From contig JACRAM010000100.1 of NCBI GenBank assembly GCA_016213405.1, forward strand, positions 1 through 64,000: a stretch of DNA of 64,000 bases. The letters are read 5' to 3'. Shown here one piece after another: positions 1 through 64,000 of this stretch. The stretch's first letter is position 1, and each line of letters starts with the position of its first letter. Both the position numbers and the translations under genes were made by a program. Source of the stretch: Bacteroidota bacterium. GTDB taxonomy: Bacteria > Bacteroidota > Bacteroidia > Palsa-948. Under the pieces are notes generated by a model. That model saw nothing but the letters and a program-made list of their open reading frames with translations. It was not told the DNA's origin and did not search any database.

Positions 1-1
1 C

Positions 2-169
2 TTCTATGATGAGTTCGGCAGCGAAATAAAATCCGTAGAACTTCCCTACAAAGGAACAAAAGCAGAATTGAATCTTTCCACTTCCAACCTCGCATCAGGA
101 ATTTATTCCTACTCACTTGTGGTTGATGGAAAAATTGCGGAGACGAAGAAAATGATTAAGAGCAAGTAA
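2..169 (+). CDS. C-terminal end of a T9SS-sorted protein (partial)
   Basis: This is the last 55 codons of a gene that begins before the window. The reading frame ends at the TAA at 167-169. The translation is beta-rich, contains the run SGIYSYSLVVDGK and ends in basic residues (TKKMIKSK). That is the form of the Bacteroidota type A C-terminal sorting domain that sends proteins through the type IX secretion system. This particular ending is common on tail-fiber-domain surface proteins of the phylum, so that is my guess for the whole protein. The passenger domain lies outside the window and cannot be judged. Confidence 0.7.
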   Translation, partial: FYDEFGSEIKSVELPYKGTKAELNLSTSNLASGIYSYSLVVDGKIAETKKMIKSK

Positions 170-177
170 AGCAAAGC

Positions 178-233
178 AGGTATAAAGGTATAGGGTATAA
201 GGGAAAAAACTTATACCTCTATACCCTATACCC
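178..233. repeat. Inverted repeat between convergent genes, possible bidirectional terminator
   Basis: Two arms built from GGTATA-type steps (178-201 and 210-233) are imperfect reverse complements around an A-rich centre. The element fills the gap between the stop codons of two convergent genes, so it could end transcription from both sides. Its low-complexity, strand-skewed arms resemble the many other inverted elements in this window. Confidence 0.5.
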
Positions 234-246
234 CACTCCCTCCCAT

Positions 247-492
247 TCAGCAATTCTCCTTCGTAAAAATCCCTGCCTTCCATGCTTGATGCACTGCGCC
301 TGTGATGGACTGAACGCCCAACTTCTGACGAATCATTCTCAAATCCCAATCCACAGTGTGGCTGCTCATGCTCACCTTAGCAGCTATCTGTTCTTTGGTG
401 AATTCCATAGCAGCATGTTTGAGCGCTGAAAATTCCCTGCTTGTTAATGGGAGTTTCGCAATTTTTGCGGGCTTCTTTTTTTTCTGTTTCAT
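247..492 (-). CDS. Stand-alone LuxR-type helix-turn-helix protein
   Basis: This 81-residue protein is a basic N-terminal tail (KQKKKKPAK) followed by a single LuxR/GerE DNA-binding domain (about residues 15-77). The LTSRE start, the EQIAAKVSMSSHTVDW recognition-helix region and the RQKLGVQS turn all fit the family consensus. There is no receiver or ligand-binding domain, so it probably depends on a partner or acts constitutively. It is convergent with the preceding gene and divergent from the hypothetical gene at 623. It might regulate that divergent gene, but no operator was identified. Confidence 0.75.
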   Translation of the reverse strand: MKQKKKKPAKIAKLPLTSREFSALKHAAMEFTKEQIAAKVSMSSHTVDWDLRMIRQKLGVQSITGAVHQAWKAGIFTKENC

Positions 493-572
493 AGCGTATA
501 TGGTTTAAAAGTTATGGAACAGAATTACGCAAACCCGTAACACCCGCGCATCTTTTACATACTTTCATAAAT

Positions 573-580
573 TACATTTG
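573..580 (+). promoter_or_regulatory. Promoter -7 element TACATTTG
   Basis: TACATTTG matches the Bacteroidota -7 consensus TAnnTTTG and lies 42 bases before the ATG at 623. I do not see a clear TTG -33 element at the usual spacing. Confidence 0.45.
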
Positions 581-622
581 TGCCTCAATAAATCAATCAT
601 TAATCATTAACCTTTTATCTTC

Positions 623-1381
623 ATGTCAAAAAAAAATCTTCCTAAAATCGTATTGGCGCTCAATACGCGCAAAATGGACACGCCCACATTAGTGAGTTCT
701 GCAAAAGGAATTATACTGACAGGCGACCCTGATGCCACCGCTCCACCCGTACCCGACACCACCCTGCACGCGCAAGCCGATTCCCTGCTGCTCATCCACA
801 CCAAGCGCCAGACCAAACCGCCCACCGCCACGGCTGACCAGGAAACGCAGCAGCGCAATATTGTTGACCGCTCGTATAAAAAAGACGGGCTGTATGTGCA
901 GGGAGTGTGCAATGATGTGGCAGTCGCCAATGGCGATGTTACGGCAGGAGAAGCAGTGGCGCAGCGCATCGGCTATACGCTCAAAAAGCAAGCAACGTTT
1001 AATCCCACTGACTTTGGAGTTACTTCTCACGAACCGGGGCTGGCGGATGTGCAGGCAAAAAAAGCAAAGAAAGGAACTGAGGCGCATCTGTGGAGATACG
1101 GCATTACCCCTGCAAAAGACACTGCGCCCACCGCGTTGAAAACCCTCGTTACGGTGGAAGCGCATATTATTATTCAGAACCTGCCAAGCGGCAGCATCCT
1201 CGGCATTCAGCATGCCAGTGTGTTGCCTGTGAGCCACACTAAAAAAACCAGCGCTGCTGAAACAAAAACCAGTAAAATCGCCACGCAAATCTCCCTGAGC
1301 AAAGCAAAGCATCCTGTGTTCAGCCACCTCAGCGCTGACCCCTACCAGTGGACTAATTTTGTTTATACCGGAATCCTGTAA
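623..1381 (+). CDS. Hypothetical protein of a Bacteroidota surface/structural-type family
   Basis: This 252-residue protein has no signal peptide and no membrane segment. The N-terminal half (about residues 10-110, starting LALNTRKMDTPTLVSSAKG) is helical and Ala/Thr-rich. The C-terminal half (about 125-252) is beta-rich and ends in an aromatic patch (YQWTNFVYTGIL). This arrangement resembles small Bacteroidota proteins whose C-terminal part is sometimes annotated as fibronectin type III-like, with a helical region before it. I recognise the layout but not a named family, and no enzymatic motif is visible. It is preceded by a TACATTTG promoter element and followed by a 21-bp tandem array. Confidence 0.55.
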   Translation: MSKKNLPKIVLALNTRKMDTPTLVSSAKGIILTGDPDATAPPVPDTTLHAQADSLLLIHTKRQTKPPTATADQETQQRNIVDRSYKKDGLYVQGVCNDVAVANGDVTAGEAVAQRIGYTLKKQATFNPTDFGVTSHEPGLADVQAKKAKKGTEAHLWRYGITPAKDTAPTALKTLVTVEAHIIIQNLPSGSILGIQHASVLPVSHTKKTSAAETKTSKIATQISLSKAKHPVFSHLSADPYQWTNFVYTGIL

Positions 1382-1420
1382 TGGTTAAGGGTTGATATTT
1401 GATATTTTTAGAGATTCCCA

Positions 1421-1672
1421 TTACCGCTCGGTAAAGCAGTGTTACCGCTCTGTTTAGCGGTGTTACCGATAGGTAAAGTGGTGTTACGGCTCGGTTAGCG
1501 ATGTTTACCGCTCTGTTTAGCAGTGTTGCCGCTCGGTAAAGCAGTGTTACGGCTCGGTTTAGCGATGTTACCTATAGGTATAGCGATGTTACCACCCTGT
1601 TTAGCGGTGTTGCCGCTCGGTAAAGTGGTGTTACGGCTCTGCTTAGCAACAATACCGATGGGAGTGGCGCTT
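1421..1672. repeat. Tandem array of twelve 21-bp palindromic units
   Basis: Twelve head-to-tail units keep a 21-bp period; units 4 and 5 are 20 and 22 bp. The first unit starts TTACCGCTCGGTAAAGCAG. Each unit centres on a short palindrome: unit 1 has TTACCG-CT-CGGTAA, unit 3 has TTACC-GATA-GGTAA and unit 8 has TACCTATAGGTA. There are no spacers, so it is not a CRISPR array. Both strands remain open in one frame because the period is a multiple of three, which makes artefactual ORFs (1523-1768 plus, 1495-1704 minus). Confidence 0.9.
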
Positions 1673-1730
1673 ACTGCGATGCAAGCAGCCGCTTCGTGGA
1701 ACAAATCCTTAACCTTGCCTGCCGGAATAA

Positions 1731-1759
1731 TTGCCTTTGGCAGAATCTTTGTATGTTTG
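1731..1759 (+). promoter_or_regulatory. Promoter TTG-N18-TATGTTTG for the DUF4197 gene
   Basis: The -33 TTG is at 1731-1733 and the -7 TATGTTTG at 1752-1759. The 18-base spacing is within the 17-23 range of the Bacteroidota sigma factor consensus. The ATG follows 19 bases after the -7 element. Confidence 0.65.
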
Positions 1760-1778
1760 ATAAATTAAAACTAAAAAC

Positions 1779-2534
1779 ATGACAAAGATTTTATTTTTCA
1801 TTGCAGCGGTTTTCTTCCTGTCTACTGTTGCTCCGGCTCAGGACATCAACAAAACACTTAATGACGCGCAAAAGAACGCGCAGAAAGAAATTGACAAATA
1901 CACTAAAAAGAAAAAGAAAAACAAAGCGCTTTCAAATGATGAAGTCATCAGGGGTTTAAAAGAAGCGCTCAATGTAGGAACCAACAATTCCACCGCTTCC
2001 ACATCAAAGATGGATGGGTTTTATAAAAATCCGCTCGTCTTCATTCCGTTTCCTCCGGAAGCGGAAAAAGTGCGGAACACGGTTGTGAATCTGGGCATGC
2101 AAAAGCAGGTGGATGAATTTGTCATGACGCTCAACCGGGCTGCCGAAGAAGCCAGCAAAGAAGCAGCGCCTGTTTTTATGGATGCCATAAAAGCAATGAC
2201 CATTCAGGACGGTTTTGGAATATTGAAAGGGGCTGACAATGCTGCCACAAAATATCTTCAGGATAAAACCACTCCTGAGCTGACTACAAAATTTTCTCCC
2301 ATCATCAAAAGAGCCATTGATAAAGTGGAAGTGACTAAATACTGGAATCCTCTGATTACTACCTACAACAAAATACCTGGTGTTGAAAAGCAGAATCCTA
2401 ATCTTGAGCAGTATGTAACATTAAGAGCAATGGAAGGGCTTTTCAAGTTAATTGCCGGAGAGGAAAAAAAGATTCGCACCGACCCTATAGCGCGAATCAA
2501 TGATATTTTGAAAAAAGTTTTCGGATACAAGTAA
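1779..2534 (+). CDS. DUF4197 domain-containing secreted protein
   Basis: This 251-residue protein has an N-terminal signal peptide (about residues 1-20, ending APAQ), a short Lys-rich linker (KKKKK near residue 45) and then a DUF4197 domain from about residue 50 to the end. Family hallmarks are visible: LSNDEVIRGLKEALNVG, DGFYKNP, IPFPPEAEKV, NRAAEEASKEAAP, GADNAATKYL and the closing LKKVFG. DUF4197 proteins are widespread periplasmic helical proteins of unknown function. The gene has its own promoter just downstream of the 21-bp array and is convergent with the universal stress gene. Confidence 0.9.
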   Translation: MTKILFFIAAVFFLSTVAPAQDINKTLNDAQKNAQKEIDKYTKKKKKNKALSNDEVIRGLKEALNVGTNNSTASTSKMDGFYKNPLVFIPFPPEAEKVRNTVVNLGMQKQVDEFVMTLNRAAEEASKEAAPVFMDAIKAMTIQDGFGILKGADNAATKYLQDKTTPELTTKFSPIIKRAIDKVEVTKYWNPLITTYNKIPGVEKQNPNLEQYVTLRAMEGLFKLIAGEEKKIRTDPIARINDILKKVFGYK

Positions 2535-2552
2535 AAAACAAGCGAACAACGG

Positions 2553-3446
2553 CTAGTTCCTTACAACCTGATGAGCCATTTTGTATTTGCGCATCTGAGG
2601 AATAATGCTAAGAACAGGAATGTCGGAATTATTCACAACTTCCTGGGCAGTTGAGCCAATGAACATGCGTGTGAAATTAGTTTCCTGCTGTGTCATGATG
2701 ATGAGGAGATCTCCCTCCACTTTGTGGGCATAATCAATGATGCACTGCGCCAGCGAATCTTCGCCTTTCACGGTTTTGATAATCTCTGCAGAGCATTCAA
2801 CCCCCTGCTTCTGAATAAAACTTTTTACCTGTTCAAGTTGCCGTGTAAGTTTGTTTACAATAAATTCATCCGTGCTCTGAAGAACTGACACAACACGAAT
2901 GGCAGCTTTAAAAGTTCCCAGATTGGCAAACTCAATTGCCTGTCGGACTTTATCGCGGGTCTCTTTTGTTAAATCAAGCGGCAGAACAATATTTTTGCAC
3001 CCTTCGCGGTGCGCCTTGCCTTTGATGGTAATTACAGGGCACGTTGCCTCGCGAACAACACGCAGTGCATTTGACCCGATGAAAAGTTTCTGAAGTTTTT
3101 TCTTGCTGTTGCATCCCATGATAATCATCAGGGCATCCGTCATATCGGCTACTTCTATTATTTTTTCATAAGTTTTTCCTTTCGCAATCATTGTATCAAC
3201 ATGAACCTTGCTTTTCTTTGCTGTTTCTTCAGCAAGTTTGTCTAATCTTTTCTGAACATCTTTTTTCATGCTGTTCAACTGTTTTGAAGTTGCAATTTTC
3301 AGAAAACCGCCATCTTCCATAACATATAAAAGAAGAATTTCAGCTTTGTATTCTCGTGCGAGATTATAGGACTGACCCAGTGCGATTAAAGATTGTTCCG
3401 AGAAATCTATCGGAACCAGTATCTCATTTTTGATTGACTTTGCCAT
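2553..3446 (-). CDS. Universal stress protein, two UspA domains
   Basis: At 297 residues this is a tandem Usp protein, with domain 1 at about residues 5-145 and domain 2 at about 150-285. Both start with the typical beta strand plus acidic site (ILVPIDFS; NIVLPLDLT). Both carry the family's nucleotide-loop region, GCNSKKKLQKLFIGS in the first and the more degenerate QQETNFTRMFIGS in the second, each followed by a cis-Pro-like strand (CPVITI; IPVLSI). Such proteins are cytoplasmic, often bind ATP and respond to stress. The gene stands alone on its strand. Confidence 0.9.
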   Translation of the reverse strand: MAKSIKNEILVPIDFSEQSLIALGQSYNLAREYKAEILLLYVMEDGGFLKIATSKQLNSMKKDVQKRLDKLAEETAKKSKVHVDTMIAKGKTYEKIIEVADMTDALMIIMGCNSKKKLQKLFIGSNALRVVREATCPVITIKGKAHREGCKNIVLPLDLTKETRDKVRQAIEFANLGTFKAAIRVVSVLQSTDEFIVNKLTRQLEQVKSFIQKQGVECSAEIIKTVKGEDSLAQCIIDYAHKVEGDLLIIMTQQETNFTRMFIGSTAQEVVNNSDIPVLSIIPQMRKYKMAHQVVRN

Positions 3447-3471
3447 AGTGATATAAATGTTTATAGTTTTG
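3440..3471 (+). promoter_or_regulatory. Promoter TTG-N21-TAGTTTTG for the nucleoside phosphorylase
   Basis: The -33 TTG is at 3440-3442 and the -7 TAGTTTTG at 3464-3471, spacing 21. The element ends 41 bases before the GTG start at 3513. The -33 element overlaps the 5' end of the divergent usp gene. Confidence 0.6.
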
Positions 3472-3512
3472 CTGAATTAGATTGAGAAGCGAAAGTAATA
3501 AAAATTTACAAA

Positions 3513-4382
3513 GTGAAAAAAATACCCTCTACCGAGCTTATATTGAACCCTGATGGGAGTATTTATCACCTCCATCTCCACCCTGAGCAGATAGCCAATG
3601 ACATAATGATTGTTGGCGATCAGGGAAGGGTGAAAATGGTGTCGGACCAGTTTGATTTTGTTGAGCATAAGGTTCAGAATCGGGAATTTGTTACGCATAC
3701 GGGAACTTATAATGGTAAAAGAATCAGCGTTATTTCAACGGGAATTGGGACTGACAACATTGATATTTTTATGAACGAAGTTGATGCGCTTGCAAACATT
3801 GATTTAAAAACAAGAACCGTTAAGAAGAAGCAATCCTCGTTCAACATTGTGCGCATTGGCACTTCAGGAGCTTTGCAAAAAGATATCGAAGTGGATTCTT
3901 TCGTAGCTTCAGAATATGGAATGGGTTTGGATGGGTTGCTTCATTATTATGATGCGAAGAAAGTGGATGAAGAAAAAATTTCTTTTTCATTTGCCAAACA
4001 TGCAAAGTGGGACAGGAAACTTTCATTTCCTTACACAGTTAAAGCATCGGAAAAACTTTTAGGAAGAATTGGTGAGGGAATGAAAAAAGGAATCACGGCA
4101 ACCGCTCCTGGTTTTTTTGCTCCTCAGGGAAGAGAACTCAGACTCATCCCTTCAGTCAAAAACCTTGAACGCAAACTTTCTTCCTTCCGATATAAAAATG
4201 ACCGCATTGTAAATTTTGAAATGGAAACATCTGCTTTGTTTGGTTTGTCAAAACTTCTCGGGCATAATGCCTGCACAGTATGCGTGATTGTGGGCAACCG
4301 CATCTCAAGAAAGTTCTCTGAAGATTACCATCCTGCCATGGAATCTCTTATTAAAACTGTTTTGCGGAGATTAACTTCTTAG
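3513..4382 (+). CDS. Nucleoside phosphorylase (uridine/purine type)
   Basis: This 289-residue cytoplasmic enzyme of the PNP/UDP phosphorylase superfamily would cleave nucleosides with phosphate into base and ribose-1-phosphate. Visible signatures are the phosphate-site region GDQGRV (about residue 35), STGIGTDN (about 76), RIGTSGALQ (about 111) and the ribose-binding FEMETSALFGL (about 235). The start is GTG at 3513, chosen because the promoter lies just upstream and the frame opens into a conserved N-terminus. Substrate choice (uridine or purine) cannot be settled by eye. Confidence 0.85.
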   Translation: MKKIPSTELILNPDGSIYHLHLHPEQIANDIMIVGDQGRVKMVSDQFDFVEHKVQNREFVTHTGTYNGKRISVISTGIGTDNIDIFMNEVDALANIDLKTRTVKKKQSSFNIVRIGTSGALQKDIEVDSFVASEYGMGLDGLLHYYDAKKVDEEKISFSFAKHAKWDRKLSFPYTVKASEKLLGRIGEGMKKGITATAPGFFAPQGRELRLIPSVKNLERKLSSFRYKNDRIVNFEMETSALFGLSKLLGHNACTVCVIVGNRISRKFSEDYHPAMESLIKTVLRRLTS

Positions 4383-4454
4383 TGTTAACATCTTTCTCTC
4401 CGAACTTCACCTGCATTTATTTTTTGAGCTGAACTTTGCATCAAACAAATTGAT

Positions 4455-5336
4455 ATGGACAAAAACGAATTGAATGCTTTGCTGAGTTTGCTGGATGACC
4501 CTGATAAAGATGTTTTTCTGCAAGTGAGGGAAAAACTTTTATCTATAGGCAACAACGCAATTCCTGCACTTGAAAATGTATGGGAGCAGTCCTTTGACAC
4601 TACCATGCAAACAAAGATTGAGGAAATCATTCACAACATTCAGTTTAACACCACTGTTCAGGCGCTGAAAGAATGGTCCACTACCCCTGACCAGAATCTT
4701 CTTACTGGAGCACTTCTTATAGCCAAATATCAATATCCGGATCTGGATGAGCAAAAAAATAGAAAAACGATTCAACAGATTCGGCAGGATGTTTGGATTG
4801 AACTTAATGACAAACTTACTGCGCTGGAACAGGTGAAAATCCTGAACCATATTTTATTTGAAGTGCATAATTTCAGCGGCAACACGCAAAACTATCACGC
4901 TCCGCAGAATTCTTATGTTAATAATGTGCTTGAGAGCAAAAAAGGTAATCCGCTTTCTCTTTCACTCGTTTATCTCATTGTTGCGCAGGATTTAAAAATT
5001 CCGATTTATGGTGTGAATCTTCCTGAACATTTTGTTCTCTGTTATAAAGATGTTCACCAGCTGATGACTGTGAAAACAAAACGAGATGCAGAAATGATTG
5101 AACAAGGAATTTTATTTTATATCAATCCATTCAGCCGTGGATCTGTGTTTGGAAAAAAACAATTAGAGATATATCTTAAAAAAATGAATCTTGAGCCTAA
5201 ATCAGAACACTATCAGCCATGTACGAATCTTGAAATGATAAAACGCCTATTGAGAAATCTTGTTTTCTCCTATAAGAAATTGGGATATGCAGAAAAGCAG
5301 GATGAGATACAGAAACTGCTGAATGCGGTCAGTTGA
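4455..5336 (+). CDS. SirB1-like transglutaminase-fold protein
   Basis: The protein has 293 residues. The N-terminal 60 residues look like a HEAT-type helical repeat (SLLDDPDKDVFLQVREKL). The core (about 95-240) matches the SirB1/transglutaminase-like family, with the signatures NPLSLSLVYLIVAQ and PIYGVNLPEHFVLCY. Members are cytoplasmic and of unknown biochemical role; several lack a full catalytic triad and I cannot confirm one here. The last 8 bases overlap the 3' end of the convergent sugar transferase gene. It follows the phosphorylase on the same strand after 72 bases. Confidence 0.8.
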   Translation: MDKNELNALLSLLDDPDKDVFLQVREKLLSIGNNAIPALENVWEQSFDTTMQTKIEEIIHNIQFNTTVQALKEWSTTPDQNLLTGALLIAKYQYPDLDEQKNRKTIQQIRQDVWIELNDKLTALEQVKILNHILFEVHNFSGNTQNYHAPQNSYVNNVLESKKGNPLSLSLVYLIVAQDLKIPIYGVNLPEHFVLCYKDVHQLMTVKTKRDAEMIEQGILFYINPFSRGSVFGKKQLEIYLKKMNLEPKSEHYQPCTNLEMIKRLLRNLVFSYKKLGYAEKQDEIQKLLNAVS

Positions 5337-5916
5337 AAATCTTGGCGATAGTTTTCAAAATTATTTTCAAATCGGCAGCAAAATTTTGTTCTGAAATATA
5401 TTTCAGATTTAGTTTTAGTTTAGCAGGCATGATTTCTTCAATATATAACTCTTCAGGATTCTCTGATCTGGCGATAATCTCATTTTCATTTGAATATTCA
5501 ATCGAAGCATAATCAGTAATTCCCGGCTTAATCGTTAAAACTTTTTTCTGTTCTTCCGTATACATCTCCACGTATTTTCTTACTTCAGGTCTTGGACCGA
5601 CTAGACTCATATCGCCCAGCAGCACATTGAATAATTGCGGTAGTTCGTCAAGTTTATAATTTCGGAGAAAGAAACCAATATTTGTAATTCGTGAATCTTT
5701 TTCACCTACCGTGAGCAACCCTTGTTTGTCGGCATCTTTTTTCATAGTACGAAATTTCATAAGTAAAAAATCAATTCCATTTTTTCCAACTCTTTTTTGA
5801 TAATAGAAAACAGGAAATCCCGAATCAGCAATAATCAGGAGGGCAAACACGAAAAAGAAAGGAAGGAGAATAATAATACCGATAAAGGAAAAGATTATGT
5901 CAAACAATCTTTTCAT
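5329..5916 (-). CDS. Initiating sugar transferase, PglC-like
   Basis: This 195-residue protein of the bacterial sugar transferase family (PF02397) has one N-terminal membrane helix (about residues 5-30). The catalytic core shows YYQKRVGKNG, KFRTMKKDAD, LDELPQLFNVLLGDM and SLVGPRPEV. The short single-helix form is that of PglC-like monotopic phosphoglycosyl transferases, which load a sugar-1-phosphate onto undecaprenyl phosphate to start glycan assembly. Its start overlaps the stop of the aminotransferase upstream by 4 bases, so the two are translationally coupled. It is the last gene of the polysaccharide locus. Confidence 0.92.
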   Translation of the reverse strand: MKRLFDIIFSFIGIIILLPFFFVFALLIIADSGFPVFYYQKRVGKNGIDFLLMKFRTMKKDADKQGLLTVGEKDSRITNIGFFLRNYKLDELPQLFNVLLGDMSLVGPRPEVRKYVEMYTEEQKKVLTIKPGITDYASIEYSNENEIIARSENPEELYIEEIMPAKLKLNLKYISEQNFAADLKIILKTIAKIFN

Positions 5917-7127
5917 CCAATAACTTTTTGGACTGAAGAAATCACAGCGTTTATTACAGTTTGCATTTTCTCATCTGTCAAATCGTAATAAACGGGAAGA
6001 GAAATTTCACGAGAGTAATTGTTATACGCCACAGGGTAATTCTTGATTTTGTAGCCGAGCTTTCTGTAAAAGCGCATCATCGGTACAGGAATGAAATGCA
6101 CGTTTACGGAAACTTCTCGTTTAAAAATTTCTTTTATTATCTCATCGCGCTGTGTTTCCTTTATTCCTTTTACGCGAAGAGGAAAGAGATGGTATGAAGA
6201 TTCCCTGCTGCTGTCTTTTAACACAGGGGTCTGCGCCCATTCATATTTTGAAAATGTCTTTGAATAGGTTTCGCATATTTTTTTTCTCTTTACTAATGTA
6301 TCTGAATCATAAGTGCTGAGTTCAACCAATCCCATCACCGCTGCCATATCGGTCATGTTGCATTTGTAGCCCGCTTCAACAATATCATAACGCCATGAGC
6401 CTTTCTGAGTTTTAGCCAGAGCGTCTTTATTTTGTCCATGGAGAGATTTTATGCATAACTCTTTATAAACTTTTTCGTTGTTAAAAGGTGATGGAAGATT
6501 CAGGCATACTGCACCGCCTTCAGCTGTAATAAGATTTTTCACAGCGTGAAATGAAAAAACAGAAACATCTGTAAGGGATCCTGTTTTTTTTCCTTTGTAA
6601 ACGGCTCCAATTGAATGTGCCGAATCGCTGAGCACAAGAACTCGTTTCAGCTGTTTTTGCTCTTTCGTATTTGTTTTGAATTTTTTTCGGATATCTTTTC
6701 TGCGCACTAATTCATTTATCGCATCATAATCACAAGGCAGTCCGCCAAAATCAACAGGCATGATAACTTTTGTTCTGGAAGTGATAGCTTTTTCAATTTT
6801 TGCTATGGAAATATTAAAGTCATCCGGATTTGTATCAACAAAAACAATTTTCGCCCCACAATGTATGACCACGTTGGCTGTAGCAGAATAAGTATATGCA
6901 GGAACAATTACTTCATCACCTTTTCCAACTCCGTACCAGCGAAGAATCATTTCAAGGCCGGCAGTAGCTGAATTCAAACACAACGTTGACTTGCATCCGC
7001 AGTATTCAGTAATCCTTTTCTCAAATTCTTTTGTTTTCGGTCCTGTTGTAATCCAGCCGGAACGCAGAACTTCTTCGACTGCTTTTACAATTTCATCAGT
7101 TATTTTTGGTGGGGAAAAGGGAATCAT
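5913..7127 (-). CDS. DegT/DnrJ/EryC1 family sugar aminotransferase
   Basis: A 404-residue PLP enzyme that would transfer an amino group to a nucleotide-bound keto sugar. It has the family N-terminus (WITTGPKTKEFE), NSATAGLEM for cofactor phosphate binding, SDSAHSIGA and the Schiff-base lysine at about K197 in FSFHAVKNLITAEGG. A Lys-rich insert at about residues 143-162 (RRKDIRKKF and KEQKQLKR) is longer than in most relatives. It overlaps both neighbours by 4 bases. With the acyltransferase and PglC-like transferase nearby it could supply an acylated amino sugar, as in bacillosamine-type pathways; that is inference. Confidence 0.9.
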   Translation of the reverse strand: MIPFSPPKITDEIVKAVEEVLRSGWITTGPKTKEFEKRITEYCGCKSTLCLNSATAGLEMILRWYGVGKGDEVIVPAYTYSATANVVIHCGAKIVFVDTNPDDFNISIAKIEKAITSRTKVIMPVDFGGLPCDYDAINELVRRKDIRKKFKTNTKEQKQLKRVLVLSDSAHSIGAVYKGKKTGSLTDVSVFSFHAVKNLITAEGGAVCLNLPSPFNNEKVYKELCIKSLHGQNKDALAKTQKGSWRYDIVEAGYKCNMTDMAAVMGLVELSTYDSDTLVKRKKICETYSKTFSKYEWAQTPVLKDSSRESSYHLFPLRVKGIKETQRDEIIKEIFKREVSVNVHFIPVPMMRFYRKLGYKIKNYPVAYNNYSREISLPVYYDLTDEKMQTVINAVISSVQKVIG

Positions 7128-8392
7128 ATCTTTTCTTTTCCCGAAGTTTCATTCGGGGCAGGTTGAGAAAACAAAAGTAAAGAATTAAAGAAAGCGTAGA
7201 AAACAACTCCTGCCTGAGTTTCAAACATGGATTCAGTAAAAAGATTTAAAATTATAATCAAAATAAATATAACATAAACATAATTTTTATTTTTCCATCC
7301 CATGAATAATGGAATTAACAAGGATGAACACAAAGAAATAAATCCGATAATTCCAAGCGCGGTAAAACTTTGTAGAAATTGGTTGTGGGCGTTTAAATCT
7401 TCTTTCAGGGCAAAAGTCATTCCTTGCTTGCTGTATTCATCCGTCAGTGCATCTTTCACATCTCCAGTTCCAGTTCCGATAAAAAAATTTTCAGCTATTA
7501 CAGTTTTGGCTGCATTCCATATTGCAATTCTTGAAGCGGTGCTTTCTTCACTTTTTCTCATGTCAATATTTTCAGAAAAAATATTAAAGATGCTTTTTAC
7601 CCGAATAGTAAATTCGGGAGCGGAAAAATAAAGGGAGACAAAGAGAAGAACCGAGATGATGATACCTACCACTGCAAATTTAATTTTCTTCTCTTTAAAT
7701 ATTAATTGCCAACTGACAAAAGCTCCAAAAAGAAGAAGCGATAATATTCCTGCTTTTGAATTAAAGAACAAAACTAATGCGGCTAAAATAGCAGGAGTAA
7801 AATATTTTTTCAAAAAAGATGCATACTGTTCTTTTTCTTTGAGCAAGTAAATTGCTGTAAGCGCCATCACAAAATACATTGATCTGTAACTGGGATGCAT
7901 CCAGAGCGAAAGGCGGTCTTTTAAAAAAAAATTAATACCGTAATCCCAGGCCCAGATGCCCTTCGATATTGTGTATTGTGTTATGAAATATTGATAGGTG
8001 GCATATCCAATACAAATTGCAGATGCTGTCAAACATCCGTAGATGAATTTTCTGAATACGGATTTCAATTGCTCTTTTTTAAATTTATCAGATGAAAAAT
8101 ATATTAGAGGAAAAACTAATAAAGAAAGTTTTATTTCTAAATCTTTTAATCCATACTCATAATTTTCAGAGTAGAATAATCCGATTACATAAAGCAGATA
8201 AAGAGAAATAAAAAGTAAAAAATAAAAACTGTTTTTATTTTTTCTAAATAGATAAACGAAGTTTCCACTTGCGAGCCAATTGATAAACAGCAATGCAATT
8301 GCAGTGGGAATAATGCCCGGATAAATTGGAAGCAAGAAAGCTAATAATGATGTGAGAAGAAAATGAAAACGTATGTTTAATTCTTTATTCAA
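7124..8392 (-). CDS. O-antigen ligase/polymerase family membrane protein
   Basis: An integral membrane protein with about ten hydrophobic segments and a large periplasmic loop (about residues 250-340) rich in charged residues, the layout of the Wzy_C/O-antigen ligase family. The conserved region near GTGTGDVKDAL and the AHNQFLQ motif are typical. I chose the TTG at 8392, which overlaps the acyltransferase stop by 8 bases as elsewhere in the locus. The first ATG (8446) would force a 62-base overlap and add residues that only reflect the other frame. It either ligates finished chains or polymerises repeats; a second Wzy-like gene lies at 18042. Confidence 0.8.
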   Translation of the reverse strand: MNKELNIRFHFLLTSLLAFLLPIYPGIIPTAIALLFINWLASGNFVYLFRKNKNSFYFLLFISLYLLYVIGLFYSENYEYGLKDLEIKLSLLVFPLIYFSSDKFKKEQLKSVFRKFIYGCLTASAICIGYATYQYFITQYTISKGIWAWDYGINFFLKDRLSLWMHPSYRSMYFVMALTAIYLLKEKEQYASFLKKYFTPAILAALVLFFNSKAGILSLLLFGAFVSWQLIFKEKKIKFAVVGIIISVLLFVSLYFSAPEFTIRVKSIFNIFSENIDMRKSEESTASRIAIWNAAKTVIAENFFIGTGTGDVKDALTDEYSKQGMTFALKEDLNAHNQFLQSFTALGIIGFISLCSSLLIPLFMGWKNKNYVYVIFILIIILNLFTESMFETQAGVVFYAFFNSLLLFSQPAPNETSGKEKI

Positions 8393-9041
8393 TATTTCTC
8401 CCCAGAGGGTTATTTTGTAAATACTGATGAATAGTTTCTTTGTCAAAATAATTTTGCTGGACTAATTTTTCATTAAAATATTTTTTATCCAATTCTTTTG
8501 TACTTCCTTTTATCATACCAGGATTACCGACCACTATAGAAAAATCAGGTACTGATTTATTAACTAATGTTCCGGCTGCAATTAAGCAGCCTTTTCCTAT
8601 TTTAATGTTGGGTAGAATGGTGGATTTTGCACCGATAAAAGTATATTCTCCAATAATAACCTCACCTGAAATATAGCCCATACGTTCGTCTTGCGGTGCT
8701 TTGATGTAACTTTCTCCTCCATATAATCTTATTGCAATATGGCTGCTATGAGTGAAAATACCCACCCATGCACCTATTTGACAACCTTCTCCAATCATAA
8801 CTTTATTAGTCGCATCAATGATAGAATAATGCCAAATCCAAACATTATTCCCAATTTGCAAATTATTTTTGTTCATGATAATAACAGATGAAGATATTCT
8901 TGTGTGCTTTTTGAATTTAGAGTCAAAGCAGCTGTAATAGCCGTATACCATAAAAGGTCTGGAAAAAAAACTGAACCAATTCTGAATGATTGAAATAACT
9001 CTGCCGAAAGGGGAAAAGTATATTTGTTTTTTTAGTTCCAT
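8385..9041 (-). CDS. Left-handed beta-helix acyltransferase
   Basis: A 218-residue protein whose centre (about residues 50-175) is made of hexapeptide turns: VIIMNKNNLQIGNNVWI, VMIGEGCQIGAWVGI, VIIGEYTFIGAKSTI and KIGKGCLIAAGTLV, ending in the typical VVGNPGMIKG. This is the trimeric LbH fold of O-acetyl/N-acyl transferases that use acetyl-CoA. The putative catalytic histidine lies in FTHSSHIA. In a polysaccharide locus it most likely acylates a sugar of the repeat unit. The 114 bases between it and the next gene hold nothing convincing. Confidence 0.85.
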   Translation of the reverse strand: MELKKQIYFSPFGRVISIIQNWFSFFSRPFMVYGYYSCFDSKFKKHTRISSSVIIMNKNNLQIGNNVWIWHYSIIDATNKVMIGEGCQIGAWVGIFTHSSHIAIRLYGGESYIKAPQDERMGYISGEVIIGEYTFIGAKSTILPNIKIGKGCLIAAGTLVNKSVPDFSIVVGNPGMIKGSTKELDKKYFNEKLVQQNYFDKETIHQYLQNNPLGRNIE

Positions 9042-9155
9042 CTTGATTTTTTCTAGATAGTTATGATTTTTGCATTAACCATTTTTTTAGAAGCGGATTA
9101 TTATATTGAATCATGAGAAAAGCAATTAGAATGCTCATTTAGTTCTATTTAATAA

Positions 9156-10349
9156 TCAGGATTTCATTATCAAAAAAATTATTTTTTCAAGATTCAAGTC
9201 TTTAGACATATTCTTGCAAGCATAAGTAAATCCGTTTTCACCCATTTTTATTAATTTCTCTGCCGGCAGATTCCTTATTTCAGTCATGCATTTTGATAAT
9301 TGTTTAATATTTTCAGGTTCTAAAACATAGCCGCAATTTGCCTCTTTAATACAAGAAGCAGAATCACTGCCATCATCAACGCATGCAATAATAGGTTTTT
9401 TAGAAAACATATAAGCAGGAAGTTTAGATGGAATAGAGAAACTGGCAGCGCCTTTTATTAAAGGAAGCAATAATACATCAGCCAAACTTTGTATTTCAGG
9501 CACTTTTCCATCTGGGACTGACCAAAATTCTATTGTGCCCTCTTTTATGCCATTTACTTTTTTTTCCAATATTTTTCTCATTGAGCCAGAACCTGCTATA
9601 ACCAAACGGCTATTAGATAGTTTAGCATCTAAAAAAGAATTTATTAGTAATTGCACTCCTGCAGTGGCGCCAATATTTCCTAAATACATAAAAGTAAACG
9701 GGGCATGATTAGATTTTTTTAGTTTGTCTTCTTGTTCGTACTTGACAAATGTTTTTTCGTCCTGCCAGTTTAGAACAACGTTTATTTTATCATAAGATAT
9801 TTTTCTGGTTTCAGTAAGATATAATTTCATTTTCTCTGAAATCGTAATGATTTTGTCTGCGTTTTTTAGTACGTATTTATCTATACGGAATAAAATAAAA
9901 TAAAGCAATTTGCCAATCAGATATTTTTTCTTGGTTAATGATTCCGGGTAAATATCCTGTACATGAATAATGATGGGAACATTAAATTTATTTGCAGCAG
10001 CTACAGCGAGGCACTGCGCTATCAACGGCCATGTGTTAGCGTATATTACTTTTATATTTTTATGATTTTTCGAAATGTATTTATAACAATATTTCCCAAA
10101 GCTATAGCTTTCAATAAACCTTCCTAATATATTTGGTTGAGGACTGACGAAAGAATTTGACTGAATATGGTTAAAATTATATTCCGAATTCATTGTATTG
10201 AACTTGAACCCAAGGGGACGGGAAGGTTTTGGAGAAATAACTGTTACGATCTCTTTTGCTGAAATAGCATTTGCAATATCAAATGATAATTTTGCAGACA
10301 CTACAGGCTCAGGTGGAAAAACAGCTGAAATAATTAAATTGGTTTTCAT
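9156..10349 (-). CDS. Glycosyltransferase family 4 (GT-B fold)
   Basis: This 397-residue cytoplasmic glycosyltransferase has an N-terminal acceptor domain starting MKTNLIISAVFPPEP and a C-terminal donor domain of the GT1/GT4 type from about residue 205 (FTFMYLGNIGATAGVQ). It also has VIAGSGSMRK, the PLIKGAASFSIPSKLPAYM region and the late EANCGYVLEPEN that sits in the nucleotide-sugar site of WbuB-like enzymes. It should add one sugar of the repeat unit on the inner membrane face. Confidence 0.88.
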   Translation of the reverse strand: MKTNLIISAVFPPEPVVSAKLSFDIANAISAKEIVTVISPKPSRPLGFKFNTMNSEYNFNHIQSNSFVSPQPNILGRFIESYSFGKYCYKYISKNHKNIKVIYANTWPLIAQCLAVAAANKFNVPIIIHVQDIYPESLTKKKYLIGKLLYFILFRIDKYVLKNADKIITISEKMKLYLTETRKISYDKINVVLNWQDEKTFVKYEQEDKLKKSNHAPFTFMYLGNIGATAGVQLLINSFLDAKLSNSRLVIAGSGSMRKILEKKVNGIKEGTIEFWSVPDGKVPEIQSLADVLLLPLIKGAASFSIPSKLPAYMFSKKPIIACVDDGSDSASCIKEANCGYVLEPENIKQLSKCMTEIRNLPAEKLIKMGENGFTYACKNMSKDLNLEKIIFLIMKS

Positions 10350-10380
10350 ATTAAATCAAGATGCACAATCCCAAACAAAT

Positions 10381-11388
10381 TCATTTTGCCTTATATTTTG
10401 AAATCAGTTTTCTTTTATTATAAACGCTGTATCGAAAAATCATTTTTATCAAATATTTAATTATTCCTTTAATCCCGGAATTATTAATTACTGAAAAGGG
10501 CTCCAACGGGATATCAAAGTTCCTGTCAACTTGCCTTATTATGTTTTCTGTTTCATCCAGTTCAATAAAATAGGGCACGTATAAATTATCAACTATTGTG
10601 CGTGATTGTTCTCTCCAGCCTAAATCAACGATATCATTTTTAAAAAACCTTACATGATGAAAATGATAAAATATTGCTTCAAATTTTGATTTTGAGGTTT
10701 TGTCAAAAAAAAGTATTCGATTATTTTTTCTTTCAATGAACTCGTATTGCTCTACATTCCATGCAGCAATTCCCCCTCCAAGATGCTGTAATACATGCAC
10801 ACCTTTGAAACGCGTTGTCCAGTCGTCTAAATATTTTTGATCGCCAAATTTGTCGTCTTCATACCGATTGAAACACCAGTCAATGCAGGCATCTCGCCAC
10901 CAGCGTAACGCTTTCGTTCCATTTTCGTCATTCACAAAAGTGATGAATTGCACGCAATAAACTCCTGAGGAAGAAACGCGGTTGAATTTCAATGGGTAGC
11001 GATGTTCTGTCAGGAGTATAGATTTACTGCTCATTTCATCGAACAACACATTTGGATTTTGATAAAAAAACAAATCGGCATCAATGTAAGTGCAGTTGGG
11101 AACATTATACTTTTCAATTATATATAATATGGATGATGATGTACAAGTCCAGCAATATTCAGCTTTGGTTCTTGTGGGTTTAACAGCTAATAACTTATCA
11201 TCTTCAAATTCCGAAAGTGATATAATGGTTGCTTTTTGAAGTTTTAGTTTATTTAGAATATTATAGCTTCTATCATCAAATGCAAAAATATAGAGATGAA
11301 AATTATCACATGATTTTTCCAGGGACCTGTACATGGTTAGACCTTTAATCAGATAAAAGGAATCAAATAATGTACAGTAGTAGAACAT
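10381..11388 (-). CDS. GT-A type glycosyltransferase
   Basis: A 335-residue protein with the layout of GT8-like nucleotide-diphospho-sugar transferases: an N-terminal Rossmann strand (MFYYCTLFDSFYLIKGL), a helical stretch, then the metal-binding DxD at about D103-D105 in TYIDADLFFYQNP. The later GVHVLQHLGGGIAAW region fits the acceptor side. Its own promoter-like element lies at 11473-11503, giving a leader of about 85 bases. It probably heads the second half of the polysaccharide operon (10381 down to 5329). Confidence 0.78.
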   Translation of the reverse strand: MFYYCTLFDSFYLIKGLTMYRSLEKSCDNFHLYIFAFDDRSYNILNKLKLQKATIISLSEFEDDKLLAVKPTRTKAEYCWTCTSSSILYIIEKYNVPNCTYIDADLFFYQNPNVLFDEMSSKSILLTEHRYPLKFNRVSSSGVYCVQFITFVNDENGTKALRWWRDACIDWCFNRYEDDKFGDQKYLDDWTTRFKGVHVLQHLGGGIAAWNVEQYEFIERKNNRILFFDKTSKSKFEAIFYHFHHVRFFKNDIVDLGWREQSRTIVDNLYVPYFIELDETENIIRQVDRNFDIPLEPFSVINNSGIKGIIKYLIKMIFRYSVYNKRKLISKYKAK

Positions 11389-11472
11389 TGAAGTAAAAAA
11401 AATATTAATTATAATTTATTCAATGTTTCTAACATTATGTAAATGGGTCATTCAGTGTGGAAAAGATATGTG

Positions 11473-11503
11473 CAAACTTAATTTTTTACTATTGATTTCT
11501 CAA
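11473..11503 (-). promoter_or_regulatory. Minus-strand promoter TTG-N20-TAAGTTTG
   Basis: Read on the minus strand, TTG (11503-11501) is followed after 20 bases by TAAGTTTG (11480-11473), a full match to the Bacteroidota consensus. It points at the glycosyltransferase starting at 11388 and sits in the 369-base AT-rich gap between divergent genes. Confidence 0.6.
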
Positions 11504-11685
11504 CTTAATATTGAACTCAAGTGTTATTAATATGAATTTATTTTTTCAAAATATTAAAGTAAGTAGTTATCTTTTTTAAAATAATAGCAAAATTAGTCAA
11601 TTTTATTTTTAACATGTCACGTAACATGAAAATGAATCCTTATTTTCCCTCACAAGTGTATTTTAAGCAGTTAGAAAATATATTC

Positions 11686-11714
11686 TTGCATAGATGGCTA
11701 AAAGAATAAATTTG
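11686..11714 (+). promoter_or_regulatory. Promoter TTG-N18-TAAATTTG for the GT-C-like gene
   Basis: TTG at 11686-11688 and TAAATTTG at 11707-11714, spacing 18. The ATG at 11758 follows 43 bases later. Together with the minus-strand promoter at 11473-11503 this shows that the 369-base gap is a divergent promoter region. Confidence 0.6.
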
Positions 11715-11757
11715 AAAAGGATACCAATAAACTAATATTGAATTAAAATCATTCTGT

Positions 11758-13593
11758 ATGCAACGAAATTTAATTTATCTATTGTTTACTGTATTTCTTT
11801 GGTTTGTTTTTGGTACCACTCTCTGCATAATTATTTGGGGAATGAATAAAGGGTTTGATTTTACTGATGAAGGTTTTAATATTCTTTCGTTTTCTAAAGG
11901 TCAGGAAAATGTCTTGAACTTCATTCCGATATATCTATTAATAAGTAAGTTGTCTGGTACATTTGAGTTTGGAATTTTGTTTTTTAGAATTTTAAGATTG
12001 ACTCTTTTATTGTTATCATCTTTTGTTTTTTCATTCGGTTTTGTTAAATGGTTTCGTTTAACGATGAAATCCAATCTCCCGACTTTCAATTTGTTTTACC
12101 CAATCATTTTTCTTTCAACCCTTATGAGTTATGCGTTTGGCTATCAAATTTTATCATATAATTCACTTACGCTTTGTGTAGTTCAAATAGTAATAGGGTT
12201 ATTTTTTTTGTATGTATGGTTTATCCAACAGGAAGAGAAAAATGTAATAAGAATAAGAGCCATTCTTGTGTCTATTGGTTTTTTGGTAGCGCTATTATTT
12301 TTAATCAAGTATCCAACGGCAATTATTTTAATGATTGTTTTAGGAATAATTTTTCTTATTACTGAGTTGAAATTAAATGACAAGAAAATAAAAGATGTTC
12401 TTTTTAACGCTCTATCAGTTTTTGTCGGTATTATATTGTTGGGACTATTGTTATCTGCTTGTTTTCATTCGCCCATGTACATAATCAATGGTATCCTAAA
12501 AGGGAAAGAATATTTGCCTGCTCATAATGCCGATTTTCTTTTTCATCTGTATGCTGAAGATTATTTTGATAATTTTCTGAAAATAATTATTTATCATAAA
12601 ATAATGCTTATAAGTCCGATTATAATGTGGCTGTTCTTCAGATTCTCTTATAGAAAAATATTTTTTATTTCAGCCGTTATTTGTTTTTTATTAATAGCAA
12701 ATGATGTTTTAGTCAATGAATATTACAAAGCAGGAATGACTCATATCTATGTTGCTTCTGCATTTTACAGACTGATAGCCCTGTTTTCTATTATATTCCT
12801 TGTTCTAAACATTATTGATAAACGAGCGAGGAATTTATGGCTGCCGTTTATTTCAAATCGCTTAATTTTTTTCTGTGGACTGTTTTTATTATTCATGACT
12901 CCTATAATCTGTTCTTTTGGTACAGCCAATGTGCCATCTGTTCATATAACTCAATTTGTTTTTTCGTGGGTGTTGGTTTTTGTTTTTATCCTGTCTGCTT
13001 TATTTTCAAAATTTCTTTACACTGAATATTTATTTCTAATAGTTGTTTTTTTAATAATGATAAACATGTCATCACAAATTATTTATGGAAATGTGTATTC
13101 TCCCTATCGGATGAATGCGCCTCTGACAGAGCAGAAATTTACTGTTCCAGAACTCCCGGCAGGTAATAATATTCAGTTTGACTATGAAACAAGTGTTTTT
13201 TTGAAAAGCATTACTGAAAAACTGAAAAGCCATCATGCTCTTACCAAAGGCCAGCCGATAATTTCAATCTATAATTATCCGGGATTGATTTATTTGCTCG
13301 GAGGCCGCTCCCCGGGAAATGCTTTGTATTTCGACACTGGGTTTGCAAACTATTACAATAGCGGTTATTTGTTTGATTATGATAAAAGTAATTGCTTCTT
13401 TATTCGTAATTCGACTATGGAAAATTTAAACAAGACGGTTATATTGATAGAGCAGGAATTTAATGTGTCGCAACAATTATATGAATGTTTAAATAAAAAA
13501 GGAATTTGTTTCCCTGAAAAATATTTTAAAGCAGATTCCGTTCGCATTCCAGCAAAAAAAGATTATTTGTTTTTATTTCTACCAAAGAATTAA
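11758..13593 (+). CDS. GT-C-like multi-pass membrane protein
   Basis: A 611-residue protein with about ten to twelve membrane helices in the first 440 residues and a soluble C-terminal domain (about 455-611). An acidic motif in the first external loop (FDFTDEGFN, about residues 35-43) resembles the catalytic Asp/Glu loop of GT-C enzymes such as GT39/ArnT. These move a sugar from polyprenyl phosphate outside the cytoplasm. It is the only plus-strand gene in the locus and has its own promoter, so it may be controlled separately or have been inserted. I infer a GT-C role; no exact family is recognised. Confidence 0.55.
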   Translation: MQRNLIYLLFTVFLWFVFGTTLCIIIWGMNKGFDFTDEGFNILSFSKGQENVLNFIPIYLLISKLSGTFEFGILFFRILRLTLLLLSSFVFSFGFVKWFRLTMKSNLPTFNLFYPIIFLSTLMSYAFGYQILSYNSLTLCVVQIVIGLFFLYVWFIQQEEKNVIRIRAILVSIGFLVALLFLIKYPTAIILMIVLGIIFLITELKLNDKKIKDVLFNALSVFVGIILLGLLLSACFHSPMYIINGILKGKEYLPAHNADFLFHLYAEDYFDNFLKIIIYHKIMLISPIIMWLFFRFSYRKIFFISAVICFLLIANDVLVNEYYKAGMTHIYVASAFYRLIALFSIIFLVLNIIDKRARNLWLPFISNRLIFFCGLFLLFMTPIICSFGTANVPSVHITQFVFSWVLVFVFILSALFSKFLYTEYLFLIVVFLIMINMSSQIIYGNVYSPYRMNAPLTEQKFTVPELPAGNNIQFDYETSVFLKSITEKLKSHHALTKGQPIISIYNYPGLIYLLGGRSPGNALYFDTGFANYYNSGYLFDYDKSNCFFIRNSTMENLNKTVILIEQEFNVSQQLYECLNKKGICFPEKYFKADSVRIPAKKDYLFLFLPKN

Positions 13594-13600
13594 TCTAATA

Positions 13601-13645
13601 ATTCTTTTTTGAGGTATATAATATTAATATATCCTGAAAAAGAAT
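13601..13645. terminator. Bidirectional terminator-like palindrome
   Basis: A 45-base imperfect palindrome starting ATTCTTTTTTGAGG and ending CCTGAAAAAGAAT, with an AT-rich inner stem. It lies between the convergent GT-C-like and FdtB genes and carries T-runs on both strands, so it could serve both. Confidence 0.6.
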
Positions 13646-13681
13646 CAAATTTATTTTTAAGGAAGTATTGAAAAATACTAC

Positions 13682-14767
13682 TTAAAATTTATTCATTGTT
13701 TCTGCTACGTTGTAAATATCTTCTTCGGTGTGACAGAAGGATATCGGAAGACTTAAAGTAGTATTGTGAATTTCTTCGCTTATCGGATATTTCTCATCCT
13801 TGAACATTTCTTTCAGAGCAGTTTGACTATTGGGCGAAACGGGATAATGTATTTCTGTTTTAATATTGTTCTTCTGAAGATAATTTTTCAGATCATCACG
13901 TTTTGGATGGCGTATGCAGAAAATGTGAAATACATCGTAGTAATCCGGATGAACGGTGGGTTTAATGAAATCGGATTTTAATATTTTAAAATAGATGGAA
14001 GCAAGTTTTCTTTTGTGATCATTGATTTCATCGAGACGTTTAAGTTTAACCGAAAGAAAAGCAGCATGTACTTCATCCAGCCGCGAATTATATCCGACAA
14101 GTTCGTTGTAATATTTTTTCTCAGAACCGTAATTTCTCAATTTAAGGATGACTGATGCCAACGCATCGTCATTACAGACAACAGCGCCTGCATCTCCAAG
14201 CGCACCTAAGTTTTTTGTGGGATAAAAACTGAATGCACCAAAATCTCCAAAAGTGCCTGTGTTTTTGTTTTTGTACTTTGCGCCATGTGATTGAGCGCAG
14301 TCTTCAATTAACTTAAGATTGTATTTTTTGCACAGAGCCATGATTGGATCCATGTTGCAGGATTTACCGTACAGATGAACTGCGACAATCGCTTTTGTTT
14401 TTTTTGTGATACTCGCTTCAATCTTTGCAGAATCAATATTATAAGTTTCCAAGGATGGTTCTACCAAAACAGGTTTCATGTTGTTTTGAAGCACGCTCAA
14501 TATAGTTGCCACATATGTATTTGAAGGGACAATAATTTCGCTTCCTTTTTCAAAATTGAAAGCAGCAATGGATAATGTGATTGCATCCAATCCGGATGCA
14601 ACACCGATGCAGTGTTTTACAGTGTTATAGCGTGCAAATTCTTCTTCGAATATTTTTACATGACCTCCTAAAATATACCATCCCGATTTTAATACCTTAT
14701 CGAAACTCTTTGTGAATTCAGCAAAGAAGCTAGCATTAGCCAATGCAAGATTTTCGTATTCAATCAT
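13682..14767 (-). CDS. fdtB: dTDP-sugar aminotransferase, FdtB/QdtB-like
   Basis: A 361-residue DegT-family PLP enzyme. The Schiff-base lysine is about K185 in [18 protein letters not shown], preceded by [12 protein letters not shown] chose the internal ATG at 14767 because it overlaps the fdtA stop by 8 bases (ATGATTGA) and gives the conserved N-terminus [14 protein letters not shown]; the longer frame from 14815 adds an unconserved stretch. Next to an FdtA-type isomerase it should aminate C3 of a dTDP-3-keto-6-deoxyhexose, giving Fuc3N or Qui3N. The exact sugar is not decidable from sequence. Confidence 0.85.
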
Positions 14768-15128
14768 TGTATTTTTCAAATATATAATCTTTTTGATCAA
14801 AAAAATCAGAAGCAAGTACCATTAATATTGCGTCTTTTGAAAAACGATGCATCTGGTGCCAGTCATTCGGTTCAAGAATTAAACATTTGTCAGGAGAGTC
14901 AAGAACAAAAACTTCTTTTTTAATATTATCATTATTGAAAATTGTGCAGCTTCCTTGTAGGCAGATTGCAGCCTGTATAGTTTTTTTATGGCGGTGCCCC
15001 CCGCGGGTTGACTCATCAACTCCATAAATGTAAAAAATTCGTTTTATGTCAAAAGGAATAACCTTTTCTATGACCGTAAGATTTCCGCGTTTGTCTGTAA
15101 AAGTTTTCAAGTTTAATAGGTGCGCCAT
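14760..15128 (-). CDS. fdtA: dTDP-4-keto-6-deoxyglucose ketoisomerase, FdtA/QdtA-like
   Basis: A 122-residue single-domain cupin of the FdtA/WxcM-like family that would convert dTDP-4-keto-6-deoxyglucose to the 3-keto isomer. Visible motifs are [10 protein letters not shown], the strand RIFYIYGVD, the catalytic His-rich RGGHRHKK (about residues 42-49) and LEPNDWHQM. It is translationally coupled to the aminotransferase downstream. The RmlA/RmlB enzymes that supply its substrate are not in the window and must be elsewhere. Confidence 0.88.
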
Positions 15129-15164
15129 AAATTCCCTTGTGAAAGTTTTTCGAAGATAGTTGTT

Positions 15165-15950
15165 TTATTTTCTTCGTTTAAAGAAATAACTTTTTAATGC
15201 AGTATTGCGAAGATTTATTCTTTCGCGAGATTCAAAATCAAAAATCAATTCGTAATGTTTGGATAAATAGTTCAACAGTTTTTCTTCATTTAGGATCCTG
15301 CATGGATATTTAGCATCGTAAATATTTTTTGGCACTTTTTGGACAGTAATCCTGTCTTCGCCCTTACTTAGTAAAGGAGTTCTGTCAATAATCAGGTATT
15401 CGAAATTACTGAGCATGATTTCATCCAGGAATTTATATGGACTTTCCAGATATTGAAGCACGGAAGCCAAAAGCAAAACATCAATTTTATATTTTGCCGT
15501 GCAGCTTTGCACATCATAAAAAAAATGTAAATTATTGTCGAAAAATGTTTTTTGTCCTTCTTTCACAAAATGCGGCTGTTCCACAATGCACCAATTGAAC
15601 TCATTGATATTTTTAAGCAAATTTTTATTCTGGTAGTAACTGCTTCCCAAAGAGCCTCCGAAATCCAGAACATTTAGTTTCCCATTGTTCTTCAGAGCAA
15701 TTAATGCTAAAGCAGATAGGAGAGGAAAAGAGTAATGAATTTTATTGAAAAGGACAGAATCTCTTTCAAAAACAGCTTCTCCGTTTTTTACTTTTAATAA
15801 AGCATCTTTTACTTTTGAAAAAATTATACCACTGTCATAACCTGAACATTTTTTTTTTGCTTCTGCCCAGGATGAGTAATTTCCATTCCACCCGTAAAAA
15901 AAGCCGGTCATGTAATTCAAAAATGCAGGTGGTATAAATTCTTTTATCAT
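15165..15950 (-). CDS. Methyltransferase, TIGR04325 family
   Basis: A 261-residue protein. It opens with the family's aromatic-rich segment (GFFYGWNGNYSSWAEA), then a SAM-binding region from about residue 90 (LNVLDFGGSLGSSYYQN, motif I) and a later DVLLLASVLQYLESP that fits motif post-I/IV. TIGR04325 proteins occur in polysaccharide loci and are predicted SAM methyltransferases; substrates are unknown. A short gap separates it from fdtA, so it is probably in the same transcript. Confidence 0.8.
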   Translation of the reverse strand: MIKEFIPPAFLNYMTGFFYGWNGNYSSWAEAKKKCSGYDSGIIFSKVKDALLKVKNGEAVFERDSVLFNKIHYSFPLLSALALIALKNNGKLNVLDFGGSLGSSYYQNKNLLKNINEFNWCIVEQPHFVKEGQKTFFDNNLHFFYDVQSCTAKYKIDVLLLASVLQYLESPYKFLDEIMLSNFEYLIIDRTPLLSKGEDRITVQKVPKNIYDAKYPCRILNEEKLLNYLSKHYELIFDFESRERINLRNTALKSYFFKRRK

Positions 15951-15975
15951 GAATGTTTTTTTCTCATGAATAAAA

Positions 15976-16704
15976 CTATTTTTTTTTATTCTTTAATACA
16001 TAGATATTGCCAAAATACAGATCAATATTTCTAGGAAAAAAATATGAAAGCAATCCTAACAAATTATTTAAAATGCTGAACGGAATTATAAAGATCCATG
16101 CAGTTAATCCTGGTATGTATTTTTTAATAGTTGTATATAAATAACTATTTATTAATAAAAAAATCAATCTGAAATCAGTTAAGTATTTTTTGTGTCGGAC
16201 GATTTCAAACCCATGTGCATCAAATAAATGTTTTAATCCAAATGAGGAATAGCGGGCGAAATCATAGGGCTGCTCGTGTTCTCCCCAGATAAAAGGAATT
16301 GTAATCAAGCAATGCCCGCCTGGTTTTACAACTTTTTTTATCTGCATAAAAAATTTGTCCGGATTAAAAACGTGTTCCAGCACTTCAAAAAACACTAATG
16401 AATCAAAAGAATTTTCTTCAAAAGGGAAATGCTCTCCATCATAAAATACTTCAATGTGTTCATTTTGGTGGGTATGCCCGGATTGTTCTATATCCATACC
16501 TGTATAGGAAGTGACTTTTGAAAAAAGATGGACATACGGTTTGCTTCCACAGCCAACATCCAATGTTTTTCCCGAAACAAATCCGGAGAATTTTTTAATA
16601 TTAATATACATGGCACTTTTTCCCAGGAAGAACGGATTAATTAAAAATGCTGTCAGTCCCGGGTGAAATAATTGCTGCAATATATAAGATTTAATTTTTT
16701 GCAT
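15976..16704 (-). CDS. Class I SAM-dependent methyltransferase
   Basis: A 242-residue protein of the Methyltransf_11/23 type. Motif I is KTLDVGCGSKPY (about residues 45-56), the acidic end of strand 2 is TGMDIEQSG, and DSLVFFEVLEHVFNP plus KPGGHCLITIPF give motifs IV and VI. The C-terminal third has two hydrophobic stretches (about 175-225) that could touch the membrane. It probably methylates a glycan or lipid-linked intermediate of this locus. Confidence 0.85.
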   Translation of the reverse strand: MQKIKSYILQQLFHPGLTAFLINPFFLGKSAMYINIKKFSGFVSGKTLDVGCGSKPYVHLFSKVTSYTGMDIEQSGHTHQNEHIEVFYDGEHFPFEENSFDSLVFFEVLEHVFNPDKFFMQIKKVVKPGGHCLITIPFIWGEHEQPYDFARYSSFGLKHLFDAHGFEIVRHKKYLTDFRLIFLLINSYLYTTIKKYIPGLTAWIFIIPFSILNNLLGLLSYFFPRNIDLYFGNIYVLKNKKK

Positions 16705-16810
16705 TTTTAATTCTATTCATATTATATCTGTGGGATGAATATTATTGTCATCAAAATATTTTTTCTTGTCTTTCATTTATTAAATAATTTAAATTTATTA
16801 TAAAACCCGT

Positions 16811-18031
16811 CTATAAACTATTTCTTAAAATCTTATCAATAACTGCTGCTCGGTTTTCTACTGTGTGATATTTTAATGTCCTTTCTTGTCCGGCTTTAGC
16901 AATCTTTTCACGTTCATCAGGGTTATTTAATAACCATTTTACTTTATCCATACATTCTTCCGCAGATTTATAAGTCACAATTTCTTTTTCAACATCAAAT
17001 AAATCAGTTAAATTTTCTCTCCAATCCGTGACCAGACATGTGCCCGTTCCTGTTGCTTCAAATAATCTGATGTTGCCCGCACATTTTTTAGCTATTTCTC
17101 CATGTATATTAAAACAAATTTTTGATGAAGCTAAAAGTTTAAACATTTCCAAGCCAAATACAGGTGGTTTTACAGAATTAATTAATTTGTTTGAGTAATA
17201 ATTAATCTTTTCATCTCCATAATTTATATTCTTTTTTAAGAGAGATATCTCATTAATTATGAAATTGCATTTAATATTTTTCAGAAAATTAATCGCATAA
17301 TACATGCCTTTTTTTGAAAGCACTCTGGATCTGGTTTCTAAATTTCCAAATATGCTTATGTTAATATCTTCTTCAAGCATCTTTTCAATATACTCTATTC
17401 TTGATTTATGCAATCCATATCCTGTAAACAAAGAACCTGTAAAAATAAAATCTATTCTGGGATAATTCTTTGTTTCTGTTTTTAATGATTCCAGAATTGA
17501 AGGGTCAAAAGAATGATAAATTAATTCAGCAGTTGATCCCATGTCAGTAAGTTCTTTTTGCTGGCATGGGGCACAAGTAAACATAATATCAAAAGAAGAA
17601 AATGAATCGGCTATTTCTGAATTATAGGGTGCGCAAATATGGCCCACAATTAACTTAAGTGAACGAACCTCATTTCTTAAATTCTGAATCCATTTCTTAT
17701 TTAATAATTTAGTAGGATCGACCCAAACAACATCAGGTTTATAATATTTAATTTGTTCGGATATTAATTTCTGAAAAGTTAAATATTCATTGAGGTTATG
17801 TTCTTTAGCCCAGGCTCGCTGCAAAGGTTCCGCATTTGCAATAATTTCCATGGCATCAACTCCCATGTTTCTTAAATATTTACCGAAAGAACTTGTCAGT
17901 TCAACCGAGTCATTCTTTAAATGATTATGTTGTTCTTCGTAAGATAAATGAGACTTGCCAGGAAACCTTTCATAATAACTTTTTAGGTATCCATCGTAGT
18001 AATCCGTAATCCTGATAAATCTATAGCTCAC
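16811..18031 (-). CDS. CgeB-like glycosyltransferase
   Basis: A 406-residue GT-B fold protein. The C-terminal domain (about 280-400) has the features of the glyco_trans_1_2/CgeB family: KICFNIHGEIAKK, IRLFEATGTGTCLVTDW and the closing helix YHTVENRAAVI. The N-terminal half (KSYYERFPGKSHLSYEEQ) looks like the usual acceptor domain of surface-glycan enzymes. A 106-base gap separates it from the methyltransferase downstream; only 10 bases separate it from the membrane protein upstream. Confidence 0.8.
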   Translation of the reverse strand: MSYRFIRITDYYDGYLKSYYERFPGKSHLSYEEQHNHLKNDSVELTSSFGKYLRNMGVDAMEIIANAEPLQRAWAKEHNLNEYLTFQKLISEQIKYYKPDVVWVDPTKLLNKKWIQNLRNEVRSLKLIVGHICAPYNSEIADSFSSFDIMFTCAPCQQKELTDMGSTAELIYHSFDPSILESLKTETKNYPRIDFIFTGSLFTGYGLHKSRIEYIEKMLEEDINISIFGNLETRSRVLSKKGMYYAINFLKNIKCNFIINEISLLKKNINYGDEKINYYSNKLINSVKPPVFGLEMFKLLASSKICFNIHGEIAKKCAGNIRLFEATGTGTCLVTDWRENLTDLFDVEKEIVTYKSAEECMDKVKWLLNNPDEREKIAKAGQERTLKYHTVENRAAVIDKILRNSL

Positions 18032-18041
18032 AAGATTTTAT

Positions 18042-19328
18042 TTAAGTTGATATTGAAATTGATTTTCTGTTATTTAAAATGAGAATAGAAAGTAATATAA
18101 ATAGAAAAATTCCGCCAGTGATCAAACAAGTCAGCAGGGGTGCACTCAAGATGATATAAATGTAACAGAAAAATATTCCATAATAACCTTTGTGAAGTCT
18201 GAATGAATTAAATAAGCTAAAAAGAAAAATAAATATTGCAGAGAATAGAATAACTCCAATATACCCAAGGTTCATGAACCCGTCTGACACTATTCCGTTA
18301 TTTGCAAAAGCGGTGGAATCACCCCAATAAACTTTTGTGATTAGAAATCCTATTGGCATGTCATACGGGCTGTGCACAAAGTGATTAAAGAAATGGCTCT
18401 CGGCAAAGTAAAAAGGGTTGCCGTCAAAAAAATCAAAATAGAACTGTGTAGTCAGTGCGGGAATGAAAAGGAATCTGTTTATAAAAGTTCCTCCAAGTAA
18501 ATTTATTTTAAAAATAAAATTATCAATAATGGGAACCAGTGCGAAAAAAATCAGTACAATCAGAAAAAAATTACTCAGTTTTGAAACATGACTTCTTCCG
18601 ATGTAAAAGAAAAAAACAACAATGATGGAGGTGAAATAGACCAGCTTGTTTCCTGAAATCACAAAAAGATACAGCAGCAGCAAGAGAAGCAGTCCAATAA
18701 AAAAATATCTTCTGCTAATCATGAAAAACACCAACGAAACAGGAATGATTGTTTTTGCTTCAAGGTTATAGAAGTAGGCGAGAATTCCATGCAGATTTTT
18801 AGAAAAAGTTTCCCGCGTTTCATATATTTCAGAAAGAAGCAGTGTTCTTAAATTAATATTCAATTTAAAGGTGAGCAGAATAGGTATAAGTAAAAGTAAA
18901 GCAATGCTGATTAGCGTCAATCCCTTGTATTTGACCGGAATGGATAGGTCAGGAATAGGAAATTTTATGTAAGGCGTAATCAGGAAAAAAGAAACAAAGA
19001 AGGCATTTGAGACAAAGGGTCCCGTGGGAAAATTGCTGAATGAGAATAAAATTGCATTAGGAATGTAAAAAAAGAAAATCAGCAAAAGATAAATTGAATA
19101 CAAAAATTTGCTTTGATTATACAAGTTAAATGACCCTATGAGCAATAGAAGAAAAACAACTTTTGTAATGGCATACTTCAATAAATTCAGATCGGGAATA
19201 AATCCCATATAATCATACTGTTCAGAAATGAAATAAGAATAATACATTTCCATGGCAATGTAAATAATTGTCAACAGCGTTTTCAGCAGGAGAAATTCTT
19301 TTTTAACTATTATTTTAAATGAAGACAT
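18042..19328 (-). CDS. Wzy-like oligosaccharide repeat polymerase
   Basis: A 428-residue membrane protein with about eleven hydrophobic segments and a periplasmic loop around residues 290-345 rich in aromatic and acidic residues (GGTFINRFLFIPALTT, YFAESHFFNHFVHSP). Such loops carry the catalytic residues in Wzy proteins. Sequence conservation in Wzy is low, so the call rests on topology and on its place directly behind wzx and wzz. It starts exactly where the Wzx stop codon ends. Confidence 0.65.
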   Translation of the reverse strand: MSSFKIIVKKEFLLLKTLLTIIYIAMEMYYSYFISEQYDYMGFIPDLNLLKYAITKVVFLLLLIGSFNLYNQSKFLYSIYLLLIFFFYIPNAILFSFSNFPTGPFVSNAFFVSFFLITPYIKFPIPDLSIPVKYKGLTLISIALLLLIPILLTFKLNINLRTLLLSEIYETRETFSKNLHGILAYFYNLEAKTIIPVSLVFFMISRRYFFIGLLLLLLLYLFVISGNKLVYFTSIIVVFFFYIGRSHVSKLSNFFLIVLIFFALVPIIDNFIFKINLLGGTFINRFLFIPALTTQFYFDFFDGNPFYFAESHFFNHFVHSPYDMPIGFLITKVYWGDSTAFANNGIVSDGFMNLGYIGVILFSAIFIFLFSLFNSFRLHKGYYGIFFCYIYIILSAPLLTCLITGGIFLFILLSILILNNRKSISIST

Positions 19329-20612
19329 CTACAGGTGAATGTGTTTCTTTATTTTGTTTTCATAATTGCTTACTATGAAATAAATTATTATGCAGTAAAC
19401 CGAAAGCATGCCTATTTCAATAAGTACGTAAATTTTCAGGAAACCATAAATGCCAAGCCCCTTAAAAAAAAGCAAGGAGCATATTGCTAAAAAATAGAGT
19501 ATCTGCCAGATGCTGTTCAGGCGGATTTTTTCAAATGTTATAAAAATTGAAGAAAAGGCAGAGCCGATAAAATTCAGAGCAAAACTGAAGACTAGTATCT
19601 GGGAAAAGAAACCCGATACTTCGTATTTTCTGCCAAATACAAACCCGAATAATGCAGGACCAAACAGAAGGATGAGCAGGGCTTCAACAAAAATTACTGC
19701 TAAAAGCATGTACAAAATATTCATGATGTCTTTTTTAATGCTTAAGGAACTGTTTTTTTTTTCAGTTGTCTGCTGGAAAAAGACATGGGAGATGGAAGAA
19801 GAAATAAATATGAGCGGAATAGATAAAACAAGCCTCGACAGATCAAGGTAACCCACAGTTTCGGTAGAATAGAGTTTATTTATAAATAAAAAAGGCAGAA
19901 CTGTTGCTGCGCTGCTGAGCAGTGTCGGCAGTACATTAAACTTTGGAAAGTCACTGTATCTTTTCAAAACACATTTGATTTTTTTCAACGATATAAATTT
20001 TAATGCGAAATCATTTTTAAATAACTGACGGATGCCTGAAAAAACATTTGCGATGTTTCCGGCTAAGTCTCCAAAAAATAATCCTCCGGGAATTTTTAAA
20101 ATTCCTGAAGCAGTCTGAACAGCTCCTTCAATTCCTCTTCTTACTATTTTATTAGTTGCTGAAGCCTTGAAAGCTTTCTGCCGAATCAGCCAATAATTCA
20201 TGTTTTGAAAAATGCTGAAAGCAGAGCAGGCAAAGGGCAGGAAATACAAATAATTGGAATATTTATTAGGGAAATTAATTAATTGCACTATCTCATTCTT
20301 AAAGAAAAACAATGCAGCAAACAGAATAATGGAGAATGAAATAGTTATTAGGCAGGCAAGCGAAAGAATATTCGCCGCGGCAATATTATTTTTAGGCAAC
20401 ACAATGGCCGCTTCATATCTGAGCGAAGAGGCAATGGTGATCATTCCGAAAATAGTCAGGTATACAGCCATAGCTCCGAAATCTTCAGGAGAATAGATCC
20501 TTCTCAGAAACGGCTGTAATAGTATGGGAATGCTTTGCGCAACGACAGTGCCGATAATTAATACGAAAGTGTTTTTAGTAAACTCAGACTTTAATGAGAG
20601 CGTTTTTAACAT
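19329..20612 (-). CDS. Wzx-type oligosaccharide flippase
   Basis: A 427-residue protein with twelve to fourteen predicted membrane helices. The N-terminus TKNTFVLIIGTVVAQSIPIL and RIYSPEDFGAMAVYL are typical of the polysaccharide transporter branch of the MOP superfamily. It would move undecaprenyl-linked repeat units across the inner membrane. Immediate neighbours are Wzz upstream (30-base gap) and the Wzy-like gene downstream. Confidence 0.88.
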   Translation of the reverse strand: MLKTLSLKSEFTKNTFVLIIGTVVAQSIPILLQPFLRRIYSPEDFGAMAVYLTIFGMITIASSLRYEAAIVLPKNNIAAANILSLACLITISFSIILFAALFFFKNEIVQLINFPNKYSNYLYFLPFACSAFSIFQNMNYWLIRQKAFKASATNKIVRRGIEGAVQTASGILKIPGGLFFGDLAGNIANVFSGIRQLFKNDFALKFISLKKIKCVLKRYSDFPKFNVLPTLLSSAATVLPFLFINKLYSTETVGYLDLSRLVLSIPLIFISSSISHVFFQQTTEKKNSSLSIKKDIMNILYMLLAVIFVEALLILLFGPALFGFVFGRKYEVSGFFSQILVFSFALNFIGSAFSSIFITFEKIRLNSIWQILYFLAICSLLFFKGLGIYGFLKIYVLIEIGMLSVYCIIIYFIVSNYENKIKKHIHL

Positions 20613-20642
20613 GAAAGCAGAATCTTCTGAAACTATTTAGTA

Positions 20643-21380
20643 TTATTTTCGTTGTACTAAATTCATAGCAAATGCAATAATAAATCCGATAACAATTCCA
20701 AGAAAGCTGTAACCCAAAACATTCAAAACGCCCGCCCTCCTATTGCTGATGAAAATGCAGTCGGGATTTATTGGTATAAAATTTACAATCTTATTCAGCA
20801 ATAATTCTTTTTCTAAGTTTTGTTTTTTCTCAAATACTTCAACAGAGTTCAGAGAATTTGCATTCTTGCCGGCAGTATCCGATAAAGCAATTTGTTTTTT
20901 TAATACGGAAAGCAATTGCCGCTGTTGTTGTTGCTGAAACTTAAATTTTTCATTTAGGGCCTCAATCGAATTAATGTAAACAGTTAACAGATTCAGCACA
21001 CTGTCAATGTCAGCAGAGCTAAAAACTTCTATGGTGACTCTAAGACGCGTTTCTTTATTGTTGTTCGCTGCTAATTTTCCTTGAATATTTCTTGAATTCG
21101 GAAATAAAACTCCGTTTGTGTTGGTGCTTTTTTCTTTCGGGTTTAATGGAATGTTATTTATTATATCGCAAAGAATTTCGTTTGAAATGACAGAAGACTG
21201 AGCAATAAATTCTTTCCTAAAGAAGGCTTTGAAGTCTAAAGGATGCATTAATAAATTGCTGAAACCAAAAAGTATTCCCAGCAAGAAGAACGAAAGTATT
21301 ACTGTCTTTCTTTTTTTTAACAGATTAAACCCATTACCTATCAGCTCCCATAAATCAATTTCTGAATTAATGTCTTCCAT
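20643..21380 (-). CDS. Wzz-type chain length determinant
   Basis: A 245-residue protein with one membrane helix near each end (about 30-50 and 222-240) and a periplasmic helical region between them containing the Gln-rich run KFQQQQQRQL. This hairpin arrangement is that of Wzz/polysaccharide co-polymerases, which set the modal length of O-antigen or capsule chains. It lacks the C-terminal tyrosine kinase found in Wzc. It is the first gene of the locus, 12 bases downstream of the rny stop. Confidence 0.8.
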   Translation of the reverse strand: MEDINSEIDLWELIGNGFNLLKKRKTVILSFFLLGILFGFSNLLMHPLDFKAFFRKEFIAQSSVISNEILCDIINNIPLNPKEKSTNTNGVLFPNSRNIQGKLAANNNKETRLRVTIEVFSSADIDSVLNLLTVYINSIEALNEKFKFQQQQQRQLLSVLKKQIALSDTAGKNANSLNSVEVFEKKQNLEKELLLNKIVNFIPINPDCIFISNRRAGVLNVLGYSFLGIVIGFIIAFAMNLVQRK

Positions 21381-21392
21381 GATTGTTTGATA

Positions 21393-22949
21393 TTACTTCG
21401 CAATATTAACCGCTCTTGTTTCCCTGATGACAGTCACTTTCACTTGTCCGGGATACGTCATTTCGGTTTGGATTTTATTGGCAATGTTGAATGAAAGTTC
21501 TTCTGCAGCTTTATCAGAAATTTTTTCCGCTGCAACGATTACTCTGAGTTCGCGACCTGCCTGAATGGCATATGCTTTTTCAACTCCGTTATTTGCCATC
21601 GCCAGATTTTCCAGGTCTTTCAAGCGTTGAATATATTGCTGGTGCACTTCGCGCCTTGCACCGGGGCGTGCTCCTGAAATCGCATCGCATATCTGAACGA
21701 TAGGGGAGTAGAGCGAGGTCATTTCAACTTCATCATGGTGAGCTCCGATAGCATTGCATATCTCAGGATTCTCTTTTAGTTTTTCAGCGAGTTTCATTCC
21801 TGCAATGGCGTGAGGTAATTCCAGTTCCTGTTCAAATACTTTGCCGATATCGTGAAGCAATCCGGCTCGCTTGGCAACTTTCGGATTCAATCCAAACTCA
21901 GCAGCCATTACGGAGCAAAGATTGGCCACTTCGCGGGAGTGCTGCAATAAATTTTGTCCGTATGACGAACGGTATTTCATTCTACCTATGAGGCGAATAA
22001 GTTCTGCGGGAAGACCGTGGATTCCTAAATCAATTGTAGTTCGCTTTCCTGTTTCGGCAATTTCATCTTCTATTTGTCTTTTCACCTTCTCAACTATCTC
22101 TTCAATGCGTGCCGGATGAATGCGTCCGTCACCAACGAGCTGGTGCAACGCAAGACGTGCGATTTCTCTTCTCACAGGATCAAAGCAGGAAAGAATGATA
22201 GCATCAGGCGTATCGTCTACAATGATTTCAACACCAGTCAAAGATTCAAGTGTGCGTATGTTTCTTCCTTCTCGTCCGATGATTCTTCCTTTGGTGTCAT
22301 CGCCTTCAATATGGAATACGGTAACTGAATTTTCCACCGCATGTTCGGTAGGAATCCGCTGAATGGTTTGTATCACAATTTTCTTTGCTTCCTTGCTTGC
22401 AGTTAGCTTGGCTTCTTCCATTGACTGGTTGATGAACGCCATTGCTTCCGTTTTCGCTTTGTCTTTGAGCGATTCAATGAGTTGTGCTTTGGCATCTTCA
22501 CCCGAAATTCCGGCAACTGCTTCCAGCATGGCAATCTGTTTTTGCAAGCCCTTATCCAGTTCTGATTTTTTCTTCTCGATAATTTCCAATTGACCGGTCA
22601 GGTTGTTTTTCAGCGTATCCAATTCGCGTTCTTTGCGCTGAACCTGCTCGAGCTTTTGCGATGCCTGCTGTTCTTTTTGCTTTGTTCGTTGCTCAGAAGC
22701 AAGCATGTTCCTGTTTTTTTCATTGATGACATGCTCGTGGTCTGATTTCATCTGCAGGAATTTTTCTTTCGCCTGAAGAAGTTTTTCGTTCTTTATCTTC
22801 TCCGCTTCAATCTCTGCCTCTTTAATTTTTATTTGTCCTTTTCCTGCAAGCGACTTGCGGAGCAGGGATGAGGCAATCAGAATTCCGATTCCAAGTCCTG
22901 CTATGGCTGCAATGACTATGAATATGATGGAGGTTGTATCTAAGTTCAT
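21393..22949 (-). CDS. rny: Ribonuclease Y
   Basis: A 518-residue membrane-anchored endoribonuclease that starts mRNA decay. There is an N-terminal membrane helix (about 7-30), a long charged coiled coil (about 35-145), a KH domain with the GxxG-type loop in [15 protein letters not shown] (about 221-235) and an HD domain with LLHDIGK (His-Asp about 366-367) and HHDEVEM further on. Length and domain order are normal for the family. It is followed by the polysaccharide locus with almost no gap, so some read-through is possible. Confidence 0.97.
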
Positions 22950-22964
22950 AGAATATAATTATTA

Positions 22965-23022
22965 GAAGCCCATCCTACCTGCCCGTCCGGCAGGCGGGAA
23001 TCCTTCCCGAAGGAAAGGACTT
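22965..23022. repeat. Dispersed 58-bp repeat, copy 1
   Basis: The segment starts GAAGCCCATCCTACCTGCCC and ends AAGGAAAGGACTT, and contains two nested palindromes (CCTGCC...GGCAGG and CCTTCCCGAAGGAAAGG). A nearly identical copy in the opposite orientation is at 41940-41996. It lies in the untranslated gap between zapA and rny. Confidence 0.85.
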
Positions 23023-23058
23023 TCAGGGCGTGTTGGTTTGTGTTTATATAAATAAAAA

Positions 23059-23094
23059 TTCCCATTTAGTTCAATCTATGAACTGATATGGGAA
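23059..23094 (-). terminator. Rho-independent terminator-like hairpin after zapA
   Basis: The minus strand reads TTCCCAT, then an inner AGTTCA/TGAACT stem, closes with ATGGGAA and continues directly into TTTTTATTTATA. The outer stem is 7 bp and the inner 6 bp. It lies 39 bases after the zapA stop codon. Confidence 0.6.
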
Positions 23095-23100
23095 ACAATT

Positions 23101-23129
23101 TTCCTCCCGTTAGGGGGAGGGGCAAGGTG
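23101..23129. repeat. GC-rich hairpin element (class A)
   Basis: TTCCTCCCGTTAGGGGGAGG folds into a short stem with pyrimidine and purine arms. It is the intergenic form of the same element type found inside several coding sequences of this window. Confidence 0.6.
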
Positions 23130-23132
23130 CAA

Positions 23133-23426
23133 TTAATCTTTTAACTCAGCAGAAACAGCTTTTTCTATTTTCTCTAATCGCTCCAGTATTCCTTTTTCTT
23201 CTTTGCTGGTATTGTGATTGATTTCTGTGGCCTGTGAAGCGAAATGAAGCGAACTCATTGCGAGCAAATCCTGTCGGTCTTTGATGTTGAAGTTTTTTTC
23301 GTAATCAGTTACTTTTTCGTTGATGACCTTAACCGCTTTTCTTACGTTTTCTTCTTCACTTCGTTCAATAGTCACAGGATAAATTCTGCCCGCAATAGAA
23401 ACTTTTATGGATAGTTGGTCTTTCAT
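23133..23426 (-). CDS. zapA: Cell division protein ZapA
   Basis: A 97-residue ZapA homologue: an N-terminal beta part (LSIKVSIAGRIYPVTIER) and a long C-terminal helix that forms the dimeric coiled coil. The conserved VRKAVKVINEKV and the stretch DLLAMSSLHFASQ are present. ZapA cross-links FtsZ filaments at the division ring. Upstream is a small coiled-coil gene, downstream RNase Y, an order common in Bacteroidota. Confidence 0.9.
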   Translation of the reverse strand: MKDQLSIKVSIAGRIYPVTIERSEEENVRKAVKVINEKVTDYEKNFNIKDRQDLLAMSSLHFASQATEINHNTSKEEKGILERLEKIEKAVSAELKD

Positions 23427-23445
23427 TTACTTGCTTTCTGCGTGT

Positions 23446-23736
23446 TTACTTATTCAAAAGAGCCATGCACTTGTCTACTTCCCGTATCAGTTCGTTTATT
23501 TTTAGTTTTAGTTCAGTTGTGTTTTCGTTGGTGGTTGATAGTGATTTTGATAGTTTGAGAACTTTAGATTTATCCTCAAGTTCTTTTATGGTTTGTTTTT
23601 GTTGTGATGCAGTTTGAGTTAAGTTGTTGTGTTGGGTTTGAAGAGCGGATAATTCCTTCTTCGTCCGATGATGCAAATCTACTAATTTTTCGATTTTGCT
23701 TTCAAGTGACGAGGCAACTGATTTTAAATCGCTCAT
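23446..23736 (-). CDS. Small coiled-coil protein upstream of zapA
   Basis: A 96-residue protein, almost entirely one coiled coil (heptads of LESKIEKLVDLHHRTKKEL and later LKLKINELIREVDKCM), with no other domain. Its place directly before zapA, 19 bases away, suggests a division-related, ZapB-like partner; that is inference from position and shape. A matching promoter is at 23759-23788. Confidence 0.7.
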   Translation of the reverse strand: MSDLKSVASSLESKIEKLVDLHHRTKKELSALQTQHNNLTQTASQQKQTIKELEDKSKVLKLSKSLSTTNENTTELKLKINELIREVDKCMALLNK

Positions 23737-23758
23737 CTTATCAATAAATATTTGTTCA

Positions 23759-23788
23759 CAAAAATAGTATTCATTGCTGATTTGGCAA
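23759..23788 (-). promoter_or_regulatory. Minus-strand promoter TTG-N19-TATTTTTG
   Basis: Minus-strand TTG (23788-23786) and TATTTTTG (23766-23759), spacing 19, about 22 bases before the ATG of the coiled-coil gene. It should drive that gene and zapA. Confidence 0.6.
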
Positions 23789-23814
23789 GGTTATTTCCTG
23801 TTTTTTTGAGCAGG

Positions 23815-25848
23815 ATGAAAAAAATATTTTCCCACCGCCCTAAACCCCGTAGGATTAGAATTATCCAACGGGGTAAAGGGTGCTATAGATTTTTTGTATT
23901 TCTTCCGCCAGTTGGCGGATTGGTTCTACTTCTCTTTCCATTTAACTTAGGAAGCGCAATCATTCGGCAGGATGCAGCTCAAACCAAATCATCACCCAAA
24001 AAATTTCCGCAGGGATATTTTGTTGAGCCCACCGATTCTTCGCTGAGCATTGCCGGAAACTTCGGGGAGATACGTCCCAATCATTTTCATGCAGGCATAG
24101 ATATTAAAACGGGTGGGAGAGAAGGCGCTTTCATTTATGCCGCAGCCGATGGGTATGTGTCGCGCATAAAAATTTCTCCATGGGGATATGGCAAGTGTAT
24201 TTACATCACGCATCCGAATGGATATGTTACTGTTTACGGACATCTTCAGCGATTGTACGGAAAGATTGCCAAGTACCTGGAACTGGAACAGTACCGGTTG
24301 GAGCAATATGAGGTGGAACTTTTTCCTGATTCAAATTTACTGAGAGTGAAACAATGCGACACGGTTGCCATTTCAGGAAACACAGGTGGCTCGCAATCTC
24401 CGCATCTGCATTTTGAAATCCGCGATGCGGTAACAGAGAACGCGTATAACCCGTTTCTTTTTGGATTCAGGATACATGATACCGTTCCCCCAAAACTAAT
24501 GACGCTTGCCATTTACCCCGTTGAACATCCGTCCTACGGGGTTTATCCTGCGAATGATTCAAGTTCGGTGAATGGAAAAAATGTTCCGAAGAAAATAAAA
24601 GTTTACCCCGTTGGACAAGGTCAAAAGTCCTACGGGGTTTATGGAAGTAAGGGCAAATACAAACTTTCTTCGGCTGAAAAAATAACTGTGAGCGGTGATA
24701 TCGGCTTTGGAATTGAAACGTATGATTATGCCAACATTAAAGAAGCGGGAAAACTGGGAGCATACTCAGTTGATTTATACATTGACGGACATCGGATTTA
24801 TTATCACGAGCTGAACGAAATTTCTTTTGACGAATCCCGCTATGTAAATTCCCTCATTGATTATGCCGAAGAAGCAAAGAGCAATAAGGAAATTCAGAAA
24901 TGTTTTCGTGAAGAGAACAATATGCTTTCTATTTATCAGTGCATGGTGAATGAAGGGTTGTTTCGGTTTGATGACTCGCTTTCTCATCCGGTGAAGTTTG
25001 TGGTAAAAGATTTTTTCGGGAACACTTCAAGTTTGGAGTTCAAAGTTCGGAGTTCGGAGAAGAAAATTAAAACACTCCCAACTCCCAACTCCCAACTCCC
25101 AACTAAAATGAAATGCTCTGACCTTAACAAATACGAAACCGAAAACATAAAAATCGAAATTTCTCCCTGTGCATTGTATTCAGATATTGATTTTGATTAT
25201 TCCATGAGCAAGGATACGCTGCCCGGAACTTTTTCTCCGGTTCACACCATTCACAAAGAAGTGGTGCCCTTGCAAGTCAACTATTCTCTTTCTATAAAAA
25301 CAAAATATCTTTCTAAAAACCTTCAGTCAAAAGCTACCATTGTTTTGCTGGATGGGAAGAATAATATGACGGATCAGAAGGGCAGCCCATCCCTAACCCT
25401 TCCCGAAGGGAAGGGAACTGCACGCCCAAGTTCTCCCCCTTCGGGGGAGTTAGTGGGGGCATTGTGGCTCACCACCCAAACCCGCTACTTCGGGCGTTTT
25501 ACGGTTGCGCTTGATACGGTTGCTCCCACCATCAAGCCATACAATATTTATAATGGCAAGAACATGGCAAAGGCAAAAACAATTTCCATTATCATTTCAG
25601 ATAACCTCACAGGAATTAAATCATATCGCGCCACCATTGACGGCAAATGGGTGCTGATGGAATACGAACCGAAGAAGGCGTTGTTGTTTTATGAATTTCA
25701 GACCCCCACTCTTATCTCCCCCAAAGGGGGAGAGGCTCCTTCCTCCCGACAAGTCGGGACGGGGGAAGGGGTGGCACACACCTTCGTTCTCACTGTTACT
25801 GACGGAAAAAATAATGTCAGCACTTACAAGGTAGAGTTTGTGAGGTGA
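23815..25848 (+). CDS. M23 family metallopeptidase with inserted repeat elements
   Basis: A large LytM-type peptidase (677 residues from the ATG at 23815; an upstream in-frame start at 23752 would overlap the divergent promoter). The catalytic domain (about residues 85-235) has the zinc motifs HFHAGIDIK and HLHFEIRD. Such enzymes cut peptidoglycan cross-links outside the inner membrane. The rest is beta-rich linker. Repeat elements interrupt it in frame at 23844-23874, 24514-24545, 24604-24641, 25029-25105, 25381-25466 and 25701-25777, giving peptides such as TLPTPNSQLPT and SPSLTLPEGKG. The hydrophobic N-terminal anchor itself contains a CCGCCAGTTGGCGG palindrome. Confidence 0.88.
   Translation: MKKIFSHRPKPRRIRIIQRGKGCYRFFVFLPPVGGLVLLLFPFNLGSAIIRQDAAQTKSSPKKFPQGYFVEPTDSSLSIAGNFGEIRPNHFHAGIDIKTGGREGAFIYAAADGYVSRIKISPWGYGKCIYITHPNGYVTVYGHLQRLYGKIAKYLELEQYRLEQYEVELFPDSNLLRVKQCDTVAISGNTGGSQSPHLHFEIRDAVTENAYNPFLFGFRIHDTVPPKLMTLAIYPVEHPSYGVYPANDSSSVNGKNVPKKIKVYPVGQGQKSYGVYGSKGKYKLSSAEKITVSGDIGFGIETYDYANIKEAGKLGAYSVDLYIDGHRIYYHELNEISFDESRYVNSLIDYAEEAKSNKEIQKCFREENNMLSIYQCMVNEGLFRFDDSLSHPVKFVVKDFFGNTSSLEFKVRSSEKKIKTLPTPNSQLPTKMKCSDLNKYETENIKIEISPCALYSDIDFDYSMSKDTLPGTFSPVHTIHKEVVPLQVNYSLSIKTKYLSKNLQSKATIVLLDGKNNMTDQKGSPSLTLPEGKGTARPSSPPSGELVGALWLTTQTRYFGRFTVALDTVAPTIKPYNIYNGKNMAKAKTISIIISDNLTGIKSYRATIDGKWVLMEYEPKKALLFYEFQTPTLISPKGGEAPSSRQVGTGEGVAHTFVLTVTDGKNNVSTYKVEFVR
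23844..23874. repeat. Class B element inside the M23 N-terminus
   Basis: ACCCCGTAGGATTAG and TTATCCAACGGGGT form inverted arms. The same CCCCGTTGGA/TCCAACGGGG or CCCCGTAGGA/TCCTACGGGG pattern recurs at 24514, 24604, 26963, 27045 and 38452. Confidence 0.75.
24514..24641. repeat. Two class B elements in frame in the M23 gene
   Basis: Two copies (24514-24545 and 24604-24641) each start TACCCCGTTG and end CCTACGGGGTTTAT. Each therefore encodes the same ends, YPV at one side and SYGVY at the other, with different loops. Confidence 0.8.
25029..25105. repeat. Low-complexity inverted element in the M23 gene
   Basis: The left arm iterates GTTCGGAG-type steps and the right arm iterates CCCAACT steps. 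They are roughly complementary and separated by an A-rich centre. A related element sits in truA at 43105-43192. Confidence 0.7.
25381..25466. repeat. Class A compound element in the M23 gene
   Basis: Two successive hairpins (CCCTTCCCGAAGGGAAGGG and CTCCCCCTTCGGGGGAG) with flanking pyrimidine-rich and G-rich ends. Read in frame as SPSLTLPEGKG and PSSPPSGELVG. Confidence 0.8.
25701..25777. repeat. Class A compound element in the M23 gene, second copy
   Basis: Hairpin CTCCCCCAAAGGGGGAG followed by a TCCCGACAAGTCGGGA palindrome and a GGGGGAAGGGGTGG tail; read in frame as LISPKGGEAPSSRQVGTGEG. Confidence 0.8.
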
Positions 25849-25870
25849 GAATTTATTACAGAGAATCTCT

Positions 25871-26052
25871 AAATACAGGAAGATTGGAAGAAAGCTCCGA
25901 AGGAGTCCCTTCAGGAGAAGATTGGAAGGTTGGGAAAACATCCATTCTTCCACCATTCCATCCTTTAACTGGTTGCAAGACAAAATGGAAGAATGGAAGG
26001 TTGGAAGATCGGGCTGTTTCTCATTCTTTCATTCTTCCACCATTCCATCCTT
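25871..26052. repeat. Inverted and direct ATTCTTCCACC repeats
   Basis: The 23-mer CATTCTTCCACCATTCCATC (plus CTT) occurs at 25941 and 26030. Reverse-complement relatives (AATGGAAGAATGGAAGG) lie between the copies and at the left edge. No credible gene overlaps this part of the 25849-26551 gap. Confidence 0.75.
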
Positions 26053-26080
26053 CCGGTTTTTAGAGTAAGGAAAAAACATC

Positions 26081-26158
26081 TGCCACTAAATCACTAAAAC
26101 ACGAAAGAAACACTAAAAATTCTTTTGTGAAATTTTGTGTCTTTGTGTTTTTGTGGCA
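26081..26158. repeat. Inverted element with GCCACTAAA / TTTGTGGCA ends
   Basis: Arms TGCCACTAAATCACTAAAAC and TGTGTTTTTGTGGCA are imperfect reverse complements around an AT-rich centre. From general experience, similar CACAAAG-iterated elements turn up in other Bacteroidota intergenic regions. Confidence 0.65.
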
Positions 26159-26184
26159 TAAAATGAATTATGAAAGAAATCTAA

Positions 26185-26199
26185 TGTCCAAAATGGACA
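26185..26199. promoter_or_regulatory. Operator-like palindrome TGTCCA-AAA-TGGACA
   Basis: Two exact 6-bp arms separated by AAA, 38 bases before a short ATG frame at 26237. It could be a protein-binding site, or just the remains of an element; no regulator can be assigned. Confidence 0.3.
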
Positions 26200-26236
26200 A
26201 TGCTTTTGTGAATTCTATGTTTTATATTCGCCTCAA

Positions 26237-26450
26237 ATGGCGCAGATAAAGGAGTTTAAATCGTATAGTGAAATCAAAAACAAGTTTCTTCAAAATTTTT
26301 TCAATCAGAGCAGCAAATCTCTTTTCATCATGCACCTGGGGCATTACCAATGTGGGAAAAAGATTTTATGGCTATTTCCGCTGGTATGACCCCATTCATC
26401 CCGATAAGAGCGGACCCTGGACGCAGCCGCACACGGCAGTGCTTTCATAG
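26237..26450 (+). pseudogene. Possible frameshifted small gene
   Basis: A 50-codon frame from the ATG at 26237 begins MAQIKEFKSYSEIKNKF, which reads like a real protein start, and stops at 26389. A second frame continues the same stretch with GYFRWYDPIHPDKSGPW up to a TAG at 26448-26450. Together they could be one small gene broken by an indel near 26350. I do not recognise the product. The evidence is weak. Confidence 0.25.
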
Positions 26451-26466
26451 GGAACAGCCGAAGAAA

Positions 26467-26548
26467 GTTCCAAATTCCAAATTCCAAGTCCAAAGTCCCA
26501 AGAAATACAACATCGGCTGTTTCTTGGTACTTGGTACTTGGTGCTTGT
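26467..26548. repeat. Low-complexity inverted element TTCCAA / CTTGG
   Basis: The left arm iterates CCAAATT/CCAAGTC steps and the right arm iterates TACTTGG. They are complementary enough to fold. It ends just before the stop codon of the convergent gene at 26552. Confidence 0.65.
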
Positions 26549-26551
26549 GAC

Positions 26552-26941
26552 TCAAATGATGTCTTTTAAACTCTCAAAATATTTTGTGAAAGCATCATTC
26601 AGTGTGCATAATGTATCGCTTACATCTGAAAATTTTTCAGGTAGTTTTTTAAATTCCTTTAGCGTGTTTTCATCTTTTTCAGCTTGCGCCTGAAAAGCGG
26701 AATAAGAAATTAACAGATCAATATATGCTTCGTTAAACTTTACCGAATGGGTTGATATTTTTGCAAAGTATTTTATATTTTCTTCAAATGAAAGTTTGTT
26801 TTCATTTTCATCAGCCATCGGGGAGTTTTTCAGCAGTTCATAACCTGTGCGGTACAGTTCGCGCGTAGCATCATGATCATTGCAAAAATCGTTTGCCCAT
26901 TTATTTGTTAAATCAAGTTTGAAAAAATTGTTTTCTGCCAT
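26552..26941 (-). CDS. Hypothetical helical protein
   Basis: A 129-residue protein with no signal peptide, predicted mostly alpha-helical and acidic, with a few aromatic residues (MAENNFFKLDLTNKWAND at the start, DAFTKYFESL near the end). No known domain is recognised. It is flanked on both sides by inverted repeat elements and has no obvious operon partner. Confidence 0.55.
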   Translation of the reverse strand: MAENNFFKLDLTNKWANDFCNDHDATRELYRTGYELLKNSPMADENENKLSFEENIKYFAKISTHSVKFNEAYIDLLISYSAFQAQAEKDENTLKEFKKLPEKFSDVSDTLCTLNDAFTKYFESLKDII

Positions 26942-26962
26942 TAGACATTATTCAGATTAAGG

Positions 26963-27145
26963 GTTCACCCCGTTGGATACTTATCCAACAGGGTGAACAA
27001 TAGAATAATTGAACATTTGAATTACGAAATCAGAAGTAAAATGCATTCACCCCGTAGGATATTGTTTTAATTTTTGATTCCCCATTGAACCATGTAATTA
27101 TCCAACGGGGTGAACTTCGAATGTTCGCTATTCAAATGTTCAAAT
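26963..27145. repeat. Two nested class B inverted elements
   Basis: Element 1 (26963-26998): GTTCACCCCGTTGGATA against TATCCAACAGGGTGAAC, an almost perfect hairpin. Element 2 (27045-27115): ATTCACCCCGTAGGATA against TATCCAACGGGGTGAAC. Around the second, GAACATTTGAA and TTCAAATGTTC-type steps add another inverted pair. The whole intergenic gap (26942-27183) is made of such repeats. Confidence 0.8.
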
Positions 27146-27183
27146 GTTCTTCATTCAAAATAGATTTTAGAGATGCCCAAAAT

Positions 27184-28284
27184 TTACTTCCGCCCTTCAA
27201 TATACCTGTTCAAATCATCAATGCTTGATTCAAAGGTGAAGGCATCATTGAGTTTGTAATAATTGCCCGGGTCAAAGGTTTTTCCCCAAGCCAGTTTGGC
27301 AAGGTCAAGGCGGGTATCTTCAAAGCTGAACACCAGCATTATTTCTTTCACTTGTGACGAAAGCAGGCAGTTGCTTCCGAGTATTTGTTTCGCCATGGTG
27401 AGTTTGCTGTCTTCAAATGATTTTGCTTTGATGCTCGCCTTGGCGCTTTCAAAATCTGGGGGGCTCATGGGCCAGGGGCAGTTGTTGGGTCCGCTGTAGC
27501 CGGGCAATACATACACAGTGCCTCCGCTTCCGCTGGTGGTGGTTGACGAAGTAGTGGTAGAGGTCATGGTGGATGTGGAAGAAGAGTTGGAAGAACCGTC
27601 ATTCACATTCACATTCATATTGAAGTTCACACCGGGCGCGTTCATTCCCACATTCACATGATCGCCTGTTGGCGCAGTGCCGGTGGTGGTGGTGGTCACT
27701 GAAGTGGTGGTGGATTGGTTTACAGGCGGAGGAACGGTGGAATAAACAATCACCGTTTGCCCTTGTGTGGGTGGCGCTTGCGCGATAACCGCTTCGCTTC
27801 GGTAAGCGAGTTTGTATCCCTTGTCAACTTTTTTCAGATTGCCGGCAACGCCAATCAAACCGCCTTCTGTCATGGCGCTGTCTGAACCTTTTGCCGTGGT
27901 GCCTTTTTTCATTTTGAGCGCATACACAAATTCATATCCCTGCACTTCATTGCCGCCCGACATTAAATAAACTTTCTGGTCAAGGTCAGGAGTTTTGCCA
28001 TCTGCGAAAATGATTTTTGTTGAAACCATCGGCTGCATAAGACCGGTTACTTTCACATTGGTTTCGGGTTTGGCATTTTGTTTAATGCCGTTCAGCACCA
28101 CATAAAACTGTTCGCCCTGTTCGCTGAAAATGACGAGGTTGTTCTGGGCAAAGCCCGATGTGCTGATTAGCAAATTAGCTGATATGCAGATAAACAGCGC
28201 AACTCCGAACGCGAGGATGTGTGGTTTCATTTTCACATTTTCACATCTGCACATTTGCAAATTTGTTTTGTTTTGTTTTTTCAT
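27184..28284 (-). CDS. DUF4476 domain-containing secreted protein
   Basis: About 366 residues from the ATG at 28284. The C-terminal 95 residues match DUF4476, with paired repeats FEDSKLTMAKQILGSNCLL and FEDTRLDLAKLAW, then DPGNYYKLNDAFTF. The middle (about 175-265) is a Thr/Ser/Asn-rich linker with long TTT and SST runs. The signal peptide core is HILAFGVALFICISANLL. The ATG at 28230 would start right at that core; the 18 residues before it (including MCRCENVKM) come from a CACATTTGCA-iterated repeat. The longer frame to 28488 overlaps the divergent gene and is rejected. Confidence 0.82.
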   Translation of the reverse strand: MKKQNKTNLQMCRCENVKMKPHILAFGVALFICISANLLISTSGFAQNNLVIFSEQGEQFYVVLNGIKQNAKPETNVKVTGLMQPMVSTKIIFADGKTPDLDQKVYLMSGGNEVQGYEFVYALKMKKGTTAKGSDSAMTEGGLIGVAGNLKKVDKGYKLAYRSEAVIAQAPPTQGQTVIVYSTVPPPVNQSTTTSVTTTTTGTAPTGDHVNVGMNAPGVNFNMNVNVNDGSSNSSSTSTMTSTTTSSTTTSGSGGTVYVLPGYSGPNNCPWPMSPPDFESAKASIKAKSFEDSKLTMAKQILGSNCLLSSQVKEIMLVFSFEDTRLDLAKLAWGKTFDPGNYYKLNDAFTFESSIDDLNRYIEGRK

Positions 28285-28388
28285 TGGATTGGTTTTTATG
28301 GTTTGGATGGATGCGTTTACAAATGTTATGCCAAAATCTTCCGCGAATGTAAATATTTTAACTTCGCCTTGTGAAGTGGAAGGAAAAA

Positions 28389-28420
28389 AAAGGGAATAAG
28401 GAAATACAGGGAATAAGGGA
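28389..28420. repeat. Left flank repeat of the four-helix gene
   Basis: GGGAATAAGGAAATACAGGG followed by AATAAGGGA, a purine-rich iterated arm. Its inverted counterpart lies at 28895-28942 on the other side of the gene. Confidence 0.7.
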
Positions 28421-28425
28421 ACAAC

Positions 28426-28830
28426 ATGAACAAAACAAAAAAATATACGGAACCAGAAATTAATAGCTCCTATGTGGAAGAGCCGCATGTTGGTTATAAT
28501 GAAGCAAAAGATTTTACTTCATTAATATGCTGGCAGAAAGCACGTAGTATTAAATTATTTTTTTATGCTAAAATAATTCCTTTAATGCCAAAAGCCGAAG
28601 AATTCAACTTGGCTTTTCAAATGAGGAAATCCTGCGTTAGTATAACAGAAAATATTGCAGAAGGATACGAAAGATTTCATTACCAGGAGTTGTTGCAGTT
28701 TTGCAGAATTGCAAGAGGATCGATGTTTGAATTGAAGGATGATTTAATTACATGCATTGACTTAAAATTTATTTCTGAGGATTTATATAATGAGGGAATA
28801 AAGTTAATTGAGGGGGCAAAGTTACATTGA
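28426..28830 (+). CDS. Four helix bundle protein (23S rRNA-intervening-sequence type)
   Basis: A 134-residue protein. The core (about 32-134) shows the family pattern: FTSLICWQKARSIKL, FNLAFQMRKSCVSITENIAEG and the fourth helix ending EGIKLIEGAK. The family was first seen inside 23S rRNA intervening sequences, but most copies stand alone; function is unknown. The usual C-terminal end (LNGYMKYVKNEK) is present at 28827-28880 in the +1-shifted frame, ending TGA 28881-28883, so one base has probably been lost near 28827. The gene is bracketed by inverted purine-rich repeats. Confidence 0.8.
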   Translation: MNKTKKYTEPEINSSYVEEPHVGYNEAKDFTSLICWQKARSIKLFFYAKIIPLMPKAEEFNLAFQMRKSCVSITENIAEGYERFHYQELLQFCRIARGSMFELKDDLITCIDLKFISEDLYNEGIKLIEGAKLH

Positions 28831-28894
28831 ACGGTTATATGAAATATGTTAAGAATGAGAAATCTAAATTTACAGATAAATGAAACTTGAATTT

Positions 28895-28942
28895 AACCCT
28901 ATTGCCTGTATTTCCTGTATATCCCCTATGTCCCTTATATCC
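28895..28942. repeat. Right flank repeat of the four-helix gene
   Basis: CCTGTATTTCCTGTATATCC and CCTATGTCCCTTATATCC, the reverse-complement type of the element at 28389-28420. The pair encloses about 475 bases containing one gene. Confidence 0.7.
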
Positions 28943-28950
28943 TTTCAACG

Positions 28951-30369
28951 ATGAAAAATATTCTTCTCATAGGTGCCGGGCGTTCTGCCTCTACATTAAT
29001 AAAGTACCTGCTTGATAATTCTCAAAAAGAGAACTGGAAGATCACCGTTGCTGATATTTCTCTTGAACTCGCTGAGCAGAAAACAAATCATCATTCAAAT
29101 GCGCATGCCATTGCTTTGGATATTAATAATGAAGAGCAACGAGCTGCAGAAATCAGTAAGGTTGACTTGGTTATTTCCATGCTTCCCGCCACCATGCATC
29201 TGCCTGTGGCGAAAGAATGTTTGAAGCAGAAAAAACATCTGGTCACTGCAAGCTATGTTTCCAAGCAGATGAAAGAATTGGATGCGGATGCAAAAAAAGC
29301 GGGCGTAATTTTTCTGAATGAGATTGGATTGGACCCGGGCATAGACCATCTTTCCGCCATGAAGGTGATTGATGAAGTGAAAGCCAAAGGCGGAACGATG
29401 ATAACTTTCAAATCCTATTGCGGTGGATTAGTAGCTCCCGAATCAAACGATAATCCATGGGGATATAAATTCACCTGGAACCCGCGTGCTGTGGTGATGG
29501 CAGGGCAGTCTGGTGATTCCACCGGAGCAACTGCTCAGTTTCTAGAGGATGGAAAAACAAAATATGTTCCTTACACAAGATTGTTTTCGAATGTTGAAAC
29601 AATTTCTGTGGACGGTTGGGGAAAGTTTGAAGCATACGCCAACCGCGATTCTCTTTCTTATATGGAATTGTACGGATTACACGATGTAAAAAATATGCTT
29701 CGCGGCACTTTGCGTATGCCCGGCTTCTGCAAAGCGTGGAATGCCTTCATTCAACTCGGGCTTACGGATGATAACTGCAAAGTCTCTAACTCTTCAACTA
29801 TTTCTTACGCTGAACTGATTGATTCCTTTTTGCCCTCACCCCATCCCTCACCCCGAGGGAGAGGGAGAAAGGGAGAGGGCTCTGTAAAAAAGAAACTGGC
29901 AAAGTTTCTCCGCGAAAAAGATAACTCCCCTGTAATGAAAAAGCTGGATTGGCTTGGCCTATTTAAGAATCAGAAAATAGGTTTACAAAATTCATCTCCC
30001 GCAGAAATTCTTCTTGACTTATTAATGAAGAAATGGAGTTTGAAAGAACACGATAAAGACATGGTGGTGATGCAGCATCTTTTTGAATACAAAGAACCAA
30101 GTCTCAAGTCTCAAGTCTCAAGTCTCAAGAGAACAGCCAAAGGCAAAATTCAGAAACTAACTTCATCGATGGTTGTGATAGGTGATGACCAGATTAATAC
30201 TGCCATGTCAAAAACAGTTGGGCTTCCACTCGCAATTTCTACCAAACTTATTCTGAACGGAAAAATAAATCTTACTGGTGTGTGGATTCCTACTGTAAAA
30301 GAAATTTACAATCCTGTTCTGGCGGAACTGGAAAAATTTGGAATTACATTTATAGAAAAACATAACTGA
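28951..30369 (+). CDS. Saccharopine dehydrogenase family protein
   Basis: A 472-residue NAD(P)-dependent enzyme of the saccharopine dehydrogenase/LYS9 group, acting in lysine metabolism in the cytoplasm. The N-terminal Rossmann motif is ILLIGAGRSAS (about 4-14). Further marks are VISMLPATMHLPVAKEC, NEIGLDPGIDHLSA (about 124-137) and SYCGGLVAPESNDNPWGYKF. Two repeat elements are read through in frame: PSPHPSPRGRGRKGEGS (29832-29882) and SLKSQVSSLK (30098-30129). Both lie between conserved blocks, so the fold is likely intact. Confidence 0.9.
   Translation: MKNILLIGAGRSASTLIKYLLDNSQKENWKITVADISLELAEQKTNHHSNAHAIALDINNEEQRAAEISKVDLVISMLPATMHLPVAKECLKQKKHLVTASYVSKQMKELDADAKKAGVIFLNEIGLDPGIDHLSAMKVIDEVKAKGGTMITFKSYCGGLVAPESNDNPWGYKFTWNPRAVVMAGQSGDSTGATAQFLEDGKTKYVPYTRLFSNVETISVDGWGKFEAYANRDSLSYMELYGLHDVKNMLRGTLRMPGFCKAWNAFIQLGLTDDNCKVSNSSTISYAELIDSFLPSPHPSPRGRGRKGEGSVKKKLAKFLREKDNSPVMKKLDWLGLFKNQKIGLQNSSPAEILLDLLMKKWSLKEHDKDMVVMQHLFEYKEPSLKSQVSSLKRTAKGKIQKLTSSMVVIGDDQINTAMSKTVGLPLAISTKLILNGKINLTGVWIPTVKEIYNPVLAELEKFGITFIEKHN
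29832..29882. repeat. Class A element inside the saccharopine dehydrogenase gene
   Basis: CCCTCACCCCATCCCTCACC followed by CCGAGGGAGAGGGAGAAAGG: one pyrimidine arm and one purine arm. In frame, no stop. Confidence 0.85.
30098..30129 (+). repeat. CAAGTCT tandem iteration inside the same gene
   Basis: Four copies of CAAGTCT (period 7) encode SLKSQVSSLK. There is no obvious inverted partner nearby. Confidence 0.75.
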
Positions 30370-30374
30370 TATGT

Positions 30375-30467
30375 CAGGGCTGAAGCCCTTTTTGATTTTT
30401 GGAATTTTATTTCCACGACCTTAAGGTCGTGGCTATTAGAAGCAAAATTAATAACGGGCTTTAGCCT
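30375..30467. repeat. Compound hairpin element between two genes
   Basis: CAGGGCTGAAGCCCT hairpin (30375-30389), perfect 20-bp palindrome CCACGACCTTAAGGTCGTGG (30413-30432) and a closing CGGGCTTTAGCC that is complementary to the first unit. It fills the whole gap between the saccharopine dehydrogenase and MFS genes. Confidence 0.8.
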
Positions 30468-30475
30468 AAACCGAA

Positions 30476-31765
30476 ATGCAAAAAAAATCCAACCTTGTTC
30501 CGATTTTCATACTGGGAGCATTGTTTTTTATTTTCGGTTTTGTTACCTGGCTCAACGGAACCCTCATTCAGTATTTGAAAATCGCCTGTGAGTTAAACAC
30601 GTTTCAATCTCTTTTAGTAGCGTTTGCATTTTACATTTCCTATTTCGTAATGGCGCTTCCTTCTTCATGGGTGCTGCAAAAAACTGGTTTCAAAAAAGGA
30701 ATGATGCTCGGATTATTCGTGATGGCTGGCGGTGCTTTACTTTTTATTCCTGCCGCTCATTCGCGTACTTACGAATTATTTCTTCTCGGACTTTTTGTAA
30801 TCGGAACAGGTTTGTCCATTCTTCAAACTGCCTCTAATCCTTATATAACCATAGTAGGTCCGATTGAAAGCGCAGCGGCAAGAATCAGCGTGATGGGTAT
30901 TTGCAATAAAGCGGCTGGCGTGCTGGCGCCAATTATTCTTGGTGCCATTGTTTTGTCAGATGCCGATGCGTTGGTAAAAGAATTACAGCAATTGGATGAA
31001 GCGCAAAAAATCATTAAGCTGGATGAACTTGCTTTACGTGTGGTTCTTCCTTATTCTTTAATGGCGGCTGTTCTGATACTCCTTGGATTGATGATTTATT
31101 TTTCTCCGCTTCCTGAAATAGAAGATGCTGCCCCCTCCAACTCCCCCGATGGGGGAGGGTTGCGTGGTCGATCTCCCTCCCTTCGGGATGGTCGGGGTGG
31201 GCTTGGTATTTTCCAGTTTCCGAATTTAGTTCTTGGCGTTATAGCGCTTTTTCTTTATGTTGGTGTTGAAGTAATGGCAGGTGATACCATCGGCAATTAC
31301 GGTCAATCACAGGGAATTTTATTATCCGAAACAAAAAATTTTACTGCTTATACTTTAATTGCAATGGTGATAGGATATATTGTTGGAATTCTTACAATAC
31401 CTAAACTAATTTCACAGGCATTTGCTCTTTCTATTTCTGCAATAATTGGCATTATATTTACCATTATAGCAGTAACCACTCGGGGATACACTTCTGTTCT
31501 CTGCATTGCATTGCTCGGACTTGCAAACGCGTTGATGTGGCCTGCTATCTGGCCTCTTGCCATTCACGGCTTGGGAAAATTCACCAAGACAGGTTCTGCA
31601 TTGCTCATCATGGCGATTGCCGGAGGCGCAACACTTCCTCTTCTCTACGGAAAACTTGCCGACATTTCTTCCATCGGACATCAGTATGCCTATCTGATAA
31701 TGATTCCCTGTTATCTTTTCATTTTATATTACAGCATTAAAGGATATAAAATTTCTAAATGGTGA
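30476..31765 (+). CDS. FucP-like sugar MFS transporter
   Basis: A 429-residue carrier with twelve membrane helices, of the fucose/glucose/galactose:H+ symporter branch. The first helix has FILGALFFIFGFVTWLNGTL, typical of FucP-like proteins; further on are NPYITIVGP and LANALMWPAIWPLAIHGLGKFT. A class A repeat element (31128-31203) is read in frame in the large cytoplasmic loop between helices 6 and 7 as SNSPDGGGLRGRSPSLRDGR. That loop is not conserved in the family, so transport should be unaffected. Confidence 0.9.
   Translation: MQKKSNLVPIFILGALFFIFGFVTWLNGTLIQYLKIACELNTFQSLLVAFAFYISYFVMALPSSWVLQKTGFKKGMMLGLFVMAGGALLFIPAAHSRTYELFLLGLFVIGTGLSILQTASNPYITIVGPIESAAARISVMGICNKAAGVLAPIILGAIVLSDADALVKELQQLDEAQKIIKLDELALRVVLPYSLMAAVLILLGLMIYFSPLPEIEDAAPSNSPDGGGLRGRSPSLRDGRGGLGIFQFPNLVLGVIALFLYVGVEVMAGDTIGNYGQSQGILLSETKNFTAYTLIAMVIGYIVGILTIPKLISQAFALSISAIIGIIFTIIAVTTRGYTSVLCIALLGLANALMWPAIWPLAIHGLGKFTKTGSALLIMAIAGGATLPLLYGKLADISSIGHQYAYLIMIPCYLFILYYSIKGYKISKW
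31128..31203. repeat. Class A element in the MFS central loop
   Basis: Two successive hairpins, AACTCCCCCGATGGGGGAGG and CTCCCTCCCTTCGGGATGG, with a GGTCGGGGTGGGC tail; stop-free in the reading frame. Confidence 0.85.
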
Positions 31766-31772
31766 AAATTCA

Positions 31773-31868
31773 CTGGTAACGAAATAACAAATCTGATAAC
31801 GAATTTTACGAATCATGGCTGGTATTCATTCGTTATATTCGTAAAATAATTCGTTACTCCGTTACCAG
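31773..31868. repeat. Long inverted element CTGGTAACG ... CGTTACCAG
   Basis: A 96-base inverted repeat of CGTTATTCGTAAAAT-type steps with clean 9-bp ends. It lies between the MFS and RRM genes and could act as a terminator, but it has the same design as the other low-complexity elements here. Confidence 0.7.
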
Positions 31869-31878
31869 AAATTTTAAA

Positions 31879-32145
31879 ATGAAACTATTTGTAAAAAACA
31901 TTCATCCTGAGGTAAATGAACTTGAACTGGAAAGCATCTTTGCCGTTCACGGAGAAATCCTTTCCACCAAAATTATTTATGACCGTGCCGACTGGTCATC
32001 CAAAGGATTTGGGTTTGTAGAATTTGAAAAGAAAGCCGATGCGCTCAAAGCCATAGAAGCATTGAACGGAAAAGAGCATCGGGGAAAAATGTTGGAAGTG
32101 AAAGAAGCAGTGGAGAAGAAAAATAGGTTTGACAAGATTAATTAA
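31879..32145 (+). CDS. RNA recognition motif (RRM) protein
   Basis: An 88-residue single RRM. RNP2 is LFVKNI (about 3-8) and RNP1 is KGFGFVEF (about 48-55); the short C-terminal tail is Lys/Glu-rich. Such small RRM proteins occur across Bacteroidota and cyanobacteria, bind single-stranded RNA and may act in post-transcriptional control or cold adaptation. It is a stand-alone gene directly behind the inverted element. Confidence 0.93.
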   Translation: MKLFVKNIHPEVNELELESIFAVHGEILSTKIIYDRADWSSKGFGFVEFEKKADALKAIEALNGKEHRGKMLEVKEAVEKKNRFDKIN

Positions 32146-32230
32146 GTTCTAGTTTTCATAGCGGATACTCGCCCGGAAAGTTATCCACCATTATTAATTT
32201 TTCTTGTATGTTGAAATTGTAAAAAAATGT

Positions 32231-32238
32231 TACTTTTG
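32231..32238 (+). promoter_or_regulatory. Promoter -7 element TACTTTTG
   Basis: Full match to TAnnTTTG, 41 bases before the ATG at 32280; TTG-containing sequence lies upstream at a plausible distance. Confidence 0.5.
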
Positions 32239-32279
32239 GCAACTATTCATCGTACTAAAATCATTTCAATAAATACTCA

Positions 32280-33194
32280 ATGAAAATGAAACAAACCACC
32301 CTCTTTAGTTTTTTGAAAAGTGGTATCTGTCTTGTCATTCCTGCTGCCATTTTCTTTTCTGCATGCGGAGGAAATGAAGATGCTGAAAAAGTAGATAAGC
32401 AGGTTCAGAACATGATTGATTCGAACAATGTGGCGCTGGGCGTTAGCGGAAAGATGTTCATCATTCCTTCCCCTATTCAAACAGCTATGCTTATTCAGAA
32501 AAGCGGTGCCCAGTATGACAAATCAATGCTTAATCAAACCGACAAGTCAAATTCATATTCCACAAAATTTCAGAAGTGTCTGAATCTGGGAATCTATGGA
32601 GCTGACCTTGGCTACACCACTCTTTATGACCAGACGCAGGATGCGCTCGGATATTTTAACGTGACGAATAAAATTGCCACTGACCTCGGATTGTCAACTG
32701 CATTTGATAAAAATCTTATTCAGCGTTTTCAAAAAAATCTTGGTCAGAAAGATTCCATGCTGGTGCTGGTTTCCGCTGCTTACCGGGCTAGCAATGATTT
32801 TCTGAAGGATAACGAGCGCAACGAAGAAGCCGCTCTCATCATCGCTGGCGGATGGATTGAAACACTTCAGTTTGCTCTTAATGTTCAGAAAACAAAAGGC
32901 AACGATGATGTGAAGCGCAGAATTGCAGAACAGAAAAATACATTAAACAATTTAATTGCGCTTCTCTCTGCCTATCAGGGCAATGAGGAATACGCTGAAC
33001 TTTTGCAAAAACTCAACGACCTCAAATCTGAATATGACAAAGTTCAATACGTGTATAAATACGAGCGCCCTGTTACAGATGAAGTAACTAAAACAACCAC
33101 CATCACCAGCAAATCAGATATTATAATCACTCCTCAGAGTATAGAAACCATTACTGAAAAGGTTGCCGCCATCCGCGGATTAATCACAGCATAA
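32280..33194 (+). CDS. Hypothetical lipoprotein
   Basis: A 304-residue protein with a lipoprotein signal peptide (lipobox FFSAC, lipidated Cys at about residue 29), then an acidic, mainly helical body. Readable segments include SYSTKFQKCLNLGIYGADLGYTT when scanned in parts and a coiled-coil-like region at about 215-255. No named domain is recognised, though similar lipoproteins appear to be common in the phylum. It has its own promoter element and is followed by another exported small protein. Confidence 0.65.
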   Translation: MKMKQTTLFSFLKSGICLVIPAAIFFSACGGNEDAEKVDKQVQNMIDSNNVALGVSGKMFIIPSPIQTAMLIQKSGAQYDKSMLNQTDKSNSYSTKFQKCLNLGIYGADLGYTTLYDQTQDALGYFNVTNKIATDLGLSTAFDKNLIQRFQKNLGQKDSMLVLVSAAYRASNDFLKDNERNEEAALIIAGGWIETLQFALNVQKTKGNDDVKRRIAEQKNTLNNLIALLSAYQGNEEYAELLQKLNDLKSEYDKVQYVYKYERPVTDEVTKTTTITSKSDIIITPQSIETITEKVAAIRGLITA

Positions 33195-33262
33195 ATGAAG
33201 CCCCTCTCCATCTCTTCCCATAGGGAAGAAGGAAGGAAAAGAAACAAAGACATAATACAACC

Positions 33263-33700
33263 ATGAAGATGAAAAAAATAGTTCTCAGCTTAGCTTTCAC
33301 ATTAATTATTCTCCCTTCCCTTTGGGAAGGGTCGGGGATGGGTTTACACGCGCAGTGCGATACCATCGCTTCCATTTGTGCGAAGCATATCATGTCGCCC
33401 TACATTTCTGACGGACAACAATACCGCGCGCTTCTGCTTTCTGATCAGAATGCGGAATTTCATACCACATTTTATGGCGGAGGAACGTATCGCATCGCTG
33501 CCTGCACTGGCTTGAAAGATGGCAATCTTATTTTTTCAGTGTTTGATGAAGAGCGCAATCTTCTTTTTACAAATAAGGAATATAGAAATGCTTCTTACTG
33601 GGATTTTAAAGTGACTTCAACACTGGATGTAATTCTTGAAGCGACTCTCGGAGGCGCCCAGTCAGGATGTGCGGTAGTATTAATCGGCTTTAAACAATAA
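33263..33700 (+). CDS. Small secreted protein with a repeat-derived signal peptide
   Basis: A 145-residue protein. The signal peptide is unusual: MKMKKIVLSLAFTLII is followed by LPSLWEGSGMG, encoded by a class A hairpin at 33311-33342, before the cleavage-like LHAQC. The mature part (about 32-145) is beta-rich with a Gly-rich FYGGGTYRIAACTG and the end SGCAVVLIGFKQ. I do not recognise the family. It is probably co-transcribed with the lipoprotein upstream; the gap between them (33197-33245) holds a further class A-like hairpin. Confidence 0.65.
   Translation: MKMKKIVLSLAFTLIILPSLWEGSGMGLHAQCDTIASICAKHIMSPYISDGQQYRALLLSDQNAEFHTTFYGGGTYRIAACTGLKDGNLIFSVFDEERNLLFTNKEYRNASYWDFKVTSTLDVILEATLGGAQSGCAVVLIGFKQ
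33311..33342. repeat. Class A element inside a signal peptide
   Basis: CTCCCTTCCCTTTGGGAAGG plus GTCGGGGATGGG. The hairpin is read as LPSLWEGSGMG in the signal peptide of the 145-residue protein. Confidence 0.8.
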
Positions 33701-33767
33701 TTAGTTAGTAGTCAGTGATCAGTTGCCCGTTGTTTTAAATACAACTGACGACTATCAACTAACAACG
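33701..33767. repeat. Inverted element TTAGTTAGTAGTC ... CAACTAACAAC
   Basis: Arms of iterated AGT/ACT steps (TTAGTTAGTAGTCAGTGATC and CAACTGACGACTATCAACTA) enclose TTTTAAATA. It starts at the stop codon of the 145-residue protein and ends 11 bases before the ABC transporter start. Confidence 0.7.
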
Positions 33768-33777
33768 GACAAAATTT

Positions 33778-36700
33778 ATGAGTGAACGTATATTAAAAGC
33801 CCTGATGCAGATGTTCGCCATCATTGCGAAAGTGGATGGCGTTTCCAATTCAGGAAGATTAATTGTACAGTCATTTCTGAAACAGCAGCTGAACCAGGAA
33901 ATGGTGGAACAATACCTGAAACTTTTTGACCAGTTTCTCGAAGATTACCATAAAGTTTCTCAGCGCAAGGAAGGTGCGGCAAAAAGAACTTCGCTCGGCT
34001 CGGTAAAGGTGTTGAAAATATGTTCTCAGATAAACACCGAACTGGAACAAAAACAAAAAGTGGTTGTGTTTGTGCGCCTTCTGGAATTTATTTATTCCAG
34101 CAATGATATTTCACAGCAGGAATTGGAATTTGTGCAAACCGTTGCTGAAACGTTTAACATCAGCGATGACGAGTTCAAGCGAATGATTGAGTTTGTTCGC
34201 AGTCAGGCGGATGCTGTTCCTGATTCAACGTATCTGCTGGTAGTTGATAACAAAGACGCTAAGCCGAATTTTAAAGTAAAGCATATTCAGTCCGTTCATC
34301 TCACAGGGCAAATCCGCGTTTTGCAGATTCAGAGCGTGAGCATGTACATCATGAAACATTTCGGAACGGATGCGCTTTACCTGAACGGACAGGTTATCGG
34401 TCAGGATAAATTATACATCCTTACAGAAGGATCCTCCATTCGCAGCCCCCGCGTTCACCCGATTTATTACAGCGATATCATCGGGCGATTCCTTGCCGAC
34501 ACGTCAAAAGCAAAAACTTCTTTCGTTGCCGAAATTGAAGAATATAAATTCCCTACAGGAAAAATTGGGTTGCGTAACGTAAATATTTATGAAGAGTCAG
34601 GGAAACTTATCGGCATCATGGGTGGAAGCGGTGCCGGAAAATCAACGCTCCTCAATGTACTGAACGGAAACGAAATTCCCAGCAAAGGGCATGTCCTCAT
34701 CAATGGAATAAATATTCACACGGAAAGAGACAAAGCAGAAGGAATCATAGGAATGATTCCGCAGGATGATTTGCTGATTGAAGAACTTTCAGTTTTTCAG
34801 AATTTGTTTTATAATGCCAAACTTTGTTTTGATAATCTCACCGATTACGAAATTACCGAGCGAGTAAATTCCGTTCTGCAGGATCTGGGATTGTTTGAAG
34901 CGCGGAATCTGAAAGTAGGTTCGCCTCTGGAAAAAACAATTTCTGGCGGACAGCGCAAGCGTTTGAACATTGCTCTTGAATTGATTCGCGAGCCATCCGT
35001 TCTTTTTGTGGATGAGCCCACTTCCGGCCTTTCATCGCGCGATTCGGAAAACATCATGGACCTGATGAAAGAACTTGCGCGCAAAGGAAAACTTTTGTTC
35101 GTGGTGATTCACCAGCCATCGTCAGACATTTATAAAATGTTTGACAAGATGATTATTCTTGATGTGGGCGGCTACCCGATTTATTATGGAAACCCGGTTG
35201 ACGCCATCATTTATTTCAAGCGCCTCATCAATCATGTGAAGAGCGATGAAAGCGAATGTGTAGAGTGCGGCAACGTAAATCCCGAACAGATTTTTAATAT
35301 CATTGAATCAAAAGTATTGGATGAATACGGAAACCTCACGCGCAACCGTAAAATTTCACCGCCTGAATGGAATGTGCATTATGTTGAGCAGATAGAAAAA
35401 GAACTGGTCAAGCCGACAGAAGTTAATGAATCGGTTCCAAGCACGCTGAGCATTCCCAATAAGCTAAAGCAGTTCAAGGTTTTTGTAACGCGCGATGTTC
35501 TTTCAAAACTCGCCAACAGGCAATACATGTCTATCAATTTTCTGGAAGCGCCACTGCTCGGTTTTATTCTTGCTTTCATGGTAAGGTTTTACAATACGGA
35601 TATTTCTAACAAGACAGGATATATTTTCCGTGAGAATGAAAATCTTATTTCTTACCTTTTTATGTCAGTGGTGGTAGCTCTCTTTATTGGCATGATGGTG
35701 AGCGCAGAAGAAATCATTAAGGACAGGAAAATTCTGAAACGGGAAAAATTTCTGAATCTCAGCAAAGGAAGCTACCTTTTTTCAAAACTGACGATATTAT
35801 TTACACTTTCAGCTATACAGATGATTATGTTTATTGCTGTCGGGAATTCTATTCTCAACATAAAAGGAATGTATTTCGACTATTGGTTTGTTTTGTTCAC
35901 TACTGCCTGTTGCGCCAACGTTCTTGGTTTGAATATTTCATCCGCATTCAATTCAGCCATCACGGTTTATATTATCATTCCGATTCTTCTTATCCCTCAG
36001 CTGCTTCTTAGCGGAGTCATAGTTAAATTTGACAAATTGAATCCGATTCTCACCACTCAGAAAAATGTTCCCTTTGCTGGCGAAATGATGACCTCGCGCT
36101 GGGCATTTGAAGCGCTTGCCGTAAATCAATTTAAAGAAAATAAATTTGAAAAGCAGTTCTATTATTATGACAAGAAAAAATCAGTAGTAGATTTTGTTAA
36201 AAATTATTGGGTATCAAAAATCAGGTCTAAAGTAGATGTCTCCCTTACTAATTTGAACGACCCCAAATTAAAGGATCAGGTTGTAAGCGATTTAGAATTT
36301 ATTAAAAATGAAATTTCAAAAGAGACCAAACGCGATAAAAATATTAAATGCTCAGTCATTGATAAATTAGAATACGGAAAATTCAATGAAGAAGTGGCGG
36401 GGCAAACCAATGCTTATTTGGATCAGCTTCAAGGTTATCTTAATAAAGTGTACAACAAAACAGATAAGGCGAGAGAAGATATTCTTGCGAAGAAAAACTC
36501 TACCGAACAAGGTCGCAAAGAGTTCATTCAAATGCAAAATGAATACACGAACGAAAGTTTAAATGATTTTGTTCTCAATAAAAATGATTTAAATAAGATC
36601 ATTGAGGCAGATGGAGAACTCATTCAGCGTGCCGACCCTGTTTTTCTCGACCCTCCTTCAAATAAATTTTTACGCGCTCATTTTTATGCTCCAAGAAAAT

Positions 36701-36864
36701 CACTCTTCGGAAAATTCTTTGACACCTATTGGGTGAACATGTTGGTCATCTGGTCCATGACACTTACGCTTGTGATTACGCTTTACTTTGATGCGCTCAA
36801 GAAATTAATTGACGGAGCAGAGAATCTTTTCTCCAAAATCGGAGGCGGTAAAAAACAAGATTGA
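33778..36864 (+). CDS. TerB-like / ABC ATPase / ABC-2 permease fusion
   Basis: A 1028-residue ABCG-like half transporter. Residues about 1-145 form a helical TerB-like domain (FAIIAKVDGVSNSGR, SNDISQQELEFVQTVAE). The ATPase domain (about 255-480) has Walker A GGSGAGKST (about 281), signature ISGGQRKR (about 391), Walker B VLFVDEPTSG (about 410) and the switch His in VVIHQPSSD. The permease part has about six helices (first block 590-760, last helix near 990) with a long soluble insert (about 790-970) between helices 5 and 6. Substrate unknown. This architecture recurs in Bacteroidota. Confidence 0.88.
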   Translation: MSERILKALMQMFAIIAKVDGVSNSGRLIVQSFLKQQLNQEMVEQYLKLFDQFLEDYHKVSQRKEGAAKRTSLGSVKVLKICSQINTELEQKQKVVVFVRLLEFIYSSNDISQQELEFVQTVAETFNISDDEFKRMIEFVRSQADAVPDSTYLLVVDNKDAKPNFKVKHIQSVHLTGQIRVLQIQSVSMYIMKHFGTDALYLNGQVIGQDKLYILTEGSSIRSPRVHPIYYSDIIGRFLADTSKAKTSFVAEIEEYKFPTGKIGLRNVNIYEESGKLIGIMGGSGAGKSTLLNVLNGNEIPSKGHVLINGINIHTERDKAEGIIGMIPQDDLLIEELSVFQNLFYNAKLCFDNLTDYEITERVNSVLQDLGLFEARNLKVGSPLEKTISGGQRKRLNIALELIREPSVLFVDEPTSGLSSRDSENIMDLMKELARKGKLLFVVIHQPSSDIYKMFDKMIILDVGGYPIYYGNPVDAIIYFKRLINHVKSDESECVECGNVNPEQIFNIIESKVLDEYGNLTRNRKISPPEWNVHYVEQIEKELVKPTEVNESVPSTLSIPNKLKQFKVFVTRDVLSKLANRQYMSINFLEAPLLGFILAFMVRFYNTDISNKTGYIFRENENLISYLFMSVVVALFIGMMVSAEEIIKDRKILKREKFLNLSKGSYLFSKLTILFTLSAIQMIMFIAVGNSILNIKGMYFDYWFVLFTTACCANVLGLNISSAFNSAITVYIIIPILLIPQLLLSGVIVKFDKLNPILTTQKNVPFAGEMMTSRWAFEALAVNQFKENKFEKQFYYYDKKKSVVDFVKNYWVSKIRSKVDVSLTNLNDPKLKDQVVSDLEFIKNEISKETKRDKNIKCSVIDKLEYGKFNEEVAGQTNAYLDQLQGYLNKVYNKTDKAREDILAKKNSTEQGRKEFIQMQNEYTNESLNDFVLNKNDLNKIIEADGELIQRADPVFLDPPSNKFLRAHFYAPRKSLFGKFFDTYWVNMLVIWSMTLTLVITLYFDALKKLIDGAENLFSKIGGGKKQD

Positions 36865-36875
36865 CAAGTTTGGAA

Positions 36876-38234
36876 TTAAAGCGCGTTAAATTCTTGTTTC
36901 CCCTTTTCAAATTCATTCACAATATTCTGCCGCATGGTGATGAGCTGCGAAATAAGCGTGGCTCGCTTCATGAAAAGATTAAACACTAACCATTTGCCCC
37001 TGAGGTTGCTGAAGTTTCTGTAATACTTATATGCGAAGAATCCGCTTATCGGGAGGAAGGCGAAGTAGGAGAGAGTGATCCATGCGTTATGAAAAAAGTG
37101 TTGAACAAAATAAAGTTGAAGCGAATAAAAAATAATGAACGTAAAAACTCCAGAAGCGACAAACATGGCTCCGTGCCAGTCCTTTTTTTTTGTAAAAGCA
37201 ATTGTGATGTAATACGGAATCTTGTAGGGCAGATAATTATTGATGACTCCAAATAACCAGAACGGAAACCCAAGAATGAGATACACCAATGTGAACAGAG
37301 TACGAAAAAATACTGAACCCGATTTGGAGAAATTGTTCAGCAAATGATCTTTCAGATGCAAGCGGTCGAGCGATATAAAATAATCATCCGCCATTGCAGA
37401 TATGCGCTGCACACGTAGTGGCTGTTTTTCTTTGAAATAATTCACGACATCAATAATCCGTTTTGTCATTTCAAAATCTTTTTCTTTTTCCGGGCGGGAT
37501 TTTAAGTCGAGGTCAGCTATTTCCTGAAGGAGTTTTGCTTTATAAATAGTTTCAATTCTCTTTACCAGTTTATCGGTATTGGCATCGTCAATGGAAATGA
37601 TATGTTGCTCCAACCGCTGGCGAATCAAATCGGTGAGTTCATGTGTGGCTTTGAATAAATCCTGTTTGTATTTCTCCGCGAAATCTGAAACATTAATGGG
37701 CGTATCCATGCTAATGAAAAGATGACTTTGAAATCTATGTGGATTGGAATAATTCAAACCTACTGTGAGAATTTTAACTCCGAGTAGGTAGTGGTTTGCT
37801 GCTTCTGCGCCAAGCGCAATGCGTGCGGCTCCTGTTTTTATTTTTTCCAGTTTACGCTGAGTCAGACTCACCCCCTCCGGGAAAATCATGATAGTTCCTT
37901 TCTTAGCCAAGTGTTCGTAGCATTTGTCAAACGTTTCTTCGTTCTTGTGCATTAAATTCGCATCATCCTGCTTGCGGTAAACAGGTATCATATTGAACTT
38001 TGGCAGCAGCCATTTCGCGAATCCTGATTTAAAAACTTCTGCCTTGGCGAGAAAACAAAGTTTTTGTTTCATCTGCAATCCAATCACAATCGGGTCAAGA
38101 AAAGTGCTCGGATGATTGGCAACAATAATCATCGGACCTTCACCAGGAATGTCAGAAGTTTTTTTTACGGTGATGCTTTTGAAATACACACGCACCGCTA
38201 TGCCAAGAATAAAGTTAAGGAAGTTATACAGCAA
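36876..38234 (-). CDS. PlsC-like 1-acylglycerol-3-phosphate acyltransferase
   Basis: A 452-residue membrane enzyme. The acyltransferase domain (about 15-200) has the NHPSTFLDP motif (His and Asp of HX4D, about 37-45) and FPEGVS (about 119-124). It would acylate lysophosphatidic acid in phospholipid synthesis. The C-terminal half adds a helical region and three or four membrane segments (about 315-420), longer than classical PlsC, as in many Bacteroidota homologues. It converges with the ABC transporter gene with 11 bases between stops. Confidence 0.87.
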   Translation of the reverse strand: MLYNFLNFILGIAVRVYFKSITVKKTSDIPGEGPMIIVANHPSTFLDPIVIGLQMKQKLCFLAKAEVFKSGFAKWLLPKFNMIPVYRKQDDANLMHKNEETFDKCYEHLAKKGTIMIFPEGVSLTQRKLEKIKTGAARIALGAEAANHYLLGVKILTVGLNYSNPHRFQSHLFISMDTPINVSDFAEKYKQDLFKATHELTDLIRQRLEQHIISIDDANTDKLVKRIETIYKAKLLQEIADLDLKSRPEKEKDFEMTKRIIDVVNYFKEKQPLRVQRISAMADDYFISLDRLHLKDHLLNNFSKSGSVFFRTLFTLVYLILGFPFWLFGVINNYLPYKIPYYITIAFTKKKDWHGAMFVASGVFTFIIFYSLQLYFVQHFFHNAWITLSYFAFLPISGFFAYKYYRNFSNLRGKWLVFNLFMKRATLISQLITMRQNIVNEFEKGKQEFNAL

Positions 38235-38340
38235 GAAAAAACTATTAATATAGTTTCAAAATATTTCGTTTGAACATCTGAACCTGAGAAAAGAAAAGGA
38301 AAGCAACTCGCCTCCCTTTCTTCATAGTAGATTACTAAAT

Positions 38341-41268
38341 TTATTTTACCACAGAAACCTTCTTCGTAACAGTTCCCTCATCAGTTTTTATATTCAGTTG
38401 ATAGATGCCAGAGGGTGCATCAAGGTTAATGGTTAATGGTTCATGGTTTACCCCGTTGGAATTGTTTCCTACGGGGCTAATGGTTGATGTAAATACTTTT
38501 TCTCCAAGCACGTTGTAGATTTCAATGGTTGATCCATTAGCCATTAAACATTGCACATTAAACATTCCGTTAGATGGGTTCGGATAAACTGTAAACTGAT
38601 TACCGATAACTGATGACTGATTTATCCCGGTTGTTGACAAGGGTCCGTCCCACACCTGAAATTCATCCAGCGCGGCTTCTGATACACTTTGTCCGTTGCT
38701 CGGAAGAGATGCAATGGTGCTGTCTGAAGCGGTGAAGCGCACTTTCATTTGAGCGGTGAAAGTGGTATAGTCAAGCACCTTGAAAGCAAATCTTCTCCAG
38801 TTCACATCTGAATAATAGGTGTCTTCCATTTTTGTCCAGGTAGTTCCGTTGTCGTTCGAAATTTCTGCCACCCATGGATCGTTGCCCGGATTTGAACCGC
38901 CAACATCTGAGTAAGAACGATAATAAGTAATTGCCGGATTTGTGAAACTTGCCAAACTGAAAGAAGGAGATTCAATTCGTGTAGTGCCTCCGTCAATGTC
39001 GGCTGTTCCGATAGGATCGCTTGCGGAACCTGCATTGCCGGTTACAGCGCAATTTGTTCCGCTCTGTGCTGTGCCGGGCTGAACATTGCCTGAAGCAACG
39101 GGTGCGGCAATAATCCATGTTCCGGTGCTGTTGCCTAAACTAACAGGAGTCCACGTTCCGAAATCCTGCCCATCGCCCATATCGCTGTACAAACTTGCGT
39201 TGGGTGTGAACCCGACCATTATATAATAAGGAATGTTTCCGGGACTGAAATCAGTTCCTGTTGGAGTAATAATTCCTCCTACTTCAAAATAATACTGAAC
39301 AATGGTTCCTGCCGATTGCCCGGGAATTGTTCCGCTCAGCGTTGGAGAACTGTAAGTCATGGGCGATGAATTCCACGGCAGAGAATTGCTTGTTCTCCAG
39401 AATAAAGTTCCTCCGGAAAGGGTGCATATGCTACTTGATGCAGTGGCATTTGCTGTAATGTTGATGGTTGTATTTGGGGTTGCAGTTAAAACAGGTGTAT
39501 GCGTAACGGTTATGTTGGTGTACAATGTAATGCCGTGTGCTGAAAATGCCGGAAGAATAGCTCCGCTGTTTGGCGTCCCGTTGCAGATGTTGCCGTCATT
39601 GTCATCTGCCTGAAGCGCGGCAATGAGCACATCCATGTAAACCTGTCCTTCAGCACCATCGGGACCATTCGGACCGGCAGGAAAAGTTTTTATAAATAAA
39701 TCAGACATGAAGGCAAGATTGTTTCCCATATTCAGATTAACTTCCCACCAGGCACCGGCAATAATTTCTCCATCGGCATGAACTTCGCCCACAATATCCT
39801 GTGGATACACTTTCCTGTTGGGCGGATCATATCTGCGGATTCCGCTTTGGTTCGCTGTGTAAAATCCTTCACCGATAATAGGGCTGTTGGTGATAGACAT
39901 TCCCCAAACGTCAGAATAACCTTCACCCATTGCTCCGTTTGAAAAAGATTGACTGTAAAAACTATAGATGTCATAATTTAATCCGTGACCGTATTCGTGA
40001 TACACCACATCATTAATAATAGAAGTTGCGTTGCAGCCACCGCCAGCAGCATAAAAATTCACAGCGCCATTATAGAACGCATTGCAGCTTCCGGAAACAT
40101 CCACGTAGGTATTAATGGGGATATCTTCTGTTGTAAAGGTTGTTAATTGCGGAAGCGATTTCATGAAATCATGAACGATGTTGACGTGATAGTATGCAGA
40201 GCGTTCGCGGTCATTTGAATTGCTATCGAATGAAACAGTAGGATTGCCTGTGATGTTTGAGGTCATGGATGGAGTAGTGGTTCCTGTCATCGTGTTGGAG
40301 TACAATCCTTCCAGCGTGAGTGTTGCGTTTCCGGTATTCACATTGGTTGCAACGCCCATCGCATCAGTATAAGTAGTTCCGCCCGAAACAATTTTCAGGT
40401 GAGGCAATCCAACAACTCCTGTCATCGGGTTTCCATAAGGATTGGTCAGGTAAATGGTTCCGTTCACAGTTACTGTTGCCTGCGTACTCGGAGCGAAATG
40501 GTCAACTTTATTTTTCCGGTAAAGAATTTTTCCATCATTGGCATCTACGAGCGTATAATATTTAGTGGGAACTTTGTTGATGTCATCATACGTTTCAACA
40601 TAAACTTCATACACTAAATGATATTCATATTTGCGATATTGAGGAACAGGAAGGATTTTTAATCCTTGTTCTGCATAAGAGTTAGTGATTGTTTCTGTAA
40701 AACCATTTTTCGCGAAGTTGAGGGCGGCATCTTCAGTAATAGAAGCAGAGGTGCTGATATTGATTCCGGAAAACACATCTGTCTTGAAATAGACAACTTC
40801 TCCCGCCTTTGTCATTTTAATCATCACGCGGCTGTCTAACACTTTCAGCCCTTGATACGTTTGAAAAAAATTTGCGTAATCAAACTTCTCGGCATTTGTT
40901 GTAACACTTTTTAATGAAAGGTCAGCCAGCGGAAGTTTAAAGCTGAGCAGTTGTGTATTGATAAAGTTCAACGCTTTGTCCTGCACGGTTGCGCCCGAAA
41001 CAGGAATCGGCTCACCATACGCCATGACGGGCTTTTGATTTTCTTCGTTGAACAGAACGCTCCATGAAGGATTGTTGTCATAGAATGATTTCCAGGCAGA
41101 ACTCTTCCGCAGAAGAGTTTGGTAGCTGTCGTCCGGCACACGTTTGTTATCGGTAATGTAGCGCACTTCGTAGCGGGTATCATTCGCCACAAAGTTGCTC
41201 GAAGCAAAAGCAGCGCTGCTGATTCCAATAGAAAAAAGCAGAATGGAAGAGTAAAATTTTGACTTCAT
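38341..41268 (-). CDS. M36-like secreted metallopeptidase with T9SS sorting domain
   Basis: About 975 residues from the internal ATG at 41268, chosen because it opens a normal signal peptide (KSKFYSSILLFSIGISSAAF). The N-terminal propeptide resembles FTP. The catalytic part has the zinc site HEYGH (near residue 423) and the downstream GEGYSDVW, as in M36 fungalysins. A jelly-roll-like region follows, then a type A sorting domain with YPNPSNGMFNVQ and GIYQLNIKTDEG. Repeat-derived linkers lie before and inside the sorting domain (38424-38487 and about 38585-38625). Confidence 0.88.
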   Translation of the reverse strand: MKSKFYSSILLFSIGISSAAFASSNFVANDTRYEVRYITDNKRVPDDSYQTLLRKSSAWKSFYDNNPSWSVLFNEENQKPVMAYGEPIPVSGATVQDKALNFINTQLLSFKLPLADLSLKSVTTNAEKFDYANFFQTYQGLKVLDSRVMIKMTKAGEVVYFKTDVFSGINISTSASITEDAALNFAKNGFTETITNSYAEQGLKILPVPQYRKYEYHLVYEVYVETYDDINKVPTKYYTLVDANDGKILYRKNKVDHFAPSTQATVTVNGTIYLTNPYGNPMTGVVGLPHLKIVSGGTTYTDAMGVATNVNTGNATLTLEGLYSNTMTGTTTPSMTSNITGNPTVSFDSNSNDRERSAYYHVNIVHDFMKSLPQLTTFTTEDIPINTYVDVSGSCNAFYNGAVNFYAAGGGCNATSIINDVVYHEYGHGLNYDIYSFYSQSFSNGAMGEGYSDVWGMSITNSPIIGEGFYTANQSGIRRYDPPNRKVYPQDIVGEVHADGEIIAGAWWEVNLNMGNNLAFMSDLFIKTFPAGPNGPDGAEGQVYMDVLIAALQADDNDGNICNGTPNSGAILPAFSAHGITLYTNITVTHTPVLTATPNTTINITANATASSSICTLSGGTLFWRTSNSLPWNSSPMTYSSPTLSGTIPGQSAGTIVQYYFEVGGIITPTGTDFSPGNIPYYIMVGFTPNASLYSDMGDGQDFGTWTPVSLGNSTGTWIIAAPVASGNVQPGTAQSGTNCAVTGNAGSASDPIGTADIDGGTTRIESPSFSLASFTNPAITYYRSYSDVGGSNPGNDPWVAEISNDNGTTWTKMEDTYYSDVNWRRFAFKVLDYTTFTAQMKVRFTASDSTIASLPSNGQSVSEAALDEFQVWDGPLSTTGINQSSVIGNQFTVYPNPSNGMFNVQCLMANGSTIEIYNVLGEKVFTSTISPVGNNSNGVNHEPLTINLDAPSGIYQLNIKTDEGTVTKKVSVVK
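38424..38487. repeat. Class B element inside the sorting domain of the peptidase
   Basis: TTTACCCCGTTGGAATTG and TTTCCTACGGGG form the core hairpin, flanked by iterated TAATGGTT steps. It is read in frame (SPVGNNSNGVNHEPLTIN) between two beta strands of the T9SS domain. Confidence 0.75.
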
Positions 41269-41360
41269 AAAAGATTGGTTTAAGAAATGCGAGTGTAAAG
41301 GAAAGCAATACGAAAGAGAAAAGCAAGTAAAAGGAGAGAAATCTTTCAACTCTATTCCAT

Positions 41361-41448
41361 CGAAGTACGAATTTGTACGAACCTACGAACTACGAAAGAA
41401 TGTATTATTCGTACTTCGTAAGTTCGTGAATTTTAGTTCGTAGTTCGG
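41361..41448. repeat. Inverted element of iterated TACGAA / TTCGTA steps
   Basis: The left arm ACGAATTTGTACGAACCTAC and the right arm TTCGTACTTCGTAAGTTCGT are mutually complementary. It fills the gap between ndk and the peptidase gene. A relative is at 60424-60520. Confidence 0.7.
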
Positions 41449-41451
41449 TGA

Positions 41452-41892
41452 TTAAACCCTTTCCATCATCGAAAAGAAAAAATCTGCTTCAATCTTTGCG
41501 TTCTCATCGCTGTCGGAACCGTGAACGGCATTGGCGTCAATTGATTTTGCGAACAGGGCGCGGATAGTTCCGGCTTCTGCTTTCTTCGGGTCGGTGTTGC
41601 CTATGAGTTTTCGGAAATCTTCCACCGCATTGCCTGCCCCTGTTTTTTCATCGGGATCTTTTTCAAGAATGGCGGCAACAATGGGTCCTGAACTCATATA
41701 TTTTACCAACTCATTATAAAATGGTCTTGACTTATGCACTTCATAAAACGCTCCGGCTTTTTCAGCAGTGAGATGAACAAGTTTCATGGCAATAAGTTTG
41801 AATCCTGCTTTGATGATTCTGTCGAGAATGGCGCCCGTATGCCCGTTTGCAAACGCATCGGGCTTTATCATGGTGAAGGTTCTATTGCTCAT
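41452..41892 (-). CDS. ndk: Nucleoside diphosphate kinase
   Basis: A 146-residue enzyme that balances nucleoside triphosphate pools. The N-terminal [16 protein letters not shown], the [16 protein letters not shown] segment and the phosphorylated histidine in NAVHGSDS are all present. Length is normal. In Flavobacteria the gene sits near the nrnA-like gene and gldI; here those are about 2-3 kb away. Confidence 0.97.
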
Positions 41893-41939
41893 ACATAATT
41901 TTTGGTCAGCGAAAATACTAAAATTCGTTATGGTGTATT

Positions 41940-41996
41940 AAGTCCTTTCCTTGGTGAAGGATTCCGCCTGCCGGACGGGCAGGTAGGATGGGCTTC
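41940..41996. repeat. Dispersed 58-bp repeat, copy 2 (inverted)
   Basis: Reverse complement of the element at 22965-23022 with only a few differences: it starts AAGTCCTTTCCTTGGTGAAG and ends GTAGGATGGGCTTC. The stop codon of the gene at 41995-42564 lies at its right edge. Confidence 0.85.
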
Positions 41997-42564
41997 ATCT
42001 TTTAAATACTACGAGCGTAGAAATTATATCCAGAAAAGCAGAGAACTCTTCTTTGGTGGCAATGCGTTTGGGAATGTTCATTGAAACCGAAAACGCATTG
42101 TGAAACTGAATGCCAGGATTTATGTAAGCGATGTATTGATAAAAAGTATTTTCCACGTAAACAAGTTTTGCAAAACAAGAAAACCTTTTATTGCTTGCAT
42201 CTATGTTCTGCTGTTTGAGGTCGTGATTTTTTTCTTTGATGGTGTTGATGTCCAGTTCCATATCCTTGTTTACTTCTTCGTCCGTTTTTTTGTAGGTGAG
42301 CACTTGAATGATGGTTCCGCCCTTTTTCAAGTCTTCTTTATTTTTATAAAAGATAATATTCGCATTGTAATTCTTTGCGTTGTCCACATTGCCATTCCAG
42401 CCCATGGGCTCGTGAATGCTGAAAAGAAAACTGTCTCCGTAAATGATAATATTGTCAGCCGTATCCTTTTGAACTAAAGAAGTGCTTGCTGACTGTCCTG
42501 AAAGGAAATATGAAACGAAAAGAAAGAAGGCAGAGAGGATTATTTTTGGAAAACGTTTCATCAT
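41995..42564 (-). CDS. Hypothetical secreted protein
   Basis: About 189 residues from the ATG at 42564. A signal peptide (KRFPKIILSAFFLFVSYFLS, then GQS) is followed by a body with alternating beta and helix (NIIIYGDSFLFSIHEPMGW, FYKNKEDLKKGGTIIQVLTY). No named family is recognised. A promoter-like TACCTTTG at 42574-42567 lies directly at the start. The longer frame to 42603 would overlap truA. Confidence 0.6.
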   Translation of the reverse strand: MMKRFPKIILSAFFLFVSYFLSGQSASTSLVQKDTADNIIIYGDSFLFSIHEPMGWNGNVDNAKNYNANIIFYKNKEDLKKGGTIIQVLTYKKTDEEVNKDMELDINTIKEKNHDLKQQNIDASNKRFSCFAKLVYVENTFYQYIAYINPGIQFHNAFSVSMNIPKRIATKEEFSAFLDIISTLVVFKR

Positions 42565-42566
42565 TG

Positions 42567-42574
42567 CAAAGGTA
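42567..42574 (-). promoter_or_regulatory. Minus-strand -7 element TACCTTTG
   Basis: Full TAnnTTTG match, but only 2-5 bases from the proposed ATGs at 42564/42561. If used, the mRNA would be nearly leaderless, so the assignment is uncertain. Confidence 0.3.
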
Positions 42575-42587
42575 AACCAAAACCGTG

Positions 42588-43469
42588 CTAAACTAACTGC
42601 CACTCTTTCTCCGCAGTATTTTGAAAGATGGCAGAAAATTCAGTTCGTGCAGGAATATCTAAGAAAGGATAAACAACTTTAGAAAGATAAAGCCCTTGCG
42701 GATAGGCGAATTCAAGATTGGATTGTGATTCTTTTTTGATTAAATAGTTTTCAAACTCATCAACAGAAATTTCATTCGTTCCGACTTTCAGAAGTTTGGC
42801 TACAATCGCCCGAATCATTCCGTGCAAAAACCGGTCGGAAGAAATTTGAAAGCGAAGTTTATCCCCTTTGCTATCACAAAATAATTTTGCGGAAGAAATA
42901 GTGCAATGCGTGTGCTTGTATTGGTCGGGAGATTTGCAGAGCGCGCGGTAGTCTGTATGTTTTTTGAGAAGTGAAACTGCTTCTTTCATTTTATCTAAGT
43001 TCAAGTTCTTTTCTAAATAAAATGAACTAACGTTGCTGAGGAAAGGGTCTTTATATGTGTGAATGAAGTAATCGTAGGTTCTTTGTTTGGCGTCATACTG
43101 CGCGTGTGGAAGTGCGGAGTTCGGAGTGTGGAGTTTGGAGTTGGGAGTTTGGAGTTGGAGGTTTTCTCCGACCTCCGTACTCCCAGCTCTCATCTCAATT
43201 ATATCAAAAATGGCAATATCGGCAGGCAGCATTTTGTTTAAGCGAAACAGTAAATCGAAATCCCATTTCTCTTTTATATCTGCATGAAAAAAATATTGGC
43301 TGGCGTGCACTTGTGCGTCTGTTCGCCCACAACCTAAAATGGTGGTTGGCTCTTTTAATATTTTGCTGAGGTTTTCTTCCAGCACTTGCTGAATGCTCAT
43401 AAACTCCGATTGCCTTTGCCAGCCATGGTAATGGAAGCCGTTATAACCGATATGGAAGAAATATCTCAA
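42588..43469 (-). CDS. truA: tRNA pseudouridine synthase A
   Basis: A 293-residue enzyme that makes pseudouridine at tRNA positions 38-40. The catalytic Asp is D51 in CGRTDAQVHA; RTYDYFIHTY and ISSDRFLHGMIRAIV are typical. A low-complexity insert (about residues 95-121, containing LQTPNSKLHTPNSAL) comes from the inverted repeat element at 43105-43192. It sits in the loop before HAQYDAKQRTYDY, so the active site should survive. Promoter TAACTTTG at 43498-43491. Confidence 0.93.
   Translation of the reverse strand: MRYFFHIGYNGFHYHGWQRQSEFMSIQQVLEENLSKILKEPTTILGCGRTDAQVHASQYFFHADIKEKWDFDLLFRLNKMLPADIAIFDIIEMRAGSTEVGENLQLQTPNSKLHTPNSALPHAQYDAKQRTYDYFIHTYKDPFLSNVSSFYLEKNLNLDKMKEAVSLLKKHTDYRALCKSPDQYKHTHCTISSAKLFCDSKGDKLRFQISSDRFLHGMIRAIVAKLLKVGTNEISVDEFENYLIKKESQSNLEFAYPQGLYLSKVVYPFLDIPARTEFSAIFQNTAEKEWQLV
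43105..43192. repeat. Low-complexity inverted element inside truA
   Basis: The left arm iterates GGAGTTCGGAGTGTGGAG-like steps and the right arm contains CTCCGACCTCCGTACTCCC. The arms pair imperfectly. Related to the element at 25029-25105. Confidence 0.75.
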
Positions 43470-43490
43470 TTTAATGCCTGCATTTCATAG

Positions 43491-43526
43491 CAAAGTTACC
43501 CCATTTCCCCTTTTCACATATCTTTG
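43491..43526. promoter_or_regulatory. Divergent promoter pair for truA and nrnA
   Basis: TAACTTTG on the minus strand (43498-43491, 22 bases before the truA ATG) and TATCTTTG on the plus strand (43519-43526, 15 bases before the nrnA ATG at 43542). Both are exact TAnnTTTG matches. Confidence 0.6.
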
Positions 43527-43541
43527 CCACTCTTTATAATT

Positions 43542-44555
43542 ATGACTCATCAGGATATCATAGAAATCAAAGAGCTTCTTTCTACCCGGAAAAGCATTGT
43601 GATTGTTACGCACAAAAATCCTGATGGGGATGCGATGGGTTCTTCGCTGGGTTTGTATAATTATTTATTGAGAAAGAAGCATCGCGTAAAAGTTGTTACG
43701 CCAAATGGTTACCCAACTTTTCTGCAATGGCTTCCGGGAGATGATAAGGTAATTGAACATTCTGAAAATCCGGAGAGGGCAGAGGCGGTAATTAAAAAAG
43801 CCGATATTATTTTTGCTCTTGATTTTAACGCGCTGAGGCGCATTGGTGATGTTGGAAAACTGGTGAAGAAAGCAAAGGCGAAAAAAATTCTGATTGACCA
43901 CCATCTTCAGCCCGAAAAATTTGCGCATTACATGATGTGCGATAAAAAATCCTGCTCCACTTCACAACTTGTTTTTGATTTCATTGCACTTCTTGGAGAT
44001 AAAAAATTTGTTAATAGAAAAGTGGCGAATTGTTTGTACACGGGCATTATGACGGATACGCTCAACTTTAAGATTGCCACCACTTCTGCGCACACTCACC
44101 ATATTGTTGCCGAACTTATTGGAGCAGGCGCGCAAAATATGCTGGCATACTCCAACGTTTTCGACACGTACTCAGAAGACCGTTTGCGTTTGCTCGGTCA
44201 TTGCCTGGGGAAAGAAATGAAAGTGCTTCATGAATATAATGCAGCGTTTATCGCGCTTTCAAAAAGCGATCTTAAGAAATTTAATTTTCAGAAAGGCGAT
44301 ACGGAAGGATTTGTGAATTACCCGCTCTCCATAGAAGGGATAAAGTTTTCTGCTTTGTTTACTGAAATGCCTGACGAAATAAAAATTTCTTTTCGTTCGA
44401 AAGGCAACTTTGACGTGAATAAATTCGCGCGCAAGCATTTCAACGGAGGCGGCCATGCCAATGCAGCAGGCGGTGAAGCACACAGCTCTCTGGATGAAGC
44501 GGTGACGAAGTTTGTGAGCATACTTGCTGAATACAAAGAACAACTTCTAAAGTAA
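43542..44555 (+). CDS. nrnA: DHH family phosphoesterase, NrnA-like
   Basis: A 337-residue enzyme of the DHH/DHHA1 group that degrades short oligoribonucleotides and may cleave pAp or cyclic dinucleotide products. Motifs: VTHKNPDGDAMGSS, FALDFNALRRIG, LIDHHLQPEKF and the DHHA1 signature FNGGGHANAAGG. I chose the ATG at 43542 because the upstream in-frame TTG (43524) overlaps the promoter -7 element. The next gene starts on the base after its stop codon. Confidence 0.93.
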   Translation: MTHQDIIEIKELLSTRKSIVIVTHKNPDGDAMGSSLGLYNYLLRKKHRVKVVTPNGYPTFLQWLPGDDKVIEHSENPERAEAVIKKADIIFALDFNALRRIGDVGKLVKKAKAKKILIDHHLQPEKFAHYMMCDKKSCSTSQLVFDFIALLGDKKFVNRKVANCLYTGIMTDTLNFKIATTSAHTHHIVAELIGAGAQNMLAYSNVFDTYSEDRLRLLGHCLGKEMKVLHEYNAAFIALSKSDLKKFNFQKGDTEGFVNYPLSIEGIKFSALFTEMPDEIKISFRSKGNFDVNKFARKHFNGGGHANAAGGEAHSSLDEAVTKFVSILAEYKEQLLK

Positions 44556-45146
44556 ATGACAAAGCCCCTCCTGAATCCTCCCCGTTGGGGAGGACTTTTA
44601 ATTAGTGTATTGCATTCTCCCTCCCCAATGGGGTGGGCAGGGGTGGGGCTTCTTTTTCTTTTTCTTTTTTCCTGCGGAACCGAAAACGTTAAACCAAAAC
44701 AAAAAGCTAATCCATCCCAATTCAAAGAACAGTTAGTGAAAGTGAACAAATACGAAATGGAAAAAGAATCAGATGAGATAAATCAATACATAGCGCGCCA
44801 CAACTGGACTATGGAAAAAACAGGAACGGGATTGCGTTATCTTTTTCTGAAACAGGGAACAGGCGATTCTGCCCGCTCTGGCGATAATGTGAAAGTGAAT
44901 TATAAAATCTCTTTGTTTGACGGAACAGAATGCTATTCCTCCGACAAAGACGGAGCATACGAATTCAAAGTGGAAGGCGATGCGATTGAGAGCGGTCTGC
45001 ACGAAGCGATTCAATTGATGTGTGTTGGAGATAAAGCAAAATTCATTCTGCCTTCTTACATGGCGCATGGCTTGCACGGGGATGATGCAAGCATTCCGCC
45101 TCTTTCAACGATAGTAGTAGATTTAGAACTTTTAGAGATAAGATAA
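44556..45146 (+). CDS. FKBP-type peptidyl-prolyl isomerase lipoprotein, GldI-like
   Basis: A 196-residue lipoprotein. The FKBP domain (about 90-196) has RYLFLKQGTGDSARSGD, a shortened VKVNYKISLFDGTECYS, AIQLMCVGDKAKFILPSYMAHG and a closing VVDLELLEI. It lies immediately behind the NrnA-like gene, the usual neighbourhood of gldI, whose product is needed for gliding motility in Flavobacterium. The signal peptide is abnormal: its start codon and first 32 residues (TKPLLNPPRWGG onward) are encoded by a class A repeat, and only then comes VGLLFLFLFSC with the lipobox Cys. Confidence 0.85.
   Translation: MTKPLLNPPRWGGLLISVLHSPSPMGWAGVGLLFLFLFSCGTENVKPKQKANPSQFKEQLVKVNKYEMEKESDEINQYIARHNWTMEKTGTGLRYLFLKQGTGDSARSGDNVKVNYKISLFDGTECYSSDKDGAYEFKVEGDAIESGLHEAIQLMCVGDKAKFILPSYMAHGLHGDDASIPPLSTIVVDLELLEIR
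44558..44653. repeat. Class A element forming a signal peptide, copy 1
   Basis: A 96-base element with AATCCTCCCCGTTGGGGAGG as the left hairpin and a CTCCCTCCCCAATGGGGTGG right hairpin. It is matched over its full length by 45151-45246 with about ten differences. Confidence 0.9.
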
Positions 45147-45148
45147 AA

Positions 45149-46096
45149 ATGACAAAGCCCCTCCTAAATCCTCCCCGTTGGGGAGGACTTTTAATTAATG
45201 TATTGCATTCTCCCTCCCTAACGGGGAGGGTTGGGGTGGGGCTTCTCTTCTTTTTATTTTTCTCCTGCAGCGATTCTCCCTTTCCTGATTTCACAAAAAC
45301 AAAAAACGGGCTTTACTACAAACTCATAGATATTGGCGAGAGCGATAAAAGAGCGAAGCCGGGGGATTATGTAACCGTTCAGATGATTATTAAATCAGAA
45401 AAGGATTCTATTCTTTATGATACAAGAAGAATCGGGTTGGACGGATCAGTGACATTCCTGCTTACTACTCCCCAGCAGGAAAAAGATTACCGTGAAGGAT
45501 TTCAATATCTCTCCGAAGGAGACAGCGCGGCTTTCATCACGGATGCCTATGCTTTCTACATGAAGAAAAATAATAAGCCCGTTCCGATGGGAATGAAAAT
45601 GGAAAGCATTATTAAAGTGCAAGCGCGTGTTTTGAAAATCCGCACGCCAGAGGAACACGCAAAAGACATGCTCATTGAAAAAGGAAAACTCGAACAGGCG
45701 GAATTCGAAGAAAAAAAAATCCTTGATAAATACATGGCGGACAGTTCCATTCCGGCTCAGCTGATTGGAAACGGAATGTATTACATAAAGCTTCAGGAAG
45801 GAAAAGGATTAACCCCCGATTCCGGTAGTGTTGCTCTTCTGAATTATCGGGGAAGTTTTCTGAACGGAAGATGTTTTGATTTCTTTTTTGAAAGCCAGCC
45901 CTTCGAATATATGGTAGGGCAGGAAGATCAATTAATCAAAGGTTTAGAGATAGGAGTTCGCAGGATGCACGAGGGTGAAAAAGCCAAATTTATTATACCT
46001 TCGCACCTCGCTTTTGGAAGCAGCGGTTCATCCACAGAAATTGTTCCGCCATTCACAACAGTGATCTATGAAGTTGAATTATTAAAAGTGCAATAA
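45149..46096 (+). CDS. FKBP-type peptidyl-prolyl isomerase lipoprotein, second of four
   Basis: A 315-residue lipoprotein with two FKBP-like halves. Residues about 50-150 form a degenerate domain (YYKLIDIGESDKRAKPGDYV); residues about 205-315 form the second (YYIKLQEGKGLTPDSGSV, RRMHEGEKAKFIIPSHLAFG, VIYEVELLKV). Several active-site aromatics are missing in the first. As in the gene before, the start and the first 30 residues come from a 96-base repeat element; the lipobox is FFLFFSC. Two bases separate it from the upstream gene. Confidence 0.83.
   Translation: MTKPLLNPPRWGGLLINVLHSPSLTGRVGVGLLFFLFFSCSDSPFPDFTKTKNGLYYKLIDIGESDKRAKPGDYVTVQMIIKSEKDSILYDTRRIGLDGSVTFLLTTPQQEKDYREGFQYLSEGDSAAFITDAYAFYMKKNNKPVPMGMKMESIIKVQARVLKIRTPEEHAKDMLIEKGKLEQAEFEEKKILDKYMADSSIPAQLIGNGMYYIKLQEGKGLTPDSGSVALLNYRGSFLNGRCFDFFFESQPFEYMVGQEDQLIKGLEIGVRRMHEGEKAKFIIPSHLAFGSSGSSTEIVPPFTTVIYEVELLKVQ
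45151..45246. repeat. Class A element forming a signal peptide, copy 2
   Basis: Same element as 44558-44653 with equal length and the same relation to the start codon. The sequences after the two copies diverge at once, so the match is confined to the element and the hydrophobic region. Confidence 0.9.
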
Positions 46097-46106
46097 AACA
46101 AAATGT

Positions 46107-47039
46107 ATGAAAAAATATTTCGGACTTAAGTTGCTTGCCTTCTGCCTTCTGCTTTCTGCCTTTTGCTTTCTTTTTTCCTGTTCGCACTCTGAGTTTTCCG
46201 ATTATGAAAAAACAGAATCGGGATTGATGTATAAATTCCACAAACACGGAACCGATACGCTGCATGCCCAATATGAAAATGTAGTGCGGGTAAAAATGAA
46301 CAAGCGCTTTAACGATTCTCTCCTTGAATCTACCAACAGCATGATCCCTGAAGGAATTGAGCAGTATCTCCGAAAACCAGCTTTCCCCGGAGCGATTGAA
46401 GAAGGAATTCATATGATGGTGATTGGCGACAGCGCAACTTTTCTCATTAGCACCGATTCTATCAACAAATACTACCCTCCAAAAGATTCAACAAAAATTT
46501 TCGAACCAAATAAATATCTCGCGTTTGATATTAAATTAGAAAACATAAAAACGATGGAAGAAGTCAGAGCAGAAGAAGAACAAAGAAGAAAAGAGTTTGT
46601 TGCAGAGCGAAAAGAGAAAGGACCTAAAGAGCTTAGTCAATATATTGCAGATAATCACATTGAGGCGAAACCAACTGCCAGCGGATTGTATTTGATAGCA
46701 AAAGAAAAAGGAAAAGGCGCGATGCCAAAAGATGAGGATACGGTGGTTGTTCATTACACCGGAACTTTTTTAGATGGAACCATTTTTGATTCTTCCGTGA
46801 AACGAAACCAGCCGTTTTCTTTTGTAGTGAACGATAAAGGTAGTATGGGAGTAATCCCCGGCTGGAACGAAGCCATCAAGATGATGAATAAAGGAACCAT
46901 CGCAACTGTTATTCTTCCACATTCGCTTGCATATGATTCAGTGGGCGTTCAAAACCCACAGTCCGGCAAATATTTTATTCCACCTTACTCTCCTCTTAAA
47001 TTCGATATTCAATTAATAGACATTAAATCAAAAAAATAA
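46107..47039 (+). CDS. FKBP-type peptidyl-prolyl isomerase lipoprotein, third of four
   Basis: A 310-residue lipoprotein (lipobox FLFSC near residue 25). An N-terminal FKBP-like half lacks most catalytic residues. A central charged helix (about 148-182, [20 protein letters not shown]) links it to a canonical C-terminal FKBP domain (about 193-310) with [29 protein letters not shown] and a final FDIQLIDI. The signal peptide core ([17 protein letters not shown]) is encoded by an iterated TGCCTTCTGCTTTC repeat. It probably acts on periplasmic or outer membrane proteins. Confidence 0.88.
46131..46180 (+). repeat. Iterated CTTCTGC repeat encoding a signal peptide core
   Basis: TTGCCTTCTGCCTTCTGC-type steps of about 7 bases, C/T-rich, translate to hydrophobic Leu/Cys/Phe residues. 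It has no inverted partner nearby. Confidence 0.6.
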
Positions 47040-47047
47040 ATCAATCT

Positions 47048-47887
47048 ATGAAAAAATCAATTTCAATTTTCATTATCGCATCTTTAATGATGTCAGTTTC
47101 TTCTTTCGCTCAAAAGAAAAAACCTGCTGAAGAGAAAAAAGCCACCATTGAACTCAACAAAGAGTACACTACTGCTTCGGGATTAAAATATAAAATCACG
47201 AAGAAGGGAGCAGGTGTTCAGCCCGTAAATGGCGATCAGGTTTCTGTTCATTATGTAGGAACCTTGCCCGACAGCGCAAAAACTAAATTCGACAGTTCGC
47301 GCGACCGCGGACAGCCGTTTTCATTTGCGCTTGGTTCCGGACAAGTTATAAAAGGATGGGATGAAGGTATTGCACTTCTTCATGTAGGCGACATGGCGGT
47401 TTTCACTATTCCTTCTAATCTTGGATATGGCGAAAGGGCAATGGGAAAAATTCCTGCCAATGCAACGTTAGTGTTTGAAGTGGAACTGATGGATGTAAAA
47501 GCTGCCCCCAAGCCATGGAATGTGAAGGGGTTGAAAGTAGATTCAACTACTGACGGATTAAAATATATTGTAGTGAAAAAGAATCAGGAAAAAACAATAA
47601 AAGCAGAAAACGGAAAAACAGTTTCTGTTCATTATTCGGGTTTTCTCGGTGACGGAACCTGGAAATTATTCGACTCTTCCGTTCAGCGCGGACAGCCAAT
47701 CGAATTTGGACTTGGCACTGGTCAGGTTATTAAAGGATGGGATGAAGGGATTGCGCTGATGCATGTAGGAGATAAAATGCGCCTCATCATTCCGTATCAG
47801 CTAGCTTATGGTGAAGCCGGGCGCCCTCCGATAATTCCTGCAAAGGCAACTTTAATCTTTGATGTGGAGTTAATGGATGTGAAATAA
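47048..47887 (+). CDS. Double-domain FKBP-type peptidyl-prolyl isomerase, fourth of four
   Basis: A 279-residue periplasmic protein with an ordinary signal peptide ([20 protein letters not shown], cleaved after A-Q-type site). Two complete FKBP domains follow: about 38-153 ([33 protein letters not shown]) and about 160-279 ([25 protein letters not shown]). Both keep the aromatic active-site residues. This is the best candidate for an active isomerase in the cluster and the only one whose signal peptide shows no repeat. Confidence 0.93.
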
Positions 47888-47957
47888 ATGCTATAACACA
47901 ACCGTCATTACAAGGAATAAATTTATATGTTTCTTTTGAGATTTAGAACGTAACAGA

Positions 47958-48767
47958 ATGAAAAAAGAAAATAAAAAAGTTACCACACACACACTTCTGC
48001 AGATGAAGCAGAAAGGAGAAAAAATCTCCATGCTCACTGCGTATGATTTTACTACGGCAAAAATACTGGATGATGCCGGAGTTGATGTGTTGCTTGTTGG
48101 TGATTCTGCTTCTAATGTAATGGCTGGCCACGAAACAACTCTTCCTATCACGCTTGACCAGATGATTTATCATGCTTCTTCGGTTGTCAGAGCAGTGAAC
48201 CGTGCGCTCATCGTTGTTGATTTGCCTTTCGGTTCTTACCAGGGAAATTCAAAAGAAGCGTTGAACTCTGCCATACGCATCATGAAAGAATCTGGCGCAC
48301 ACGCTGTGAAATTAGAAGGAGGCAAAGAAGTAAAAGAATCCGTTGAGCGAATTTTGTCTGCCGGAATTCCTGTAATGGGGCATCTCGGATTAACTCCTCA
48401 GTCAATTTATAAATTCGGAACGTATGAAGTACGCGCGCGGGAGAAGCAAGAAGCAGAAAGAATTTTAACTGATTCTGAATTGTTGGAAAAAACCGGGTGC
48501 TTTGCCATAGTGCTTGAAAAAATTCCTGCCAAACTTGCTTCACAAGTGGCAAAGAACGTAAGTATTCCGATAATAGGAATTGGAGCCGGAAGAAATGTTG
48601 ACGGACAAGTTCTGGTTCTTCACGATATGCTTGGACTCAATAAAGAATTTAGCCCGCGGTTTCTTCGCAGATACCTCAATCTTTATGACGATATCAAAGG
48701 CGCAGTTGGAAAGTATATCAAAGATGTGAAGAGCAAAGATTTTCCAAATGAAAAGGAGCAGTACTAA
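47958..48767 (+). CDS. panB: 3-methyl-2-oxobutanoate hydroxymethyltransferase
   Basis: A 269-residue enzyme that makes ketopantoate from 2-oxoisovalerate and methylene-tetrahydrofolate, the first step of pantothenate and CoA synthesis. Motifs: [53 protein letters not shown] and IPIIGIGAG. Length and start are standard. A class A hairpin begins right behind the stop codon (48769). Confidence 0.96.
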
Positions 48768-48768
48768 T

Positions 48769-48802
48769 GACCCCTCCCTATCCCTCCCCAAAGGAGAGGG
48801 AA
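48769..48802. repeat. Class A element left of the DUF559 domain
   Basis: CCCCTCCCTATCCCTCCCC against AAAGGAGAGGG; starts immediately after the panB stop codon. Together with 49173-49208 it brackets about 370 bases that encode the DUF559 domain. Confidence 0.8.
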
Positions 48803-48834
48803 CAAAACCCAGATTTCATACTACAGACGGGCCA

Positions 48835-49887
48835 ATGTGGAACCTGCTTCATGACAAAGCTATTCACATGCGACAAAACCCTACTCAGGCAGAGATGGCG
48901 TTATGGCAATCGGTTAGAGTAAATGCATCCGGATACCATTTTAGAAGACAGCATATTATTGGAAAATTTATAGTAGATTTTTTATGCCTCTCAAAAAAAT
49001 TAGTTGTGGAAGTTGATGGAGATATTCATGATTACCAAAAAAAAGAAGATGAAGAGAGAACAAATTTCCTTAATGAAAATGGATTTAAAGTAATTCGCTT
49101 TAAAAACGAGGAAGTCTTAGGAAATGTGGATTGTGTTGTAGAAAAAATTAAAAAATATCTCGAATTGTCTGAGCCCTCTCCCCTTCGGGGAGAGTTGGAG
49201 AGGGGTGGTATTCATATTTTGTTTGAAGACAACCATCTCATCGCGATAAATAAAAAACCTTCCGAGATTGTTCAGGGCGATAAAACAGGGGATGAACCAC
49301 TCAGTGAAAAAGTAAAAGAGTATTTACGAAAAACATATAACAAACCGGGAGAAGCATATCTCGGTGTGGCGCACCGCATTGATAGACCAGTAAGCGGAGT
49401 TGTCATCTTTGCAAAGACGAGTAAAGCCCTTTCACGTTTGAATGAAATGTTTCGCGATAAAGAAATAAAGAAAACCTATTGGGCAGTTGTTAAAAACAAA
49501 CCTGCTTCAGAAAGCGGACATCTGATTCATTATCTGAAAAAGAATGAGCAGAAAAATATGTCACGCGCTTATGATAAAGAAACCCCGGGTGCATTAAGAT
49601 CAGAAATGGATTATAAAATACTTTTCAGCTCTGATAATTATCACCTGATGGAGTTAAAGCCTCAGACAGGAAGGCATCATCAGATTCGGGTGCAGTTATC
49701 CGCTATCGGCTGTCCGATAAAAGGCGATATCAAATATGGTTTCAGAAGGACGAACGAAGATGCATCCATTCACCTTCATGCTAGGAAGGCAGAGTTCATG
49801 CATCCTGTTAAGAAAGAACCCATAATCATTATCGCAAACCCTCCCAATGAAGTGCTGTGGAATTTCTTTTCTGAAAAAGTGAAATAG
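48835..49887 (+). CDS. DUF559 endonuclease-like domain fused to an RluA-family pseudouridine synthase
   Basis: About 350 residues from the ATG at 48835. Residues about 8-112 form a DUF559 (Vsr-like restriction fold) domain with MRQNPTQAEMALWQSV, FRRQHIIGKFIVDFLC, VVEVDGDIHDYQ and FKVIRFKNEEVL. A linker encoded by a class A repeat (SEPSPLRGELERGG) leads straight into an RluA-type synthase (about 126-350) with the catalytic Asp in AHRIDRPVSGVV and TGRHHQIRVQL. The synthase has no start codon of its own except an in-element TTG at 49195-49197. An upstream ATG (48748) would overlap panB. Confidence 0.85.
   Translation: MWNLLHDKAIHMRQNPTQAEMALWQSVRVNASGYHFRRQHIIGKFIVDFLCLSKKLVVEVDGDIHDYQKKEDEERTNFLNENGFKVIRFKNEEVLGNVDCVVEKIKKYLELSEPSPLRGELERGGIHILFEDNHLIAINKKPSEIVQGDKTGDEPLSEKVKEYLRKTYNKPGEAYLGVAHRIDRPVSGVVIFAKTSKALSRLNEMFRDKEIKKTYWAVVKNKPASESGHLIHYLKKNEQKNMSRAYDKETPGALRSEMDYKILFSSDNYHLMELKPQTGRHHQIRVQLSAIGCPIKGDIKYGFRRTNEDASIHLHARKAEFMHPVKKEPIIIIANPPNEVLWNFFSEKVK
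49173..49208. repeat. Class A element at the DUF559-RluA junction
   Basis: CCCTCTCCCCTTCGGGGAGA followed by GTTGGAGAGGGGTGG. It is read in frame as PSPLRGELERGG and joins the two domains. Confidence 0.85.
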
Positions 49888-49894
49888 ATTTTTG

Positions 49895-50944
49895 TTAAAG
49901 ATTGCGCATGTAACTCAGAAAGGTGAGCGGTCCAATGGAAATCGGATTGCCGGCAATTTTCCTGGTTACTGAAATACGTGCAATTCCGAAATCAAAAGTA
50001 TTTTTTTCTCCCATGATACGAAATCCTCCTGTGAAAGCGCTTATTCCTTCGGTAGGAGTAAACCAGTTTTCTGTCACCACAGCATATTTGGGGGCAATGC
50101 GTTTCATCCCGCTGACGGAAATAAATCCGAGTTCTATCTTTTCAATCTTATTGTAGTAATAATATTTCTGAATGCCGTCAACAAATCCATAAGCTCCGCC
50201 AACGCTCAGGTGCCCGTTTCTGTTTCCGAATGTGCATTGTGCATATCCTGCTGCACCATAAGGTTTGTAGGTAATGTCTGCAAGAATAAACCCACATTCT
50301 ACATAAACTCCTTTTGTGATTTTAGCACTTAGTCGCGGAGAAATAAACATAGCTGTTGGAATAATCACACCTCCTATGCACGAGAAATTCTTTGTGATTC
50401 CCACATCAAATGAATTGTAAAGTCCCATCGTGTTCTGATAGTAGGCTTCTCCCGGACTCAGAGGAATTGCAGAAGGCGTTACAACATAATGTGCATCAAC
50501 ATGGGTTTTAAACCAGTATTTCCCGTCTTTCATGTTGCCGGGATTTATGCTTTTGATGGTTTTTATTTTACTTAAATCAACCGCCACATCTCCGATGCTT
50601 GCAGTTTCCACCACAATTTCTTTTTCTTTTCTGTTCACTATTTTTCCCTGCAAAGTTGTTCCGTTCATCAGGGTGATGAGGTAATAATCCTGCGGTTCTA
50701 CTTTTTCCATGCTGACAACTTCTTTTGCGCGAAAAGTAATGCTGCCCAGCATTTCATCCTGAAACTGAATCGTGCGCTTTCCCTGGTTTAGAATTTTTCC
50801 TTTCAGTACGGTACCGTCTTTTAATGTGACAATATGGTACGATGGCATCGTGTCGGTGGGAGAGAACAAAGTTTCCTGCGAAAAACAATTCAAAGAAAAG
50901 AAGATGAAAAGAAAAGCGGATAAATATTTATTCGGCAAGATCAT
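49895..50944 (-). CDS. Hypothetical outer-membrane-type protein with two SH3-like repeats
   Basis: A 349-residue protein. The signal peptide is followed by two tandem repeats of about 50 residues: YHIVTLKDGTVLKGKI with ITFRAKEVVSMEKV, and YYLITLMNGTTLQGKI with VAVDLSKIKTI. Residues about 140-349 form a beta-rich part with alternating hydrophobics, compatible with a small barrel in the outer membrane. No named family is recognised. It converges with the RluA fusion gene (7 bases apart). Confidence 0.65.
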   Translation of the reverse strand: MILPNKYLSAFLFIFFSLNCFSQETLFSPTDTMPSYHIVTLKDGTVLKGKILNQGKRTIQFQDEMLGSITFRAKEVVSMEKVEPQDYYLITLMNGTTLQGKIVNRKEKEIVVETASIGDVAVDLSKIKTIKSINPGNMKDGKYWFKTHVDAHYVVTPSAIPLSPGEAYYQNTMGLYNSFDVGITKNFSCIGGVIIPTAMFISPRLSAKITKGVYVECGFILADITYKPYGAAGYAQCTFGNRNGHLSVGGAYGFVDGIQKYYYYNKIEKIELGFISVSGMKRIAPKYAVVTENWFTPTEGISAFTGGFRIMGEKNTFDFGIARISVTRKIAGNPISIGPLTFLSYMRNL

Positions 50945-50979
50945 TTCTGATACAAAAGTAATTTTTAAATGCTAAAGAC

Positions 50980-51369
50980 TCAAAACCAATTCCGGCTTCT
51001 TCCTTTTTTCAGATCAGAATGTTTCTTTTTTCTGCTGAGGCGCTTTTCTTTTGAACCCTTTGTGGCTTTGGTATGAATTCTTTTTTTCTTTTTCTCAAAA
51101 CAAGAAGCAATCAGTTTCCTGAATTTCTTCAGCGTTATTTCTTTGTTTGCTAACTGCGAACGGCTTTCCTGTGAAGTTATTTTCAGAATGCCTTCTTTAT
51201 TGATGAAGTTGAAAAGTTTTTCAGAAATTCTTCGTTTCTGTTCATCCGTTAATAATCTGGAATTGCTCACATCAAAATTCAATTCTACCTTTGTAGAAAC
51301 TTTATTCACGTTTTGCCCACCGCTTCCACTGGAACGGGATGCTTTAAAATATATTTCACTCTCAAACAT
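50980..51369 (-). CDS. arfB: Peptidyl-tRNA hydrolase ArfB
   Basis: A 129-residue ribosome-rescue factor. The GGQ motif (residues 17-19 in SGSGGQNVNKVST) hydrolyses peptidyl-tRNA, and the Lys/Arg-rich tail (KEKRLSRKKKHSDLKKGRS) enters the empty mRNA channel. I use the ATG at 51369, since the longer frame to 51396 runs through the divergent amidase start region. The lack of a release-factor codon-recognition domain separates it from PrfA/PrfB. Confidence 0.93.
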   Translation of the reverse strand: MFESEIYFKASRSSGSGGQNVNKVSTKVELNFDVSNSRLLTDEQKRRISEKLFNFINKEGILKITSQESRSQLANKEITLKKFRKLIASCFEKKKKRIHTKATKGSKEKRLSRKKKHSDLKKGRSRNWF

Positions 51370-51378
51370 GATGCAAAG

Positions 51379-52767
51379 ATGAGAAGAAGAATTCAAATAA
51401 CACTGTTTACAGTTTACTGTCTGCTGTTTACGGTTACTTGCGCTCAGGTTAATTCTGACAGTTTGATTTCTGTTTATACGAAGAAAGTGCAGAAGTATCT
51501 GGATAAAGAAAATAAAGCATCAGAGGTTTTTTCTTTTACGAAAGACGGAATTGAGGTTTATGCACCAGCAACGGATACTTCGCAGAAAAAATTGGAATTT
51601 ATCGTGTACTGGGATATTTACTGGAATGATACGGTCAATTTTCCGGTGTCTGGTCCCGGTGATATAATTGAAAATTATTTTACACATCCTTATGCCCCCT
51701 TTGATTGGAAAAATTTTGCAAGGAGGTGTAAAATTGAATATGAAGCCAGAAACAGTGGAGGAAGATTGATTGCACCGTTCTATTCTCTTGTATATGCAGG
51801 ACCCAAAATAATGCATGGGAATGGGAAGTGGATGGATGGTTACAAAATCGCCCTCGACCCCGGACACATAGGCGGAGATATTGAAACCGCCAAAATGGAA
51901 AAGAAGTGGGTGGAGATGAAAGTGAATCCGGCTAAGGGCATAAAGGAGCCGATTCAACTCATCGAAGGAGATTTGACTTTAGCCACTGCAAAAATTCTGA
52001 AGCAGAAATTAGAAAGCGAGGGCGCTGATGTAATGCTCACAAGGAAGGAACCGGGCAAATCCGCATTTGGAATTACGTACGAAAAATGGAAGGACAGTTT
52101 GTTTCTTCGCTCGGTTGATTCAGCATTTGCGAGAAGGGATGTTTCATTTGAAGAAAAAAACTTCCTGCTCACCAAAGCAAATGACATAGAAATCTTCCGC
52201 AGGTTTTTCCTTCAGGAAGAAATGCGCGAGCGGGCGAAAAAGATAAATGAGTTTCATCCTGACATAACACTTATCATTCATTTCAATGCAGATGAAACCA
52301 ACCAGAACTGGAACAAACCGACAAAAAAAGATTTCAATATGGCATTTGTCGGAGGAAGTTTTGGCGCGGATGAATTAGATAAACCGGAAGCGAGAATTGA
52401 TTTTCTGCGTTTGCTCCTCACGGATGATATTGAAAGGTCAATTGATTTTTCAAAATATATGGTTGAAAGTTTAGCACAGAAAACAAATGTCCCCGCTGCA
52501 TTAGATTCGAATGCAGTTTATCTGAAAGATAATTGCATTTCCACGGGTACTAACGGAGTCTTCTGCCGTAACCTCGCGTTGACAAGAATGGTAAAAGGAA
52601 CTTTGTGCTATGGTGAATCGCTTTACCAGGATAACATCAATGAATGTAAAGCGCTCAGCAAAAAAGAAATTAAGATTGACGGAATAGAAACTTCAAAGAG
52701 AGTAGAAGAGGTGGCTGAGGCATATTTCCAAGGCATTATCAATTTTGTTAAAAATAAAAACAAATAA
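51379..52767 (+). CDS. N-acetylmuramoyl-L-alanine amidase
   Basis: About 462 residues from the ATG at 51379. The Amidase_3 domain (about 155-450) contains KIALDPGHIGGD (zinc His), ATAKILKQKLESEGADVMLTR, FHPDITLIIHFNADE and a late Glu-containing YGESLY. It cuts the amide between MurNAc and the stem peptide. The signal peptide (about 5-20, TLFTVYCLLFTVTCAQ) is encoded by iterated TGTTTAC/GTTTACTG steps at 51402-51438, another repeat-made export signal. About 70 residues separate the pair of conserved catalytic blocks, longer than in small amidases. Confidence 0.88.
   Translation: MRRRIQITLFTVYCLLFTVTCAQVNSDSLISVYTKKVQKYLDKENKASEVFSFTKDGIEVYAPATDTSQKKLEFIVYWDIYWNDTVNFPVSGPGDIIENYFTHPYAPFDWKNFARRCKIEYEARNSGGRLIAPFYSLVYAGPKIMHGNGKWMDGYKIALDPGHIGGDIETAKMEKKWVEMKVNPAKGIKEPIQLIEGDLTLATAKILKQKLESEGADVMLTRKEPGKSAFGITYEKWKDSLFLRSVDSAFARRDVSFEEKNFLLTKANDIEIFRRFFLQEEMRERAKKINEFHPDITLIIHFNADETNQNWNKPTKKDFNMAFVGGSFGADELDKPEARIDFLRLLLTDDIERSIDFSKYMVESLAQKTNVPAALDSNAVYLKDNCISTGTNGVFCRNLALTRMVKGTLCYGESLYQDNINECKALSKKEIKIDGIETSKRVEEVAEAYFQGIINFVKNKNK
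51402..51438 (+). repeat. Iterated GTTTACTGT repeat encoding a signal peptide core
   Basis: CTGTTTACAGTTTACTGTCT and GCTGTTTACGGTTAC are near-copies of one short unit; translation gives hydrophobic FTVYCLLFTVT. Confidence 0.6.
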
Positions 52768-52778
52768 ATATTAGGAAA

Positions 52779-54368
52779 ATGAAAAACATTTTACTGCCAT
52801 TACTATTTACAACCATAGGTGGATTAGTAAATGGTCAAACCATTCAATGGACTTTTAATTCAGGTCCCGATGGATGGGTATTAACAAATTCCCTCAGCGG
52901 CACAGTGGGCAGCGGTGTGTATGACATCACCATAACAGGTGCCGATCCGTTTATGCATTCACCTAATAATGTAAACATTAACGCTTCTGCGATGGGGCAG
53001 GTAAAGATTCGTCTTCAGAATATCACTCCCGATACTCAGTATCAGTTGTTCTGGATAACCAATGCCGATAACACCTGGAATCAGAGTAAATCAGTTTTGT
53101 TTCCTGTAAATGCAAACGACATCACGCAAACAGATTATATTGTCACTTTGCTTGGCAACACACAATGGTCAGGCACTATCAAACAGTTGCGCTTAGACCT
53201 TGGCAACGCCAACACCAGCGGAAATGTGAAGATAGATGAGATAGATGTTCTGCCCCTTGAGTTCGGGTTGGACAATGGCATTTTGCACCTGCGGCTCGAC
53301 CTCTCGCGCGGAGGATCCATTTCTTATATTTCAAAATCATCTGACTCACGCAGCATTGTAAACATTGCTGACGAAGGCCGTTATGTACAGCAATCATATT
53401 ATGCCGGCATACCGCTAAACCGCCAGGCAGAAGGGCAAAATCCTGCCTGGTCGCCATGGACATGGAATCCCATTCAGGTGGGCGATTCCTATTTGAACAG
53501 GGCGCAGATACTCAACTATCAGCAGAACACAGATACACTTTATGTGAAATGCACTCCCATGCTTTGGGATATGAATAACATGCCTGCCGAAGCGGAAATG
53601 GAGCAGTGGACGATACTCGACAGCAACGCTGTTAAAGTAAAAAACAGGTTGACCTGCCATCGCACCGATACTATTTATGGCGAAGGCATCTTCAATAATC
53701 AGGAACTGCCCGCAGTGTATCCCATTTCGGCATTAAAGAATTTGTATTCTTATTTCGGCACAGCGCCTTTCACCAATGCCCCTTTGGATAATCCACCTGT
53801 TGTAAATCTTTCAAGTGGTTTCTGGGGAGTGTATATGAACGACACCGTAACAGAAAACTGGATGGCTTTTGTGAATGATACTTTATGGGGAATGGGAGTT
53901 TACAAACCCCTTAATCCAAATTTCCTGGCGGGAATGGCAGGCAGTCCCGGATACGAAGCAACCGATGGCTCCACTTCTTACATTGCACCGGTTAAATTAG
54001 AAGCGCTGATGAAAAATTCTGTGTATGAATATACCTATTACCTTGTGATAGGAACATTGGGTGAAATACGCACAAAGATTTACGCTATCAATGCCGATTC
54101 AGTTTCTACCGATGCAGCGCAACCGGCAATGGATAAAGAAACCATATCTGTCAATCCCAACCCAACAAGAGGAGTGTTTAATGTGCAGATGAGTAAATTT
54201 GAAAATGTGCAGATGAAAATCTATAATGTGTATGGTGAATGTGTTCATCAGCATATCTGCACATCCGCACATCAGCAGATTGATTTAAGCGAAGCGCCCA
54301 AGGGAATCTATTTTATCCGAATCAATGACAGCGAAAACGTTATAACCAAAAAGTTGATAATTGAATGA
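52779..54368 (+). CDS. Secreted protein with T9SS sorting domain
   Basis: A 529-residue protein with signal peptide (KNILLPLLFTTIGGLVNG), then a jelly-roll/carbohydrate-binding-like start (IQWTFNSGPDGWVL) up to about residue 155. A middle region of unknown type follows (RLDLSRGGSISYIS, NRQAEGQNPAWSPWTWNP), then a type A sorting domain at about 450-529 (VNPNPTRGVFNVQ, GIYFIRINDSEN). The sorting domain contains a stretch coded by iterated GTGCAGATGA steps and their inverted partner (about 54181-54280). It is exported across the outer membrane; the function of the central part is unknown. Confidence 0.82.
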   Translation: MKNILLPLLFTTIGGLVNGQTIQWTFNSGPDGWVLTNSLSGTVGSGVYDITITGADPFMHSPNNVNINASAMGQVKIRLQNITPDTQYQLFWITNADNTWNQSKSVLFPVNANDITQTDYIVTLLGNTQWSGTIKQLRLDLGNANTSGNVKIDEIDVLPLEFGLDNGILHLRLDLSRGGSISYISKSSDSRSIVNIADEGRYVQQSYYAGIPLNRQAEGQNPAWSPWTWNPIQVGDSYLNRAQILNYQQNTDTLYVKCTPMLWDMNNMPAEAEMEQWTILDSNAVKVKNRLTCHRTDTIYGEGIFNNQELPAVYPISALKNLYSYFGTAPFTNAPLDNPPVVNLSSGFWGVYMNDTVTENWMAFVNDTLWGMGVYKPLNPNFLAGMAGSPGYEATDGSTSYIAPVKLEALMKNSVYEYTYYLVIGTLGEIRTKIYAINADSVSTDAAQPAMDKETISVNPNPTRGVFNVQMSKFENVQMKIYNVYGECVHQHICTSAHQQIDLSEAPKGIYFIRINDSENVITKKLIIE

Positions 54369-54425
54369 GTAAGTTTTACCCCGCCTGCCAAAGGCAGAGG
54401 TACGGAGTTCCTAAATTAATCTTAT

Positions 54426-54433
54426 TACATTTG
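54426..54433 (+). promoter_or_regulatory. Promoter -7 element TACATTTG
   Basis: Exact TAnnTTTG match 22 bases before the ATG at 54455. It decides the start: the upstream ATG of the same frame (54365) lies before this element. Confidence 0.5.
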
Positions 54434-54454
54434 CTTAATCAATACTACTTACAA

Positions 54455-54994
54455 ATGAAAAAAATTATTTTACTCCCGTTCATCGCGGTTATTCTTTTTT
54501 CCTGCGGACCCAGCAAAGAAGAAACAGCGAATGCAAAAAAGAACTTCCTTCAATCTCTTGACAGCATGAATGCTAAACTGGAAGAACAAGTGAACGATTA
54601 CTGTAAATGCCTGGAAACAGGAACTACGGATGAGTGCAACGACAAATATCAGGTATTAGGTGCTACATGGCTGACTGTCAGTAAACAGACGGACGATTCC
54701 TATAAATACAAGGTTACACCGGAAGAAAGCAAGATGGTGCGGGATAAAACCAATGAACTATTTGATAAAAAAGCTACATGCGTCAAAGAGGCAATGGCAA
54801 ATACGATAACGGACGCAGATGGAAAAACGCACCGTGTTGCATCAACTGCCGACAGTTCAGCAAGCACTGATAAAACCACTTCAACTGAAAGTACCGGCAA
54901 TACAAACGCCACTAAAAAAAGTGCAGAAAAAACTAAATCAACGAAGAAAGAAGGGGAACATCATTCAGAAAAAAAATCTGATAATGATATGTAA
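54455..54994 (+). CDS. Small lipoprotein of unknown function
   Basis: 179 residues from the ATG at 54455. The signal peptide is IILLPFIAVILFSCG with the lipidated Cys near residue 17. The body is helical with two Cys in DYCKCLETGTTDEC (about 48-61) and a third later (KATCVKEA). The last 50 residues are a Ser/Thr/Lys-rich, probably disordered tail ending in KKSDNDM. No family is recognised. No operon partner lies downstream; the next gene is more than 500 bases away. Confidence 0.7.
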   Translation: MKKIILLPFIAVILFSCGPSKEETANAKKNFLQSLDSMNAKLEEQVNDYCKCLETGTTDECNDKYQVLGATWLTVSKQTDDSYKYKVTPEESKMVRDKTNELFDKKATCVKEAMANTITDADGKTHRVASTADSSASTDKTTSTESTGNTNATKKSAEKTKSTKKEGEHHSEKKSDNDM

Positions 54995-55004
54995 ACTCTC
55001 TACT

Positions 55005-55160
55005 GGTCAGGATGCCTGACCTGAGCTCAGTAGCCGCTAAGCTTTGCTTAGTGGCTTTGCATTTCTGTAAGCTCAGCTTACACATAACTTAGGCACGAAG
55101 CACAACTTCGCGCCTACTCAAATACAGCCCTGCCGGCAGGCAGCTTAGCGCGGACTGGGA
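55005..55160. repeat. Cluster of five successive hairpins
   Basis: In order: GGTCAGG-ATG-CCTGACC (about 55005-55021), AGCCGCTAAGC-TTT-GCTTAGTGGCT (55032-55056), TGTAAGC-TCA-GCTTACA (55066-55082), AGGCACGAAG-CACAA-CTTCGCGCCT (55091-55115) and CCTGCCGGCAGG (55129-55140). After the last comes GCTTAGCGCGGACTGGG, a relative of the direct repeat at 55498 and 56228. No gene is present in 54995-55523. Confidence 0.85.
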
Positions 55161-55239
55161 CAAATCCAAAGCAACGGGAGAATGATTACTTTATAACTCG
55201 TTGAATAATTCTTCCGCAGAACGACCTTTCAGTTTAATC

Positions 55240-55449
55240 AGAGTAGTATTTCACTGCATCAGAGTAGTATTTCACTGCATCAGAGTAGTATTTCACTGCA
55301 TCAGAGTAGTATTTTACTACTCCAGAGTAGTGTTTTACTGCTACAAAGTAATGTTTTACTACTACAGAATAGTATTTCACTGCAGCAGAGTAGTATTTTA
55401 CTACTCCAGAGTAGTATTTCACTGCATCAGAGTAGTATTTTACTACTCC
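55240..55449. repeat. Tandem array of ten 21-bp palindromic units
   Basis: Ten units with no spacers, each AGAGTAGTATTTCACTGCAT plus C or the variant AGAGTAGTATTTTACTACTC plus C. The second variant contains the perfect palindrome GTAGTA-TTT-TACTAC. The two variants alternate irregularly. It has the same 21-bp period as the array at 1421-1672, but another sequence. Confidence 0.92.
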
Positions 55450-55497
55450 AGAAACCATAAACAACACCAAATACAAGGGCGGTAGTTAAATCTGCTT

Positions 55498-55540
55498 ATT
55501 TCTCTCCCGCACTAAGCAGGAGCTTAGCGCGTACTGGGGA
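55498..55540. repeat. Direct repeat left of the toxin-antitoxin cassette
   Basis: TTATTTCTCTCCCGCACTAA followed by GCAGGAG, then GCTTAGCGCGTACTGGGG. CGCACTAAGC-AGGA-GCTTAGCGCG is a 10-bp hairpin. The same 27-base left part and TTAGCGCGTACTGGG right part recur at 56228-56289. Confidence 0.85.
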
Positions 55541-55655
55541 TTTTTTTCTTTCCGGCAGTTCTTTCGCCTTTCCAAAATTGCCTGCGCCAGAATTTACGAA
55601 GATGTTTTGCCCATTCGCCCGTAACCGTTAGTTGTCCTTTGCGTTTATGAGCCAT
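55524..55655 (-). CDS. Small basic protein, 43 residues
   Basis: Reading from the ATG at 55655 the protein is MAHKRKGQLTVTGEWAKHL, then RKFWRRQFWKGERTAGKKK and IPSTR. It is highly basic and aromatic. I have the impression of similar short proteins with a KRKGQL...WAKHLRK pattern in other Bacteroidota, so it is probably a real gene. Its stop codon and last residues (IPSTR) lie inside the direct repeat at 55498-55540, so the natural C-terminus may have been replaced. It is two bases downstream of the toxin gene on the same strand. Confidence 0.55.
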   Translation of the reverse strand: MAHKRKGQLTVTGEWAKHLRKFWRRQFWKGERTAGKKKIPSTR

Positions 55656-55657
55656 AA

Positions 55658-55951
55658 TTATAAATTTTTGTATTTCTTTTTGTAATCTTGCTTGCATGCA
55701 AACACGCGCAAAATAAAAATTACATTTTCCTCCATGCTGAAAATAATTACATACGGGAATTTCTGAACATACATTTCCCGCGTGAACCTGTATTTATTCG
55801 GATAGGCAAGCGGATGGCGTTTTATATTATCAATAGAATCGAAAATCACATTGGCAAATCTGCCGCCAAGATTTTCCTGTTGTTTATTATACCATTCTTT
55901 TGCATGAACAATATCGCTGACGGCTTTGTCAGTAATTATTAAACGGTACAT
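55658..55951 (-). CDS. RelE/ParE family toxin
   Basis: A 97-residue toxin. The pattern MYRLIITDKAVSDIVHAKEWYN, then GRFANVIFDSIDNIKRHPLAYP and FPYVIIFSMEENVIFILRVFA, is that of the ParE/RelE superfamily (a ParE-like branch that hits gyrase, or a ribosome-dependent RNase; not decidable here). Its ATG (55951) shares a base with the antitoxin stop codon (TGATG), so the two are coupled. Confidence 0.88.
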   Translation of the reverse strand: MYRLIITDKAVSDIVHAKEWYNKQQENLGGRFANVIFDSIDNIKRHPLAYPNKYRFTREMYVQKFPYVIIFSMEENVIFILRVFACKQDYKKKYKNL

Positions 55952-56184
55952 CACTTCTTTGCTTTGCCGTAAACTGCTGACTGTGCTTGTTCGAGAGAGT
56001 AATATTTCAGTTTTCCGGCTTTGTGCTCTGCCAATGTTTTATCTAATTCTTGTTTTTGCGCATCGGATAAAATGCTTTCTTCTCCCGAATGAAGTTTCAG
56101 CACTTTATACACCACTTCCAAAACATTCTCTTCTGCTTCATCAATGTATTGATGTACTTTTTTACGGATGGCTGTTGTTGTCAT
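55951..56184 (-). CDS. Antitoxin of the ParE/RelE pair
   Basis: A 77-residue protein. The helical N-terminal part (TAIRKKVHQYIDEAEENVLEVVYKVL) resembles Bacteroidota addiction-module antitoxins, and the acidic C-terminal half (ILSDAQKQELDKTLAEHKAG) would wrap the toxin. It is the first gene of the operon, which is normal for this type; it likely also represses its own promoter. Confidence 0.82.
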   Translation of the reverse strand: MTTTAIRKKVHQYIDEAEENVLEVVYKVLKLHSGEESILSDAQKQELDKTLAEHKAGKLKYYSLEQAQSAVYGKAKK

Positions 56185-56227
56185 TGTAGTTTTATTTTAA
56201 TACAAAGGTAAGAAATTATACTTGAAA

Positions 56228-56289
56228 ATTATTTCTCTCCCGCACTAAGCAGGAGCCCTGCCTGCAGGCAGGCAGATTAGCGCGTACTG
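56228..56289. repeat. Direct repeat right of the toxin-antitoxin cassette
   Basis: Same ends as the repeat at 55498-55540, but the hairpin loop is enlarged by CCTGCCTGCAGGCAGG, a perfect palindrome. It ends 4 bases before the stop codon of the gene at 56294. Confidence 0.85.
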
Positions 56290-56293
56290 GGTC

Positions 56294-57397
56294 TTATGAA
56301 TTCTGCTTTGCTGCTTGACGCAACAGTTCGTCAAGAACTGAAGTTGATTTATAATCTTCTATCTCCTTTCTAATAGATTTTTGACCAGAATTATATTTAA
56401 CAATATCTCTAAGGATTGTCCACGAAACAACTCCCTTTTTTTTATATACAATACCAAGTAATAATCTATAAAATGCCTTATTGTTAATAAAGTATCTCTC
56501 TTCTTCTGCTTGAGAAATACTTATATTTTTCAGTAATTCATATTCATCTATAACAACATTATTAATAGAAGACGCATTATTTATATTTCTTAATGAAGCA
56601 AGAAGCTTAACATATTTCGCAATATCCATATCTTTAAATATGGTATTAAATATTTTTGTTTTAAATAGTTTTTTATAAATCCAAACTACTGTAGGATTAT
56701 TAAAAAACTCCACAAATTCATCTCCAGAAACATCATGCTTAAACTTAAATGCTAAATTAATTTGCTTAACAATAAATTCAGGAACTTGACTTTGCTTAGG
56801 ATGAGTAAGTTCTTTTATATGGATATCAATTACATTGTCGATTCTTTTTCTTTCATTCCTTGGAAGATATTTTGCTAGAGATTTTATTTCAGATTGCATT
56901 TCCATGACCGTTTCATCAATCAACGGAATAAGAATATTATTCTTTTGCTTGGAAGACAACTCTCTGTCCTTAAAAATAGGAATTAGGACCTCCTCTATGG
57001 TTTTATTAAATGGAGTAAATGAATCGGATAAATTATAATACAAAACAGAATCTACCTCTTTAATATTTCGCAATGATTCATCATATGATTCCCTTAGCAT
57101 AGTAATTTTTTTTTCATCTATTTTTAAAAATCTTTTTCTAAGAACAGGCACACTCATCATAAGTTCATCAGATGGCTCATGGCTTCTAAAAAGTTTTTGA
57201 AGATGAGCTAGCTCCTTCCATATGTGCAATATATTAGCCGAGGCTATCCGGACTCTTTTATATAGCTCTTGCTTTCTATCATATTTTTTTCCTCGTATTG
57301 CCCATATAAAAGCAATGCACACCGCTATTATTGCACCTATATTAAATGCCCCAATAGTTTTTAGTATTGTTTCTGTTGTTGAAACTGAAGGTTCCAT
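56294..57397 (-). CDS. Unknown membrane-anchored helical protein (gene B of a two-gene unit)
   Basis: About 367 residues from the ATG at 57397, which follows the upstream gene by 19 bases; the longer frame overlaps it. One membrane helix near the N-terminus (about 15-35, GAFNIGAIIAVCIAFIWAI) with the bulk inside the cell, to judge from the basic RGKKYDRK that follows. The rest is charged and helical, with no recognised domain. It is AT-rich compared with dnaK next to it, a possible sign of acquisition. Confidence 0.6.
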   Translation of the reverse strand: MEPSVSTTETILKTIGAFNIGAIIAVCIAFIWAIRGKKYDRKQELYKRVRIASANILHIWKELAHLQKLFRSHEPSDELMMSVPVLRKRFLKIDEKKITMLRESYDESLRNIKEVDSVLYYNLSDSFTPFNKTIEEVLIPIFKDRELSSKQKNNILIPLIDETVMEMQSEIKSLAKYLPRNERKRIDNVIDIHIKELTHPKQSQVPEFIVKQINLAFKFKHDVSGDEFVEFFNNPTVVWIYKKLFKTKIFNTIFKDMDIAKYVKLLASLRNINNASSINNVVIDEYELLKNISISQAEEERYFINNKAFYRLLLGIVYKKKGVVSWTILRDIVKYNSGQKSIRKEIEDYKSTSVLDELLRQAAKQNS

Positions 57398-57416
57398 TAT
57401 ATTATTTAAAAAAGAA

Positions 57417-58379
57417 TTACTGAGGATTTTCTGTTTTCCCGGCTTCAAGTAACAACTCCTTACTTCTTTCAAGAAGTAATTGTCGATTTGAAATCTCTTT
57501 GCCTTCAATAACAATTTGTTTTGTTAATGTATTTTTTGCAATAATATCCTCAACATTTTCAAGGATTCCTTTTTTAAGAATAGCTGACATTTCGGGCTCA
57601 ATGAGTTTTTTATCCTCTGCTTCCTTTATCTTTCCTAAAACTGTTATCGTTTTCTCAACATCCTTTAGTGTCTGTCTATACTTGTAAGATTTATGAGCAG
57701 ACACATATTCCCAAAATTGTTTTATTACTTGTGAAATAAGATTCGCAGCCTTAGATGGGAGTTTAATTACAATATTGACATCACTTCCACTATCTATCAT
57801 TGCGACCTGAGGATATATATCAAATTTTTCATTTTCAATCTTATCATATAATAAATAAATAGTCTTTGTAAGTTTTTCTATGCTTGAAATTATTTCATTC
57901 AACTTAGACAATGACACAAGCCCATCGTCAATAACTTCTAAAATTAGATTGCCATTATTTTCTGCTAAATGAATGTCAAAGTTTTTGTTCGAATCAAAAA
58001 TATCTTTTTCTCCAATCAATAGATTATCAACTAAACGAAAAGTTGACAAAAGAGACTTATGAAATGAATAGAAATCATTTAAACCAGTATGAGATAAGAA
58101 TTGAGAACGATGATTTTGATTGGCTGGAATTGTAGAGATAAATGAAATAAGAGTAGAAAAATAATGTGTTTCATATATTTTCTCCGTTTCAAATTCCTTA
58201 AATACTTTCGCCTTGTCGACATCTGATATAGCTTTATCATACCCTCCCTTACTATCAACAATCATCATAAGCAGATTATTGCTAAGGATTTTATCTGTAG
58301 TAAGTAAATTAACTATTTGTCGACTTAATAAATTATTGATAATATCATTAAGATTATTCCTGAGCTCAAGTTTTTGCAT
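57417..58379 (-). CDS. Unknown soluble protein (gene A of a two-gene unit)
   Basis: A 320-residue protein without signal peptide or membrane segment. It is mostly helical, with a central beta-like strand group (NLILEVIDDGLVSLS, IYPQVAMIDSGSDVNIVIKL). The IDSGSDVNIVIKLP segment followed by a long helical pair (about 225-290) is the most distinctive part. No family is recognised. It is transcribed with the membrane protein downstream and separated from dnaK by a terminator-like hairpin. Confidence 0.6.
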   Translation of the reverse strand: MQKLELRNNLNDIINNLLSRQIVNLLTTDKILSNNLLMMIVDSKGGYDKAISDVDKAKVFKEFETEKIYETHYFSTLISFISTIPANQNHRSQFLSHTGLNDFYSFHKSLLSTFRLVDNLLIGEKDIFDSNKNFDIHLAENNGNLILEVIDDGLVSLSKLNEIISSIEKLTKTIYLLYDKIENEKFDIYPQVAMIDSGSDVNIVIKLPSKAANLISQVIKQFWEYVSAHKSYKYRQTLKDVEKTITVLGKIKEAEDKKLIEPEMSAILKKGILENVEDIIAKNTLTKQIVIEGKEISNRQLLLERSKELLLEAGKTENPQ

Positions 58380-58390
58380 TATAAGATTGT

Positions 58391-58429
58391 ATTAAAAAAT
58401 TAAACCCCGAACATTTCTATTCGGGCTTT
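58391..58429 (-). terminator. Rho-independent terminator of dnaK
   Basis: On the minus strand AAGCCCGAA-TAGAAATG-TTCGGGGTTT is followed by AATTTTTTAATAC. It starts 14 bases after the dnaK stop codon and precedes the unknown two-gene unit. Confidence 0.7.
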
Positions 58430-58442
58430 CTGTTGTTAGAGT

Positions 58443-60386
58443 TTATTTCTTCTTATCATCTTTCACTTCTTCAAAGTCCACATCCGTCACAGCTTCATCT
58501 TTTTTTGCTTCGCCATTAGTTTGTCCGTTTGCATTCGGCTGTTCAGTGCCGCTGCCACTGCCACTTGTATTTTGCTGCTGCGCTTGCTGTGCTTTGTAAA
58601 TTTCTTCACTCGCAGCATGCCATACTGTATTGAGTGCGGCAAGTGTGGTGTCAATCTTGGCAATGTCTTTTTCTTTGTGCGCGTCTTTGAGTTCGCTCAG
58701 GGCTTTTTGTATGGCTTCTTTTTTATCAGCGGGTATTTTATCTCCAAACTCTTTCAATTGTTTTTCTGTTTGAAAGATCATGGCATCGGCTGAGTTTATC
58801 TTGTCGGCTTCTTCTTTTGCTTTTTTGTCGCTCTCCGCGTTGGCTTCGGCTTCCTGTTTCATCTTTTTAATTTCGGCATCGCTCAGTCCGCTCTTTGCTT
58901 CGATGCGTATGTTCTGAGATTTTCCGGTGGCTTTGTCTTTTGCCGTTACGTGCAGCATTCCGTTTGCGTCAATGTCAAACGTTACTTCTATCTGCGGCAC
59001 TCCGCGGGGTGCGGGCGGTATTCCATCGAGGATGAACCTGCCGAGTGTGCGGTTGTCTTTCGCCATGGGTCGTTCGCCCTGCAGAATATGAATCTCCACC
59101 GAGGGCTGGTTATCTGCCGCGGTAGAAAATGTTTCTGACTTCTTGCTGGGGATGGTTGTGTTTGCCTCGATCAGTTTTGTGCAAACATTTCCCATGGTCT
59201 CAATTCCGAGAGAGAGAGGAGTAACGTCTAACAGGAGCACATCCTTTACATCTCCTGTTAATACTCCGCCTTGAATCGCTGCGCCCACCGCTACCACTTC
59301 GTCCGGGTTCACGCCTTTGTGCGGTTCCCTTCCGAAGAAATCTTTCACTATCTGCTGAACTTTCGGCATACGGGTCATTCCGCCTACCAGAATCACTTCG
59401 TTAATATCTGTGACTGAAAGTCCGGCATCTTTAATTGCTTTTTTGCATGGCTCGAGTGCGCGCTTCAAAAGGTCATCGCACATCTGCTCGAACTTTGCCT
59501 GTGTGAGTTTTTTTACCAGGTGTTTTGGAACACCATCAACAGGCATGATGTATGGCAGATTAATTTCTGTTTCGCTGGAAGAAGAAAGCTCGATCTTGGC
59601 TTTCTCTGCCGCTTCTTTCAAACGCTGAAGCGCCATCGGGTCTTTGCGCAGATCAATGCCTTCGTCTTTTTTGAATTCATCAGCAAGGAAGTCAATTATT
59701 TTCTGGTCGAAGTCATCTCCGCCAAGGTGCGTATCTCCGTTAGTGGATTTCACTTCAAACACTCCGTCTCCTAATTCAAGCACGGAAATATCAAATGTTC
59801 CGCCTCCCAGATCGAACACGGCAATTTTGCTGTCTTTATTTTTTTTATCGAGACCGTATGCAAGCGCTGCCGCGGTTGGCTCGTTGATGATTCGCATTAC
59901 TTTCAAGCCCGCAATCTCTCCGGCTTCTTTCGTTGCCTGTCTTTGCGAATCGTTGAAGTAAGCCGGAACGGTGATAACCGCTTCGGTAACTTCTCTTCCC
60001 AGATAATCTTCAGCGGTCTTCTTCATCTTCTGAAGAATGAGCGCTGAAATTTCCTGCGGAGAAAATTTGCGGTCGTCAATGACCACGCGCGGAACGCCAC
60101 CGTCTCCTTTCACCACCGTGTAAGGCACATATTTCATTTCATTGGCAACCTCATCAAAGGTATGTCCCATGAAACGCTTGATGGAACCCACAGTGTGTTT
60201 TGGATTTGTCACAGCTTGCCGCTTCGCAGGGTCGCCCACTTTGCGCTCACCGTCTTTTACAAATGCTACAATCGAAGGAGTGGTTCTCTTTCCTTCGCTG
60301 TTCGGTATCACAACAGGGTCGCTTCCTTCCATCACGGATACGCAGGAGTTTGTTGTGCCGAGGTCAATTCCGATAATCTTTGCCAT
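58443..60386 (-). CDS. dnaK: Molecular chaperone DnaK
   Basis: A 647-residue Hsp70. The ATPase domain (1-380) has [52 protein letters not shown] and [13 protein letters not shown]. The substrate-binding domain follows with [13 protein letters not shown], and the lid ends in a Gln/Ser/Gly-rich tail and the conserved acidic EEVKDDKKK-type end. It folds proteins with DnaJ and GrpE. No heat-shock operator of the CIRCE type was seen upstream. Confidence 0.98.
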
Positions 60387-60423
60387 AACTTTTATTTTTT
60401 AATTGTTTGTGTTTCTGTTTTTG

Positions 60424-60707
60424 AATCTACGAAAAACGAAAGGTTACGAAAAATACGAAACGGAGTTTGGTGTTTGGTTTTCATCTTTCGTATTTTTCGT
60501 ATTGATTCGCGTTTCGTTGATTGGGGAAGTCAACTATTCTGCCACTGCCCCAAAAAGAAACTTTTCAGGATATTATGGCATGATTAGCTTTAGAAATATG
60601 ACAGGCGGGAGGGGATATTAATAAGGTATGACAGAATGGCTATGTAAGATGTAAGAGGGCAAAGGGCAGATGTGTTTCCCCTCTGCCGTCTGCCATTATA
60701 CATCTTC
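60424..60707. repeat. Gene-free stretch with two inverted elements
   Basis: Element 1 (about 60424-60520): iterated ACGAAA steps on the left (CTACGAAAAACGAAAGG) and TTTCGTATTTTTCGTATTG on the right. Element 2 (about 60635-60707): AGGGCAAAGGGCAGATG against CTCTGCCGTCTGCC, with TGTAAGATGTAAG and TACATCTTCC as outer arms. The outer right arm overlaps the end of the arsC gene. No gene is seen in 60387-60695. Confidence 0.65.
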
Positions 60708-61139
60708 CATTAATTTCTTCACCTTTTCCTCAATCATATCCCTCACCTTCCTGAACTCCTCTTTATTCATGTCTTTCGGTTGAGGAATCTGCCAGTCGAG
60801 GCGGTGTTTGGCTGGAATGAACGGACAGGCATCTCCGCAGCCCATGGTGACAATGTAATCCAATGCCTCACCCCTTCCCTCTCCCAAGGAGAGGGAGTTC
60901 ATTACTTCATCAATAGATTTTGATTGGTGAGTTGTCAGATCGTATCCAACTTCTTTCATTGCATCAATTGCCTTAGGATTAATTTTGCCGGAAGGTTTTG
61001 ATCCTGCACTGAAAACTTGTATTTCATTTTCTCCCTTCCCTTGGGGAAGGGATGGGGATGGGCAGTGTATTCGTGCAAACGCTTCCGCCATCTGGCTTCG
61101 GTTGGAGTTTTCGATGCAGACAAATAATATTTTTTTCAT
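60696..61139 (-). CDS. arsC: Arsenate reductase, low-molecular-weight phosphatase type
   Basis: A 147-residue thioredoxin-coupled ArsC. The P-loop is VCIENSNRSQMAEA (Cys8 and Arg14 of CX5R), and the resolving cysteines are in TMGCGDACPF (about C101 and C105). It reduces arsenate to arsenite. Two class A repeats are read in frame in loops: CPSPSLPQGKGENE (61031-61062) and NSLSLGEGRGEAL (60867-60898). The conserved VFSAGSKPSG and DWQIPQPKD remain intact, so activity is plausible. 17 bases behind arsM. Confidence 0.9.
   Translation of the reverse strand: MKKILFVCIENSNRSQMAEAFARIHCPSPSLPQGKGENEIQVFSAGSKPSGKINPKAIDAMKEVGYDLTTHQSKSIDEVMNSLSLGEGRGEALDYIVTMGCGDACPFIPAKHRLDWQIPQPKDMNKEEFRKVRDMIEEKVKKLMEDV
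60867..60898. repeat. Class A element in arsC, second insertion
   Basis: CCTCACCCCTTCCCTCTCCC and AAGGAGAGGGAG; read in frame on the minus strand as SLSLGEGRGEA, just before the resolving-cysteine strand. Confidence 0.85.
61031..61062. repeat. Class A element in arsC, first insertion
   Basis: CTCCCTTCCCTTGGGGAAGG and GATGGGGATGGGC; read in frame on the minus strand as PSPSLPQGKGE, between the first helix and second strand of the fold. Confidence 0.85.
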
Positions 61140-61156
61140 ACTTCGTGTTTGAATTC

Positions 61157-61993
61157 TTAGTTACAGCAATCGGGTCCGCAGCAATCTTTTGGTTTCTCAC
61201 CATAAACGGTTATGCTAAAAATTCCGGCACCGCTATTTTTATAGGCTGTTATCTCCTGTTCCGACAAATATCCGGAAAGAATATCATTCGGAATAATAAT
61301 CGGTTTTACCTTCTGAACTTTAACGTTTTTGAAACCTGCTGTATCAATGATCTTCAGATATTCTTCTTTTTGAATGGCTCCTGCCACGCATCCTGCATAC
61401 ATCTCTCCTGCTTTTTGAAGATTTTCAGGAAGCTCACCTTTCAATACAACATCTGAAACGCTGAAATGACCACCGGGTTTTATTATCCTGAATATTTCTC
61501 TAAAAGCCAGTTGCTTGTCGGGTACAAGATTCAGGACACAGTTGCTCACGACAACATCAACTCTATTTGCCGAAAGAGGTATCTTTTCAATATCTCCATA
61601 ACGAAATTCCACATTGTTGAAACCAAGCTTATCTGCATTCGCTCTCGCTTTTTCTATCATAGGTTCTGTAAAATCTATACCAATCACTTTTCCCTTTTCG
61701 CCAGTAATTGATCTTGCAACAAAACAATCGTTGCCTGCTCCTGAGCCAAGGTCAACAACTACATCACCTTTTTTAATTAAAGCGAATTCAGTAGGAAGCC
61801 CGCAGCCAAGTCCGAGATCTGCATCGCTGTTATATCCTTCCATCTTGGTATAATCATCACTCATAATATTATATATCTCATCGGAACATCCGCCTGATCC
61901 GCAGCAGGAAGATTGGTTTTGTTCTTTGCTCTGCAAAGCAATTTCGCTGTACTTTTCTTTTACCAGCTGTTTCAATTTTTCTGAAGTTTCCAT
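61157..61993 (-). CDS. arsM: Arsenite methyltransferase
   Basis: A 278-residue SAM enzyme that methylates arsenite to volatile or less toxic forms. The SAM motif is VVDLGSGAGNDCFVA (about 79-93). Conserved cysteines occur in SSCCGSGGC (about 28-36), SNCVLNLVPDK and YAGCVAGA, and an extra Cys-rich tail CCGPDCCN ends the protein. It sits between arsR and arsC; a second ArsR-like operator lies in the 53-base gap before it, suggesting its own arsenite-controlled promoter. Confidence 0.94.
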   Translation of the reverse strand: METSEKLKQLVKEKYSEIALQSKEQNQSSCCGSGGCSDEIYNIMSDDYTKMEGYNSDADLGLGCGLPTEFALIKKGDVVVDLGSGAGNDCFVARSITGEKGKVIGIDFTEPMIEKARANADKLGFNNVEFRYGDIEKIPLSANRVDVVVSNCVLNLVPDKQLAFREIFRIIKPGGHFSVSDVVLKGELPENLQKAGEMYAGCVAGAIQKEEYLKIIDTAGFKNVKVQKVKPIIIPNDILSGYLSEQEITAYKNSGAGIFSITVYGEKPKDCCGPDCCN

Positions 61994-62015
61994 GTTGATT
62001 TGTTTTAGTGAATAG

Positions 62016-62033
62016 TATCGTTATTTTACGATG
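62016..62033. promoter_or_regulatory. ArsR operator-like site before arsM
   Basis: ATCGT-TATTTT-ACGAT (arms 62017-62021 and 62028-62032). The half-sites share TATCG/CGATA-type sequence with the site before arsR. Confidence 0.5.
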
Positions 62034-62046
62034 GCTGAATATTTTT

Positions 62047-62373
62047 TTAGCAGCACTTATTTTCTTTGAATGATTTGAAAAACTCTGTGAGATACGATTT
62101 AGCAGCCGCCCATTCTTCTTCGTTGATGCAGTAGCAGACCTTTGCTCCGTCAATAGTTCCTTTTATTAATCCTGCATCTTTTAATTCTTTCAGGTGCTGC
62201 GACACAGTGGATTGTGATAATGGAAGCTCTTCCACAATATCTCCGCAAATACAAGAATCGCTTTCAATAAGTATTTGCAAAATGGCAACACGGGCAGGAT
62301 GCGCTAACGCTTTTGCATAACCGGCAATCTTGTTGTCTTTTATTGTGAAGTCTTCTGTCTTTGCAGTTCCCAT
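62047..62373 (-). CDS. arsR: ArsR family arsenic-responsive repressor
   Basis: A 108-residue winged helix repressor. Helix 2 has KALAHPARVAILQIL; a Cys pair (C41 and C43 in SDSCICGDIVEE) and a terminal CC (107-108) can bind arsenite; the recognition region is LSQSTVSQHLKELKDAGLI. It should leave DNA when arsenite binds. It is the first gene of the arsR-arsM-arsC operon and has an operator overlapping its promoter. Confidence 0.94.
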   Translation of the reverse strand: MGTAKTEDFTIKDNKIAGYAKALAHPARVAILQILIESDSCICGDIVEELPLSQSTVSQHLKELKDAGLIKGTIDGAKVCYCINEEEWAAAKSYLTEFFKSFKENKCC

Positions 62374-62378
62374 AATTT

Positions 62379-62403
62379 CAAATTTATCGCAATATTACGA
62401 TAA
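62379..62403 (-). promoter_or_regulatory. arsR promoter -7 element with overlapping operator
   Basis: The -7 element TAAATTTG lies at 62386-62379 on the minus strand. A palindrome TTATCG-CAATATTA-CGATAA covers 62384-62403, so a bound repressor would block polymerase. The half-site recurs before arsM. Confidence 0.65.
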
Positions 62404-62443
62404 GTATTTAAAACACCAAACATTTTTTTTTAAATAATTACGT

Positions 62444-63433
62444 TTAGGTGATAGAGGAGGCAATATAATATATTAATGCAGCAAGCGCACCGGTAACCGG
62501 AATAGTGAGTAACCAAGCCCAGAGAAGTTCTCGTGTAACTCCCCATTTCACGGCTGATAATCTTTTGATGGCACCCACTCCGATGATGGAACCTGTGATA
62601 ACGTGTGTGGTGCTGACCGGTATTCCTAGTGCGCCTGTTCCGAAAAGCGTGATGGCTCCCGCAGTGTTGGCAGAAAATCCTTCGAACTGCCTCATCTTGG
62701 TAATTTTTTGTCCCATTGTTTTGATGATGCGCCATCCGCCAAAAAGAGTTCCGACAGAAATAGCAGTGTAGCATCCAAGCGGAACCCAATCGGGAAGGTG
62801 AGCGATGTCCGGAATTAATTTTTGTGAGATGAGCGCTGCTGCAATAACTCCCATCACTTTTTGTGCATCGTTGCCTCCGTGCCCCAAACTGTAAGCAGCG
62901 GCTGACAATAATTGAAGCCGCTTGAAAACCTTATCCACTTTTGAAGGGCTGAATCTTTTGCAGATGTGCATTGTAATGACTGAGATGAGCGCAGAAATTA
63001 CCATTCCGATAACTGGCGCAAGAACAATGAATGCAATCGGAGGAAGAACTTTATCAAGATTGATAGAATGAAATCCGCCAAAAGCGATTCCTGCTCCGGC
63101 AAAACCGCCAATGAGCGTGTGTGATGAACTGGAAGGAATTCCTTTCCACCAGGTGAATAAATTCCAGACGATAGCGGCAGAAAGGCCTGAAGCAATGACA
63201 AGAAGATTTACTGACTCGGGCTTCACAATTTTAGAAACAGAATCCGCCACATGTAATTTAAAAATCCAGAATGCTGCAAAATTAAAAACCGCTGCCCAGA
63301 TTACTGCCTGCAGGGGAGAAAGAACTTTTGTGGATACCACCGTGGCAATGGAATTTGCCGCATCATGAAATCCGTTAATGAAATCAAAGATGAGAGCGAT
63401 GGCTATAACTATATATAGGAATTCAATATGCAT
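62444..63433 (-). CDS. pit: Inorganic phosphate transporter PiT
   Basis: A 329-residue PiT-family permease with about ten membrane helices. Both inverted repeats show the signature: DFINGFHDAANSIATVVST near the start and GHGGNDAQKVMG (about 190) in the second half. It would import phosphate, possibly metal-complexed, driven by protons or cations. It is preceded by the DUF47 gene with a 5-base gap. Arsenate may also enter by such carriers, and the arsenic operon is the next neighbour; the link may be coincidence. Confidence 0.95.
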   Translation of the reverse strand: MHIEFLYIVIAIALIFDFINGFHDAANSIATVVSTKVLSPLQAVIWAAVFNFAAFWIFKLHVADSVSKIVKPESVNLLVIASGLSAAIVWNLFTWWKGIPSSSSHTLIGGFAGAGIAFGGFHSINLDKVLPPIAFIVLAPVIGMVISALISVITMHICKRFSPSKVDKVFKRLQLLSAAAYSLGHGGNDAQKVMGVIAAALISQKLIPDIAHLPDWVPLGCYTAISVGTLFGGWRIIKTMGQKITKMRQFEGFSANTAGAITLFGTGALGIPVSTTHVITGSIIGVGAIKRLSAVKWGVTRELLWAWLLTIPVTGALAALIYYIASSIT

Positions 63434-63438
63434 AAGGG

Positions 63439-64000
63439 TTAATTATTTTTTACCACAATTTGTTCGAGCACATTGGCGGCATCTTCGCATTTATCGGTGG
63501 CGGCTTCCAGCGCGTGAAGAACTTCTTTCAGCTTGATGAGCTTAATGGCGTCTTTTTCTTCTTCGAACAACCGCGCGATGGTGATGTCGAAAATATCGTC
63601 AGCATGATTTTCGATGCTGTTTATTTTCACACAGGCTTCTTTGATTTTGTTTACTCCTTTCATATTTCTCAAAACATGCATGGCAACATTCAACTCCTGC
63701 ACTGCCTGCATAATAAGTTCAGACAGTTTCACCATCGGAGTGGTAATTTCCTCCACACTGTACAGGTCAATCCGTTTGGAAGCACCGTGAATAAAATCGG
63801 CAATGTCATCCAGTGCGGAAGCAAGCGCATGAATATCTTCTCTGTCAAAAGGAGTAATGAAGGTAGAGTTCAGGTCATTATAGATATCGTGCGTAAGGTT
63901 GTCGCCCACGTGCTCAAACCGTTCCACTTCCTTGAAATGCTCTTTTCTTTTTTCAGGATCAGATTGCGTCAGCGCCTTATTGAGCGCTATGGAAATATGC
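63439..64000 (-). CDS. DUF47 PhoU-like phosphate transport regulator (partial)
   Basis: The frame is open from the TAA at 63439 to the window edge (187 codons seen), so the gene is cut at its 5' end; the GTG at 63927 is internal. The protein is a helical bundle of the DUF47/PhoU group: PEKRKEHFKEVERFEHVGD, FDREDIHALASALDDIADF and KEVLHALEAATDKCEDAANVLE. The genes are normally paired with pit, as here, and the protein is thought to control the carrier. Confidence 0.92.
   Translation of the reverse strand, partial: HISIALNKALTQSDPEKRKEHFKEVERFEHVGDNLTHDIYNDLNSTFITPFDREDIHALASALDDIADFIHGASKRIDLYSVEEITTPMVKLSELIMQAVQELNVAMHVLRNMKGVNKIKEACVKINSIENHADDIFDITIARLFEEEKDAIKLIKLKEVLHALEAATDKCEDAANVLEQIVVKNN

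Follow-up and report, generated by a model that had tools for sequence, protein, structure and literature searches.

A 21-bp tandem array beside a multicopy gene family in Bacteroidia: constant period, variable sequence and a possible two-part cassette

The window, a stretch of 64,000 nucleotides from a Bacteroidota bacterium, is part of a 3.65-Mb draft genome and carries near its start a tandem array of 21-bp units at positions 1421–1672 (no strand assigned). The array begins 40 bp past the stop codon of a 252-aa protein gene (623–1381, plus strand) and is followed, 107 bp beyond its end, by the start of a DUF4197 gene (1779–2534, plus strand). Divergent from the 252-aa gene lies a third gene (247–492, minus strand) that, according to domain search, encodes an 81-aa solo DNA-binding protein of the LuxR/GerE type. 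Pattern matching identified an element (TACATTTG; 573–580, plus strand) 50 bp before the ATG of the 252-aa gene that resembles TAnnTTTG, which we take to be the Bacteroidota -7 consensus, and this element is the probable promoter of the gene. Judging from the motif TATGTTTG near position 1750, the DUF4197 gene seems to have a promoter of its own. A second, unrelated 21-bp array (ATCAGAGTAGTATTTCACTGC, about 10 copies) was detected by TRF at 55237–55452 (no strand assigned).

TRF, a lag-21 identity of 0.74 and the individual unit lengths confirmed that the array at 1421–1672 consists of twelve contiguous units with one 20/22-bp pair, as a preliminary description of this DNA had stated. The consensus unit is TTACCGCTCGGTAAAGCGGTG and the units measure 21, 21, 21, 20, 22, 21 bp and so on (n = 12), where unit 4 of 20 bp is followed by unit 5 of 22 bp so that the phase is kept. 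A 42/84-bp higher order is also present. The same description had recognised neither a coding repeat nor a CRISPR array and was correct in both respects, as stops occur in all six frames over 1421–1639, and as the units are contiguous without the unique spacers that separate conserved CRISPR repeats. Rfam returned no family match for the array, and a DNA search of its own genome matched only the array itself, which rejects a REP/BIME element with one palindromic sequence dispersed genome-wide. The pattern TTACCN4GGTAA was not commoner than a control pattern (5 vs 6). An iteron replicon was also rejected, as the protein of the neighbouring gene had no Pfam or NCBIfam (Rep) match and no plasmid match was obtained; searches for a plasmid or phage location found no match among 72,556 plasmids or 50,697 phages, giving no support to mobility on either.

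Profile searches placed the 252-aa protein (pI 9.5) in clade A of a multicopy Bacteroidia family. No toxin-like domain was detected in it, and a single-sequence structure model was unusable (pLDDT 28). The wider family was joined by iterated profiles and its consensus has a C-terminal Fn3-like motif, GLxSGTxYxFR...WSD, with an N-terminal region that looks helical when judged by eye only. Of 395 Bacteroidia genomes sampled, 51 contained members, frequently with many copies each. In G006, a genome of the same genus, there were 19 matches to the 252-aa protein, some of them fragments, and on first inspection nearly all of them were followed by a 21/42/63-bp array. Family paralogs are under purifying selection with dN/dS values of 0.06–0.31, which rejects diversifying selection on these proteins.

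Linkage between arrays and this family was measured as the best lag-21 identity within 700 bp on each side of every family member. All 19 evaluable clade A loci had a 3' array and none had a 5' array; L165 and L174 are near-identical copies that lie at contig ends, and two further loci were cut by contig ends. A 3' array is also present at L094, which branches basally in the other clade. The first set of clade B members had a 5' array in 10 of 14 loci (11 with the borderline L195) and a 3' array in none, with L200 scored through its 42-bp period. Control reading frames of at least 200 aa from the sampled stretches gave 16/659 and 15/659 for the two sides, further control counts were 13/509 and 12/529, and flanks free of large reading frames for 400 bp gave 5/74 and 4/71, corresponding to control rates of 2–3% overall and 6–7% beside large intergenic gaps. 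A second set of 60 further members, nearly all from other genomes, was fetched after the rule had been formed and showed a 5' array in 43 loci, a 3' array in 3 (two loci had both) and none in 16. The count of 43 includes extra 42/63-bp criteria that were not applied to the controls, and by lag 21 alone it is 38; in a few of these loci (L230, L160) the high value is due to 7-bp or other short-period arrays. The thresholds were set on the first set, and the counts refer to simple gene calls in draft genomes and sampled stretches. On the maximum-likelihood protein tree the side of the array follows the clade, with 6 changes compared to 14.9 when labels were shuffled. The gene–array linkage is solid: arrays accompany nearly every copy of the family, on the side typical of its branch. 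The preliminary description missed this main point, namely that the array belongs with the gene preceding it and that arrays of this kind go with the gene family across the whole class.

Small solo DNA-binding proteins were also found just upstream of clade A genes, at the window locus and at L164, L170, L172, L197, L198 and L203. They are of the LuxR/GerE type in the window and L172 (both divergent), the Cro/C1 type in L164 and L170 and the LytTR type in L197, L198 and L203, and the protein at 247–492 has a counterpart in G006, where a homolog (50% over 64 aa) occupies the equivalent position next to paralog L172. GerE, Cro/C1 and LytTR were the commonest domains among 70 small upstream frames, compared to one GerE protein in 45 control frames. 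A solo regulator adjoins only about half of clade A genes and the folds are three unrelated ones. A small solo DNA-binding protein is a possible third part of a cassette formed by gene and array, and is treated as a lead only, given the low counts and the relatedness of the three LytTR cases. The DUF4197 gene lies outside this cassette, being conserved in relatives that lack it. Flanks of up to 1,500 bp around the DUF4197 loci recovered in 29 relatives contained no long 21-bp array, so that DUF4197 can be regarded as a mere neighbour. A more distant genome, L139, has one 21-bp array 300 bp before its DUF4197 gene.

Array content of the same genome (G000) was surveyed over 0.60 Mb of stretches taken by contig number or beside known hits, a sample that is not strictly random. 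With long arrays defined as at least 60 bp and at least 3 copies, and periods of 6–29 bp considered, 17 of 17 had a period of exactly 21 bp and no other period was represented. The consensus units of the arrays all differ and their sequences are unrelated. Mean excess identity over 22 arrays was +0.49 at lag 21, with lags 20, 22, 7 and 14 at baseline; with neither a lag-7 nor a lag-14 signal, an origin from 7-bp repeats was rejected. Congeneric genomes G006 and G001 also hold 21-bp arrays, and the search for additional arrays that had been proposed earlier thus found them to be frequent in this genome and in relatives. Slippage-like higher orders of 42, 63 and 84 bp are common, and some arrays other than that of the window contain a stop-free frame. 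Over 60 arrays we counted 2201 substitutions against the consensus and 16 one-base phase shifts, a ratio that is biased because the repeat finder favours regular arrays. Many arrays adjoin genes outside the protein family, as in L074 and L139. The former has a 21-bp array (AGATGCCTCATCTAAAGGACA, 4.6 copies; L074:5023-5119) in the short rpoB–rpoC gap. The latter (Umea bin 1585, CAIMUP010000039.1) is very satellite-rich, with six unrelated 21-bp arrays in 20 kb (1-182, 2504-2687, 4963-5281, 9208-9396, 12744-12948 and 16577-16745) that adjoin housekeeping-like genes, several at convergent 3' ends.

Two pairs of paralogous loci showed how such arrays change. In L218 and L251, which belong to one genome, the spacers flanking the array are 95.5% and 94.5% identical and the genes 86.4% identical (dS 0.52, dN/dS 0.13), while the arrays align without indels over 343 bp at 72.3% identity, and the changes recur from unit to unit. 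In this pair the array sequence is free to change at constant period and length, a pattern that turnover of an array mixed from the outset could give without a raised mutation rate. In the second pair, L214 and L243, identity was 85% for the spacer, 81% for the gene and 65.5% for the array, whose alignment needs many gaps. Synonymous sites of the gene next to the L218 and L251 spacers have diverged by about 0.5 per site, against an identity of about 95% for the spacers between gene and array, which can be interpreted as either strong constraint on the non-coding flanks or their gene conversion.

The consensus of the window array contains a dyad, TTACCG-CT-CGGTAA, that is above chance, with 69% of positions paired in register vs 35–51% when the partner was slid, and with p = 0.03 against column permutation. 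It had been claimed earlier that each unit keeps a small palindrome through compensating changes that preserve symmetry rather than sequence. The units themselves did not bear this out: at least 5 of the 6 pairs are kept only in units 1, 3, 6, 8 and 10 (about 5 of 12), and in most of the remaining units the outer pairs are broken (GGTAA to GTTT). Overall pairing across all 12 units was 69.0% vs 66.7% in shuffles (149 of 500 as high), and pairs changed on both sides numbered 3, a value reached in 97 of 500 shuffles. The covariation test across units that had been suggested for this array therefore showed no covariation above chance.

The idea fared better for the arrays as a class. Symmetry was assessed against a column-permutation null, with mirror symmetry in the same data and under the same null as an internal control. 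Complementary palindromes were enriched over 60 unrelated arrays, 19 of which had p < 0.05 (Fisher p 1.7e-12), and mirror symmetry was not (2 arrays with p < 0.05; p 0.98). Clear symmetry was present in about one third of the arrays and many had none. In some, such as L196 and L161, pairing within units exceeds pairing between units, with p-values that are optimistic because the axis was picked on the same data. Dyad symmetry is a tendency of the array class and not a rule for each array, and the claim that symmetry is kept rather than sequence holds across the class and fails within the window array.

The window array is a satellite of the 20–21 nt constant-length kind. In the accessible text of Subirana and Messeguer, bacterial satellites of 20–21 (20–23) nt are described as having constant length and variable sequence and as occurring in many bacterial groups (PMC8161180, PMC6749651, PMC8625621); the authors point out that such a unit spans two turns of the helix and regard protein binding or small RNAs as possible roles, leaving the function open (PMC8161180). 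The arrays here share with them constant size, unrelated sequences in one genome and mostly non-coding character: the repeat length here is constant (17 of 17 long arrays at 21 bp in 0.60 Mb), sequences differ between arrays of one genome, and the window array encodes no amino-acid repeat, given its stops in six frames. The present arrays differ from those described there in being exactly 21 bp, in favouring dyad over mirror symmetry, in their clade-specific linkage to a gene family and in occurring in Bacteroidia. The portions of the three papers that were read do not mention a gene family beside arrays, and the terms 'palindrom' and 'hairpin' are absent from that of the Bacillus satellite paper (PMC8625621). 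Relative to the literature searched, three features are new: the link to a gene family, its clade-specific side and the preponderance of complementary over mirror symmetry. Constant-length bacterial satellites have so far been catalogued without function or partner, and the family linkage offers a first handle for tests. The arrays are also a case where geometry and not sequence seems to be under selection, which can be measured in natural paralog pairs such as L218/L251.

Our preferred reading, held tentatively and at somewhat below an even chance, is that the array forms the non-coding half of a two-part cassette whose coding half is the gene at 623–1381, and serves as a phased platform of double-stranded DNA for a protein. 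In such a cassette it is probably two-turn phasing and dyad symmetry that are constrained, rather than sequence, and the constraint probably acts at the DNA level. We infer this platform, and the binding of a protein to it, from the exact period, the free sequence, the dyad tendency and the clade-specific gene linkage that were observed. Sites in the array would be stacked on one face of the helix, and a protein would bind them cooperatively, needing their spacing and symmetry and tolerating or co-evolving with their sequence. Candidate binders are the family protein itself or the adjacent solo protein of LuxR, Cro/C1 or LytTR type, and the likely outcome would be regulation of the cassette at its own locus or formation of a local nucleoprotein structure. 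Repeats spaced by about 21 bp are used by LytTR proteins and in many operators, and dimeric HTH proteins recognise dyads; a shared geometric requirement among different regulators would account for one rhythm with many sequences. Iterons, other tandem operator arrays and LytTR sites consist of direct repeats spaced by about two helical turns and adjoin the gene of a small DNA-binding protein, and share both features with the cassette. Unlike them, the arrays described here lack a Rep-like protein, matched none of the plasmids or phages searched, differ in sequence from copy to copy and occur many times per chromosome. Several observations count against the platform. The sequence differs from array to array, which is unusual for sequence-specific binding by what is a predicted binder only; many arrays are not beside the family; clear symmetry is confined to about one third of all arrays and absent from many; and the regulators have three unrelated folds and occur at about half of clade A loci. 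The broader proposal, of an undescribed kind of two-part element, present many times over in the class Bacteroidia, in which a small-protein gene and a private satellite selected for spacing and symmetry belong together, and a cognate protein (family member or solo regulator) forms a phased DNA filament, is possible and is put forward with some doubt. If true, 20–21 nt satellites of other phyla might have similar partners.

Alternatively, the arrays may be satellites without a function of their own, generated and homogenised in intergenic DNA by a replication or recombination process whose step is inherently two turns long, with short palindromes promoting the duplications. This by-product explanation, which we consider rather unlikely, would account for every array having its own sequence, with that of the window finding only itself, for arrays beside unrelated genes, for the far greater divergence of paralogous arrays than of their spacers and for the common slippage-like higher orders. 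The absence of other unit lengths would however be unexpected, as would linkage, throughout many families of the class, to one protein family with a side that depends on the clade.

In type III toxin-antitoxin systems an antitoxin of RNA repeats is encoded 5' of the gene for a ToxN-like endoribonuclease, and a tandem repeat adjoining a small-protein gene, 5' in clade B, recalls such loci. Transcribed array hairpins could act as a repeat RNA binding or neutralising the protein encoded next to it, or as a small RNA or UTR stability element, a reading that we regard as quite unlikely. It is favoured by the palindromes, by the transcription of satellites in Bacillus coagulans (PMC8625621) and by the minus strand of the window array folding better than shuffles (z -3.1). 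Short gaps of 33–41 bp between array and ATG in some clade B loci (such as L187 and L163) leave little room for a promoter, so that arrays there may be transcribed. The sense strand, in contrast, folds no better than shuffles (z -0.9), and the array has no Rfam match. A terminator-like hairpin separates stop codon and array in L197 and L198; in L203 the hairpin scan was negative and a similar hairpin with a longer loop was seen by eye. Mismatches at paired positions in sense orientation were 37 G-T vs 35 A-C by type, which gives no support to RNA through wobble asymmetry, and 106 vs 76 by count, a mild G-T excess that, together with the short-gap loci, speaks against the platform. This mismatch balance does not favour RNA acting in one strand, and the hairpins of L197 and L198 and the lack of a G-T excess by type point to DNA rather than mRNA. 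Unlike type III systems, the arrays have a 21-bp unit in about ten copies, lie 3' in clade A and adjoin genes with no detected toxin domain, and RNA action is unsupported; with the array 3' in clade A and no toxin family match, this assignment was rejected for the window locus.

Genes controlled by VNTRs are known in other bacteria, and 21-bp arrays directly 5' of clade B genes would fit a contingency locus where copy-number change tunes the neighbouring gene and a two-turn unit adds copies without rotating flanking sites, but the clade A array lies 3' of its gene, sometimes past a terminator-like hairpin, and we regard this reading as very improbable.

Arrays of 21 bp were also observed 3' of a second multicopy family in this genome (protein start MASTSETGHAKNVANFEDL; L069:4579-5325, L068:3734-4510, L050:8343-9107 and L180:1483-2232) that has no convincing Pfam match. 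Two unannotated proteins, L045:1019-1720 (MSRNEEYIPKRDDDF...) and L062:1-459 (MAKGKYYPTEDEKIR...), have a 21-bp array 52–58 bp before the start codon.

Heptamer repeats are abundant intergenic tandem repeats in Beggiatoaceae (PMC4679880) and other bacteria, and 7-bp arrays are frequent in this genome also; unlike them, the 21-bp arrays show no lag-7 signal and no shared sequence. Among short periods, tandem repeats of 7 and 14 bp predominated by far (39 and 22 arrays in 0.60 Mb), with a different sequence at each site, and occur in the window at 25074-25104, 30098-30129, 43104-43160 and 46136-46171. In several family genes (L187:2200-2238, L044:14414-14450, L190:770-834, L168 upstream of 2259 and window 588-616) the leader immediately upstream of the ATG consists of G-poor heptamer repeats, for example TTAACCA or AACCTNN. 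A strong 7-bp leader was present in only 1–2% of genes, which rejects a general gene rule, and over all genes such leaders were slightly commoner upstream than downstream.

Follow-up and report, generated by a model that had tools for sequence, protein, structure and literature searches.

Palindromic inserts in the window genes

The window, a 64,000-nt stretch of contig JACRAM010000100.1 from a Bacteroidota bacterium, carries palindromic inserts in genes for an M23 peptidase, a saccharopine dehydrogenase (SDH), an MFS carrier, a 145-aa secreted protein, an M36 peptidase, TruA, two FKBP proteins, a DUF559-RluA fusion and ArsC (Table 1). A sequence-only reading had described in-frame, stop-free inserts in these genes, and the translations show them in every host gene named. 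Its reasoning that all-pyrimidine or all-purine arms are free of stop codons was upheld. The inserts come from at least three systems, not one. Palindromes with all-pyrimidine/all-purine arms, here called P, are found in M23 and arsC (two inserts each) and in SDH, MFS, the secreted protein, FKBP1 and FKBP2 (one each), and a P palindrome lies at each end of the DUF559 segment of the RluA fusion. Iterated arms are present in M23, SDH, truA and the neighbouring FKBP3. The third type, ACCCCGT...ACGGGGT, is found in M23 (three) and M36. In a folding test z was -7.0 and -4.5 for the FKBP inserts but reached only -1.4 to -2.4 in three further P inserts.

Table 1. Insert and element features in the window (coordinates of the whole stretch)
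Feature	Position	Strand	Remarks
Repeat near M23 N-terminus, ACCCCGTAGGA..TCCAACGGGGT	23843..23882		probably REP-like; resembles Y1_Tnp flanks by eye
M23 iterated two-arm insert	25020..25106		
M23 two-hairpin P insert	25383..25462		
M23 P insert	25703..25777		
IVP element, left iterated arm	28390..28420		by eye
23S_rRNA_IVP four-helix-bundle gene	28426..28830	+	candidate iterated-family cargo; PF05635, 1.3e-24
IVP element, right iterated arm, inverted	28897..28943		by eye
SDH P insert	29834..29882		PSPHPSPRGRGRKGEGS vs short SKGG/GKGG-type sequence in sisters
SDH iterated CAAGTCT insert	30100..30132		also in sister L087
MFS central loop, two-hairpin P insert	31131..31205		fold z only -1.4
145-aa secreted protein, signal peptide, P insert	33311..33348		
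M36 sorting domain, ACCCCGTTGGA..TCCTACGGGG repeat with iterated arms	38420..38500		
truA iterated two-arm insert	43108..43200		missing in sole sister compared
FKBP1 signal peptide, cargo-less two-hairpin P element	44559..44653		alignment; fold z -4.5
FKBP2 signal peptide, cargo-less two-hairpin P element	45152..45246		alignment; fold z -7.0
Full P-DUF559-P element	48770..49209	+	abuts RluA start codon ATG (48767-48769)
DUF559 element, left P palindrome	48770..48800		imperfect hairpin, escaped strict flank test
DUF559 (PF04480) endonuclease domain	48850..49161	+	in frame with RluA; 5.4e-35
DUF559 element, right P palindrome	49174..49206		
arsC P insert NSLSLGEGRGEAL	60863..60902		
arsC P insert CPSPSLPQGKGE	61030..61063		

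Same-genus orthologues were compared for SDH, MFS, the secreted protein, truA, FKBP1, FKBP2 and RluA. The P insert is missing in all four orthologues of SDH, in three of three for MFS (one distant, 54%) and for the secreted protein, and in four orthologues for FKBP1 and FKBP2; the iterated truA insert is missing in the only orthologue compared. At the RluA site sister L169 (genome G006) reads ATG followed directly by GAAATTC, where the window copy has palindrome-DUF559-palindrome. Sister genome G005 (L171) carries P elements of different sequence at both FKBP N-termini and at RluA, as in the source genome, and its RluA copy is a cargo-less P element at the position of the DUF559 element. The expectation that orthologues would lack the inserts mostly holds within the genus; the exceptions are the three P sites of G005 and the iterated SDH insert, which sister L087 also has. 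The insert set is partly common with a sister, by descent or by repeated use of the sites; the P sites of G005 may reflect common descent.

Abundance of P in the source genome

A P-type pattern matched 235 places in the source genome in the forward orientation vs three for the reversed pattern, and the related copies predicted elsewhere in the genome are thus present (an earlier, narrower palindrome pattern found only four places and was dropped as too narrow). In 120 kb, 26 hairpins were found vs none after mononucleotide shuffling. Among 38 P elements in 344 kb, 19 are located within ORFs (150 aa or longer), 18 between ORFs and one across an ORF end; the 18 include three that involve arsC or the secreted protein, both with ORFs below the 150-aa cut-off. 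Coding sequence makes up 83.5% of the bases in the 344 kb, so coding sites are under-represented for P. The inserts had been described as scattered through coding sequences and confined to loops, linkers, signal peptides or sorting-domain turns. The in-gene copies are real, but about half of the P copies are outside genes, and with coding sites under-represented, the loop-only pattern is what survival would leave.

P palindromes flank DUF559 genes

In Bacteroidota, P palindromes flank DUF559 genes specifically. Of 59 DUF559 copies in 21 genomes, 37 have P on both sides and 16 on one side, and the strict hairpin was absent at six; the corresponding numbers for 2265 control spans are 4, 69 and 2192. 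Eighty named loci, 79 with flanks, gave 34 with both sides, 28 with one and 17 with none (controls 0, 65 and 2046); three of these loci (L181-L183) duplicate loci of the 21-genome set. P was found on both sides of 0/27 IVP genes (one side 1/27) and of 1/29 LeuRS fragments (one side 5/29). Flanks of Y1_Tnp genes had P on both sides in 0/29 and on one side in 5/29, and RAYT was rejected as the mover of P. The left and right ends of a DUF559 locus are alike: 41 of 57 pairs scored above the control 99th percentile vs 32 of 456 mispaired ends.

P ends are also found beside DUF559 in Chloroflexi, Cyanobacteria, Deinococcus and Proteobacteria. Six Chloroflexi loci within the named set have P on both sides (one), one side (four) or neither (one). 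Eight plasmid loci were hand-picked from 39 matching records (Cyanobacteria 4, Proteobacteria 3, Deinococcus 1). All eight have a perfect hairpin on at least one side and three on both; by eye, six have P-type ends on both sides.

P counts correlate with DUF559 counts, with a Spearman rho of 0.85 across 21 genomes and 0.82 across 15 genera. The relation between copy numbers has its steepest slope in the source genus, and presence/absence on the 15 genera gives a p value of 0.04 only. G016 has two DUF559 matches and zero P pattern matches, and G007 has two DUF559 matches with six P matches vs eight for the reversed pattern. P matches also occur in four of the five genomes that lack DUF559 (1, 1, 6 and 9; reversed pattern 0, 0, 1 and 2).

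DUF559 is a predicted endonuclease

A profile search with DUF559 matched PDB entries 3hrl and 3r3p (9.7e-7 for 3r3p). The predicted structure of the DUF559 segment was poor from a single sequence (pLDDT 46.8) and reached pLDDT 86.4 with a 55-sequence alignment. Foldseek comparison of the predicted fold returned 3hrl and 3r3p (7.5e-5), the latter titled I-Bth0305I, and Vsr was also among the matches (ranks 13 and 16). DUF559, still named a protein of unknown function in Pfam, is thus predicted to be an endonuclease with the fold of the homing endonuclease I-Bth0305I. It is present in 84 of 198 sampled genomes, with seven matches in the source genome.

The in-gene nuclease retains the invariant residues, and its pN/pS is 0.09 to 0.22 in six same-site pairs. 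In the RecJ pair L040/L048, pS is 0.28 for DUF559 vs 0.62 to 0.71 for the host, which suggests recent exchange at the RecJ site. The signal is limited to this one pair; other close pairs show a small or zero gap, and same-site DUF559 copies in LeuRS mostly diverge about as their hosts do, the pattern of vertical inheritance.

Caulobacter VsrA, a DUF559 protein, is reported to be required for a DNA-damage response and is proposed to act in mismatch repair as a Vsr-type enzyme (PMC12907096); mobility thus does not follow from nuclease activity alone. A transposase/DUF559 segment is reported to be a recombination hotspot (PMC12308824). Among the open-access matches listed, no title or abstract ties DUF559 to palindromic ends or in-frame insertion.

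Complete elements inside conserved genes

Whole P-DUF559-P elements are found in frame within LeuRS, RecG, TsaD, AcsA, MetH and others, as in the window RluA. Among cultured isolates, LeuRS is interrupted in Cellulophaga baltica DSM 24729 and Gillisia mitskevichiae DSM 19839, and MetH in Flavobacterium cucumis DSM 18830. Twenty-six of 69 full DUF559 matches lie within open frames of at least 350 aa. In RecG, TsaD, AcsA and LeuRS the PDB alignment picks up again after one to seven unaligned template residues. All ten further ORFs scanned contain DUF559 plus a host family, with DUF559 N-terminal in L214 and L222 and C-terminal in L203. Pfam searches of ten DUF559-bearing ORFs (E <= 1e-8) and the window RluA fusion (0.01) found no Hint/intein family, and inteins were rejected. 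Terminators were rejected because they cannot lie inside single open frames, as the palindromes do in LeuRS, RecG and others. An artefact of metagenome assembly was rejected as well, since DUF559-bearing long ORFs also occur in records that name strains, such as L186, L191, L210, L217, L219 and L232. No target-site duplication was seen.

The insertion sites are reused. A quick DUF559 tree was built from 136 of 139 rows (those below 86 residues were dropped; host labels were assigned by motif, ten by hand), and its 15 site groups need 20 changes vs 36.1 when shuffled. Sister DUF559s occupy different host genes in L199/L223, L243/L251 and L216/L220 (SH-aLRT 95-97). Two of these loci, from Prevotella, have matching inverted ends around close DUF559 relatives: L251 in IspF and L243 in a methyltransferase-like ORF (left end of L243 truncated by the contig edge). 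Cargo-less P copies are found at sites occupied by DUF559 in other species, in RluA (L171) and LeuRS (L269). DUF559 occupancy of the LeuRS loop is patchy: among the 30 LeuRS loci closest to the query in 142 genomes, one has DUF559 (the query's own source), one a P mini-element and two another repeat.

The iterated and ACCCCGT...ACGGGGT families

Arms of the iterated kind resemble those beside 23S_rRNA_IVP genes; one such gene sits between protein genes in the window, and the source genome has 23 PF05635 matches. Inverted 7-mer sharing exceeded the control maximum at 10 of 28 IVP loci vs 0 of 193 controls and 22 of 756 mispaired ends. This threshold was used because the measure is noisy, with four or more 7-mers shared in 74 of 193 controls. 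The window copy scored 10, under the control maximum of 11, with arms visible by eye. Smith-Waterman end matching, which placed 14 of 28 loci above the control 99th percentile, detects too few iterated arms and was replaced by 7-mers; a periodicity score separated the loci weakly, with 8 of 28 exceeding the control 95th percentile. The ACCCCGT...ACGGGGT family looks like the REPs of a known kind that lie beside Y1/RAYT genes. Y1 genes have hairpins of 8 bp or more, whatever their composition, on both sides in 8 of 28 cases and on one side in 8, so this family may belong to REPIN/RAYT. The iterated inserts probably belong to the 23S-IVS-type protein and the ACCCCGT...ACGGGGT repeats to RAYT/REP. 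An Rfam search of positions 23000-62000 at gathering scores gave no matches, and no rRNA match.

Origin of the P inserts

We consider it likely that the P inserts are cargo-less copies or remnants of a mobile element made up of a palindromic end, a DUF559 endonuclease gene and a mirror-image palindromic end. The P family would form the ends of this element, with a full copy inside the window RluA; the sequence-only reading had named DUF559 but left it unconnected. A complete element would be roughly 450-550 bp long. We infer a homing-like mechanism, in which the Vsr/I-Bth0305I-type nuclease would cut DNA of the target or the donor, at the element or close by, and the element would then be copied in by repair or replication. 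Elements that lost the cargo from between their ends would remain as two-hairpin mini-elements, which may still be mobilised in trans by DUF559. With no stop codon in the all-pyrimidine/all-purine ends, insertions of the right length would stay translatable, and copies landing in surface loops or N-termini would survive. IVP-type elements may have left the iterated inserts as relics of a similar sort, and RAYT/REP the ACCCCGT repeats.

Several known systems show parts of this behaviour. Rickettsia palindromic elements (RPE; Ogata et al., 2000, 2002) are short palindromic families tolerated in frame in unrelated protein genes, and P inserts likewise are palindromic, in frame and in genes of unrelated function. 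The likeness to RPE drawn earlier is borne out for several palindrome families, mostly missing from sisters. As compared by description only, P occurs in other lineages and has a nuclease-bearing full form, whereas the part of the RPE account available names no enzyme (PMC10969869). In REPIN/RAYT, as outlined in the accessible text of Bertels and Rainey (PMC3116915), a facing palindrome pair also forms the mini unit, with one adjoining protein family and many cargo-less copies. The P enzyme is a Vsr-like DUF559 instead of a Y1 transposase, and complete P elements lie within coding sequence. Homing elements and inteins combine a nuclease, conserved-gene targets and repeated use of one site. DUF559 elements share the nuclease fold (3r3p is described as a 'mobile intron protein'), the insertion in conserved genes and the site reuse; however, the hosts scanned lack an intein domain, the insert stays in one open frame with the protein, and the elements have palindromic terminal repeats and cargo-less copies. 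The window IVP gene has the protein family of the 23S rRNA IVS with S23p ORF (PMC4990558, from the portion available) and lies between complementary arms by eye, but it is located between protein genes, not in rRNA, and has cargo-less iterated relatives in protein genes.

P could instead be an independent family, like RPE or REPIN, moved by another unseen enzyme, with DUF559 homing into P as landing sites. Cargo-less P far outnumbers DUF559 in the source genome (235 pattern places vs seven matches), DUF559-negative genomes hold a few P matches and the fold of DUF559 is that of a homing endonuclease. We regard this reading as unlikely, since the P ends match each other in a locus-specific way, as one unit would, related DUF559s in different genes are bounded by matching ends and P abundance follows DUF559. 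It is less probable still that DUF559 is a host Vsr-like mismatch-repair nuclease, the palindromes being terminators or hairpins around an often-transferred gene and the fusions arising by chance or selection. The Vsr fold matches fit such a role, as does Caulobacter VsrA, a DUF559 protein with a DNA-damage role in vivo, treated as a repair enzyme with no palindromic element mentioned in the available part of that report (PMC12907096). Against it, terminators could not lie inside single open frames, where palindromes do flank DUF559; insertions are found in several loops and genes that are unrelated, and the same sites hold cargo-less copies.

A local origin, with the in-gene repeats as drifted low-complexity coding sequence made by replication slippage or template switching, is disfavoured and seems to us very improbable. 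All-pyrimidine/all-purine tracts and iterated 6-8-mers are prone to slippage, and palindromes can arise by local template switching. However, most of the sisters compared are cleanly without inserts, hundreds of dispersed copies have a common architecture and the same arrangement recurs around DUF559 in several phyla. The earlier reading of the inserts is, overall, partly supported.

The proposed mobile DUF559 element gives a common family a testable role and the palindromes inside protein genes a candidate enzyme. More tentatively, and with somewhat less than even confidence, DUF559 elements could form a class of bacterial mobile DNA that is categorically new, namely homing transposons that are unspliced and transparent to translation. 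A Vsr-fold nuclease that acts on the palindromic ends would spread them among genes, genera and perhaps phyla. In essential genes they would persist as extra domains that are always translated and sometimes supply the start codon (IspF and Gmk N-termini), and they would seed genomes with hundreds of copies that are non-autonomous, encode peptides and remodel proteins; IVP/S23 elements would be a second, independent invention of that lifestyle. Cellulophaga baltica and Flavobacterium cucumis are among the cultured hosts in which the element can be tested directly. Basic proteins such as LeuRS that have gained a nuclease domain by in-frame insertion bear on mobile DNA as a maker of protein domains.

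Inserts in host genes of the window

The window lies on contig C100 of the source genome (3.65 Mb, 127 contigs). The in-frame inserts proposed by the sequence-only reading are present and translate as claimed, e.g., NSLSLGEGRGEAL in arsC and PSPHPSPRGRGRKGEGS in the saccharopine dehydrogenase gene (SDH). The idea that they are clean additions relative to orthologues held for part of the set. The inserts of the MFS carrier (three of three compared orthologues), the secreted protein (three of three) and truA (one of one) are absent from these orthologues, and the place of the SDH insert made of P palindromes (all-pyrimidine or all-purine arms) is taken by a short SKGG- or GKGG-type sequence in four of four. 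The iterated SDH insert is common to the source gene and its sister L087. For FKBP1 and FKBP2, four sisters lack the insert, but the N-termini in genome G005 (locus L171) carry P elements unlike those of the source genome in sequence. At another loop, L087 SDH carries a two-hairpin P insert not seen in the source gene, and L085 SDH has a P-like insert at a third place, the site of the iterated insert.

Cargo-less copies occupy the same sites as full elements. The start of RluA carries a full P-DUF559-P element in the source genome, a P element without DUF559 in L171, iterated arms (by eye) in L170 and L167, and is empty in L169 (genome G006). Sites common to the source genome and G005 could reflect descent or repeated use.

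Association of P palindromes with DUF559

The repeats form at least three systems, and loci were fetched for three gene families: DUF559 (PF04480), 23S_rRNA_IVP (PF05635) and Y1 transposase (PF01797). The DUF559 sample from 21 genomes comprised 77 matches (69 full-length), from which 62 loci were taken, 59 with both 160-nt flanks. Of 575 loci similar to the query, the best 80 serve as the named loci, and 79 of these have flanks. DUF559 is specifically flanked by P palindromes.

P hairpins beside DUF559 and control genes; control spans match in size and come from other parts of the same loci
Sample	n	Both sides	One side	None
DUF559, 21 genomes	59	37	16	6
Control spans	2265	4	69	2192
DUF559, named loci	79	34	28	17
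Control spans, named loci		0	65	2046
DUF559, Chloroflexi	6	1	4	1
IVP genes	27	0	1	
Y1 genes	29	0	5	
LeuRS fragments	29	1	5	

From 39 matching records, eight plasmid loci were hand-picked that come from Cyanobacteria, Deinococcus and Proteobacteria. Each of the eight has at least one perfect flanking hairpin, and three have one on either side; by eye, six show P-type ends on both sides, and L294 and L296 on one. At the cyanobacterial plasmid loci L290, L292 and L297, the elements adjoin DUF1156 and BREX PglX methyltransferase genes, possibly interrupting one. P-pattern count rises with DUF559 match count (Spearman 0.85, 21 genomes; 0.82 with one genome per genus, n = 15; presence/absence p = 0.04), a relation dominated by the source genus and with G016 and G007 as exceptions.

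IVP genes (21 of 21 genomes; 23 matches in the source genome) are mostly flanked by iterated degenerate arms, often inverted; at L117, L112 and L131 the arms are direct or unclear. This pairing is weaker than that of DUF559 with P, the arm statistics being moderate (10 of 28 loci exceed the control maximum). Y1 transposase genes often adjoin REP-like hairpins, an arrangement of an already known kind, to which the ACCCCGT...ACGGGGT copies of the window are assigned by resemblance only.

Locations of individual elements and repeats
Location	Feature
G000:C114:35449-36333 (L035)	Tandem DUF559 pair, starts 567 bp apart, same P palindrome after each
G000:C125	DUF559 in RecG, source genome
G000:C95	DUF559 in mutase copy, source genome (host by evident sequence only)
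Window 55240-55450	About ten near-tandem copies (by eye) of a ~21-nt AT-rich unit (CAGAGTAGTATTTCACTGCAT)
Window 55000-56290	More GC-rich repeats of another family, intergenic: CCTGCCTGC..GCAGGCAGG and GCACTAAGCAGGAG

Whole elements in host genes and their probable movement

Elements reside in frame: 26 of the 69 full DUF559 matches lie in open frames of at least 350 aa, one of which (L046) crosses masked bases. Pfam/PDB matches identify the hosts as RecG, TsaD, AcsA, LeuRS, MetH, methylmalonyl-CoA mutase, RluA, an IleRS-type aminoacyl-tRNA synthetase, Gmk, IspF, HisD, MazG and helicases; RecJ, MutS, TsaB, MetRS, HsdR and SpoIIE-type phosphatases were recognized by evident sequence only. In PDB alignments, few template residues are left unaligned before the host resumes (RecG 4, TsaD 7, AcsA 1, LeuRS 3). 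One LeuRS editing-domain loop holds 28 DUF559 copies by the labelling used for the DUF559 tree. In L279 and L285 this loop carries a different repeat, RHPELVSGSDNEMLKQVQHD, and several repeat families may therefore share it as a safe harbour.

The tree was a quick search on 136 rows and only 107 columns, with 60 of 133 inner branches open. Fifteen site groups need 20 changes versus 36.1 in shuffles; thus the copies cluster by site. Related elements also occur in different genes. Supported sister pairs occupy different genes, the starred branches require at least two origins for LeuRS-site copies, and L251 (IspF) and L243 (a methyltransferase-like ORF, outermost left bases off the contig) hold related DUF559s inside matching inverted ends. 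For the RecJ pair L040/L048 the synonymous difference is 0.28 in DUF559 versus 0.62-0.71 in the host, which points to a probable recent exchange at that site; the remaining two RecJ pairs differ by 0.68-0.72 in DUF559, and other close pairs show a small DUF559/host gap or none. The DUF559 closest to that of the window (69% identity) is found at the usual LeuRS loop of L180, a record titled Candidatus Paceibacterota; cross-phylum transfer and binning error are both possible.

The nuclease and the proposed working of the element

DUF559 has a nuclease fold and is under purifying selection (pN/pS 0.09-0.22 in six same-site pairs), with 15 invariant columns across 14 sequences and 13 across 55. 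Among solved structures, its profile matches 3hrl (2.1e-30) and, at 9.7e-7, 3r3p, which is labelled mobile intron protein. The best fold matches of the model (pLDDT 86.4) are 3hrl and the homing endonuclease I-Bth0305I; Vsr appears at ranks 13 and 16. In Caulobacter cells without a methylase, a DNA-damage response is reported to need a DUF559 protein (PMC12907096).

We propose that DUF559 cuts DNA and thereby moves the element, and that cargo-less P elements would be mobilized in trans. No target duplication was seen at the elements. Relative to long ORFs, 19 of 38 P copies lie inside, 18 outside and one across; the half outside is consistent with insertion at untargeted sites and subsequent loss of the harmful copies. 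The inserts are presumably translated as read, and their positions in loops and N-termini may be what selection leaves.

Follow-up and report, generated by a model that had tools for sequence, protein, structure and literature searches.

The intervening sequences (IVS) of 23S rRNA genes are the closest described relatives of the locus considered here. The Coxiella 23S IVS has a length of 444 nt and a 28-bp stem, with RNase III as the enzyme concerned (PMC4990558). The IVS of Coxiella and Leptospira are presented as selfish elements of about 400-450 nt, with an ORF of the PF05635 family in the loop between inverted terminal arms, and the encoded protein (S23p, or IVP) is given as a homopentamer with ‘no known function’ (PMC4990558). 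Direct repeats of the TAACTGA heptamer have been reported from intergenic positions close upstream of start codons (MacGregor, 2015; PMC4679880), and in these respects they resemble the arms treated below. Small elements bounded by inverted repeats and situated near genes include the MITEs of Neisseria, such as Correia and nemis, which can reportedly be RNase III substrates. In the REP/RAYT system, a protein lineage is matched to its own short inverted repeats, and the RAYTs carry a Y1 transposase domain. Avd, a component of diversity-generating retroelements, is a four-helix bundle. No description of heptamer arms around S23p genes outside rRNA was found in a literature search for which preprints and most subscription journals were outside the scope.

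In the 64,000-nucleotide stretch of Bacteroidota DNA that was analysed (the window), a unit of roughly 500 bp consists of one four-helix-bundle (4HB) gene and two inverted arms (Table 1). Two of its features are those of the IVS type, namely a PF05635 ORF and inverted repeats at the ends from which a stem enclosing that ORF can form; the unit lies outside the 23S rRNA gene, between protein-coding genes. It is placed in front of a saccharopine dehydrogenase-like gene (ATG at 28951), the other side being occupied by a divergent gene, so that it is not enclosed by two co-directional neighbours. The left arm is purine-rich and the right arm pyrimidine-rich, the two are mutually complementary, and the 20-nt core found by the repeat search (28399-28418 / 28897-28916) is 90% complementary, with 66 nt separating the 4HB stop codon from the start of the right arm. 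An ungapped search for inverted pairs across the whole window (score of at least 14) returned 12 pairs, the focal one among them, as compared with 2, 1 and 0 in three Markov shuffles, and the original prediction of a 4HB gene between inverted arms is thus borne out. RNA folding of 28384-28950 (z -2.87) predicts that the arms pair, whether the MFE or the centroid structure is taken. Pfam detected PF05635 alone in the unit, with no transposase domain. The promoter-like stretch resembles the Bacteroidetes -7 promoter element TAnnTTTG, and a similar stretch occurs 5' of the same downstream gene in three genomes of the genus (G004, G003 and G001). Inside the saccharopine dehydrogenase-like ORF, a hairpin-like CCCTCACCCC / GGGAGAGGG stretch (29824-29885) and an iteration of the AAGTCTC heptamer (30094-30130) were also observed, the frame being intact at both.

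Table 1. Features of the focal unit and of its surroundings in the window.
Feature	Position	Strand	Remarks
Upstream host gene, DUF4476 protein, divergent	27184..28230	-	Pfam PF14771; same neighbour in G004 (synteny with L055)
Promoter-like TTTTAACTTCG	28356..28366	+	likely promoter of the downstream gene; from sequence
Left arm, iterated GGGAATAAGG / GGAAATACAGG	28392..28419	+	reads GGGAATAAGGAAATACAGGGAATAAGGG; sequence, repeat search, window-wide inverted-pair search
4HB gene, PF05635 (23S_rRNA_IVP), 134 aa	28426..28830	+	Pfam E 1.3e-24
Right arm, iterated CCTGTATTTCC / CCCTTATATCC	28897..28944	+	reads CCCTATTGCCTGTATTTCCTGTATATCCCCTATGTCCCTTATATCC (limits approximate); end ~6 nt 5' of next start codon
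Downstream host gene, saccharopine dehydrogenase-like	28951..30369	+	Pfam PF16653 and PF03435; co-directional with the element

The fold of the focal protein was predicted with a pLDDT of 88.7. Its best PDB matches, 2gsc and 2rld, are titled as conserved hypothetical proteins or proteins of unknown function and were also matched by a profile built from 30 family members. Avd (4dwl, 8ub7) followed more weakly, at a query-normalised TM of about 0.63 and only about 10% identity; the predicted fold is Avd-like. No reverse transcriptase was detected among the three other neighbour proteins scanned by Pfam. There was no evident conserved catalytic set, A1 containing a single invariant column. Against 295 genomes of the class, the best identity of the focal protein was 51%, over a short stretch, with at most 46% among the top full matches.

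Arms of this kind are common around PF05635 genes, of which this genome has 23 and the genus, across its seven genomes, 80 in all. The expectation that 4HB genes in related genomes would also be flanked by inverted arms held for 59 of these 80, whose flank complementarity exceeded the maximum of 202 control ORFs, and 69 exceeded the control 95th percentile; the control ORFs were all taken from G000, and the thresholds are approximate for the other genomes. Several of the 11 low-scoring genes still have arms by eye, and 121 of 6320 pairings passed the control maximum when the flanks of the same 80 genes were mispaired. The arms pair with each other across a median of 399 nt. In homologue sets reaching beyond the genus, mostly into other genera, the control maximum was surpassed by 18 of 29 homologues of the focal gene, by 21 of 27 and 21 of 29 homologues in two other subfamilies, and by 49 of 79 loci in a GTDB set that includes isolates of Pedobacter, Flavobacterium, Chryseobacterium and Hymenobacter. 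For this last set, 80 nt were needed on each side, and 79 of 80 loci were kept, with loci at contig edges (L278, L300 or another) falling out. The layout had been described as common to a DUF559 unit in the same window, and DUF559 genes do carry the same signal (10 of 24, a count that takes in long fusion proteins and leaves out six loci lacking usable flanks), as do GxxExxY genes (17 of 30). Internal stops, as expected of selfish elements, occur in some copies (L020, L068).

The arms are composed of iterated heptamers, with base-match autocorrelation peaking at 7, 14 and 21 nt. At these lags, values of 0.450, 0.396 and 0.373 were obtained for the genus left arms (baseline 0.320), 0.440, 0.412 and 0.375 for the right arms (baseline 0.303), and 0.464, 0.438 and 0.390 for the 79-locus set. 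Both homologue groups share the heptad peaks, and the outer flanks are flat. The GxxExxY right arms show a weak peak at 9 to 10 nt instead of the heptad, and several GxxExxY arms (L154-L183) contain words of the CACAGAG / CTTTGTG type, unlike the 4HB heptamers.

The heptamer word follows the protein subfamily. Two groups were assembled from the 295-genome class sample: group A, with 27 homologues of L022 (L214, L218 and L221 being left out), and group B, with 29 homologues of L008 (L244 being left out); the omitted loci were queries or already in the genus set, and four of the 56 loci retained (L224, L249, L254 and L265) lie in genus genomes. For 49 of the 56 loci, the best flank match from another genome came from a member of the same protein group, a number reached in 0 of 1000 permutations (mean 27.7), while in a control 160 nt further out the nearest match fell within the group in 29 of 56. 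Group A has words of the TAAATCC type and group B of the CTTTAAAC/TTGAACC type. A third word, TACT[TC]AA or AATACT[TC], picked after viewing the flanks of the L001 homologues, is present in 31 of 79 of these; the other groups have it in 3 of 27 and 1 of 29 loci, and the outer windows in 4 of 79. Since the focal protein has no close relatives among the genome contigs searched, this out-of-sample comparison rests on other subfamilies and not on the focal word. Within the genus, non-orthologous 4HB pairs of at least 140 bits had a median flank similarity of 25.5 (n=41, with the double-element site L097/L099 left in despite its homologous flanks), versus 14.5 for pairs with no hit (n=1171). In the five pairs of similar copies at unrelated sites that were examined, the alignment covers 410-464 nt and runs into the arms, one such example being L021 and L022, which lie in the same genome and encode proteins 89.8% identical. 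Terminal inverted repeats are common to copies at unrelated sites within a protein subfamily, and these comparisons show, at the level of sequence, that arms and gene have been inherited and moved as one unit. The original prediction that small genes travel as cargo holds in part. Gene and arms do move together, similar proteins being found with similar arms at unrelated sites and the gene being missing from the focal site in sister species, whereas a generic inverted-repeat carrier is not upheld: each protein lineage has an arm word of its own, so that the arms seem to belong to the element as its cognate component and not to serve as a neutral vehicle.

The units also have a characteristic position relative to host genes. 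Of the genus 4HB genes lying between two co-directional genes, 67 share the orientation of their neighbours and 0 oppose it (55 and 5 for control ORFs); a further 7 resemble the focal gene in that their upstream neighbour is divergent, and for 4 the next gene downstream is convergent. In this count, two of the 80 had no called neighbour, and the output of the simple gene caller was wrong for L078 at least. The corresponding figures in the 79-locus set are 73 and 0. Where the arms of genus units are strong, the start of the left arm lies at a median of -3.5 nt from the upstream stop (n=60) and the right arm ends at a median of 1.5 nt before the downstream start (n=60). The units thus occupy the space that runs from a promoter or upstream stop codon to the next start, in the orientation of the host transcript and with little or no spacer. 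Survival bias in compact operons may be the source of part of this orientation and position bias, since the controls are skewed as well. Two further candidate features were considered. The word AAATACA occurs in 27 of 80 genus 4HB genes versus 9 of 216 control genes, yet in only 4 of 56 loci of the two homologue groups, which makes it a genus-level motif and not a universal internal one. A role of the arms as three-frame stop cassettes was rejected, the effect being weak (left 0.52 versus 0.42 shuffled, right 0.28 versus 0.20).

The focal site was compared among genomes. The 4HB gene is absent from it in all five other genomes of the genus that gave a match for the neighbour gene, so that no case of the same gene at the same place without repeats was encountered; the sixth, G005, gave no match for the focal neighbour, and both neighbours are adjacent in G004 only. 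In G004, the two neighbours enclose no gene but only a hairpin, whose GGTATAAGG-type arms are separated by a short spacer. A short hairpin is present in G003, and G001, G002 and G006, where the upstream neighbours differ, have neither gene nor hairpin. For other units, unit-free junctions were found in sister species, and at some of these the stop codon overlaps the start codon or almost does (L178 and L131 versus L179; L102 versus L153). The DUF559 unit of the window (L131, 48850-49161 plus flanks) has GC-rich CCCTCTCC-type arms, and its operon junction is occupied by a GxxExxY gene in L178 and empty in L179, with an overlapping TAATG. Different cargo at one junction was also seen for 4HB in L071 and GxxExxY in L155 and L161, and for 4HB in L078 and GxxExxY in L165 and L181. 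Shared junctions of this sort are not by themselves proof of a hot spot, since genomes that carry tens of units can be expected to have a few sites in common by chance. At a thiolase junction, a 4HB gene is present in 22 of the 79 loci (within L276-L340), from several Bacteroidota families and with differing arm words. The identities of 4HB protein and thiolase are weakly correlated there (rho 0.27, Mantel 45/2000, over 22 loci with L311 removed for a short thiolase match and L002 added), as in one pair with 95% thiolase and 43% 4HB identity. Pure vertical descent at this junction was rejected on the basis of that rho, and descent appears to be mixed with replacement.

Taken together, we consider it a little better than an even bet that the unit is an IVS-like selfish element residing outside rRNA, made up of arms and a cognate 4HB protein and carried on host transcripts. 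The 4HB protein would bind its own heptamer arms, and the unit would be expressed from host transcripts, in which the arms may pair and loop the gene out between its neighbours as in 23S intervening sequences; such looping-out would lower the cost of insertion. Compared with the 23S IVS, the unit differs in lying outside rRNA, in front of protein-coding genes and in 23 copies in one genome, and in having heptamer-iterated arms specific to each protein subfamily. Correia and nemis differ in that the present unit encodes a protein, to which its arm sequence appears to be cognate, and the REP/RAYT system in that the unit has only a four-helix bundle. A broader proposal, which is put forward tentatively and may well prove too wide, is that the ubiquitous ‘four helix bundle protein’ recognises heptamer arms in a sequence-specific manner and is the sole protein of widespread mobile elements of operon junctions and 5' leaders that have no recognisable transposase, each lineage having evolved its own heptamer and the 23S IVS being the special case that landed in rRNA. 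If true, the family would constitute a natural set of matched protein and repeat pairs, and the lineage-dependent heptamer would be a direct, testable candidate ligand, the first concrete lead for a very common orphan protein. The 23S intervening sequences, so far a curiosity of rRNA, would become a single branch of a far larger class of elements.

Tests for an RNA stem bear on the principal rivals. Among 105 arm pairs, mismatches on the sense strand comprised 172 G-U and 227 A-C, so that a G-U excess is absent and the difference is reversed (p=0.007). Orthologous arms showed 95 single and 10 paired double changes (12 of 14 orthologous pairs scored, L079/L084 and L129/L130 being dropped for weak arms), and compensatory evolution as proof of an RNA stem was rejected on this count. 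As far as arm sequences can tell, both tests argue against long-term selection for such a stem. A DNA-level element of the MITE or transposon type, with the heptamer arms as subterminal binding sites (iterons), an enzyme supplied in trans and an incidental RNA stem, consequently stays a serious rival, although we regard it as unlikely. The iterated words in both arms would suit it, and the arms-only forms at the focal site in G004 and, in shorter form, G003 resemble MITEs. Nonetheless, inspection by eye of 14 site comparisons with relatives at about 70-90% flank identity turned up no clean target-site duplication, the unit has no transposase domain, and a symmetric DNA element would be expected to keep a fixed orientation (67 to 0, 73 to 0) only under additional selection. 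The lack of a clean duplication in these comparisons and of an evident catalytic set also counts against the IVS-like reading.

A true mRNA intervening sequence, in which the arms would pair in the host transcript, RNase III would cut the stem and selection would keep the pairing, is suggested by analogy and is slightly less probable still. The protein family, the similar size and the terminal stem are those described for the Coxiella 23S IVS (PMC4990558), and both the predicted pairing of the focal arms (z -2.87) and the sense orientation of the units would agree with it. The lack of a G-U excess and the scarcity of double changes point the other way, as does the 23S rRNA of the genus, where no 4HB-sized insert is visible in G003 and G004 (matches of 2916 and 2918 bases per 2925 model positions). 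A third 23S match in the genus, L354 (G006:C54), is GC-rich, aligns poorly to its genus mates and is probably from a contaminant contig.

It is quite improbable that the arms are a mutational product, heptamer slippage and template switching having perfected inverted repeats around an ordinary resident gene. Iterated words and the dominance of single changes would be natural outcomes of such a process, and of 9 distinct TAACTGA-triplet loci in the class sample, where the repeats are perfect, none had a 4HB gene detected in its vicinity. It would, however, leave the unit-free junctions unexplained, as well as the arm words common to a protein group across genera, and such arms are absent around the 202 control ORFs. 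The same nine loci led to rejection of the TAACTGA repeats (PMC4679880) as relics of 4HB elements; the units may be a source of the heptamer repeats that precede start codons, although the TAACTGA case did not fit. Least probable is that terminator hairpins flank a host gene of regulatory or toxin-antitoxin-like function, for although the intercistronic position would be in keeping with it, the arms pair with each other over a median of 399 nt rather than locally, and sister species have either nothing or a gene of another family at the same junction.

Other inverted repeats were observed in the window. At 60445-60501, the arms TACGAAAAATACGAAA / TTTCGTATTTTTCGTA form a hairpin around a spacer of 25 nt and enclose no gene, possibly a MITE-like form. 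Two interleaved inverted repeats, of the CACCCCGTTGGA and GAACATTTGAA types, occupy 26963-27150, and the CCCCGTTGGA / CCTACGGGG motifs of that stretch recur at 23841-24641 and in L007.

Follow-up and report, generated by a model that had tools for sequence, protein, structure and literature searches.

In-frame palindromic elements in the leaders of two adjacent FKBP-type lipoprotein genes of a Bacteroidota bacterium

The window analyzed here comprises 64,000 nucleotides of contig JACRAM010000100.1 (positions 1 to 64,000) from the Bacteroidota bacterium assembly GCA_016213405.1, a genome of 3.65 Mb in 127 contigs that is called G000 below where it has to be told apart from its congeners. Two neighboring genes on the plus strand, at 44,556-45,146 and 45,149-46,096, encode proteins of 196 and 315 AA, in both of which the Pfam scan detected an FKBP_C domain (PF00254; 6.3e-16 and 2.8e-21). 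The first protein scores 93.2 bits against the TIGR03516 GldI model, under the curated cut-off of 157.6, and its gene is therefore named GldI-like and no further; the second gene is referred to as FKBP2. Both open frames start 6 nt 5' of a copy of the same repeat and run through it in the same frame, with the lipobox cysteine at residue 40. The stretches 44,554-44,675 and 45,147-45,268 are 89% identical over 122 nt, bearing out the initial annotation, which had placed two copies of one repeat at the heads of these genes; as it had also reported, the sequences right after the lipobox cysteine are unrelated, and the FKBP domains are about 31% identical. In the cluster's third FKBP lipoprotein gene the leader is built of another, simple repeat (46,107-46,181), and similar simple-repeat leaders are found in congeners (IVYCLLFIVYCLL, MYDLRCTIF).

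The element proper is a 90-nt palindrome, lying at 44,562-44,651 in the GldI-like gene (copy 1) and at 45,155-45,244 in FKBP2 (copy 2), both on the plus strand, and in each gene it encodes residues 3-32 (in copy 1, KPLLNPPRWGGLLISVLHSPSPMGWAGVGL). The two copies align with 83 identities, 7 mismatches and no gaps, slightly better than the ten or so differences first estimated. Each consists of two 32-nt arms in inverted orientation, separated by 26 nt; the arms of copy 1, at 44,562-44,593 and 44,620-44,651, are 75% complementary, and those of copy 2, at 45,155-45,186 and 45,213-45,244, are 84% complementary. As RNA, the copies are predicted to fold with -51.4 kcal/mol (z -4.6) and -58.1 kcal/mol (z -8.1), respectively. 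A motif scan located a G-quadruplex motif in each right arm, GGGGTGGGCAGGGGTGGGG at 44,630-44,648 and GGGGAGGGTTGGGGTGGGG at 45,223-45,241, and the left arm of copy 2 contains a perfect mirror repeat, CCCCTCCTAAATCCTCCCC, at 45,155-45,177. The repeat goes far past anything due to chance, the expected number of matches to the left-arm motif in shuffled windows being 0. Terminal inverted repeats of the kind that mark a MITE are thus present in these 32-nt, 75-84% complementary arms; at the tpiA site discussed below no target-site duplication is evident, although the congener flanks there are too diverged for one to be recognized.

Both the start codon and the first 30 or so residues had been credited to the repeat. 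It does encode residues 3-32, but the FKBP2 start codon (45,149-45,151) looks native: this is probable from a comparison of start contexts, the FKBP2 ATG following or overlapping the upstream stop in G000 as it does in G001, G005 and G006. Probably native, too, are the leader tails, LFLFLFS plus the lipobox Cys40 in the GldI-like gene (44,652-44,675) and LFFLFFS plus Cys40 in FKBP2 (45,245-45,268), since element-free congeners have a similar T-rich h-region and lipobox. (The stretch VGLLFLFLFSC, put forward as a normal signal core of 12 residues, is 11 residues long as written.)

That the repeat is a dispersed one, as had been suggested, is clear from the genome search. With one copy as query, 47 BLAST matches were obtained in G000; the arm pattern has 110 matches genome-wide, as against 31 for a reversed control pattern; and a profile built from 15 copies, applied at a threshold of at least 17 bits to the fetched G000 stretches and the window, gave 88 non-overlapping matches. 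In full copies, a left arm (AAGCCCCTCCTAAATCCTCCCC..GGGGAGGACTT) and a right arm enclose a spacer whose length and sequence vary greatly. Subfamilies can be recognized (GGGGAGG, GGGAAGG and others) in which paired changes, judged by eye, preserve the stem. The family is present in all six congeners, and a search over 60 relatives gave matches in 9 of 50 genera. No Rfam family matches the element at or above its gathering score; the best match, mir-188, falls under that score and was rejected as a chance hairpin match. A further full copy lies in frame within a long ORF of the window (25,384-25,460; SPSLTLPEGKGTARPSSPPSGELVG).

Mobilization by a RAYT was considered as well and is unsupported, since none of the eight Y1_Tnp genes of G000 was seen to be directly flanked by the element. 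The nearest elements seen lie some 0.6-3 kb from these genes or within neighboring genes, and the one Y1_Tnp gene that was read completely is bordered by other palindromes. At L121:1420-1975, a RAYT/Y1_Tnp gene with different flanking palindromes (CCCCATGCTTCAGCATGGGG) has an aspartokinase gene on one side and a lysA-like gene on the other; within the lysA-like gene there is another repeat insert (L121:2920-3000).

Open frames longer than 110 codons contain 64 of the 88 profile matches, though a few such frames may be spurious. Twenty proteins were put through a Pfam scan. In aspartokinase, an aminotransferase, LpxK, MurE and IleRS (with two elements), one Pfam match spans the element uninterrupted, while in TIM, TsaE, MiaA, RNase HII and biotin carboxylase the element splits the domain; it lies between domains in MetRS, Pol I and GcvP, and before the first domain in a GyrA-like protein. 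When the genes were aligned with those of G004, G006 and G001, all three congeners had a clean, empty site in tpiA; in murE, rnhB and the aminotransferase gene no element was present in the congeners compared; at lysC and metG, G004 has other GC-rich inserts at the same spot. The element is translated in several frames of both strands and is tolerated where almost any sequence works. Two in-frame elements each are carried by IleRS (L135:2510-5965) and by an AspRS-like protein, so identified by eye (L130:3729-5552).

By reading of the profile matches, nine of those in frame lie within signal peptides: the two FKBP leaders, L012, L013, L150, L140, L162, L134:13681 and window position 33,300. L012 is another lipoprotein with the element in its leader (MKNQAPPKSSPLGRTFNSFSFSPSNGRGRGWAFFLLLLFLFSC), in a frame that differs from that of the FKBP pair. 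At 33,195-33,343 the arms bracket a start codon, the left arm being intergenic and the right arm lying within the following gene's signal-peptide sequence (LPSLWEGSGMGLHAQ). Signal peptides make up, by a rough estimate, about 1% of coding DNA, and relative to that figure the copies look to be in excess there. The flanks of elements outside signal peptides are T-rich in the outward direction on both sides, with 0.44 T in the first 12 nt versus 0.296 expected, a value reached in 0 of 2000 random sets. This matches the passage from A-rich to T-rich sequence at the starts of signal-peptide genes and could make leaders hot spots; alternatively, the ends of the element could be longer than modelled. 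At empty sites there is a weak A/T trend only, 0.33 versus 0.27 (8 genes).

The leaders of both genes could be read in five congeners (G001, G002, G004, G005 and G006), those of G003 being unreadable. In the comparison of orthologues that the initial annotation had proposed, leaders without the element were seen: in G004 (whose orthologues are 87% and 80% identical), G006, G001 and G002 it is absent from both genes, and its presence is thus derived. G005, on the other hand, has members of the family at both leaders. The copy at its gldI is of the GGGGAGG type and provides, in addition, the stop codon for the gene upstream; the copy at its FKBP2 is of the GGGAAGG type and is translated in a different frame (MKAHPKSFPQGRTLSKLFLFSFPLGRMGWAFCFLLSSC). 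The closest pairs by identity are G000 with G004 and G001 with G005, and since both partners, G004 and G001, are element-free, gain in G000 and in G005 separately is the simpler history, and most likely the true one. The case is strong for FKBP2, where the G005 copy belongs to a different subfamily and is in a different frame; the gldI copy of G005 may go back to an old insertion and be orthologous to copy 1. A history in which the element was ancestral and disappeared from G004, G006, G001 and G002 was rejected, since several losses would be needed and, at FKBP2, a switch of both subfamily and frame. No distant orthologues with an identical N-terminus were found.

The two copies in G000 itself, which lie 593 bp apart, appear to have a closer connection. 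Of 990 pairs of full-length copies only one is more similar, and no other full-length copy has this spacer; AAATGACA precedes the element in both, with ATGACA directly before it, and a similar T-rich tail leads to the Cys codon. They diverge by 7.8%, as compared with 49-64% at fourfold sites between G000 and G004. Because spacer, ATGACA and tail are held in common and the divergence is low, it is probable that one insertion was copied locally between the two genes, by gene conversion or duplication, and the gene conversion that had been offered as one of two possibilities, in the sense of local copying, is the best reading of these common features. The likelier direction would be from FKBP2 to the GldI-like gene, as the position of the FKBP2 start is conserved and the short gap that precedes the gldI start in G004 and G006 is absent in G000. 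It has also to be considered that there were two separate insertions in G000 and no local copying, leaders being hot spots by virtue of their passage from A-rich (ATGAAA..) to T-rich (Phe/Leu codon) DNA. The T-rich outward flanks (0.44 versus 0.296, 0 of 2000 random sets) and the nine in-frame signal-peptide matches are consistent with this, and the different subfamilies in the two G005 genes indicate that double insertion in this pair does happen. It would leave unaccounted for, however, the same spacer, the same length and the same six flanking bases ATGACA in the second most similar pair of all, and the A/T trend at the eight empty sites is weak (0.33 versus 0.27); two separate insertions in G000 are on balance unlikely.

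It has been suspected of many REPs at annotated 5' ends that translation begins downstream of them, so that N-terminal REPs may be non-coding (PMC3733652), and the same could be asked of these two genes. Initiation at an ATG that lies in the right arm of copy 1 would yield MGWAGVGLLFLFLFSC, and gldI of G005 offers MGRAGVGLLFFHFLSC. Such an internal right-arm ATG start is possible for gldI only, though: copy 2 has no in-frame internal ATG, a GTG start there would give MGLLFFLFFSC, with zero positive charge, and the ATG before copy 2 has A-rich surroundings and is conserved in position. Element-encoded residues would remain even with an internal start, while a start wholly downstream of the element would leave no usable leader. 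A downstream start with the element outside the coding part is therefore judged improbable.

As annotated, both leaders have the features expected of a lipoprotein, with a hydrophobic stretch and FSC at residues 38-40. The uncharged runs before the cysteine are 15 and 12 residues long, with 2-3 basic residues upstream, which is within the range of the congener leaders. In both, the element would provide the n-region along with the first part of the h-region. Native and element-derived parts of the h-region are not cleanly separable, and some of the T-rich tail may be the element's own, as element flanks are T-rich everywhere. With the element-encoded residues removed, each leader would be reduced to about 10 residues (MT plus LFLFLFSC); the element-encoded part is thus probably functional and needed now, though many other sequences would serve, examples being the element-free simple-repeat leaders of the congeners and of the third gene of the cluster (46,107). 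In this sense the earlier suggestion of co-option as a secretion signal is partly upheld: the repeat probably does function in the present leaders, but it is not specifically a secretion signal, as many cytoplasmic enzymes hold the family in frame.

A stronger version would have the peptide under selection because it makes a superior or a regulated leader, or the start-proximal hairpin or G-quadruplex regulating translation. The strong hairpin beginning 7 nt into the coding sequence, the G-quadruplex motifs and the presence of the element at both genes in two lineages are in keeping with such a role. Against it, the frames differ between FKBP2 of G000, FKBP2 of G005 and the L012 lipoprotein, so that conservation does not lie in the encoded peptide; the same element is held by many cytoplasmic enzymes, and four congeners do without it at these genes. 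Adaptive co-option of this kind seems very improbable, marginally more so than a downstream start.

The best explanation, to which we assign a probability of roughly 0.77, is that a non-autonomous mobile or formerly mobile palindrome entered the FKBP2 leader, was locally copied to the leader of the GldI-like gene and is translated through in both. The element, two inverted REP-like arms around a variable spacer, would spread in this Bacteroidota genus, with intragenic copies being retained when the frame stays open. One copy would have inserted immediately after the native FKBP2 start codon, taking the place of the n-region and the front half of the h-region; that codon and the hydrophobic tail with its lipobox, also native, would have been retained. 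The altered segment (ATGACA, element and T-rich tail) would then have been copied by local recombination into the GldI-like leader, if the direction given above is correct. Translation would pass through the hairpin, and the element residues would form a long, weakly basic n-region together with the GVGL(L) that opens the h-region, so that Sec, Lgt and LspA could still process the lipoprotein. Mobility, direction of copying, export and lipidation are all proposed here from sequence comparison.

Most of what is known of protein-coding palindromes comes from the reduced intracellular genomes of Rickettsia and Wolbachia. The palindrome load of this 3.65 Mb Bacteroidota genome is comparable, and its congeners provide sites that are empty and sites that were, most likely, independently filled. 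With these, the spread of in-frame repeats, their tolerance at different protein positions and the emergence of new signal peptides become open to study. For annotators there is also the warning that odd leaders such as TKPLLNPPRWGG are repeat-derived. A literature search in which most subscription journals were not covered found no such element described from Bacteroidota.

The nearest parallel by behavior is with the Rickettsia palindromic elements (RPE; Ogata et al. 2000), dispersed palindromes of ~100-150 bp found in frame in many unrelated conserved genes (PMC2229807, PMC10969869, PMC3733652). Like these, the present element is a dispersed palindrome with many copies and several families, in frame in conserved genes that have orthologues without it, and sometimes at N-termini. 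It differs in having a host in a different phylum, in being about 70-125 nt long and GC-rich in an AT-rich genome, with arms of the G-quadruplex type, and in affecting several secretion and lipoprotein leaders. The YPAL/RU-2 MITE of Yersinia, which is part of the predicted signal peptide of YPO1552 (Delihas 2007, in PMC2229807), likewise is fused in frame and forms part of a signal peptide; there a single putative exported protein is concerned, in contrast to two adjacent FKBP-type lipoproteins, and a second lineage at the same genes, in the present case. The REPs and BIMEs associated with RAYT (TnpA-REP), with their GTAG/CGTC REPs, also have inverted arm pairs with a short spacer and are in some cases intragenic (PMC3733652), but they are mostly intergenic; here no GTAG or CGTC foot is apparent, and no Y1_Tnp gene of G000 was seen to have the element directly at its flank. 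More tentatively, at somewhat less than even odds, the family may represent undescribed RPE-like protein-coding palindromes in several subfamilies, with a site preference for passages from A-rich to T-rich DNA that would make signal peptides hot spots, so that lipoprotein leaders would have been rebuilt repeatedly and independently in more than one frame. A different type of repeat (LQTPNSKLHTPNSALPH) is found at 43,060-43,290 of the window, within a minus-strand ORF (42,588-43,469) that is TruA-like in appearance.
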